Made by a program: the position numbers and the translations under genes
Part shown: piece by piece, positions 1 through 28,855 of the stretch
How positions within the stretch are numbered: the first letter of the stretch is position 1
How the letters are laid out: every line of letters begins with the position of its first letter
Notes under the pieces: model-generated
The model's database searches: none
What the model was told of the DNA's origin: nothing
The model's input: the letters and a program-made list of their open reading frames with translations, nothing else
From: a virus
IMG/VR virus record: IMGVR_UViG_3300043436_002545
Span: 1-28,855 of that record
Length of the DNA stretch: 28,855 nucleotides
Strand: one strand, 5' to 3'

Positions 1-162
1 ATCATCAGGAATTAGTGGAGCACAAGGTGCTACTGGAGCTGATGGATCTTCCGGTTCATCTGGATCTTCTGGTTCATCTGGATCATCAGGAATTAGTGGA
101 GCACAAGGTGCTACCGGAGCTGATGGATCTTCTGGTTCATCTGGATCTTCCGGATCTTCTGG
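1..162. repeat. 81-bp tandem repeat in collagen-like region, two copies
   Basis: Bases 1-81 and 82-162 are near-identical copies that differ at only a few positions. Each encodes 27 residues (nine Gly-X-Y triplets) beginning with a GISGAQGATGADG-like segment. The length is a multiple of 9, so gain or loss of a unit keeps both the reading frame and the collagen phase. Confidence 0.85.
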
Positions 163-1789
163 AACCTCTGGAGGACAAGGTGCCACCGGGGCTACTGGAC
201 CTGCTGGTTCTGGTGCTATTATCAACAACAATGCTGATAATAGAGTTATAACTGGTTCTAACGTTAGCGGAGAAGTGAATGCAGAGCAGCATTTGACTTT
301 CGACGGGCGCACATTAGTAGTTGGATCTAACTCAGTTTGGGTACATGGACCAACTGGAAATGGTTTAGGTTCAAACGTCGGTGTTGGATTTGCTGCTGGT
401 GATAAACTCAGATGCATTACTTCTACTGGTACCTACAATAGTATGTTTGGTAATTATGCTGGATGTGCAATTACGGGGGGTACTAATAATACTTTATTAG
501 GTAATAACGCAGGTATTTCGCAAGTTACGCCTAATGATAATACTAAAATTGGTAGCAATGCAGGATGTGCAGGAACTACTGATGGCGGGGTAACTGCAAT
601 TGGATCAGGTGCTTTGGCACTTAACCAATCGCAACAAAATACCGCAGTCGGTGCTCAAGCATCTGGTGCTTCTACCACAGCTTGTTCAACTTCGACTTTG
701 GGTTACTATTCAGGTTATAACAACTCAGCAAACAATTTTACTGGCGTTGGACATTGTTCTGGATATAATAACTCCGGCGGGGAGAATACAGCAATAGGTG
801 CTTTCGCTCTTATTGGCACTTCTGCTACTGAAACTACAGCAGTTGGTTCACAGGCTTTACGTCAGTTATCTAACGGGGCAGGTAACACAGCGGTAGGACG
901 AGCAGCGCTCTACTCTACATCAACTGGTTCTGGCAATACAGCATTAGGTAAAGGAGCATTACTTTCTAATAATGGCAACCGGAATACAGCAGTCGGTACT
1001 GACGCCCAGCTTTATCTAGGGTCCAACAGCGATAACACAGTAGTTGGTTTTAACGCTGGTATTTTTGAAACAGGAATTGGTAACGTTGCAATCGGATCTT
1101 GTGCACTGCACAAACCAAGTAGCTCTGTTTCTAACGGTGCAATTGCAATTGGTTATAAGGCAGCTCATTCGGCTATCCTGGCTTCGTGTAGCATTATCAT
1201 CGGTCACGAAAACAGCGCACAAGGTAGTTCGAATTACAGTTCGATTATTATCTCTTCGATGCCACAAGGTACTTATAGTGATTACAACACTATTATTGGT
1301 AACAATCACCCTGGATTGGTAACAGGTGCCACAGGTCAGGTTAGTATCTCGGACGGATGTGGTAACGTTAGATTCTACGCAAGTAAAGAAGGTTACACTA
1401 CAATCGGTGCTACTGGATTAAATACCTACAATGCTAAATTGCATGTTCCAGGTAACTTAACAGCCGATGGTCAAGGCGTATCTCCCTTGCATACAATTGG
1501 TACCACATCAGGTAACGTAACGTTTAACTGGAATAATGGTAACACTCAATTCGTAGAATTGACAGGCAACTTAACAGGTTCAACATTCCAAAACGGAATT
1601 ACTGGAGGGGTTTACAATATCTTGCTTAAGTCTAACGTAACGGCTTCTGCTTCTTGGACTAACGTACTCTTCCCAGGCGGCACAGCCAACGGGGCAATTA
1701 CAGGCGTCACAGGATCGGTGGATATGGTCAGCTTAATGGCAGGACCTACCGGAGTTTACTATGGAGCAATAAGTAAGAACTATAGATAA
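2..1789 (+). CDS. Collagen-like tail fibre with beta-roll repeats (5' end outside window)
   Basis: The frame is open from the first bases of the window, so this is the C-terminal part of a longer protein. The first ~75 visible residues are Gly-X-Y triplets rich in Ser and Thr (GSS, GTS, GATG), a collagen-like shaft low in proline. Next come about 300 residues of repeats of the type NTAxGxxA (for example GNTALGKGALLS), which resemble the left-handed beta-roll heads of trimeric adhesins such as YadA. The last ~120 residues form a separate beta-rich tip domain. No S74 chaperone-peptidase motif is seen. The probable role is a trimeric fibre or adhesin on the virion surface. The stop codon overlaps the next ATG (TAATG), suggesting coupled translation. 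The fibre class is well supported; the receptor is unknown. Confidence 0.8.
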   Translation, partial: SSGISGAQGATGADGSSGSSGSSGSSGSSGISGAQGATGADGSSGSSGSSGSSGTSGGQGATGATGPAGSGAIINNNADNRVITGSNVSGEVNAEQHLTFDGRTLVVGSNSVWVHGPTGNGLGSNVGVGFAAGDKLRCITSTGTYNSMFGNYAGCAITGGTNNTLLGNNAGISQVTPNDNTKIGSNAGCAGTTDGGVTAIGSGALALNQSQQNTAVGAQASGASTTACSTSTLGYYSGYNNSANNFTGVGHCSGYNNSGGENTAIGAFALIGTSATETTAVGSQALRQLSNGAGNTAVGRAALYSTSTGSGNTALGKGALLSNNGNRNTAVGTDAQLYLGSNSDNTVVGFNAGIFETGIGNVAIGSCALHKPSSSVSNGAIAIGYKAAHSAILASCSIIIGHENSAQGSSNYSSIIISSMPQGTYSDYNTIIGNNHPGLVTGATGQVSISDGCGNVRFYASKEGYTTIGATGLNTYNAKLHVPGNLTADGQGVSPLHTIGTTSGNVTFNWNNGNTQFVELTGNLTGSTFQNGITGGVYNILLKSNVTASASWTNVLFPGGTANGAITGVTGSVDMVSLMAGPTGVYYGAISKNYR

Positions 1790-2919
1790 TGTTTAGCTCA
1801 GCTTTTAATTTTATAACACCCCAAATAATTCCAGCGCCTACCCCAACTGGTTGGCCGGCTTGGGAAGACAATGGCAGTTACGGAAGCCAGTTCTTATCGG
1901 AACTGGTTTCTTTCACATCAGTAACATCTTTTAACACCTCTTCTACAGCTTCTGTTAATACAGCTTCTGGTAATAACAAATGGATCGGTGCTGTACTGTC
2001 TAAAGAAGGTACTTTAGTTTATGGTGTACCATACCAGAGAGATGCGATTCTAAAAATTAACACTACCAATAATACTTACTCAGAAATAGGTTCATTTGCT
2101 GGAAGTGATAAATGGGCTGGTGGAGCTTTGGCACCAAATGGATACATTTATTTTGCACCTGTTAGCTCAACTCAGGTTTTAAAACTCAACACTACTAATG
2201 ACACCACCTCTTTGTTTGGATCATTATCAGGAACCTATAAATGGTTCGGTGCGGTTGTAGCTGAAAACGGGAATATTTATTGTCCGCCTTTTACTGCAAG
2301 TACTGTCTTGAAAATAAACACCACTAGCGATACCACATCGACATTTGGTTCAATCAGTGCAACTGATGTAAAGTATAGAGGCGGGGTTTTAGCACCTAAC
2401 AATGGTAAAATATATTGCTGCCCAGCATCTGCAACTAATATTTTAGTTATTGATCCTTCTAATGATACTGTAACTCAGATAGGTAGTTTGGCAGCCACTA
2501 GTGAAAAGTGGTTTGGTGGTGCTTTAGCTCCAAACGGATGCATATATTTCGTGCCACAAAATGCTACAACAGTTCTTAAGGTAGATCCTACTACGGATAC
2601 TATAACGCAATTTGGTTCGATTACTGGTGGGGATCAAAAATTTGAGGGCGCAGTTCTTGGTCCAAATGGTAAGATTTATGGAATACCCTATTTCAGATCT
2701 AATCAATTTTTAGAAATAGATCCTGCAACAGACACAGCAACTAAAGTGGGTACTGATTGGGGAGCAGGGGTTAAATTCGAAGGTGGATGTTTGGCTGCCA
2801 ATGGTAAGATCTACACAACAGCTGCAAGCGGTTCTCCGTATAATTTTGCAGTTGTAGGTGCGGGGACTACTTGTCCTGATGACATGGTTCTTTCTAGATA
2901 TTTAAATAAAAATTTCTAA
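1789..2919 (+). CDS. Seven-repeat beta-propeller protein, likely receptor-binding or fibre-associated
   Basis: 376 aa. From about residue 60 to the end there are seven repeats of ~43 residues, each with the pattern KWxGGALAPNGxIYxxP, then a VLKIN/VLKIDP strand and a TxxxTxxG turn. Seven repeats of this size are what a seven-bladed propeller needs. The N-terminal ~60 residues are different (MFSSAFNFITPQII then Ser/Thr-rich) and may anchor it to the virion. The gene is translationally coupled to the fibre gene upstream (TAATG) and to the small gene downstream (TAATG). Propellers often bind glycans or proteins, so a host-surface binding role is inferred from fold and neighbourhood. No catalytic motif was seen. 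Confidence 0.65.
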   Translation: MFSSAFNFITPQIIPAPTPTGWPAWEDNGSYGSQFLSELVSFTSVTSFNTSSTASVNTASGNNKWIGAVLSKEGTLVYGVPYQRDAILKINTTNNTYSEIGSFAGSDKWAGGALAPNGYIYFAPVSSTQVLKLNTTNDTTSLFGSLSGTYKWFGAVVAENGNIYCPPFTASTVLKINTTSDTTSTFGSISATDVKYRGGVLAPNNGKIYCCPASATNILVIDPSNDTVTQIGSLAATSEKWFGGALAPNGCIYFVPQNATTVLKVDPTTDTITQFGSITGGDQKFEGAVLGPNGKIYGIPYFRSNQFLEIDPATDTATKVGTDWGAGVKFEGGCLAANGKIYTTAASGSPYNFAVVGAGTTCPDDMVLSRYLNKNF

Positions 2920-3098
2920 TGGAAAATAAATTAAAAATAACAGAAGACATCCGTCAGCAATTAACAGATAAAGGTATTGTTATTTGCACTTATGTGTTAG
3001 AAAACGACACCGAAGCAGATTGTATAGATACAATTTACCAAAACGATTATCCTTTTTTGGAGGTCGTAACCAAAAAATTAATTAATACTACCGCATGA
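2919..3098 (+). CDS. Small hypothetical protein (59 aa)
   Basis: A short gene fitted between two confident neighbours. Its ATG overlaps the stop of the propeller gene (TAATG) and its TGA overlaps the next ATG (ATGA). Start and end of the product are MENKLKITED and KKLINTTA. It is a mixed alpha/beta sequence with no recognised domain. The tight coupling on both sides is the main evidence that it is real. Confidence 0.6.
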   Translation: MENKLKITEDIRQQLTDKGIVICTYVLENDTEADCIDTIYQNDYPFLEVVTKKLINTTA

Positions 3099-3355
3099 AA
3101 GTAATAATTTATAATACCAAGGAAGCAGCAGTAGCTGATCAGACTAGAACTTACGAACTTCTTCCTGAAGAGGAGAAATATGTTTATATTGATCCTAATG
3201 GCATTCGTCCAAATATTCCTTCTATTGGGGTATTTTACAGCAAACTGTATGCAAACGCAGAAGAATCTATCTGGGCTTTGTCAGCCGATGAAGCTGTTGA
3301 AAATTTGTTAGGTAAAACTGCTGTAGAATCTACAGACAATTGGTTCGATAGATAA
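3095..3355 (+). CDS. Small hypothetical protein (86 aa)
   Basis: Begins in an ATGA overlap with the previous gene and ends 2 nt before the next ATG. The protein is acidic and soluble, without a membrane segment or a motif I recognise (it contains YELLPEEEKYVYIDPNG). It belongs to the run of small genes between the fibre genes and the portal gene. It could be a small virion or assembly factor, but nothing in the sequence shows this. Confidence 0.6.
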   Translation: MKVIIYNTKEAAVADQTRTYELLPEEEKYVYIDPNGIRPNIPSIGVFYSKLYANAEESIWALSADEAVENLLGKTAVESTDNWFDR

Positions 3356-3357
3356 TT

Positions 3358-3519
3358 ATGGCACCAGTTAAAAAACCAGCGAAGTCTAAAGGTGGCATAA
3401 ACATAGCCAAGTTTAAGACCAGACCTAAAGTAAAACGTAAAGGAATTCACGCCAAGACTAAGCAGTCAAAGAGCAAGACTTCTAAAAATTACGTTAAGAT
3501 AAGCAGAGGGCAGGGTTAA
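3358..3519 (+). CDS. Small highly basic protein (53 aa), conserved type in Bacteroidota phages
   Basis: 53 residues, very rich in Lys and Arg. The core reads KTRPKVKRKGIHAKTKQS followed by KTSKNYVKISRGQG. I recall this pattern (RP-K-KG-HAKTK...SKNYKK...GQG) as a small conserved protein in Bacteroidota phages, often near structural genes; that memory is not checked here. The charge suggests nucleic-acid binding or packing inside the head. It is too short for many gene finders. It is followed by a hairpin and then the portal promoter. Confidence 0.65.
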   Translation: MAPVKKPAKSKGGINIAKFKTRPKVKRKGIHAKTKQSKSKTSKNYVKISRGQG

Positions 3520-3532
3520 ACCTGCCACTTTT
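3509..3532 (+). terminator. Weak terminator-like hairpin before the portal gene
   Basis: A 6-bp stem, GGCAGG (3509-3514) with CCTGCC (3521-3526), has a 6-nt loop and is followed by ACTTTTCT. It overlaps the end of the basic-protein gene. The downstream arm also contains the TGCCA box of the late promoter, so terminator and promoter share bases. The T-tract is short, so termination may be partial. Confidence 0.4.
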
Positions 3533-3548
3533 CTAAATTAACATACTT
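3523..3548 (+). promoter_or_regulatory. Late-type promoter element before the portal gene
   Basis: TGCCA at 3523-3527, 14 nt, then CATACTT at 3542-3548, then 8 nt to the ATG of the portal gene. The same arrangement recurs before other structural genes in this window. If CATACTT is a -10-like box, transcription would begin within a few bases of the start codon. Confidence 0.6.
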
Positions 3549-3556
3549 AGTAACAA

Positions 3557-4750
3557 ATGAGCAACAATAAAGGCATAACGCACGTTGGAAAGAATGGAGA
3601 GTCATCGTTCCATAAGTTCAGTCTGGAAGTACCAGATCCAACGCTGCCTAGAATCCACGAGGTAAAAAATCAGAGTTGGATTTCGTATGGAATAGATAAT
3701 CTCTATCCTAACAACTTAATTACACCACTCTATAATGGTTCAGCTATGAATCGTTCTTGCATCATGTCAAAATTAGTGGCTGGCATCGGCGAAGGCTTAC
3801 GCACAACTAATCCAGATATGGAATATGTGTTAAATCGTATTAATGAATATGAGGGGTGGAACCAGGTATTCGAGAAGGCTTTTAATGATTTTCTAATTTA
3901 TGGGGGCTACGCTCTTAATGTAATTTGGAATCTTGAGGGGGATAAGATCACAGACATCTACCACATGGATTTTAACGATGTCAGATCTGGCCATATTGAC
4001 TTTGATACAAACCGCGTAGAATGGTATTACTATTCAGCAGACTTTAGTAAGGTTAAAAAAGATATCTATAAGCCTCGGGCTTACAAGTCTTTCTCCCCAG
4101 CCCAAGCAGATTTATACCCAAATCAGATACTTTACTTCTTCAAGCACTCACCCGGCCAAAAGTACTACCCTGTACCCTCGTACTCCGGTTCATTGACCGA
4201 TATTCAGGTGGATGTAAGCATTTCAAGCTTCCATTATTTTAACCTGATGAACGGTTTAAATCCAAGTCTTTTCGTGCAGTTGCATAACGGAATTCCAACT
4301 CCTGAGGAAAGACAAGACATCTATCAAGAACTGTCTAGCACCTTCAGTGGAGTAGACGGAGCAGGTAAGTTTTTTCTAAGTTTTGCTGATGACAAAGAGC
4401 ACAACGTAGAAATTACTCCTATTGATTCCGCTAACGACGAGTACTACATTACTTTAGAATCTCGGATCACTTCCAGAATCTTGACCGGCCACAGGATCTC
4501 ATCCCCCCTCCTACTTGGAATCAAGGATATTGGATCATCAGGATTAACAAATAACAAGGACGAGATCGTCGTAGCTTACACTCATTTCGTTTCTACTGTG
4601 ATACAGCCTGACCAACAGGTTATGTTAAAGACTTGGAACATGCTTATGAAATATTATGGATACGATACAGACTTGTATATAAAACCAAAACAAATATTTA
4701 ACTCCGACGGTGACAAAGTTGGCGAAACAGTAACAGAAGCAATACAATAA
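3557..4750 (+). CDS. Portal protein
   Basis: 397 aa. Portal proteins form the dodecameric ring at one head vertex through which DNA is packaged and ejected, and to which the tail joins. Supporting features: an N-terminal segment ending in SYGIDNLYPNNLI, a helical stretch with NRSCIMSKLVAGIGEGL, the segment FLIYGGYALNVIWN, and a central part with IDVSISSFHYFN-like and GLNPSLFVQLHNGIPTPEER sequences, which match the portal type seen in Bacteroidota phages. It is shorter than many portals (usually 400-550 aa) but appears complete. It lies directly behind a late-type promoter and ahead of an HNH gene and a head-tail adaptor gene, as expected for a portal locus. Confidence 0.8.
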   Translation: MSNNKGITHVGKNGESSFHKFSLEVPDPTLPRIHEVKNQSWISYGIDNLYPNNLITPLYNGSAMNRSCIMSKLVAGIGEGLRTTNPDMEYVLNRINEYEGWNQVFEKAFNDFLIYGGYALNVIWNLEGDKITDIYHMDFNDVRSGHIDFDTNRVEWYYYSADFSKVKKDIYKPRAYKSFSPAQADLYPNQILYFFKHSPGQKYYPVPSYSGSLTDIQVDVSISSFHYFNLMNGLNPSLFVQLHNGIPTPEERQDIYQELSSTFSGVDGAGKFFLSFADDKEHNVEITPIDSANDEYYITLESRITSRILTGHRISSPLLLGIKDIGSSGLTNNKDEIVVAYTHFVSTVIQPDQQVMLKTWNMLMKYYGYDTDLYIKPKQIFNSDGDKVGETVTEAIQ

Positions 4751-4773
4751 TTTTATCATACGGAATAGAAGCG

Positions 4774-4781
4774 TATTTTTG
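4774..4781 (+). promoter_or_regulatory. Host-type -7 box (TATTTTTG) before HNH gene
   Basis: TATTTTTG matches the Bacteroidota -7 consensus TAnnTTTG. It is followed by only 4 nt before the ATG at 4786. A T-rich stretch near 4751-4756 could serve as the -33 element. The position implies a start of transcription at or next to the start codon. Confidence 0.45.
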
Positions 4782-4785
4782 TAAA

Positions 4786-5301
4786 ATGGAAGAATGGAAA
4801 GTTGTAGATATTGAACCTAATTACTCTGTTTCTAGCAAAGGAAGAATTATGAATAACATTAGTGGTAAGGTGTTAAAGCCTGGAGGAAATAAACATGGCT
4901 ATAGAGTAATAACTATAGCCAAGAAAAAATGCTACAATTTACATAGGCTAGTTGCTAAAGCATTTATCCCTAATCCCCACAATAAAAAACAAGTTAACCA
5001 TATCAATGGGGTGAAAGATGATAATAGAATAGAAAATTTAGAGTGGGTTACATCTTCAGAAAACAATCTACATAAATTTAAAACTGGACTAGTGTCAGAA
5101 GAATCTAAATTAAAAATGACTAGAACTGGCAGTGAAGGTTGGAATAGAGGCAAATATTCAATTCCTGAAAAGATTGCTAACGAAATCTATGAAGAATATT
5201 TAACTTTGAAAACTCCTCAAAGAGTTTTGGCAAAAAAATACGGTTCTAGTCCGTGTACTATAAATCAATTAATAAAAAGGAAAAAAGAATATGGCAACTA
5301 A
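4786..5301 (+). CDS. HNH homing endonuclease with NUMOD4 domain
   Basis: 171 aa. Residues ~3-45 form a NUMOD4-type DNA-binding unit (EEWKVVDIEPNYSVSSKGRI). Residues ~50-95 form an HNH_3-type nuclease with NLHRLVAKAF (H53), VNHINGVKDDN (H72) and RIENLEWV. A helix-turn-helix-like segment near the C-terminus (AKKYGSSPCTINQLI) probably adds target binding. The catalytic residues look intact. Such free-standing enzymes cut a specific site and spread by repair of the break. It lies between the portal and adaptor genes, and its 3' end overlaps the adaptor start by 11 nt, so it looks inserted into a structural operon while bringing its own promoter. Confidence 0.85.
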   Translation: MEEWKVVDIEPNYSVSSKGRIMNNISGKVLKPGGNKHGYRVITIAKKKCYNLHRLVAKAFIPNPHNKKQVNHINGVKDDNRIENLEWVTSSENNLHKFKTGLVSEESKLKMTRTGSEGWNRGKYSIPEKIANEIYEEYLTLKTPQRVLAKKYGSSPCTINQLIKRKKEYGN

Positions 5302-5917
5302 GACCGCCTTACTAATTTCGGAAATGAAGCTAAAGAGCTTCACCTCTGTCAATTTCAACGTTTCTCCAGAAGATCTTGTGCCATTTGTTTTACAAAGTCA
5401 AGATCTATATCTTCAAAACTACATAGGCTCTACGTACTATTTCCAACTCAAGAACCAGGTTTTGAGTAACACCGTTACAAATGACAACCAATTCTTGTTG
5501 GATAATTACATCGGTCCAGCACTTTGCAATTGGGCCCTTGGTATGGCCCTCCCATTTCTAAAATATAAGATCTTTAATAAATCTGTACTATCGCCAACTT
5601 CGGAGAACGCAGAGAGTATTACCCTTGAGGAGTTAAAGTTTTTAGTGCAGCAAGTGACCTCCACAGCAGAAACGTACACCAAACGTATGATCGAATGGAT
5701 GGTGAAACATCCTGGTGCATATCCCGCTTACATAGCGCCCAATGTATTGGACGGCCAGATGCCAGAACGCGGTACTCCATATTCTCAGAATTTGGTTACT
5801 AACAAGTATCCTTACGCTTATAAGAAAAGGGCGATTGCTAGAAACAACTGGATGTACGATGAGTCATCCGATTGTTTAGAGTGTGGGCCGAATCTGTACC
5901 AATCTAAAACGTCGTAA
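5291..5917 (+). CDS. Putative head-tail connector/adaptor protein
   Basis: 208 aa, mostly helical. It contains LYLQNYIGSTYYFQL near the N-terminus, then an alpha-helical core (YIGPALCNWALGMALPFLKYKI) and a Tyr/Pro-rich C-terminus. This pattern resembles a family I associate with Bacteroidota phage connector proteins (the DUF6712-like group), and its place just after the portal supports a role in joining head and tail. The start overlaps the end of the HNH gene by 11 nt. It ends in TAATG, giving the next small gene its start. The role is inferred from position and helical pattern. Confidence 0.5.
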   Translation: MATKTALLISEMKLKSFTSVNFNVSPEDLVPFVLQSQDLYLQNYIGSTYYFQLKNQVLSNTVTNDNQFLLDNYIGPALCNWALGMALPFLKYKIFNKSVLSPTSENAESITLEELKFLVQQVTSTAETYTKRMIEWMVKHPGAYPAYIAPNVLDGQMPERGTPYSQNLVTNKYPYAYKKRAIARNNWMYDESSDCLECGPNLYQSKTS

Positions 5918-6051
5918 TGAAAAATAAAGTTAAGATTAAATTATCCAAGGCTTATAAATCAACCGAAGAGAATGAGATAAAACTTAGAAAATACCTGAAT
6001 GAAAGATACTATACTCGACTTAATCCAGGCAGCAAAAGGAACACTAAATGA
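5917..6051 (+). CDS. Small basic hypothetical protein (44 aa)
   Basis: Starts in a TAATG overlap with the adaptor gene and overlaps the next gene by 53 nt. It is rich in Lys, Arg and Tyr (MKNKVKIKLSKAY at the start). The stop/start coupling is the main evidence for translation. It may serve mainly to carry ribosomes to the membrane-protein gene that starts inside it. The function is unknown. Confidence 0.4.
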   Translation: MKNKVKIKLSKAYKSTEENEIKLRKYLNERYYTRLNPGSKRNTK

Positions 6052-6211
6052 TCCACTGCCTTATGTTAACACTGCGGTACTATTTGGACTTAGCGCTTTA
6101 GAATGGGATTTGTTATTTAAGATCCTATTGGGAGCTGCTTCAGTTGTGTGGACTATATTCCGCATAGCCAACGAGATTAAAAAGTACCGAAACAATAAAA
6201 ACGTACAATAG
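5999..6211 (+). CDS. Small membrane protein, possibly a holin
   Basis: 70 aa. A hydrophobic stretch at about residues 25-36 (VLFGLSALEW) and a stronger one at about 39-58 (LLFKILLGAASVVWTIF) are followed by a short charged tail (EIKKYRNNKNVQ). Size and topology fit a small phage holin, which would permeabilise the inner membrane at lysis. No endolysin gene is recognised next to it in this window, so the holin call rests on size and topology only. It is followed by a CATACTT copy and then a terminator. Confidence 0.45.
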   Translation: MKDTILDLIQAAKGTLNDPLPYVNTAVLFGLSALEWDLLFKILLGAASVVWTIFRIANEIKKYRNNKNVQ

Positions 6212-6230
6212 TATTATTTAAAGAACAATC

Positions 6231-6237
6231 CATACTT
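6231..6237 (+). promoter_or_regulatory. Isolated CATACTT element upstream of a terminator
   Basis: An exact CATACTT copy in the gap after the holin-like gene. There is no TGCCA box at the usual distance and no ATG 8 nt downstream. The strong hairpin terminator at 6260-6288 follows at once. Transcription from here would give only a very short RNA, or be attenuated before the gene at 6292. Confidence 0.35.
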
Positions 6238-6259
6238 GCTAACTTGCTTGTTCAACTAA

Positions 6260-6288
6260 CCCTCCCAAGCCATTCGGGAGGGTTTTTT
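6260..6288 (+). terminator. Rho-independent terminator
   Basis: A 7-bp G/C-rich stem, CCCTCCC (6260-6266) with GGGAGGG (6276-6282), has a 9-nt loop and is followed by six T. It ends the portal/adaptor/holin-like transcription unit. The next gene must start after it, which excludes a TTG start at 6244. Confidence 0.85.
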
Positions 6289-6291
6289 ATT

Positions 6292-6816
6292 ATGATAAAG
6301 TACGAATTTACTACATTATTTGATCCCAGATCACCTATACTAGAACAAGACGAGGACGAATTAAGATTCGATCATCCCCTGCATCCTATCTACACTAATC
6401 AAATAGGCGTTATACGTACCGCTGATCCTGAAAAATGGATGAGTAATTACTCGTTTAATTACATGGCTATTTCTTCAGATGATGAAGTTATGGTTAGATT
6501 ACCCGTTAAAACCAAATTGGTTTATGAATGCTATCATCAAACTTTAATCACGCAGGGTCATGTTTTGCAGATAAATGCTAACGCCCTAGATTATACTTTA
6601 GAAAATTTAGTTTATATTGGTTCTCACAACTCCGAAATCTATAAGAATTATAAAAAACTTACGGAAGAATTAGAATCTAAAACCATCCAATACATGATAG
6701 GCAGATCGGTTTTTCTAAAAAAATTAGGAAAGAATCCAGAAAGATATTGGGAGTTAGCGGAGGTAGATTCTAAATTGTTTAATAAGTGGAAAAATTTATT
6801 TAAACACTATTTGTGA
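6292..6816 (+). CDS. Degenerate HNH-like protein, catalytic residues lost
   Basis: 174 aa from the ATG at 6292. An in-frame TTG at 6244 would place the terminator inside the gene and is rejected. Residues ~75-110 keep the outline of an HNH_3 domain: KLVYECYHQ, then VLQINANALDYTLENLVYI, which lines up with the usual HING-N-LDNR-ENL pattern. The expected catalytic His is Gln (Q93), the next conserved Asn is Tyr (Y101), and the first His (in HRLVYE) is Thr. The domain is therefore probably unable to cut DNA. It may be a decaying homing endonuclease or a retained DNA-binding scaffold. The C-terminal ~60 residues are helical and Lys-rich. Confidence 0.6.
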   Translation: MIKYEFTTLFDPRSPILEQDEDELRFDHPLHPIYTNQIGVIRTADPEKWMSNYSFNYMAISSDDEVMVRLPVKTKLVYECYHQTLITQGHVLQINANALDYTLENLVYIGSHNSEIYKNYKKLTEELESKTIQYMIGRSVFLKKLGKNPERYWELAEVDSKLFNKWKNLFKHYL

Positions 6817-6817
6817 T

Positions 6818-6825
6818 TATATTTG
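6818..6825 (+). promoter_or_regulatory. Host-type -7 box (TATATTTG) before the gene at 6830
   Basis: A perfect TAnnTTTG box with 4 nt before ATG, the same geometry as the box before the HNH gene at 4786. The -33 side is only T-rich. It overlaps the stop region of the preceding gene. Confidence 0.45.
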
Positions 6826-6829
6826 TCCC

Positions 6830-7240
6830 ATGAAAAAAATCAAAGTGTTCAACATCGATACCAAAGAATCTTTTATCTACGAGAAGATTAGTGAAGCAGC
6901 CAAAGCAACAGGCAGAGCACAAGCTTCTATTCATAAAGTGTTATCTGGTAAAACCAATAAGTCAGGAAGATATTTCTTTACCTGCGATTTAGAAATAGAA
7001 GAAGTGCCCGTGGTATTACCTAAAAACTTTAAAGTACCGGATGTTGTGTCAGAACGACGCAAAGAGTTGCGTAAGAAGAAAGTGAATAAGGAAGAAGCCA
7101 AACGTGAGCTACAGCGCAGACCAGTCATCTATACGGGATCGATTCAACACCTGGTGGAGAAGGTAACTTTCGAAAACGACAAAAGAGTCTTACATCTTAA
7201 GTCAACTCAGGATCAGTGGAGTCATCTAGAAAATAGTTGA
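6830..7240 (+). CDS. DNA-binding protein with NUMOD1-like motif
   Basis: 136 aa. The N-terminus has the form KVFNIDTKESFIY followed by SEAAKATGRAQASIHKVL and SGKTNKSGRYFF. This is the NUMOD1 pattern: a short beta strand, a helix-turn-helix of the type AAKxTGxxxxSIxKxL, and a closing GRYFF strand. NUMOD1 normally accompanies homing endonucleases, but no nuclease domain is present. The rest is Lys/Arg/Glu-rich (SERRKELRKKKVNKEEAKRE). It may be a stand-alone DNA binder or the leftover binding half of a homing enzyme. Its position beside the degenerate HNH protein fits the second view. Confidence 0.55.
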   Translation: MKKIKVFNIDTKESFIYEKISEAAKATGRAQASIHKVLSGKTNKSGRYFFTCDLEIEEVPVVLPKNFKVPDVVSERRKELRKKKVNKEEAKRELQRRPVIYTGSIQHLVEKVTFENDKRVLHLKSTQDQWSHLENS

Positions 7241-7248
7241 AACTATTT
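7231..7248. promoter_or_regulatory. Perfect inverted repeat, possible operator
   Basis: AAATAGTT (7231-7238), 2 nt, AACTATTT (7241-7248): an 18-bp dyad overlapping the stop codon of the preceding gene. A 2-nt centre is too tight for a hairpin loop, so a dimeric repressor site is more likely. It lies 30 nt before the winged-helix gene at 7279, just upstream of an AT-rich promoter-like run. Confidence 0.4.
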
Positions 7249-7257
7249 GATATATAA

Positions 7258-7267
7258 GATATAAAAG
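7258..7267 (+). promoter_or_regulatory. AT-rich promoter-like element GATATAAAAG
   Basis: GATATAAAAG lies 11 nt before the ATG at 7279, with related runs at 8102-8111 and 8139-8148 before the gene at 8152. The shared sequence ATATAAAAG before two regulatory-block genes suggests a second promoter class, distinct from CATACTT and TAnnTTTG. The evidence is only the recurrence. Confidence 0.3.
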
Positions 7268-7278
7268 CACTAGCAAGT

Positions 7279-7794
7279 ATGAAAAAAACAGATTCACTAT
7301 TCCAAAATGGGATAGCTTATTATAGATTTCAGAAAAATCTTATTAAGAAGTTATCCCCAGAAGGAGTTGTCATGCTTATGCATCTGATGGATCTTGAGCA
7401 AATCTTAAAGCCCGGGTTTTATCAAACGCACAAACAGCTTAATGAAGCTTTGGGATGGAAGCGGAGCAAGATAGACAATGCGATCAAGGAGCTTTTACAA
7501 CTGAACTTCATTCTAACTGAGAAAAAGCTGAATAACAAAACACATTTTTACATTATCGAAGATAGAATTCTAGACGTTATAGAATCGGTAAATCAGTCCG
7601 CTAAAATCAAGCGGACTAGTTCGTTAAAATCTAGCAGACAAAGACAAGAATATACTAAGACAACTTATGAACAAATGAATAAGCTTACTGCGTGTGTACG
7701 CGAAGACGTTTCCCAAACTTTGAATTCTGATTCCGAACTTTACGCTATTGATGAATTACTGAAAGACAATTTGCCTAACCATGGCCAAGCTTAA
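7279..7794 (+). CDS. Winged-helix DNA-binding protein
   Basis: 171 aa. Residues ~25-95 fit a winged helix: a first helix with LSPEGVVMLMHLMDLE, then THKQLNEALGWKRSKIDNAI as the helix-turn-helix, then LLQLNFILTEKKL and KTHFYII as the wing. The ~75-residue tail is polar with many Lys/Ser. Such proteins serve as regulators or replication initiators in phages. The inverted repeat at 7231-7248 just upstream could be its own operator (inference). The last 14 residues resemble those of the next gene product (LLKDNLPNHGQA here). Confidence 0.5.
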   Translation: MKKTDSLFQNGIAYYRFQKNLIKKLSPEGVVMLMHLMDLEQILKPGFYQTHKQLNEALGWKRSKIDNAIKELLQLNFILTEKKLNNKTHFYIIEDRILDVIESVNQSAKIKRTSSLKSSRQRQEYTKTTYEQMNKLTACVREDVSQTLNSDSELYAIDELLKDNLPNHGQA

Positions 7795-8068
7795 AAACAA
7801 TATTATGACAGCACTAACAAAACACACACAAGTAGTTCTTGCATTCTGGCAAGAGAACGATCAGCCATCTTACGACAAGTTACACAAGTACTGGTCATCA
7901 CATCGTTACGAATGGAGGAAAACAAATTGGGAAGATGACATCCGTCATGACCCATGGGGATTTTTTAACTATCTCTTGACCGAGCGTAAAGATCTTCATG
8001 ATTACATTCTGGATTGGAGTAGTGATGATTTACTTGAAGGTAATTTACCAAGCGATGACCAAGCTTAA
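7781..8068 (+). CDS. Hypothetical protein (95 aa)
   Basis: The start is uncertain. The ATG at 7781 gives a 14-nt overlap with the previous gene, while the in-frame ATG at 7805 gives an 87-aa protein with no overlap. The sequence is Trp/His/Asp-rich (YWSSHRYEWRKTNWEDDIRHD), with no recognised domain. Its C-terminus, DDLLEGNLPSDDQA, closely resembles that of the preceding protein. The two genes are probably co-transcribed. Confidence 0.5.
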   Translation: MAKLKNNIMTALTKHTQVVLAFWQENDQPSYDKLHKYWSSHRYEWRKTNWEDDIRHDPWGFFNYLLTERKDLHDYILDWSSDDLLEGNLPSDDQA

Positions 8069-8151
8069 AATGCTATTCATTATGAAAATATTCAACTTTC
8101 AGATATAAAAGTCGAAATAAATACATTCTTAATCGATATATATAAAAGAGT
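8069..8151. promoter_or_regulatory. AT-rich intergenic region with two ATATAAAAG elements
   Basis: This 83-nt gap has no usable gene. It contains GATATAAAAG at 8102-8111 and ATATAAAAG again at 8140-8148, only 3 nt before the ATG at 8152. The same 9-mer lies before the gene at 7279. It probably contains the promoter for the following HNH gene. Confidence 0.35.
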
Positions 8152-8685
8152 ATGAAAGCTAACTTAAAACCCTGCGCACAAGATCCCAGGTACAAATGTT
8201 CAAGCAATGGGGATATTTTTGGTTTATCTGGCAGTGTCCTGAAGCCACAAAAATCTGGCTTTGGTTATTGTGCAGTTAAAATAGCTGGTAAGTCAACACT
8301 AGTACATCGCATCATTGCAGAAACGTTTCTGCCTAACCCATCCTCGCATAAAGCGGTAGAGCATATCAATGGCGACAAATGGGATAACAGGGTCGAGAAT
8401 CTAAAATGGGGTCCAGTTAAGCACGATAAATACAGTAAGCGTGGTATGGGTTTAAAACTAACTAATGCTGAGTCTGAAGAAATAATGTATGTTAGTTCAA
8501 CCAGATCAGCTGCTCGCTTCCTCGGTTGTACTCCTCCCGGGGTTGGTTATTGGGTTAGAGTTAATTCACCGGGACCATGTAGAGGCTGGCTCGTGGAAAG
8601 GATAGAGTTAGATCATCAGATATTCTACGATCTTAAATCCGACACTCTGACTGAAGAACAGTTTACAAATTATAACGCAAATTAA
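8152..8685 (+). CDS. HNH homing endonuclease
   Basis: 177 aa. The N-terminal ~45 residues form a NUMOD4-like unit (DPRYKCSSNGDIFGL and KSGFGYCAVKIAGK). The nuclease core follows with TLVHRIIAETFLPNP (H52), VEHINGDKWDNR (H71) and VENLKW. The catalytic His and Asn positions look intact. A C-terminal segment, RSAARFLGCTPPGVGYWV, resembles a NUMOD1-type helix-turn-helix. It is clearly related in layout to the HNH protein at 4786-5301 but not a recent copy. It lies in the regulatory block, 1 nt before the next gene. Confidence 0.85.
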   Translation: MKANLKPCAQDPRYKCSSNGDIFGLSGSVLKPQKSGFGYCAVKIAGKSTLVHRIIAETFLPNPSSHKAVEHINGDKWDNRVENLKWGPVKHDKYSKRGMGLKLTNAESEEIMYVSSTRSAARFLGCTPPGVGYWVRVNSPGPCRGWLVERIELDHQIFYDLKSDTLTEEQFTNYNAN

Positions 8686-8686
8686 T

Positions 8687-8887
8687 ATGGGATTCGAAGT
8701 TAGAAAACAATCTAGTAGGCCTGAGGGCACTTACATCGAAAAAGATGGGATCACGTGGATGATCACAAACATCAGCCTCGCGGCGGGAACACAAATTAAG
8801 TTACACCTGCACGATCCAATTAGGCTAAACAACGAGATCATTCAGATCGACAACTTACAAGGTTTATTAGAAAAGTACGGATTATGA
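8687..8887 (+). CDS. Small hypothetical protein (66 aa)
   Basis: Its TGA overlaps the next ATG (ATGA), which supports it as a real coupled gene. It is a beta-rich soluble sequence (TYIEKDGITWMITNIS, then LAAGTQIKLHLHDP). No domain is recognised. Confidence 0.55.
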   Translation: MGFEVRKQSSRPEGTYIEKDGITWMITNISLAAGTQIKLHLHDPIRLNNEIIQIDNLQGLLEKYGL

Positions 8888-9267
8888 GTTTTAACCCCCA
8901 AAACCACGAAGGCTTTATCTTGCTCCGGCTTGATAACTTCATTATGCGCAATGACGCATTAAACCTAGAAGAAAAACTGTACCTGAGCCTTGCATTTGGC
9001 TTCGTTGCACAAGGCAAGTGTATGTTTGCATCACATGAATGGATAGCGTACAAATTTGGCTGGTCTCCTATCTTTGTTAAGGAGATGGAAAACAAATTAG
9101 CACGTCAAGGATTCATCAGAGTCAAGTATGCATCACACACCGGTGGGGGCAGAGCAGTTACATTCATTCTGGATGACTTTGAAGATCCTTGCGAAGGTGA
9201 ACAGTTCGATAACCAATTCGACATTTTTACTCTGTCGGATGATGAAGTAGAATCAGCAGAAGATTGA
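8884..9267 (+). CDS. Winged-helix protein, possible regulator or replication accessory
   Basis: 127 aa. After ILLRLDNFIMRNDALNLEEK, helix LYLSLAFGFVAQGKC, then MFASHEWIAYKFGWSPIFVK as a helix-turn-helix, ENKLARQGFIRVKY as the recognition/wing transition and a Gly-rich turn (HTGGGR) in the wing. This is the pattern of HTH_36-like replication or regulatory proteins. The C-terminal ~30 residues are very acidic. It sits directly before the sigma-like gene with a 4-nt overlap, so the two are probably made together. Confidence 0.5.
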   Translation: MSFNPQNHEGFILLRLDNFIMRNDALNLEEKLYLSLAFGFVAQGKCMFASHEWIAYKFGWSPIFVKEMENKLARQGFIRVKYASHTGGGRAVTFILDDFEDPCEGEQFDNQFDIFTLSDDEVESAED

Positions 9268-9743
9268 GTATCGAAGAATTCATGAACGATAACTACAGCG
9301 AACTTATGAAGGCCTCGAATAAGATAACAGGTAATCATGAGCTTGCTTCTGAACTGCTCCATTATTCGTTGGAGCAATTCTTATGTAAAATAAACGTTCA
9401 GGATATCGTCGATTCTGGTGCTGCTAGATACTTCATAGTAAGAATCTTACTAAATCAGTGGAATAGCAACACCTCCTATTTCTACACAACATTTAAAAAA
9501 CCTAGCGAATCGCTAACGGAAGAACATAATAATCTATATGAAGAAGAACATGACATCACAGAACTTACCAGGAGAGTTGAGCAGATCCTTGAGCCATTAC
9601 CGTGGTTCGATCGTATTCTGTTTAGGACCTACATCGACGAAAGCCACACAAAATCGTCACTGGCACGTGCCACAGGAATACCGAGAACCTCTATCTCATT
9701 ATCCATTAATAGAATCCGTAAGCACATTAAAAGAAATATCTAA
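9264..9743 (+). CDS. Phage sigma-factor-like protein
   Basis: 159 aa, the size of a minimal two-domain sigma factor. Residues ~8-66 resemble region 2 (LMKASNKITGNHELASELLH, where sigma factors show ...GNxxDAEDLxQ; then FIVRILLNQW). Residues ~105-157 resemble region 4: LPWFDRILFRTYIDE, followed by a helix-turn-helix with SSLARATGIPRTSISLSINR and a basic end (IRKHIKRNI). It would direct host RNA polymerase to phage promoters. The start is either TTG at 9264, in a TTGA overlap with the previous stop, or ATG at 9282. It sits upstream of the terminase genes and is the best candidate to read the CATACTT promoters. Sigma identity is by pattern only. Confidence 0.6.
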   Translation: MSIEEFMNDNYSELMKASNKITGNHELASELLHYSLEQFLCKINVQDIVDSGAARYFIVRILLNQWNSNTSYFYTTFKKPSESLTEEHNNLYEEEHDITELTRRVEQILEPLPWFDRILFRTYIDESHTKSSLARATGIPRTSISLSINRIRKHIKRNI

Positions 9744-9745
9744 TC

Positions 9746-9952
9746 ATGCCTACATCCAAACATCGCAAAAACCATAAGCAGAAAGCTAATGCCCGTAAAA
9801 TCGCGGCAGTCAATAGAAAACGTCAGATAGACAATCTGAACAAACAATTGGCAGAAGAGATAGCCAAGAGTAAGTTCCAATCTGTAGAAGGACCAACTTT
9901 AACCCTACCGTCATTTAACAACGACGAAGAAAATTTCACACTATCATTATGA
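9746..9952 (+). CDS. Small basic hypothetical protein (68 aa)
   Basis: The N-terminal half is highly basic (SKHRKNHKQKANARKIAAVN), likely helical and nucleic-acid-binding; the C-terminal half is acidic. It begins 2 nt after the sigma-like gene ends, and its stop overlaps the next ATG (ATGA). The adjacency suggests co-expression with the sigma-like protein. The function is unknown. Confidence 0.55.
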   Translation: MPTSKHRKNHKQKANARKIAAVNRKRQIDNLNKQLAEEIAKSKFQSVEGPTLTLPSFNNDEENFTLSL

Positions 9953-10305
9953 GCAATATCAAATGGAAATTCGAATCTAGTGACGTAACATTCATTAGCC
10001 CCGCGGATCGCTTTGACGATCACGTAAGAAAATTTGCAGCCAAATTTGGTTACAATAAACATAAATTAATCATTTTAGAAAATGGAAACGATAGCACAAA
10101 TAATCCTGCTGAGTCTAGCCCTTCCACCGATCCTTGGGAATCCGCTGTACCAAAAAGTACTAGAACTCGTACGTCTAAACAAACGCCCTCTGAACTGCCC
10201 AACTTGTCTGGGGCTGTGGACGAGTCTGATTCTACATCTGACACTCTGGCCAACCCCGATTCTGATAGCAGTGATAGCGAGTCTCTCAACAGCAACGTTG
10301 ACTGA
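9949..10305 (+). CDS. Hypothetical protein with disordered Ser/Asp-rich tail, overlapping another gene
   Basis: 118 aa. The first ~45 residues look like a folded domain (SNIKWKFESSDVTFISPADR, then FAAKFGYNKHKLIIL). From ~47 on, the sequence is low complexity, rich in Ser, Thr, Asp and Pro. That tail lies over the membrane-protein gene at 10082 in another frame. The ATGA overlap with the previous gene supports the start. The tail may be a real disordered extension or only a reading through of the other gene. It has no recognised family. Confidence 0.5.
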   Translation: MSNIKWKFESSDVTFISPADRFDDHVRKFAAKFGYNKHKLIILENGNDSTNNPAESSPSTDPWESAVPKSTRTRTSKQTPSELPNLSGAVDESDSTSDTLANPDSDSSDSESLNSNVD

Positions 10306-10336
10306 ATTGCTAGATCGTCATTACAACAGCCTATGA
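10082..10336 (+). CDS. Small membrane protein with CPTCLGLW motif (DUF1360-like)
   Basis: 84 aa with hydrophobic stretches at about 1-20 (IAQIILLSLALPPILG), 40-55 (CPTCLGLWTSLILHLT) and 57-72 (PTPILIAVIASLSTAT). The NCPTCLGLW segment before a membrane helix is the hallmark I associate with DUF1360-like small membrane proteins. Its TGA overlaps the next ATG (ATGA). It overlaps the gene starting at 9949 by 224 nt in a different frame. Its plausible topology and the stop/start coupling argue that this frame is truly coding. The function is unknown. Confidence 0.55.
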   Translation: METIAQIILLSLALPPILGNPLYQKVLELVRLNKRPLNCPTCLGLWTSLILHLTLWPTPILIAVIASLSTATLTELLDRHYNSL

Positions 10337-10554
10337 CAATAGACGAACACTTTGAACAGAATGGTGAAAGGTTATATGAACCGGATAAAAGAGTCTGGCC
10401 TCCATCTGACCTGGCGTACACCTATGATCTGTTTAATCTGATCACTAATGAAAATAGAGGCGATACTGGATGCGGCTCGTGCCGTAGGGCGGTGATCAAT
10501 CGTGTTAGAGGAGAATATAAAAGGTGGAAAGAAAATAATCTTAGAAAATCATGA
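10333..10554 (+). CDS. Small hypothetical protein with CGSCRR motif (73 aa)
   Basis: Coupled to both neighbours by ATGA overlaps. It carries a DTGCGSCRRAVINRVRGEY segment with a close Cys pair and a basic helix, which might bind metal or nucleic acid; only one Cys pair is present. It directly precedes the small terminase candidate. Confidence 0.55.
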   Translation: MTIDEHFEQNGERLYEPDKRVWPPSDLAYTYDLFNLITNENRGDTGCGSCRRAVINRVRGEYKRWKENNLRKS

Positions 10555-10844
10555 GTGCAGAAGCGAATAACAATTATAATCCCGGTGGCAGGCCGAAGGG
10601 TAAGCCTAATGCAATAACTGCTAAGACAAGAGAGATGTTCGCCTATATTCTAGAGGCCGAGCAAGAGAACTTTATCGAGGCCTTAGACAAACTACGAAAG
10701 ACGAATGTTAAGGAATATGTGAACATTATGATTAAACTGTCTGAACGTTTTGTCCCAGCCGTGTCCAAGCACGAGATCACCGGTGCAAATGGCGAAGAGC
10801 TTAAACCTATCAACATTATCTTACCTCCTAAACTAGATGAGTAA
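10551..10844 (+). CDS. Putative small terminase subunit
   Basis: 97 aa. It opens with a Gly/Pro/Lys-rich segment (NPGGRPKGKPNAITAKTREM), then helices with FAYILEAEQENFIEALDKL and KEYVNIMIKLSERFVP. The GRPKGxxNxxTxxxRE opening followed by helices and a final hydrophobic segment is the form of small terminase-like proteins (DUF5681-like) in Bacteroidota phages. Such proteins recognise phage DNA and stimulate the large subunit. The large subunit lies one gene downstream, separated by the methyltransferase gene. Confidence 0.55.
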   Translation: MSAEANNNYNPGGRPKGKPNAITAKTREMFAYILEAEQENFIEALDKLRKTNVKEYVNIMIKLSERFVPAVSKHEITGANGEELKPINIILPPKLDE

Positions 10845-11478
10845 TTACACTGCACGTTATGACTTCATTCAGGAAGTAGACCAGCATGGCAATGCAGTCC
10901 CATCGGACTTCTATGACCAGGGCGAGGCGCTTGGAATCGATGCGTTCGAAAGAATCGTGTTGGAACTCCGGGGCAAATCAGAACCACATGTCATGATTGA
11001 GCTGGGTTCTAACCAGGCATACTACTCCTGTCTGTTCAATGCAATGCTCAGAGACTACGAGACTAAGACAATCCTGGTAGAACCCTACGACGAGTTCATG
11101 CTCAGGTCCAAGAGACATTTCGAGATCAACGGATTCGAAGCATCGTACGACAATCGGTCGATCGGTGACACTTGGGAATCTTGGAGAAAATACAAATTTA
11201 CAAACGGCGAAGTTACCGTCGATCAATTATTAGAAGAACATGGACTAGATTACGTTTCTGTGCTTCATGCTGATATTGATGGTTCAGAAGCGAAAATGCT
11301 AGCCGGTGCGGTCAAGAGTTTGAAGCGCAAAAAGATTCATTGGTTATTCATCTTGACACACGGCTACGAAATGCACTACGATTGCATGTATGAACTTAGA
11401 GTTCATGACTACGAGATCGTACTGAACTACGACAAGGGTCAAGTTGGAACGGATGGACTAATTATAGCCAAAGCTTAA
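10837..11478 (+). CDS. FkbM-family SAM-dependent methyltransferase
   Basis: 213 aa. Motif I for S-adenosylmethionine binding is at ~55-64 (ELGSNQAYYS), the acidic end of strand 2 is at ~81-86 (VEPYDE), and the FkbM signature is at ~145-158 (ADIDGSEAKMLAGA). Length and motif order fit a complete enzyme. FkbM enzymes usually O-methylate sugars or small molecules. In a phage it could modify a glycan, a virion component or another substrate; the target is not visible. It overlaps the small terminase gene by 8 nt and is coupled to the large terminase gene by TAATG, so it is fully embedded in the packaging operon. Confidence 0.8.
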   Translation: MSNYTARYDFIQEVDQHGNAVPSDFYDQGEALGIDAFERIVLELRGKSEPHVMIELGSNQAYYSCLFNAMLRDYETKTILVEPYDEFMLRSKRHFEINGFEASYDNRSIGDTWESWRKYKFTNGEVTVDQLLEEHGLDYVSVLHADIDGSEAKMLAGAVKSLKRKKIHWLFILTHGYEMHYDCMYELRVHDYEIVLNYDKGQVGTDGLIIAKA

Positions 11479-12716
11479 TGAACGAATTTAGATTTCTCGA
11501 TTCTTATGCTCCTATATTCTACGAAGATAAAACCTATTGGATTATCTCCGGCGGGCGCGGAAGTGGGAAATCTACTAACATTGCTGCTTACTTCTTAATG
11601 AAGCTAATGAGTGATGAGTATGCCCGATTAGTGGTAGCCCGTTATACTTCTAAGGCTGTAACCAATTCGATCTATCAGGATATCCTGGATCTGATTAACG
11701 CTTGGGGTATTAAGCACTACTTAGAAATCTCAGGCGACCAAATTAGAAATAAACTGAACGAGAACATGATAATTACCCACTCGATGAAGTTATCGGAGGG
11801 TACGATCACAGCTAAAGGTAAAGGTCTGGCTAGGGTAACACATCTACTGATAGATGAAGCAACCGAGTTACCCGACGAGAACGAATACATTAAACTAGTC
11901 GACTCGTTCAGACATAAAGGTTCGGAGAGAAGAATCTTTCTCCTGTTTAACCCGACCTCTAAATCACATTGGATCTTCAAACGATTTTACTTACCGGATG
12001 GCACGCCTAATCCTAAGTGGGATAATAACCACGGATTTTTGCATACCACGTATAAAGACAACGAACACAATCTGGATCCGTTAAAAGTAGCAGAGTGGGA
12101 ATCTCTATCCTTTAACGACCCCGAGTATTTTGACCACCACATCCTAGGTAGGTGGAAGCAGATTGGTGATGGCCAGGTGTTTAAGACTTGGAGATTCTTC
12201 GGAATGCCTGATCCAGACTCAGAGGTTGTGTACGGTTTGGACTTTGGATTCTCCTCGGATCCATCTGCTCTAGTCAAGGTATCGAAGAAGGACCGTAGGA
12301 TCTGGCTAGAAGAACTAATCTACGAAAGAGAATTAACAGCAGAGGACTTAGCAGATAGGATGCACATGCTAGGCATTCCTAAAACAGCTAGGATCTATGC
12401 TGACTCCGCACGACCAGATATGATCGAGACGATCCGCCGAAAAGGTTACTCTGGAATTAGAAAAGCCAACAAAGGTCCGGGATCAATTGAATCCGGTATC
12501 GACAGGATTAAGTCTTTCGAGGTACATTGTTCTCCTCTGGCTAGCAATATCATAGAGGAGTATCACCAATACGCTTACAAACACGGTTCGGATAAACCAA
12601 TAGATGCACACAACCATGCTATGGACGCTATACGATATGCTGTGTCAGAACTCCGGAACAGCACAGGTCAATACGGGGTTAAAGGATCCATGAGACAACA
12701 ACCGGAATTTATGTGA
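11478..12716 (+). CDS. terL: Terminase large subunit
   Basis: 412 aa, the DNA-packaging motor. The N-terminal ATPase has Walker A at 24-33 (SGGRGSGKST), Walker B at 123-128 (LLIDEA) and a coupling motif at 156-161 (LFNPTS). The C-terminal RuvC-like nuclease has the three expected acidic positions: D255 in YGLDFGFSSDPSA, D309 in YADSARPDMIE, and D382/D385 region in HNHAMDAIRYA. The length is typical of PBSX-type terminases. The start overlaps the methyltransferase stop. No clear terminator follows; the next gene is on the opposite strand. Confidence 0.95.
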   Translation: MNEFRFLDSYAPIFYEDKTYWIISGGRGSGKSTNIAAYFLMKLMSDEYARLVVARYTSKAVTNSIYQDILDLINAWGIKHYLEISGDQIRNKLNENMIITHSMKLSEGTITAKGKGLARVTHLLIDEATELPDENEYIKLVDSFRHKGSERRIFLLFNPTSKSHWIFKRFYLPDGTPNPKWDNNHGFLHTTYKDNEHNLDPLKVAEWESLSFNDPEYFDHHILGRWKQIGDGQVFKTWRFFGMPDPDSEVVYGLDFGFSSDPSALVKVSKKDRRIWLEELIYERELTAEDLADRMHMLGIPKTARIYADSARPDMIETIRRKGYSGIRKANKGPGSIESGIDRIKSFEVHCSPLASNIIEEYHQYAYKHGSDKPIDAHNHAMDAIRYAVSELRNSTGQYGVKGSMRQQPEFM

Positions 12717-12745
12717 ACATGAAAAGCAGACTTGTTTATCCGGAT

Positions 12746-12976
12746 CTAGTCTTCGCTAACACTAACACCGGATGGTAACATAGACAATACAAATATGTGT
12801 TCCCGCAACCACTTAATTTCAATCTCATTGTTTGCTATGAACCCTTGTCCTTCGGGATTGTCAATCTGCCATTGCAACCACTTGATCAGTGTCTTGGCCT
12901 CGGCGATAGCTAACACTCTAGTGCCAAATTTGCAAAACTTATTGTCAATAGCTTCGATCTGTTTTGTGTATTTCAT
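12746..12976 (-). CDS. Small reverse-strand hypothetical protein (76 aa)
   Basis: A reverse-strand gene in the 344-nt gap between the large terminase and the tail completion gene. The product is helical and charged (MKYTKQIEAIDNKFCKFGTR, then AEAKTLIKWLQWQIDN). It starts 4 nt after TAATCTTG, a one-mismatch version of the host -7 box. A 64-aa forward frame overlaps it but is poorer in composition. It looks like a small accessory gene inserted against the direction of the structural genes. Confidence 0.5.
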   Translation of the reverse strand: MKYTKQIEAIDNKFCKFGTRVLAIAEAKTLIKWLQWQIDNPEGQGFIANNEIEIKWLREHIFVLSMLPSGVSVSED

Positions 12977-12980
12977 ATTA

Positions 12981-12988
12981 CAAGATTA
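12981..12988 (-). promoter_or_regulatory. Near-consensus host -7 box for the reverse gene
   Basis: On the minus strand this reads TAATCTTG, one base from TAnnTTTG, then 4 nt (TAAT) and ATG. The 4-nt spacing equals that of the boxes before the genes at 4786 and 6830. Confidence 0.35.
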
Positions 12989-13026
12989 AGATATACAGAC
13001 GGAGAATAAAAACGTAAATAGACTTT

Positions 13027-13053
13027 CGTCACCAACTAATAAAATCATACTTA
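13027..13053 (+). promoter_or_regulatory. Late-type promoter element before the tail completion gene
   Basis: The 12-mer AAATCATACTTA (13042-13053) is identical to the elements before the tape measure and protease genes. CATACTT ends 8 nt before the ATG at 13061. The upstream box position reads CGTCA, a poor match to TGCCA. Confidence 0.55.
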
Positions 13054-13060
13054 TAAGTGT

Positions 13061-13531
13061 ATGTCACTGATAGAGCCAAAATCGTACAAAGAACTAATTA
13101 AGTCCTTCGAGACTATTTGCTTAGACCAAATAGCTGTAAAGCATTTTCAGGTCGGGGAGATGTCCGACGTGGACATCCAAAATAATAAAGATCCTTTCCA
13201 AAGGTATCCCTTTGTGTTTCTTGTCCCCCGAGTTTCTTCGATGGACAGATATGGCAAGATGATCCTAGGTTTCTCTATGATCGTAGGAGACATCGCCGCA
13301 AACCAGGAGGATCTCCAGATTAACACGCACAACAGTACCTTGATGATTATGCAGGACATTTTGTCCAAGATCATTTTATCAGGACCTTCTTCTGTGGATT
13401 GGGACATTCAAACCCCAGTTCGGATGGTGCCATACGTAGAGAAGTTCAATAACAATCTAGCTGGATGGTCTGCAGAGATTAACGTTCAGATTAACTCACC
13501 ATTCGATCTATGTTCAGCAGCTTTTAACTAA
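13061..13531 (+). CDS. Putative tail completion/terminator protein
   Basis: 156 aa, mixed alpha/beta. It contains MSLIEPKSYKELIKSFETIC, then FPFVFL-like strand segments (RYPFVFLVPRVSS) and WSAEINVQINSPFDLC near the end. Position, length and this strand-helix pattern are like the small tail terminator or completion proteins that close the head-proximal end of the tail. It opens the tail operon behind a CATACTT promoter and is coupled to the next gene by TAATG. The role is inferred chiefly from position. Confidence 0.45.
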   Translation: MSLIEPKSYKELIKSFETICLDQIAVKHFQVGEMSDVDIQNNKDPFQRYPFVFLVPRVSSMDRYGKMILGFSMIVGDIAANQEDLQINTHNSTLMIMQDILSKIILSGPSSVDWDIQTPVRMVPYVEKFNNNLAGWSAEINVQINSPFDLCSAAFN

Positions 13532-13905
13532 TGGCAATAGACATAATACAGAATGCAATGATTAAGGCTGAAAGATTAGCTACACTGATGGTAAAAGATC
13601 AGGTGAGAGCTTCTGCTTATAAGACCGGTAACTTAATGCAATCTGTTTCTGTGTTAGCGGAAAGATCAGGTAATGTAGTTTTACTTGTTTTAAACGACCC
13701 GACTACTTACGGTGACTTCACAGATTTTGGTACCAAGCCCTTTCGAGCAACAACCTCGGGGCCATTTAATCCTAACCCCGGAAAGGGAGAAGGCGGGATT
13801 ATTCCCCGTTTCTGGTCAACACTAGAAGACACACAAATAGAAAGAATAGAGATGATATTCGATGAGGAAATAGATTCTGCAATAGAACAAGATTTAGAAC
13901 TATGA
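13531..13905 (+). CDS. HK97 gp10-like head-tail joining protein
   Basis: 124 aa. The N-terminal helix (IIQNAMIKAERLATLMVKDQ) is followed by AYKTGNLMQSVSV, where this family has a TGxLRxSI motif. Later comes PTTYGDFTDFGTKPFRA, matching the family pattern Y...vEfGT.p..a.PF. HK97 gp10-type proteins help join tail to head or complete the tail. The gene lies in the expected place between the tail completion protein and the tail assembly chaperone, with coupled starts on both sides (TAATG and ATGA). Confidence 0.65.
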   Translation: MAIDIIQNAMIKAERLATLMVKDQVRASAYKTGNLMQSVSVLAERSGNVVLLVLNDPTTYGDFTDFGTKPFRATTSGPFNPNPGKGEGGIIPRFWSTLEDTQIERIEMIFDEEIDSAIEQDLEL

Positions 13906-14651
13906 ACAAAATAGAATTTAAGATCGGCAAAAAAGAATATGAGGTTAAGGATGTTAACCTTATGAACTATAAAGATATTCTAGAGATGCTGGAGAATCCA
14001 GATAAGGATACTCCTTACGAAATAGTCGAGATGTTGTCCGGATGTCCTAAAGAAGAACTGATGGCATTAAAAACTGTTGACTGGTACTTCTTATGGCGGG
14101 AGGTTGAAGACATGCTTTTAGGTTCTTCAACATCTACAACCACCATAGTTCCTGTCATCGAATTTCAAGGAGTGCGTTACAGCCTTCCTTCAATCGAAGA
14201 TATGTCTATCGGGGAATTTGCAGATCTAGACGTTATCACGTCTGGAACAAGTCCAGAAAAAAGAATGGCAGAGATAGCAGCAATTCTCTACAGACCAATT
14301 GTCGAAGAAACGCCTGAGTACATTAAGATAGAATCTTATTCTTTAGAAGGAACCAGAAAAAGACAGAAACTGTTTCAGTATCTTCCCTTGACTGCAATTA
14401 AATCTGCAAACACTTTTTTTTTGCAGTGTCTAAATCAATCTCTAAAGAATATGCTGGACTCTTTAACGTCGGAGAAGAACAACTCGACGTTCCTAGAAGA
14501 CCTGGCGGACCTAGAAAAATCTCACCCGCAAGATCTTGGTGGACTCTCATTAACGTCCTTTCTGGAGAAAATCCCCTCAGATTTGAACAAGCTACAAAAT
14601 TACCTCTCCGGTCAGGCCTCAATTGGCTTGCTTGGAAACGAGATGAAATAA
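13902..14651 (+). CDS. Tail assembly chaperone, unshifted form
   Basis: 249 aa. It starts in an ATGA overlap with the joining protein gene. It is an acidic, mostly helical protein with an N-terminal strand (MNKIEFKIGKKEYEVKDVN) and a core containing PSIEDMSIGEFADLD. Its position upstream of the tape measure, and the overlapping -1 frame after a run of nine T, match the lambda gpG/gpGT arrangement. There a small share of ribosomes shift to make a longer product, and the two forms coat the tape measure during tail assembly. In the unshifted frame translation continues past the slip site to the stop at 14649-14651. Confidence 0.65.
   Translation: MNKIEFKIGKKEYEVKDVNLMNYKDILEMLENPDKDTPYEIVEMLSGCPKEELMALKTVDWYFLWREVEDMLLGSSTSTTTIVPVIEFQGVRYSLPSIEDMSIGEFADLDVITSGTSPEKRMAEIAAILYRPIVEETPEYIKIESYSLEGTRKRQKLFQYLPLTAIKSANTFFLQCLNQSLKNMLDSLTSEKNNSTFLEDLADLEKSHPQDLGGLSLTSFLEKIPSDLNKLQNYLSGQASIGLLGNEMK
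14414..14422 (+). other. Slippery T-run for -1 frameshift (nine T)
   Basis: In the zero frame the codons read ACT TTT TTT TTG, so the heptamer T-TTT-TTT is present. Slipping back by one base keeps Phe codons in both P and A sites. Nine consecutive T could also cause slippage by RNA polymerase. I did not define a stimulatory downstream structure. Confidence 0.6.
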
Positions 14652-14701
14652 AGAAACAAGAACTTGCCTTACAAGCCCAAACTAAAAATCTAATGAGATG
14701 A
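14420..14701 (+). CDS. -1 frame extension of the tail assembly chaperone (T domain)
   Basis: Reading in the -1 frame from the T-run gives about 93 more residues, making a fusion of about 266 aa (173 from the zero frame). The extension is basic and Trp-rich (ARSWWTLINVLSGENPLRFE, then LPLRSGLNWLAWKRDE), resembling T domains that bind the tape measure: a Leu-Pro-Leu segment, then Asn-Trp-Leu-Ala and a charged helix. Its stop overlaps the next ATG (ATGA), which supports real translation of this frame. An ATG at 14426 exists but no separate start signal is evident. Confidence 0.6.
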   Translation, partial: FAVSKSISKEYAGLFNVGEEQLDVPRRPGGPRKISPARSWWTLINVLSGENPLRFEQATKLPLRSGLNWLAWKRDEIKKQELALQAQTKNLMR

Positions 14702-16614
14702 GCATAGTTTCCACTCTAAAAAACCCACCGATCTGGTCTCCAGCCTACAACCCAATTATTTGGGAAGTCTTATCTGACCAGACTAGTCAGTTTAAATTCA
14801 GGTATGTCTTCGACGTTTATATTAACGAAGACGCGTATCTAAGATATAAAATTCCAGCCAACCCAGGCGGAGCAGGTATAATTGATGTGTCCTCCCTTGT
14901 ACAAGGTGCACTGGCTATAGCACAAAACCTTCCTTTCCTTTCTGATAAACATTTCTACGACGGACAAAATATGGCTGCCGAAGTTTACTGTAAGGTTGGA
15001 GAAGAGTATGCAGCTTCAGCAACTTCTACCCCTATTCTGTATGACGGACTGGGCAACATAGGTTCACCAGCCTACGGACTATATGCTGATGACTTGTTTA
15101 ACCCAGCTCCTAACTCTACCAGTCCGGTGGTGGCTTACGCTGCCGCTCAGGGTGCCACAGAAAACTATGACTACCAGGCCACAGGCGGCGAGGATATAAT
15201 GGAGTACATTATGGACTCACCTATACGGAAATTCCTGCGCACAGAACCTGATAATCCGAGTCAAATTAGATCTGATGAAACGGTTACCCTTAGTTGGTTA
15301 AACTGGGACTTCTTAGCAGCGACAGGACCACGAGCGGTACCTTACGCCATGAAAACAACTCTTTCACAAAACGGGGTTACGACTGGCGAAAAGGTAACTT
15401 ATAACACAATCACAAATGGAGGTCAGTGGTCGGCGACAGGTTCGTGGAACAATCCATCCGCTGCGACAGGTCCTACTTCATCTGCTTTTTATCTGTCGAA
15501 CTTTAAGCAAGATCTTACGACCCTGACCGACTTTGTGATGGATCAGGATTACTTCTTTGGCGATGATTACGGCTGCGGTAAGAACGCAATCGGTACTATC
15601 TTCCCTAGCACAATCACTGCTAGTCTATCTCCGGCCACTGCATTTGCAGTTGCTAATGGACCAACGGCGGGATTCTTACAGCCACAAAATCAGTCTGATT
15701 GCACAGGCGGTTTATCTTTAGGAACCACGGGTTACTCGGGCATTGCTTACCGCACAATGACTGTTGATAACGGATCAGTCATCAACATCACAGTTAAGTC
15801 ACAGAACAATGTGGGCACTAGTTACCCAACCATGTATCTGTACGGATCAACCGGTACACCAACCTCCGGAGCAACATGGGAATCGATCAGTGCATTCACT
15901 TCTTCTGGCCCAACTGGAGGTAAGCTAACTTACTCTATTACAAACTACACGACTATCAAAGCTTACACAGCTTTAGGTATTCGTTTCCAAGCAACTACAA
16001 CACTACAGCCCTGCGGAAGCTACGGCTGCTTTTCTGATATCTGGACAATCACAATCGACAACCCTGAGTTTGATCAGATCTGTTTTCAGCTATTTCCTTA
16101 CCAGACTTACGGATCTACTGCACTCGGGGCAACCGGTATATCAGAACAAGTGTGTTATAATATAAACGATGACAATTGTTGGGGGTTCGAACCAATCAGA
16201 TTTACATGGTTAAACAGCCTAGGCGGACGCGAATGGTATACGTTTATCAAGAGAAACACATACACGCAAAACGCAGCACGTGATACCTTTTATCAACTCC
16301 CTGGATATTGGTCTTCTTCACAGTGGTCAATTCAAGACTTAAATCCGTCTAGATGGGGCACGACAGTATTCAAAGTGCAGTTAGAAAATTCTTGGACGGC
16401 TTCGACCGATTGGATCACGGAAGAGCAATCAGCCTGGTTAAGATCTATGTTTGCTTCACCATCCGTGCATGTTTACCTTCCAGGAAGATCTACACCAAGC
16501 TTAATTACAATCACAGATGCTAGCTATTCTGTGCAAACCTATGCAAGACAGAAATTATTCCAATACTTCGTGTCTTTCGTAGAAGCTCAGCCAGACATAG
16601 TACAATCCTATTAA
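14698..16614 (+). CDS. Large tail structural protein, possibly distal tail/baseplate
   Basis: 638 aa, beta-rich, no membrane segment. The N-terminal ~220 residues and the C-terminal ~180 residues look like two parts of one conserved tail protein (for example RFTWLNSLGGREWYTFIKRN near residues 500-520). Between them, about residues 300-450, lies a Thr/Ser/Gly-rich segment reading like an inserted beta-sandwich, similar to carbohydrate-binding modules. Many xTG turns (AATG, GSTG, GPTG) occur throughout. Its place between the chaperone and the tape measure, and coupling to the chaperone's -1 frame, point to a tail tip or baseplate component. The precise role is uncertain. Confidence 0.5.
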   Translation: MSIVSTLKNPPIWSPAYNPIIWEVLSDQTSQFKFRYVFDVYINEDAYLRYKIPANPGGAGIIDVSSLVQGALAIAQNLPFLSDKHFYDGQNMAAEVYCKVGEEYAASATSTPILYDGLGNIGSPAYGLYADDLFNPAPNSTSPVVAYAAAQGATENYDYQATGGEDIMEYIMDSPIRKFLRTEPDNPSQIRSDETVTLSWLNWDFLAATGPRAVPYAMKTTLSQNGVTTGEKVTYNTITNGGQWSATGSWNNPSAATGPTSSAFYLSNFKQDLTTLTDFVMDQDYFFGDDYGCGKNAIGTIFPSTITASLSPATAFAVANGPTAGFLQPQNQSDCTGGLSLGTTGYSGIAYRTMTVDNGSVINITVKSQNNVGTSYPTMYLYGSTGTPTSGATWESISAFTSSGPTGGKLTYSITNYTTIKAYTALGIRFQATTTLQPCGSYGCFSDIWTITIDNPEFDQICFQLFPYQTYGSTALGATGISEQVCYNINDDNCWGFEPIRFTWLNSLGGREWYTFIKRNTYTQNAARDTFYQLPGYWSSSQWSIQDLNPSRWGTTVFKVQLENSWTASTDWITEEQSAWLRSMFASPSVHVYLPGRSTPSLITITDASYSVQTYARQKLFQYFVSFVEAQPDIVQSY

Positions 16615-16615
16615 T

Positions 16616-19429
16616 ATGGCAGGAAATTTACAACTATTTGCAATAAACAAAGTTGGGGAAACTTGTATTCTCCAACTTTCTTCGTATGATCCGATCAGGA
16701 TGACTTTGTCTGTTGCAGAACAAAATCCATTCGTTCCATCTTCGTACTATTCTCAGACTTTTAGAATTCCAGGTCAAGGCGAGAATGTTAATTTCTTTGA
16801 AGACGTCTATTCTGTCAATGGGTTTTCTTTCGACGCTACTAAAGCAGCAGAGGCATGGATACTTTCAGACGGATTCCTATTTACTGTAGGAAACCTTACT
16901 CTTAAGTCTGTTATCAGAAACGAGAAATACGGGATCATAGAATACGAAGTATTATTCATGGGAGACACATCCACGTTTGCATCGGATGTTGGAGACGGTT
17001 ATATGAACGAGATAGACACGTCGGCCCTAAATCATGCATTGACCTACGCTAACGTTACTTCTTCTTGGGGTGCAACCGCCGGGGGTACTGCTGGATTTAA
17101 GAACGGCGATGTTCTTTATCCTCTAATCGAATGGGGCTATAACTATAATTCTGCTTCGGTACCAACTCAAGTTACTCTATCTAATGGATTTCCTAAAGGA
17201 TCTACTGGTCCAGCTCCGGCTGGTTCTTTTACCGCAGGTACCACCGGTGGTTTAGATCTTAAACAGTGGAAACCAGCCACCAGAGTTAAATGGCTTTGGG
17301 ATCAGATTTTTGCAGAAGCAGGATACACTTACACATCTGCTTTTATAGAGTCTGACCTATTTGACAGAATGTATTTCATTTCTGACAACATAGCAAGATC
17401 AGAACAATTCTTGAATGTCGGAGTGTGTCAGATTGCTGGAAGAACCTTCAGGGTTCCACTCGGAGACACCCAAAGAATTTTCTTCACCAATATCATTGCA
17501 GATAGGGATAGAACCTTCGACACTATTCTCTCAGAATGGACTGCTCCTCTTACAGGAACTTATACCATTAGAATGTCTTTGAAGGCCAAAGTAGATCCAT
17601 CGGGAGGACCAACTGCTGTGTTCAGGATAGATTCAGTTAATAATGGAATCCCTTCATTTGGAAGTAACAACTCATTTTCGTCTTCTCCTGCTTTTACCTT
17701 TGTTTACACAAGCACCATCACAGGTTCTTATGTACAAGGGGATGTACTTTCCTACCAGTTGACCAATTTTTCCTTTTCGAATGCCAATCTTCTGTTATAC
17801 GATGTACTATTCGAAGTTTTAGATGGCCCCGACGATGTCATAGTTTCTAACTTTTACCCCGGAGAAGGATCGATGAAAAAGATCGATTTCATCAAAGGCG
17901 TTACCAAAATGTTTAATTTGGTGTTCGAACCCGATAGGGACTCGGCTAAATCATTTAAGGTTGAGCCTTGGATCGATTGGATTCAGGGCGGAGAACAGAA
18001 AGATTGGACAGAATATTTAGATGGATCTACCGACTTGCAGCAGATTCCAGTATTCCAAGATCAGCAAAGGAATCTAATCTTCACAGGAACAGACGATTCT
18101 GATATCCAGAACTTTACATTTCAGGAAGAGTACAAAAGGTCCTTTATGTTCCGTCAATACGATTCTGGAATTAACATCATCAAAGGAGTTCAAGAAACTA
18201 AAGTTCCTTTTGCAGGAACACCATTACAATCTTTGCCTTCTAAAACCGTCGCACAATATCCAAACTGGGTTTTCCCAACTGTTGCTAAATTACAAACTGG
18301 TGACCAAAACCAGCCAGGATCAGGAAGACTACAGCCAGTGCAGATCAAGCCAAGAATTCTGTTCTACAACGGACTCCAAGCAAACGATATTCCTTGGTAC
18401 CTGTTTCCGACTGTGGCGGGCACTACCGGTGCAATAGCACAAAATTCGTATCCACTAGTTTCAACCTTCGAAACCTGGCCACCTAGTAAGTTTACCCAAG
18501 AATTAACTTTCCAATCTAAACCTCAGCTTTGGTCACCCGAGGCAGACTACGTTCAAACAACAGCCAATGATCTGTACACTGTTTATTGGCAAGACTTTGT
18601 AGAATGGCTATACGACCCATTCAACAGAAAAGTCCTGGCTACTTTTAAACTCGACCCGAAGGTGGTTCAGTCATTAAAGTTCAACGACAAGATCTGGGTG
18701 AAAGATTCTTGGTACATGATCACCAAGATTACAGACTACCCAGTCGGAGACATAGCTAAGGTTAAGGTAGAAATGATTAAATGCCCAACACCTGCTCTTC
18801 CAAGGGTAACTGTTGGAGCTACTGGTCCTACGACTGGAGCATCTTGTGCTTCCGTTTCTCTCTGTTACACACAATCACTAACTGCAGAGAATACCTCCTA
18901 CAATTACGTGGACTGCTCAGGAAACTTACAGTCCATCACTCTTGCTCCAGATACCTGCAATGCAGTGTGCATGCTTTACCCACCGGTAAATCCACTTCCA
19001 GAATATTGGTCGGCTATAGTTACAGGTGGATGCACAGGCGGCGAGTACTTCGAGCTTGGTGAAGATGTTGAAATGAGCATTGGAGCTACGGGTGCAATTA
19101 TAGGCAATAATGTTCAAGGCGTTATTTACGGAGCGACCGGAGGCACATCTGGAACTTACATTCCAATGCAGTATTACTTTATTACCCCACAAAATGAAAT
19201 CAATGTTAATTTCAATGTGCCTTTCAACTACGGGGTTAAAATGGAGTTACTCTTTCCAACAGGCGTGTCTGGAGCAAGCATAGATTCTCAGACCATGATT
19301 CTAAAGACAAATGGTGTAACTGGATTCGCATATGCAGCGACGGGGTCTTACCAGCCAGTTACTGGAATCTTTCCTTTAGCTATCACTGGTGGATCAACCT
19401 ACACAGCAGAATTAGAAATCGATTTCTAA
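16616..19429 (+). CDS. Large tail/baseplate protein, possible hub
   Basis: 937 aa. Early residues contain TFRIPGQGENVNFFEDVY (about 48-65) and a DGFLFTVGNLTLKSV strand pair, a pattern I know from large tail proteins of Bacteroidota phages. Further on are KWLWDQIFAEAGYTYTSAF and IDFIKGVTKMFNLVFEPD followed by VEPWIDWI, reminiscent of hub-like domains. The C-terminal ~200 residues are a separate Gly/Thr-rich beta domain with GATG turns (for example VGATGPTTGASC), which may face outward. It starts 1 nt after the previous stop region and ends just before the tape measure promoter. Baseplate hub is the best guess, not shown. Confidence 0.5.
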   Translation: MAGNLQLFAINKVGETCILQLSSYDPIRMTLSVAEQNPFVPSSYYSQTFRIPGQGENVNFFEDVYSVNGFSFDATKAAEAWILSDGFLFTVGNLTLKSVIRNEKYGIIEYEVLFMGDTSTFASDVGDGYMNEIDTSALNHALTYANVTSSWGATAGGTAGFKNGDVLYPLIEWGYNYNSASVPTQVTLSNGFPKGSTGPAPAGSFTAGTTGGLDLKQWKPATRVKWLWDQIFAEAGYTYTSAFIESDLFDRMYFISDNIARSEQFLNVGVCQIAGRTFRVPLGDTQRIFFTNIIADRDRTFDTILSEWTAPLTGTYTIRMSLKAKVDPSGGPTAVFRIDSVNNGIPSFGSNNSFSSSPAFTFVYTSTITGSYVQGDVLSYQLTNFSFSNANLLLYDVLFEVLDGPDDVIVSNFYPGEGSMKKIDFIKGVTKMFNLVFEPDRDSAKSFKVEPWIDWIQGGEQKDWTEYLDGSTDLQQIPVFQDQQRNLIFTGTDDSDIQNFTFQEEYKRSFMFRQYDSGINIIKGVQETKVPFAGTPLQSLPSKTVAQYPNWVFPTVAKLQTGDQNQPGSGRLQPVQIKPRILFYNGLQANDIPWYLFPTVAGTTGAIAQNSYPLVSTFETWPPSKFTQELTFQSKPQLWSPEADYVQTTANDLYTVYWQDFVEWLYDPFNRKVLATFKLDPKVVQSLKFNDKIWVKDSWYMITKITDYPVGDIAKVKVEMIKCPTPALPRVTVGATGPTTGASCASVSLCYTQSLTAENTSYNYVDCSGNLQSITLAPDTCNAVCMLYPPVNPLPEYWSAIVTGGCTGGEYFELGEDVEMSIGATGAIIGNNVQGVIYGATGGTSGTYIPMQYYFITPQNEINVNFNVPFNYGVKMELLFPTGVSGASIDSQTMILKTNGVTGFAYAATGSYQPVTGIFPLAITGGSTYTAELEIDF

Positions 19430-19442
19430 ACACAATGACGCA

Positions 19443-19454
19443 AAATCATACTTA
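19443..19454 (+). promoter_or_regulatory. Late-type promoter element before the tape measure gene
   Basis: AAATCATACTTA, identical to the elements at 13042-13053 and 21830-21841. CATACTT (19447-19453) ends 8 nt before the ATG at 19462. The upstream TGCCA box is not recognisable here (AAACA). Confidence 0.55.
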
Positions 19455-19461
19455 ATTACAA

Positions 19462-21831
19462 ATGGCCAAAGAATTTGTTTTAAAAATTAACGGGGAACCA
19501 GCAGCAAAGACGATCAAGGGAATCCAAGATCAGATTACTGCTTTGGACGAAAAGATAAAGACCTCGGATATTAACGATCCCGACTTCTCCAATCTGATAG
19601 AAGAATCCAACAAAGCTAAACAGGCACTTGGTGTACTTCAGAAAGAAGGGGTAGACGGGCTTAAACCTAAAGGAGCCATAGAAGGTTTAAAAGGTATAGG
19701 ACAGTCGTTAAGTTCTATCCCAGGTCCAATCGGCGGTGCCGTATCAGGATTCCAAGGCCTCTCTAAGGCCGCGATGGCATTCGTGGCGAATCCGATCGGT
19801 GCAGTAATTACTGCACTTGTAGCTATCTTTGCAGCAGTCAACAAAGCAATCAACTCTACCGAGAAAGGTACATTCGCCTTAAATAAAGTGTTTGGTGCAC
19901 TCGGTGGTATCATTAAGCCGATCACCAAAGCAATCGGTGAACTTGCTGCTCTTGTAGCAGAAGGCCTCGTGAAAGCAATGGAATCAGCGATTGATGTGAT
20001 TAGCATCTTCGCACCTTCGTTTGGTGAAGCCGCAGATGCTGGAATGAAGCTTGCCCAAACGTTGAATGAGATTGACGAAGCCGAAGGAGATTTAGAAGTA
20101 GCCAGAGCAAAACAAAACAAACAGTTGGCGGAGACTAGAGAACTTTTGTCTGACACCAACGCTTCGTACGAGGACAGAAAGAAAGCTCTTGACCAGATTA
20201 AAACAGCAGAGACTGCTTTAGCCCAACAGGAAGTTGATTTAGCTAAGAAAAGGTTAGATGCTGCTAACGAAAAAGCTAAACAAGATGGCGAGTCTAAAGA
20301 AAACTTAGATGCTATTGACGCGGCTACCATTAAATTGTTGCAAACAGAACAAGATCTTGCGGCGAAGAGAAGGCAGTTTAACAAGGAAGAGAAAAAGCTG
20401 AAGGCTGAAGATGATGCTAAAGAAAAAGAAACTGCTGCTAAGGCTAAAGCATACGCAGATGAAAGATTAGCTGCACAAGACAAGATTAGAGCTGCTGAGC
20501 AAAAGAATCTTCTGGCTTCTATTAAAGATCAGGAAGAGAGAGATAAGAAGGCTGCAGAATTAGAATTACAAAATTCTAAGAGGGAAATTGACAGAGGAAA
20601 GTACACAGCCGCAGAGAAAAAGAAACTAAAATTAGAAGCAGATAAAACTTATGCTCTTCAGCTAGAGAAGATTAACAAGGATGCTGCCGATAAAGAATTA
20701 GCCGTACAGAAGGAGTTAGCAGATGCTCTTGTTAACACAGATCAGGAAAAGTTTGATAAACAACAACAGGATACTACTGACAACTACAACAAGCTAATAG
20801 AAAAGGCCGAAGGCAACGCAGAGATGATTGCCAAATTAGAAGCCCAGAAGTTAGAACTGTTGAAAGAGCAGGAAGAGCAGTTCAACAAGGATCAGGAAAA
20901 CAAGAAGAAAGCATCAGAGGAAAAGATCCTGGCGGATGCTAAAGAAGTTTACGAGAAAAGAATTAGCGAGATTGAAAAATCCTATGACAAAGAAGCAGCT
21001 TTGTTAGAGCAAAAAGGTTTATCCGATCGAGAACTCCGTAAACAACAAGACGAATTAGAACTTAAGGAACTAGAGGACAAACTTGCAGCGACTGAAAAAA
21101 ATACCGATGAGTATTACAAGCTAGAACTAGAGCTATACAGAAAGAAAAAAGAAATCCGTGACAAGGATTTTGAGGAGACTATAGCGAATCTAAATGCGGG
21201 ATACGACATAGCAGCTTCTTTAGGCCAGGGCCTGATGGAGTTAGATGCAATTAGAACGGAGACCAAACTAGCTAATGAAAACCTTACAGAGCAAGAAAGG
21301 GAAAAAATAGCCAAAGAGTCTTTTGAAAAGCAGAAGAAGTTACAATATGCTATGGCACTCATAGACGCGGCAAAAGCAGTTACCTCTATCATTGCTCAGT
21401 ATCCTAAATTTGACGGTGGATTTGCAATGACCGCCGCTTTGATTACTACTGGTATAACTACAGCATTTAACATCGCCAAGATTTCTGCTACCCAGTATCA
21501 ATCTAAAACAAGTTCAGGTTCTAAACCCGAGGCTAAGACAGCACCTTCAAGATATCAGATGGGTGGGGTACTTAGCGGACCAACACATGATATGGGCGGA
21601 ATTAAAACTGCTTTGGGAGAATTAGAAGGAGGAGAGTTTGTTATGAACCGCAGATCAACTGCTAACTTCCTACCTATTTTAGAGCAATTAAACAACTTAG
21701 GAAATGTACCAGGAGCACAAGTTCCTGCTATGACTCAAACTCCGATTGTCAAAACTTACGTGGTAGCTTCAGATATGACCTCTCAGCAAGAAGCAGATTC
21801 TAAACTTTCACAATTGGCAAGATTGGATTAA
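19462..21831 (+). CDS. Tape measure protein
   Basis: 789 aa. Residues ~78-130 are Gly-rich and hydrophobic (PIGAVITALVAIFAAVNKAI), a likely membrane-active segment. About 200-600 is long Lys/Glu/Ala coiled coil, the length-setting rod. A second hydrophobic part (~620-675) follows. The end, near 693-725, has YQMGGVLSGPTHDMGGIKTA and ELEGGEFVMNRRST, a closing motif common in tape measures of Bacteroidota phages. A fully extended helix of this size would suggest a tail of about 110-120 nm. It has its own CATACTT promoter. The long reverse-strand frame opposite it is a shadow of the Lys/Glu-rich coding. Confidence 0.85.
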   Translation: MAKEFVLKINGEPAAKTIKGIQDQITALDEKIKTSDINDPDFSNLIEESNKAKQALGVLQKEGVDGLKPKGAIEGLKGIGQSLSSIPGPIGGAVSGFQGLSKAAMAFVANPIGAVITALVAIFAAVNKAINSTEKGTFALNKVFGALGGIIKPITKAIGELAALVAEGLVKAMESAIDVISIFAPSFGEAADAGMKLAQTLNEIDEAEGDLEVARAKQNKQLAETRELLSDTNASYEDRKKALDQIKTAETALAQQEVDLAKKRLDAANEKAKQDGESKENLDAIDAATIKLLQTEQDLAAKRRQFNKEEKKLKAEDDAKEKETAAKAKAYADERLAAQDKIRAAEQKNLLASIKDQEERDKKAAELELQNSKREIDRGKYTAAEKKKLKLEADKTYALQLEKINKDAADKELAVQKELADALVNTDQEKFDKQQQDTTDNYNKLIEKAEGNAEMIAKLEAQKLELLKEQEEQFNKDQENKKKASEEKILADAKEVYEKRISEIEKSYDKEAALLEQKGLSDRELRKQQDELELKELEDKLAATEKNTDEYYKLELELYRKKKEIRDKDFEETIANLNAGYDIAASLGQGLMELDAIRTETKLANENLTEQEREKIAKESFEKQKKLQYAMALIDAAKAVTSIIAQYPKFDGGFAMTAALITTGITTAFNIAKISATQYQSKTSSGSKPEAKTAPSRYQMGGVLSGPTHDMGGIKTALGELEGGEFVMNRRSTANFLPILEQLNNLGNVPGAQVPAMTQTPIVKTYVVASDMTSQQEADSKLSQLARLD

Positions 21832-21841
21832 ATCATACTTA
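21815..21841 (+). promoter_or_regulatory. Late-type promoter element before the protease gene
   Basis: TGGCA (21815-21819, one mismatch to TGCCA), 14 nt, CATACTT (21834-21840), 8 nt, ATG at 21849. The element overlaps the end of the tape measure gene, including its stop codon. Confidence 0.55.
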
Positions 21842-21848
21842 TTAACAA

Positions 21849-23720
21849 ATGGAAAAAAAGAAAAAGGTAATCGAACTCGAAATTCTAGAAGACATGCCAA
21901 TGTCAGGAGTTTACGAGATAGCACTGGTGGATTCTCCGGCTATAGAATCTGGCTGGATGGCATTTAAATCACAGGAATTCGTTAAGCCTAGTTCAGGTGA
22001 ATCTGAAGACGAGTTTATCAGCAGATGTATGTCTGTCGTTGCCGGAGAAGAAGGCAAACCCCAGGATCAGGCATTAGCAATGTGCTATTCTATGTGGGAG
22101 CAAGGCTTCGGCATGGAGTTCCAAGAATCGTATGACGATTATCCAGAAGCTGCCAAAGAGAATGCGCAGCGTGCTTTAAATTGGGCAGAAGAAAATGGTT
22201 GGGGTGATTGCGGTACACCTATTGGTAAGGCAAGAGCTAACCAATTGGCTAAAGGAGAACCTATCTCCGAAGATACAATTGCAAGAATGGCTGCGTTCGA
22301 AAGACACAGACAAAATTCAGAAACACCGTATGGCGAAGGCTGCGGCAAACTGATGTGGGATGCTTGGGGAGGTTCAGAAGGTGTAGAATGGGCACAACGT
22401 AAGTTGTCTAGCATTCGCACAGAATTATCATACGACACCTCTGGCTTACCTGCTTATGTAGACGAGATCACAGAGGATAAAAACAAAAACAAGACAATGA
22501 AGTTCGAGGAAATCGATATCTTCGGTTACAAGACCAGATACTTCGATCTCTGCCCAGGAGCAGTTGCTACATTCAGACATTTGATGGAAATGAATCCTGA
22601 CATAGAAACTCAGGGTATGATCCGTTCAGCTGCTTTACAGGCTGATCGTGTTTTTGAAATCGAGTCTAATGTACTTCGGGATGGAATGGCTACAATGGAA
22701 GATCTAAGTGAGGCAACATTATTGGTAGACGATTTCATGGATTTGATGCACGAGATCGACGAAGAAGTAGGCATGACTCATGACGTTGGTTACATGATCG
22801 GTCACCTAGAAGTTATTGCTTCCTATCTGAAAGGTATGGAAGAGGAGTTTCAAGAAAGACCTATAGCTAGAATCCCGAAAGAGGAAAGAGGCAGAGAAGG
22901 ATCAGACAAGAATAAACCCGGCGACACTAAAACAAGCCGTGGTGGAATCGAAGTACCAGCAGACGTAGAATCTACGTTGAAGGACAAGATCAAAGAACAC
23001 AACGAAAAGAACCCACAGGAAAGCCAAAAGGCTGATCTGGGTATGCTGAAAGCTGTGTGGAGAAGAGGTGCTGGTGCATACTCTGTCGGAACACCCGGAC
23101 GTCGTGGTATGTCTAGGCCTCAATGGGCAATGGGTAGAGTAAATGCATTCTTGAAGATCCTATCTGGATCAAGCCCTTCCGATAAGGATTACAAACAAGA
23201 CAACGACTTACTTCCTAAAGGACATCCTAAGCATTCAGAGGAAAAAATGGCTTCATTTAAAATGATGTTTGCCGACGAGGATAAACAAATCGTGGTGGGT
23301 CCTGCTATGATTCCTGACATCGAGATTTTTAGAAAAGACAAAAAAACTAAAGAACCTTACTACGTCAAATTCACTGCAGAAACTATTGCTAAAATAGCGG
23401 AGAAGTTTATGCGTGAGAATCGCAACAACGAATCTAACGTTAACCACAACACAGAAGATCGAGCAGGATCTTATGTTATGGAATCTTGGATTGTAGAAAC
23501 CCCGGAGGATAAAGCAAACACAGTTTACAATCTAGACGTTCCTGTTGGAACCTGGGTAATTAAGATGCGTGTGCAAGATCCTAAAGTTTGGAAAATGGTC
23601 AAGGCCGGAGAACTCACGGGTTTTTCCATTGAGGGCGAGTTTATGACAAAAGAAGAATACGATAAATACATGGTCGATCGGGAGAAGTACGCTCAGATTA
23701 TGAGTTTGCTTCGTTCTTGA
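21849..23720 (+). CDS. Multidomain XkdF-like prohead protease
   Basis: 623 aa. The ends look like one XkdF-type head maturation protease: residues ~20-38 (GVYEIALVDSPAIESGW) and ~468-610, with VNHNTEDR (H533), MESWIVE and KAGELTGFSIEGEF. Between them are inserted units: a Cys-containing segment ~54-84 (EFISRCMSVV and QALAMCYSMW); ~98-188 with ALNWAEENGWGDCGTP and EGCGKLMWDAWGG; an acidic helical unit ~217-335; and ~397-460 with LGMLKAVWRRGAGAYS and PQWAMGRVNAFLKIL. The protease would process scaffold and capsid during head maturation, fitting its position ahead of scaffold and capsid genes. The roles of the inserted units are unknown. Confidence 0.65.
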   Translation: MEKKKKVIELEILEDMPMSGVYEIALVDSPAIESGWMAFKSQEFVKPSSGESEDEFISRCMSVVAGEEGKPQDQALAMCYSMWEQGFGMEFQESYDDYPEAAKENAQRALNWAEENGWGDCGTPIGKARANQLAKGEPISEDTIARMAAFERHRQNSETPYGEGCGKLMWDAWGGSEGVEWAQRKLSSIRTELSYDTSGLPAYVDEITEDKNKNKTMKFEEIDIFGYKTRYFDLCPGAVATFRHLMEMNPDIETQGMIRSAALQADRVFEIESNVLRDGMATMEDLSEATLLVDDFMDLMHEIDEEVGMTHDVGYMIGHLEVIASYLKGMEEEFQERPIARIPKEERGREGSDKNKPGDTKTSRGGIEVPADVESTLKDKIKEHNEKNPQESQKADLGMLKAVWRRGAGAYSVGTPGRRGMSRPQWAMGRVNAFLKILSGSSPSDKDYKQDNDLLPKGHPKHSEEKMASFKMMFADEDKQIVVGPAMIPDIEIFRKDKKTKEPYYVKFTAETIAKIAEKFMRENRNNESNVNHNTEDRAGSYVMESWIVETPEDKANTVYNLDVPVGTWVIKMRVQDPKVWKMVKAGELTGFSIEGEFMTKEEYDKYMVDREKYAQIMSLLRS

Positions 23721-23742
23721 ATTCGTGTTCATATTTTTTGTT

Positions 23743-23775
23743 AAAGCACCGGAGTGATGCCCGGTGCTTTTTTTT
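23743..23775 (+). terminator. Strong terminator after the protease gene, possibly bidirectional
   Basis: A perfect 10-bp stem, AAAGCACCGG (23743-23752) with CCGGTGCTTT (23761-23770), with an 8-nt loop and a run of T to 23775. It ends the protease transcript before the reverse-strand cassette. The reverse-strand gene stops at 23774, so the same hairpin may also end that transcript, though its T-run is poorer in that direction. Confidence 0.85.
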
Positions 23776-24061
23776 ATGCTTCTTCTTCTGCTTGTTCTTC
23801 TTTTAATCTTTCTACCATTATCCAAGTATAGGGGTATAAAAAACTAGTCCACATACTGCTTAGTTGTTCTTCCGTTTCGTTTAAATACATTTGGTATAAT
23901 TCCCTGTCTGCTCTTAACAGTTCGTCTAGCATTTTAACAATTACACCTCGAGACAAATCTTTTTTAACCTCATTATCTTCTTCTATGAAATATACTAAGG
24001 CAAAGTTGATTGCATTGCATAAATCATAAGGATCCATTTTGTTCTTTTTTCTTCTAGGCAT
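23774..24061 (-). CDS. Reverse cassette gene 4: helical hypothetical protein (95 aa)
   Basis: 95 aa, last gene of the reverse-strand cassette, starting 5 nt after the previous stop. A basic opening (MPRRKKNK) is followed by amphipathic helices (DPYDLCNAINFALVYFIEED) and a strongly acidic end (ERLKEEQAEEEA). It has no recognised domain or membrane segment. Its stop abuts the shared terminator hairpin. Confidence 0.65.
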   Translation of the reverse strand: MPRRKKNKMDPYDLCNAINFALVYFIEEDNEVKKDLSRGVIVKMLDELLRADRELYQMYLNETEEQLSSMWTSFLYPYTWIMVERLKEEQAEEEA

Positions 24062-24066
24062 GTTAT

Positions 24067-24402
24067 TTAGTCTAAAGATCCGTAGATGAACGAAGTACCG
24101 TTAAACTCGTCGTTTAATAAATGACCAAGTCTAGTTAGATGATAAATGTTGATGCACCAAATCAACGATAGAGCATGCGTGAATTCATTGCCTTCTTTTC
24201 GGAAATCAACCAATTCGTCTAATTGTTCAAACATCCAACTAGTTCCTTCCTTTTCGATTTCTTTTTCACAGTCGGAAACATAGCTTTCCATTCGTTGAAT
24301 TAATGGGTCTAAATCACATACGTCCTTTTCCAAAGTGATGCTTACCCCTTTGTAGAAAAATCCTGCCATGTGAAGGGGTTGGTTTAAAATGTTGTTTGTC
24401 AT
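24067..24402 (-). CDS. Reverse cassette gene 3: hypothetical protein (111 aa)
   Basis: 111 aa, helical, acidic. It begins MTNNILNQPL; gene 2 of the cassette also begins MTNN, and the bases around both starts are alike. It contains ALSLIWCINIYHLTRLGHLL, a hydrophobic helix. It is preceded by its own copy of the 66-bp promoter repeat (24410-24475), so it can be transcribed apart from the upstream genes. The function is unknown. Confidence 0.65.
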   Translation of the reverse strand: MTNNILNQPLHMAGFFYKGVSITLEKDVCDLDPLIQRMESYVSDCEKEIEKEGTSWMFEQLDELVDFRKEGNEFTHALSLIWCINIYHLTRLGHLLNDEFNGTSFIYGSLD

Positions 24403-24409
24403 ATTTTTA

Positions 24410-24475
24410 TTTTGTTATTAGTATGATACAAATGTAGATATACATAATGTAAAGAAAAAATGTAACTTAGAAAAT
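24410..24475 (-). promoter_or_regulatory. 66-bp promoter repeat, copy 1 (reverse strand)
   Basis: Identical over 66 bp to 25103-25168. On the minus strand it contains TACATTTG (24436-24429), a perfect TAnnTTTG box, then ATCATACTAATAAC, which also resembles the phage CATACTT element. The ATG of the gene at 24402 follows shortly after. A perfect duplicate before two transcription units strongly suggests a promoter or control region. Confidence 0.65.
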
Positions 24476-24478
24476 TTG

Positions 24479-24931
24479 TCAGTCTAATAAATGGAAAAAT
24501 CTGTCATCCGATTCTTGTAATTCGTAGTATGCTTCCACTTGTGCTTCACCCAAACAGTCAGGGTGATAGTTGAAAGCATACATGACAATACAAAGAGCAA
24601 CTAGTTCGGTAAAATTTAAACTGTATTTTTTACCGTCAGCATCTTGGCAAATGTAATTATTTTCTTTTAGCATTTTGTTAACGTCCCTTTTGGTCATTGA
24701 TATCAATGTGCTGTTCCTCCATTCTACAAAAGATTCGTCCATTATACCAATTAGAATAGTTTCCCAGGCCTTATCTGGGATGTGTTGCTTTAACAAGTTA
24801 ATTTGTTTTTCGGTTACCCAACTTTTCCAACTTTTCCAATTTCCCATAATCGATAAATCCTCTGCTGACGGGAATACGCTTAGCACTTTTTCTACTGCTG
24901 GATTTACTTGATCTGTCATGTTGTTTGTCAT
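24479..24931 (-). CDS. Reverse cassette gene 2: hypothetical protein (150 aa)
   Basis: 150 aa, helical and acidic. The start could be M1 (24931) or M5 (24919); M1 lies 1 nt after the previous stop, which favours it. Segments include SWVTEKQINLLKQHIPDKAW and SLNFTELVALCIVMYAFNYH. It is soluble with no recognised catalytic motif. It is co-transcribed with gene 1 from the upstream repeat promoter. The function is unknown. Confidence 0.65.
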   Translation of the reverse strand: MTNNMTDQVNPAVEKVLSVFPSAEDLSIMGNWKSWKSWVTEKQINLLKQHIPDKAWETILIGIMDESFVEWRNSTLISMTKRDVNKMLKENNYICQDADGKKYSLNFTELVALCIVMYAFNYHPDCLGEAQVEAYYELQESDDRFFHLLD

Positions 24932-24932
24932 A

Positions 24933-25100
24933 TTATTTAGTTTTAGATTTTTTACGTGCCATGCGATTTACCATATCGATACGAATACGTTCTTTAGTAA
25001 TGTAGTCTTTTTCATCTTCAGTCATTTTAACAAAGATGTTTAGCATTTTCATTGGTTCGTTACTGTCGATAAGCATTTGGATAATTTCTTGATTGTTCAT
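24933..25100 (-). CDS. Reverse cassette gene 1: small hypothetical protein (55 aa)
   Basis: The start at 25100 (MNNQEIIQML) is preferred. The upstream in-frame ATG at 25124 would put the promoter-like repeat inside the gene. The product is helical and ends in a basic tail (NRMARKKSKTK). It is the first gene of the reverse cassette, directly downstream of promoter repeat copy 2. Confidence 0.55.
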   Translation of the reverse strand: MNNQEIIQMLIDSNEPMKMLNIFVKMTEDEKDYITKERIRIDMVNRMARKKSKTK

Positions 25101-25102
25101 AT

Positions 25103-25168
25103 TTTTGTTATTAGTATGATACAAATGTAGATATACATAATGTAAAGAAAAAATGTAACTTAGAAAAT
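25103..25168 (-). promoter_or_regulatory. 66-bp promoter repeat, copy 2 (reverse strand)
   Basis: Identical to 24410-24475. The minus-strand TACATTTG box is at 25129-25122. It drives the first two genes of the reverse cassette. Its upstream edge touches the TGCCA box of the forward scaffold promoter, so the two promoters point away from each other with almost no space between. Confidence 0.65.
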
Positions 25169-25193
25169 GCCATCCCTCGTTACTAACATACTT
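25168..25193 (+). promoter_or_regulatory. Late-type promoter element before the scaffold gene
   Basis: TGCCA (25168-25172), 14 nt, CATACTT (25187-25193). Here the ATG is 21 nt downstream (25215) rather than 8, so this transcript would have a short leader. Confidence 0.55.
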
Positions 25194-25214
25194 CTATGTA
25201 AATAAGTTTAACCA

Positions 25215-25808
25215 ATGAACGTTTACAAAGAAAAACTAAACCTAATTAGAATTGCCTTAGGTATGGCTGTTAAGATGGTTAGTGCTAAATTGGAAGACGG
25301 TGTAACTGTAGTGGAAGCTGAAGCGTTTGAACCTGGCAAAGAGATATTCGTCGTATCTGAAAGCGGGGAGAAAGCAAAAGCACCAGAAGGAATACACACG
25401 ACCGAAGATGGTACTAAAGTAACAGTTGATGCTGAAGGTAAAATTGTTTCTGTGGAAGCTCCTAAAGCTGAAGTAGAAGTTGAAGCTAAAGTTCACGACA
25501 AGGACGAAGAAGAAATGGCGGAAGACAAAGTTCTTGATCCTGCTATGGTTGATGCAATGGCTAAAATTATCGAAGAGAAAATGAAATCTTACAAGATGGA
25601 AGTTTCTGACGTTATTGAAGCTATTGTAAAAGACGTAATAGACGTTAAAGAAGAAATGAGCCAGTGTATGGCACGTATCGAAAAAATGTCTAAGACTCCT
25701 GCCGACAAGAAAATTTCTACATTCAACACAGAAGTAAAAGAAGACAAGTTCGATGCTATTGAAGCTCGCATCGAGACCTTGAAAAATATCAGAGCTGGCA
25801 AAATCTAA
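25215..25808 (+). CDS. Putative scaffolding protein
   Basis: 197 aa, acidic and rich in Glu, Lys, Val and Ala. A middle stretch (SVEAPKAEVEVEAKVHDKDE) is low complexity, followed by helices (VDAMAKIIEEKMKSYKMEVS and VIDVKEEMSQCMARIEKM), the usual form of a phage scaffold: an acidic protein with a helical C-terminal part. It lies between the protease and the major capsid gene, the standard place. It would guide prohead assembly and then be removed. Identification is by position and composition. Confidence 0.6.
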   Translation: MNVYKEKLNLIRIALGMAVKMVSAKLEDGVTVVEAEAFEPGKEIFVVSESGEKAKAPEGIHTTEDGTKVTVDAEGKIVSVEAPKAEVEVEAKVHDKDEEEMAEDKVLDPAMVDAMAKIIEEKMKSYKMEVSDVIEAIVKDVIDVKEEMSQCMARIEKMSKTPADKKISTFNTEVKEDKFDAIEARIETLKNIRAGKI

Positions 25809-25833
25809 TCTAAAAAAAATAACTAAATAAACT

Positions 25834-26781
25834 ATGAGTTTTGATTTATCTGGCTTGTCGCCCTATACCGACCAGCTTTCTACCGACCTCATCAGCAAGG
25901 CATTGCTTAAGCCTCACACAGTACAGTACTTGACCATCATGGCAGGTAAAACTGCAGGTACTTCTGCAATCAACTTGTTGAATTCTAATCCGTACATCGT
26001 GGATGCTACCTGCGGATTTAACACTAACACCACAGGCCCAGGCGGGGCTACTGGTAACTCAACTGTATTCGATCAGATCGATTTGGTTGTGCAATCTAAA
26101 ATGCTAAAAGAACAATTGTGTGCGGAGGATTTAAGGACCTATTGGTTATCTAGCCAATTAAGCCCCTCGGCCTATGCGGAAAATGTACCATTTGAAGCGG
26201 CCATCGCACAAAATAAGGTAGACAACATCGCGGCCTATGTAGAGAACACTATCTGGCAAGGTGACGGTTCAAACTTAGATGGTTTGCTTGCACAAGCAAC
26301 TGTAACTAACGGTTGTATCGGTGGAACCGGTGCAGGTATCACTGTACCTTTGGTAGTTGCTAGTGCATTTGACACTATTTGGGCTATCATCAACAAGTTG
26401 TCTAACGCATTGAAGCAAGAGCGTGACTTGGTTATGTACATGTCTTTGACTAACTACCAAATCGCTGTCCAAGCAGTTATGGCTGAGGGCAATTCCTTGG
26501 TCCTTCAGTTTCCCCAGGTGAACAACACCACTGGTGATGCTCCTATGGCGTTCATCTTCCCAGGAACTAACGTAACCATCTTTGGTGCTCCTGGTTTGAA
26601 CAGCAACAGTTCTATCATCTTGGGCCCTAAGAAATTTATTTTCTTTGGTACAGGTTTGTTAGATGATGCTGATCGCTTCAAGTTCTACTACGATCCTTCA
26701 CAAGACGTTGTAAACTTCATGTCTAAATTCAGACTTGGAACTGCAGTATACGCTTCTCAGTTCGTATCAACAATCGCGTAA
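25834..26781 (+). CDS. Major capsid protein
   Basis: 315 aa. The N-terminal part has PYTDQLSTDLISKALLKPHT; the core includes FDQIDLVVQSKMLKEQLCAE and a long helix near IAAYVENTIWQGD, typical of HK97-like capsid proteins of Bacteroidota phages. The C-terminal segment GPKKFIFFGTGLLDDADRFK with FYYDPSQDVVNFM fits the P-domain and end of the family. Scaffold and protease genes lie upstream, and the tail tube lies downstream. A strong hairpin follows the gene. High expression is expected. No long N-terminal delta domain is present, in line with a separate scaffold gene. Confidence 0.75.
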   Translation: MSFDLSGLSPYTDQLSTDLISKALLKPHTVQYLTIMAGKTAGTSAINLLNSNPYIVDATCGFNTNTTGPGGATGNSTVFDQIDLVVQSKMLKEQLCAEDLRTYWLSSQLSPSAYAENVPFEAAIAQNKVDNIAAYVENTIWQGDGSNLDGLLAQATVTNGCIGGTGAGITVPLVVASAFDTIWAIINKLSNALKQERDLVMYMSLTNYQIAVQAVMAEGNSLVLQFPQVNNTTGDAPMAFIFPGTNVTIFGAPGLNSNSSIILGPKKFIFFGTGLLDDADRFKFYYDPSQDVVNFMSKFRLGTAVYASQFVSTIA

Positions 26782-26787
26782 TTAAAC

Positions 26788-26819
26788 GGGGCTTATGAGG
26801 CCTAGGCCTTGTAAGTCCC
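26788..26819. terminator. Long hairpin after the capsid gene, possible attenuator
   Basis: GGGGCTTATGAGGCC can pair with the GGCCTTGTAAGTCCC segment, with a few G-T wobble pairs, giving a stem of about 14-16 bp centred on CCTAGG. The T-run after it is short (CCCTTTATA), so termination may be partial. It could lower expression of the tail tube gene relative to capsid, or stabilise the capsid mRNA 3' end. Confidence 0.5.
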
Positions 26820-26852
26820 TTTATAAAAAACTAAAATAAGAAAAAAAACTAT

Positions 26853-27380
26853 ATGGCTTGTAATTTAACCGGAACTATAGCACTCGATTGCCTTGATTCG
26901 ATCTCTGGTATCAAAACCCTTTGGGTTGGTACCGACGTTGAAGTGGGAACAATCACAGCGGGTGCCACTGGCGGTATTACTAGCTTGGCAGGTGCTACTG
27001 GAGCTTTTTACCAGATCGAAGTAGCGAAAGATGTTGCATCGTTTACAGAGACTTTTAACGTGTCTCAAACTAACGGTACTGCATTCTTTAGTCAAGCAGT
27101 TGTAATCCCTATCCAGCATTTGTCTTCTGCAAAGCGTCAGCAAATTCAGTTGCTTACCTACAATCGTGCTTCTAGATGTGTTATCGAGGATAACAACGGA
27201 GATTATTGGTTGATCGGTGCAACTCGTGGATGTACTGTTACATCTGGATCGAGCATGACGGGGACCCTCGTGGGGGATATGTCAGGATACAATATCACTA
27301 TCACAGCGGATGAACCAGAAATGGCTTACCAAGTTTCTAGCTTGTCTGCTTTAACCGGTATCACGTTTGTAAACGTGTAA
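26853..27380 (+). CDS. Putative major tail tube protein
   Basis: 175 aa, almost all beta strands. The segment FNVSQTNGTAFFSQAVVIPI, then WLIGATRGCTVTSG and VGDMSGYNITITADEPE match the pattern LIGA.rGl...tG...GD..GY.it..g.E, which I associate with tail tube proteins of Bacteroidota phages. Size and high Gly/Thr content fit. It lies after the capsid gene and ends with a strong terminator. It contains two GATG turns. A distinct tail tube is needed with the tape measure present, and no better candidate exists in the window. Confidence 0.6.
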   Translation: MACNLTGTIALDCLDSISGIKTLWVGTDVEVGTITAGATGGITSLAGATGAFYQIEVAKDVASFTETFNVSQTNGTAFFSQAVVIPIQHLSSAKRQQIQLLTYNRASRCVIEDNNGDYWLIGATRGCTVTSGSSMTGTLVGDMSGYNITITADEPEMAYQVSSLSALTGITFVNV

Positions 27381-27403
27381 TACCCTAATCAATCACCAAA
27401 ATA

Positions 27404-27429
27404 GGCGTAAGGAAACTTACGCCTTTTTT
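27404..27429 (+). terminator. Rho-independent terminator after the tail tube gene
   Basis: Perfect 8-bp stem, GGCGTAAG (27404-27411) with CTTACGCC (27416-27423), with a GAAA tetraloop and six T (27424-27429). Confidence 0.9.
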
Positions 27430-27433
27430 GTTT

Positions 27434-27459
27434 TGCCACATTCTAAGTTTCACATACTT
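27434..27459 (+). promoter_or_regulatory. Late-type promoter element before the gene at 27468
   Basis: TGCCA (27434-27438), 14 nt, CATACTT (27453-27459), 8 nt, ATG at 27468. It follows directly on the strong terminator, a clean boundary between two transcription units. Confidence 0.6.
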
Positions 27460-27467
27460 CTTTTGGA

Positions 27468-28139
27468 ATGCTAAACTTAACTCCGCAAACTACCAACAAC
27501 CTAATCGTCTATGCCGATACGGTTACCGCTGGAGGAGCGACTGGCGCATATTTCACTATGCTGTTTACGAACGCTTACTCTAGGCAGACGTTTGCAGTTG
27601 TTCCTAATGTAGTAAGACGCAACGCACGTTTCATTGAATTTGAAATCGATCTGGTTAATTACAACCAGGCAGATGATCGTGCTAATGGTGAGATCTATTT
27701 GTATCCCGAGGGTAACTTCGACTACATGGTCTTTAACACTACCGTACCTACATTAGATGTTGGCAGCCAGTTTACCTGTGATACATGGGCTAATGATGAG
27801 GATTTCTGGAACTATTGGATCGACTTTTTTGGAGTTTGTTCAGGTACAGCAACTGAAATAGATCGTGGACAGGCATTCTTGTACGCTGATCTTGCTTGTG
27901 ATCGTGAGACAGAATTTGTTCCTTACATTTCTAACAACGAATTCTTACAATCAATTGTATACGTTGTTGGGATACCACAAGTCCAATTTCCTTGTACAGT
28001 AGTCGCTGGCTCCACATGGACTGTAACCGAAAATACCGTTACCTATTGTAATCCTATTACAATCGAGAATAACGCGAACCTAATAATAAACAACAACGTA
28101 TTTCTAAAACAAATTCTCTCAGATTATGTCCAATGCTAA
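27468..28139 (+). CDS. Virion structural protein, fibre-associated
   Basis: 223 aa, beta-rich. The first ~100 residues (NLTPQTTNNLIVYADTVT, then LYPEGNFDYMVFNTT) resemble a family found next to tail fibre genes in Bacteroidota phages. The C-terminal part is different, Asn-rich, ending in NANLIINNNVFLKQI. The gene starts a new transcription unit with a late-type promoter and overlaps the collagen-like fibre gene by 14 nt, so the two products are probably made and used together. It may anchor the fibre. Confidence 0.5.
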   Translation: MLNLTPQTTNNLIVYADTVTAGGATGAYFTMLFTNAYSRQTFAVVPNVVRRNARFIEFEIDLVNYNQADDRANGEIYLYPEGNFDYMVFNTTVPTLDVGSQFTCDTWANDEDFWNYWIDFFGVCSGTATEIDRGQAFLYADLACDRETEFVPYISNNEFLQSIVYVVGIPQVQFPCTVVAGSTWTVTENTVTYCNPITIENNANLIINNNVFLKQILSDYVQC

Positions 28140-28855
28140 ACTTATAGTCGGTGCCACTGGTGGTCAAATCGATATTTCTAAGGTAACGACGACACCACCT
28201 AACCCTACGTCAGATTATCTAACCATCTTTGCAAATTCAAGTAACAATCTTGCAATAGTAGATTCAACAGGAACAGTAACAGTTCTAGGAGCCGGAGGCG
28301 GCGGAACAGGAGGAGCAGGATCATCTGGTTCTTCTGGATCAAGTGGATCAAGTGGATCATCTGGTTCTTCTGGAACAAGTGGAACTGCCGGACCTGCTGG
28401 AGCAGCTGGAACTTCTGGAACAAGCGGAGCACAAGGTGCGACCGGAGCAGCTGGAACTTCCGGAACAAGCGGAACAGCCGGACCTGCTGGAGCACCAGGA
28501 TCAAGTGGATCTTCTGGAACAAGCGGAGCACAAGGTGCGACCGGAGCAGCTGGAACTTCTGGAACCTCTGGAACTGCCGGACCTGCTGGAGCACCAGGAT
28601 CAAGTGGATCTTCTGGAACTTCAGGCACACAAGGTGTTACTGGACCCGCCGGAGCAGCTGGATCTTCTGGTTCATCTGGTTCATCTGGATCAAGTGGATC
28701 TTCTGGTACCTCTGGAACTAACGGTGCTACTGGACCACAGGGTGAACAAGGTATTTCTGCTGGACAGTTTTTCTATTTCAATAATTCACAAACTTCGGAT
28801 GTTTCTGGATATAAGGTATTGGCTGCTACTCCAACTGCAGGCAGTCTCCAAACTG
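28126..28855 (+). CDS. Collagen-like tail fibre, 3' end outside window
   Basis: The start at 28126 overlaps the previous gene by 14 nt. The N-terminal ~60 residues (MSNAKLIVGATGGQIDISKV) form a likely attachment domain with a short beta segment. Then follow ~130 residues of Gly-X-Y triplets (GSS, GTS, GPAGAPG, GAQGATG), a collagen-like shaft, and at the end of the window a folded domain begins (GQFFYFNNSQTSDVSGYKVL). Compared with the fibre at the window start, the shaft has more proline. The reverse-strand frames over this region are shadows of the repeat. Confidence 0.8.
   Translation, partial: MSNAKLIVGATGGQIDISKVTTTPPNPTSDYLTIFANSSNNLAIVDSTGTVTVLGAGGGGTGGAGSSGSSGSSGSSGSSGSSGTSGTAGPAGAAGTSGTSGAQGATGAAGTSGTSGTAGPAGAPGSSGSSGTSGAQGATGAAGTSGTSGTAGPAGAPGSSGSSGTSGTQGVTGPAGAAGSSGSSGSSGSSGSSGTSGTNGATGPQGEQGISAGQFFYFNNSQTSDVSGYKVLAATPTAGSLQT
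28412..28619. repeat. 99-bp tandem repeat in collagen-like region
   Basis: 28412-28460 is identical to 28511-28559, and 28477-28520 is identical to 28576-28619, both at an offset of 99 bp (33 residues, eleven triplets). The unit encodes GTSGAQGATGAAG followed by GPAGAPG-type triplets. As in the 81-bp repeat at the window start, the unit is a multiple of 9. Confidence 0.8.

Follow-up and report, generated by a model that had tools for sequence, protein, structure and literature searches.

The window, by which we mean the whole stretch of 28,855 bases analysed here, is an IMG/VR record of the class 'linear' and carries terminase, portal, XkdF-type protease and tail genes. The nearest terminases from cultured phages are those of Nonlabens phages, with about 35% identity to the terminase of the window, and a megablast comparison of the window with cultured phages gave no match. 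Because the Nonlabens phage terminases are the nearest and the window contains host-type promoters, the host of this uncultured virus is probably a member of the Bacteroidota. The relatives of the virus may be aquatic phages and would form a large uncultured group that infects Bacteroidota.

A two-part motif in front of six virion gene units

An earlier note on this DNA had proposed CATACTT as the downstream half of a two-part late promoter and had listed seven exact copies. All seven were located on the plus strand at the positions claimed. The minus strand holds two more, with their ends at 7281 and 9130, so the count of seven is that of the plus strand. The distances given in the note were verified as well: CATACTT stands exactly 8 nt before the ATG of five genes (3557, 13061, 19462, 21849 and 27468) and 21 nt before that of the scaffold-like gene at 25215. 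The same is true for the upstream box, which reads TGCCA with N14 at precisely 3523, 25168 and 27434, and TGGCA upstream of the copy at 21834 (position 21815), and for the 12-mer AAATCATACTTA, which is common to the copies at 13046, 19447 and 21834. The TGCCA of the note is better replaced by the consensus tGNCAg; the copy at 13046 has CGTCA and the one at 19447 only AAACA. The sites are listed below, together with their scores in the matrix described in the next section.

3523..3549, plus strand: putative late promoter 1, TGCCA-N14-CATACTTA, before the portal gene 3557-4750 (ATG 8 nt past CATACTT); matrix score 20.9
13027..13053, plus strand: putative late promoter 2, CGTCA-N14-CATACTTA, heading gene 13061-13531; matrix score 26.5
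19428..19454, plus strand: putative late promoter 3, AAACA-N14-CATACTTA with a weak upstream box, heading the probable tape-measure gene 19462-21831; matrix score 13.4
21815..21841, plus strand: putative late promoter 4, TGGCA-N14-CATACTTA, heading the protease gene 21849-23720; matrix score 22.0
25168..25194, plus strand: putative late promoter 5, TGCCA-N14-CATACTTC, before the scaffold-like gene 25215-25808 (ATG 21 nt past CATACTT); matrix score 9.9
27434..27460, plus strand: putative late promoter 6, TGCCA-N14-CATACTTC, heading gene 27468-28139; matrix score 12.6
6231..6237, plus strand: seventh CATACTT copy, with TATTA upstream and no partner box; fails the matrix

Gene 13061-13531 is the first gene past the terminase region, and the scaffold-like gene is followed by a capsid-like gene (25834-26781).

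Recovery of the motif from related phages

The over-representation of the bare 7-mer is mild: nine copies on both strands compared with a mean of 4.4 in shuffles, 4 of 100 of which reached nine. The weight of the observation therefore lies in position and conservation and not in this count. A matrix was trained on 29 sites from six relatives, none of them from the window. Applied to the window, it recovers exactly six coding-strand sites and none antisense, compared with a mean of 0.72 matches in shuffled windows for both strands together; for promoters 3, 5 and 6 the match is moderate. Six of the seven proposed copies, including the one at 25187, are thus retained as promoter sites on the matrix and the relatives, whereas the copy at 6231 fails the matrix and probably occurs by chance.

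The relatives were retrieved by their portal and terminase, and each contig was read over all or almost all of its length. Near-identical contigs inflate some of the counts. In the longer contigs the motif tGNCAg-N13-CATACTTA occurs in 4-8 copies each, ahead of the same virion genes, and in four relatives the ratio of coding to antisense copies of CA-N14-CATACTT is 7:0, 8:0, 4:0 and 5:0. The orthologous genes headed by such sites comprise the portal gene (in clade I relatives), the gene following the terminase region, the probable tape-measure gene (relative G008, orthologue at 5082), the protease gene (G002, G004, G007, G008 and G010), the scaffold-like gene and the orthologue of gene 27468 (G002, G006, G007, G008 and G010). 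In related phages, where the note had suggested looking, the motif is found again, at the fixed 14-nt spacing and on the coding strand.

The spacer was also compared across 79 loci that carry a homologue of the sigma-like protein described below. There, TGNCA-N14-YATAYTY is present in 35 distinct coding-strand contexts versus 4 antisense, and the other spacers from 8 to 20 stay at background with 0 to 7 per strand. In 80 control loci no excess at spacer 14 was observed. These were drawn from the 88 contigs returned by an exact full-motif scan of the collection, which is about the number estimated by chance, and tblastn matched none of them to the sigma, terminase or portal. With its two boxes at fixed spacing, its sharing between units, its orientation with the structural genes and its absence elsewhere, the motif has the properties of a phage-specific late promoter. 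The proposal of a two-part promoter in front of the virion genes is borne out by the fixed spacer, the single strand, the orthologous genes and the varying leader, and we conclude with high confidence from these sequence comparisons that it is a real phage promoter.

A sigma-like protein encoded between probable early genes and the terminase

The earlier note, whose promoter reading is supported, had overlooked a gene that probably encodes the cognate sigma factor. It lies between probable early genes and the terminase.

9264..9743, plus strand: gene with TTG start for a likely ECF-like sigma factor of 159 aa, which is proposed to read the promoter

The protein matches phrog_1740, annotated as 'RNA polymerase sigma factor', over residues 2-157 (E=3.4e-5). 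Ten other family members match phrog_1740 as well, and five match phrog_1190; the matches to both families are weak (E 1e-5 to 1e-6). Of 53 homologues, 20 match sigma-70 region 4 in the form of Pfam Sigma70_r4_2, with a best E of 8.6e-6; the window protein has no Pfam match of its own. For region 2, weak Sigma70_r2 matches were obtained in the diverged group (E 0.002-0.02). The AlphaFold model of the window protein (pLDDT 84) contains two helical domains joined by a low-confidence linker (residues 83-94). This predicted architecture agrees with that of an ECF sigma factor, in which a flexible linker connects the domains of region 2 and region 4 and further domains are absent. PDB sequence searches with the protein gave nothing useful. 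The best Foldseek matches in the PDB are mostly sigma factors of the ECF or another type, and most of ranks 1-7 are ECF factors in complex with RNA polymerase or an anti-sigma; the E-values are modest, the best being 0.02 at probability 1.00. Among the viral structures matched are proteins that bear the name sigma-70 factor (E about 4e-7 to 2e-5) and, with weak E-values, proteins of two phages of the phiEco32 type, Cronobacter GAP52 and Salinivibrio CW02. Sequence and model together indicate that the protein is likely an ECF-like sigma factor.

Homologues were found in about 79 viral contigs. A profile search of GTDB genomes confirmed no homologue, and the window protein found none in cultured phages. 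The family is a separate, fast-evolving one. The sigma gene is present in those motif-bearing relatives whose contigs cover that region.

Sigma and promoter diverge together

The -10 variants YATACTTA, YATATTTA, YATAYTCA and YATATTTC cluster by clade on the sigma tree, requiring 15 changes versus 43.5 with shuffled labels. In the most diverged sigma group, AGAA is found in place of GNCA, again 14 nt from YATATTTA. AGAA-N14-YATATTTA occurs at 11 coding sites (7 distinct contexts, several contigs being near-copies) and 0 antisense, with 0 at all other spacers from 8 to 19. The sigma of this group has about 23% identity to that of the window, with an hhalign probability of 98.1 that supports homology; its structural model, from four sequences, is weaker (pLDDT 73). 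The AGAA box fits a changed region 4 that would read a changed -35 box.

Joint drift is not proof of pairing, since by common descent the whole phages diverged too. Far-group phages with similar terminases were considered as a case in which nature had exchanged nothing but the sigma, an idea that is weakened because portal and capsid diverge in the far groups as well. We tentatively propose, as a view that is quite possible and still short of probable, that these are fast-diverging ECF-like sigmas and that each fits a drifted promoter of its own (YATACTTA, YATATTTA, YATAYTCA or YATATTTC with the NCA box, and YATATTTA with AGAA), with near-leaderless late mRNAs in three of five groups in hosts that mostly use leaders. 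The drifted sigma-promoter pairs would then be a natural, potentially orthogonal set.

Leader lengths and predicted transcription starts

In clade I the leader following the octamer ranges from 3 to 35 nt and is mostly 6-7 nt in the group of the window. It measures 22-25 nt in the second group (clade II), about 19 nt in the third, 7 nt in the fourth and 5 nt in the fifth. Scaffold genes have longer leaders than the other units, with 33-36 nt at the sites orthologous to promoter 5. The spacing to the upstream box is constant while the ATG lies at differing distances, both inside a clade and from one clade to the next, which argues strongly for a promoter rather than a ribosome signal.

The box of the sigmaA promoters of Flavobacterium johnsoniae has its TA at -12/-11 (PMC6847099). 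If the TA of the phage box takes the same place, transcription is predicted to start 1 nt before the ATG at five sites of the window, a prediction that is borrowed from another promoter class. With starts as in Bacteroidota promoters, the late mRNAs from these five sites would be nearly leaderless. We infer the 'late' timing of the units from their gene content. In Flavobacterium psychrophilum, leaderless mRNAs are a small minority of 5.5% (PMC9723704).

Host-type promoters and terminator-like stems

Some other genes of the window carry boxes of host type, which serve as contrast class.

25122..25129, minus strand: host-type (sigmaA) box TACATTTG, before the minus-strand gene 24479-24931
24429..24436, minus strand: host-type box TACATTTG, part of the second copy of a 66-bp repeat and preceding the minus-strand gene 24067-24402
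3509..3526, plus strand: terminator-like stem, directly 5' of promoter 1 and overlapping it
27403..27424, plus strand: terminator-like stem, directly 5' of promoter 6

The TANNTTTG boxes before both minus-strand genes lie in a perfect 66-bp repeat, and a TANNTTTG box is also located 4 nt before the ATG of the HNH gene (4786) and of gene 6830. Such a box at -12 to -5 defines the sigmaA promoters of Bacteroidota (PMC6847099). At these positions it is found in none of the six proposed late sites, where TACTTA or TACTTC stands instead. A classical sigma-70 promoter scan gave fewer matches than shuffles did. The minus-strand gene 24479-24931 with its host-type box is probably early. The layout of the boxes suggests that host sigmaA serves the early units and the phage sigma the virion units, as in the phages phiEco32 and 7-11 (PMC4331800).

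Proposed mechanism and alternative explanations

We consider it likely, from the sequence evidence, that the motif is the promoter of the virion (late) genes, read most likely by host RNA polymerase together with the sigma encoded at 9264-9743. In this promoter tGNCAg would be the -35-like box and YATACTTA the -10-like box, the two being separated by exactly 14 nt. Host sigmaA would first transcribe the genes with TANNTTTG boxes; the phage sigma would then steer the polymerase to the six sites, each heading one virion-gene unit, and the start 1 nt before the ATG at five of them would yield the almost leaderless mRNAs. Alternatively, the promoter could be read by a host sigma, at a variant sigmaA site or as a host ECF factor, or with the help of a phage activator that joins host polymerase; protein 9264-9743 would then act otherwise. 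The TG upstream and the TA about 21 nt further on do resemble the Bacteroidota -33/-7 layout, and the phage protein is linked to the motif by sequence association. However, the TANNTTTG box (PMC6847099) that other window genes have is lacking at all six sites, and the sigma family with which the motif goes together is carried by phages and had no confirmed member in the bacterial genomes of GTDB, which makes this alternative unlikely.

The explanations that dispense with a core promoter are weaker than that. If the motif bound a repressor or activator of the phage, or if it marked recombination or a module border, the location of the sites at borders of gene units would be accounted for, as would that of two sites immediately 3' of terminator-like stems; given the strict orientation with the downstream gene, the lack of dyad symmetry, the promoter-like fixed spacing and the spacer letters that are not conserved between clades, we regard this reading as very improbable. 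Slightly less probable still is the translation-initiation signal 8 nt before start codons. Five of the seven window copies have exactly this distance, and A-rich letters precede the ATG as in Bacteroidota initiation regions (PMC6847099). This signal was rejected on the varying leader lengths, as the ATG follows at 3 to 35 nt in clade I and at about 24 nt in clade II at constant upstream-box spacing; moreover, the upstream box would fall about 35 nt before the ATG and most genes of the window are without the motif. Chance selection of a 7-mer by eye can draw on the mild excess of nine over 4.4, but for six of the seven copies it is refuted by the independent recovery with the matrix from relatives, the strand bias, the fixed spacer and the orthologous positions, and its probability is negligible.

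Comparison with known systems

The closest parallel to the proposed pairing of phage sigma and late promoter is found in phiEco32 and 7-11 (Kuravirus-type), in which host promoters serve the early genes and a small phage ECF-type sigma takes host RNA polymerase to phage promoters before the structural genes (PMC4331800, PMC7881722). The predicted system shares with them the small ECF-type sigma and its own promoters in front of structural genes. It differs in the promoter sequence (TAATGTATA in phiEco32 and TGATGT in 7-11, both phages of enterobacteria, versus tGNCAg-N13-YATACTTA in probable Bacteroidota phages), in the distance to the start codon, here mostly 6-7 nt, and in the sigma sequence, which forms a separate family. 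Compared with the Bacteroidota sigmaA promoter (TTTG / TANNTTTG), it is likewise two-part with similar overall distances, whereas its -10 box is YATACTTA or YATACTTC instead of TANNTTTG and its upstream box is a conserved tGNCAg. In T4 (gp55, late promoters) and SPO1 (gp28, gp33/34), large phages of other bacteria, phage sigma subunits give the RNA polymerase of the host a new specificity, for middle or late promoters, and the T4 late promoters consist of a -10 box only and require the sliding clamp.

Members of the present family match phrog_1740 and phrog_1190 (phage RNA polymerase sigma factor) weakly, and in the literature searched no promoters were found described for these families. The open-access literature searched on sigma factors or late promoters of flavobacterial and other Bacteroidota phages likewise holds no description of the present system. 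A phage sigma with its own promoters is already known from phiEco32; new with respect to the papers searched are the present family, its promoters, their graded drift and the predicted near-leaderless late mRNAs. The system outlines how transcription would be organised in many uncultured phages, a large group that probably infects Bacteroidota, and it becomes testable which protein reads which promoter. The drifted series is a data set on minimal sigma/promoter co-evolution, and promoters usable as tools in Bacteroidota might be drawn from it. Should the 5' ends lie as predicted, these phages would produce near-leaderless late mRNAs although in this phylum leaderless mRNAs were found to be a small minority.

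Leader length and promoter context

Upstream of the portal gene the late promoter is kept between clades of related phages, while its -10-like box lies about 6 nt from the ATG in some and 21-25 nt from it in others. This difference may mean that late mRNAs have switched between being leaderless and carrying a leader. Boxes of the host type, i.e., of the Bacteroidota sigmaA class, were also found close to start codons:

within 4774-4788, host-type box TATTTTTG, ahead of gene 4786 (HNH endonuclease)
within 6818-6832, host-type box TATATTTG, ahead of gene 6830

As only 4 nt separate these boxes from the ATG, the mRNAs of both genes may be leaderless too. A further host-type promoter, TACATTTG, lies on the minus strand ahead of two small genes, inside a perfect direct repeat:

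24410-24475 and 25103-25168, 66-bp repeat

The last base of the second copy is also the first one of the upstream box in the late promoter ahead of the scaffold-like gene.

The sigma gene

In most of the 79 loci the sigma gene apparently starts with TTG (9264-9266 in the window), sometimes GTG, and not with ATG; this conserved weak start codon could act as a brake on sigma output. Scoring with the matrix trained on relatives detected motif-like sites within the sigma genes of three related contigs, but none within that of the window.

Motif-like sites within sigma genes (coding-strand coordinate, matrix score)
G002, 14416, 19.7
G008, 26625, 19.7
G010, 5914, 12.7

These sites may reflect coding chance, or an internal promoter serving genes downstream.

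The protease gene

The protease gene (21849-23720) encodes a composite product, XkdF-like in its C-terminal part, with internal stretches matching Roseobacter phage and haloarchaeal virus proteins annotated as capsid, portal or protease.
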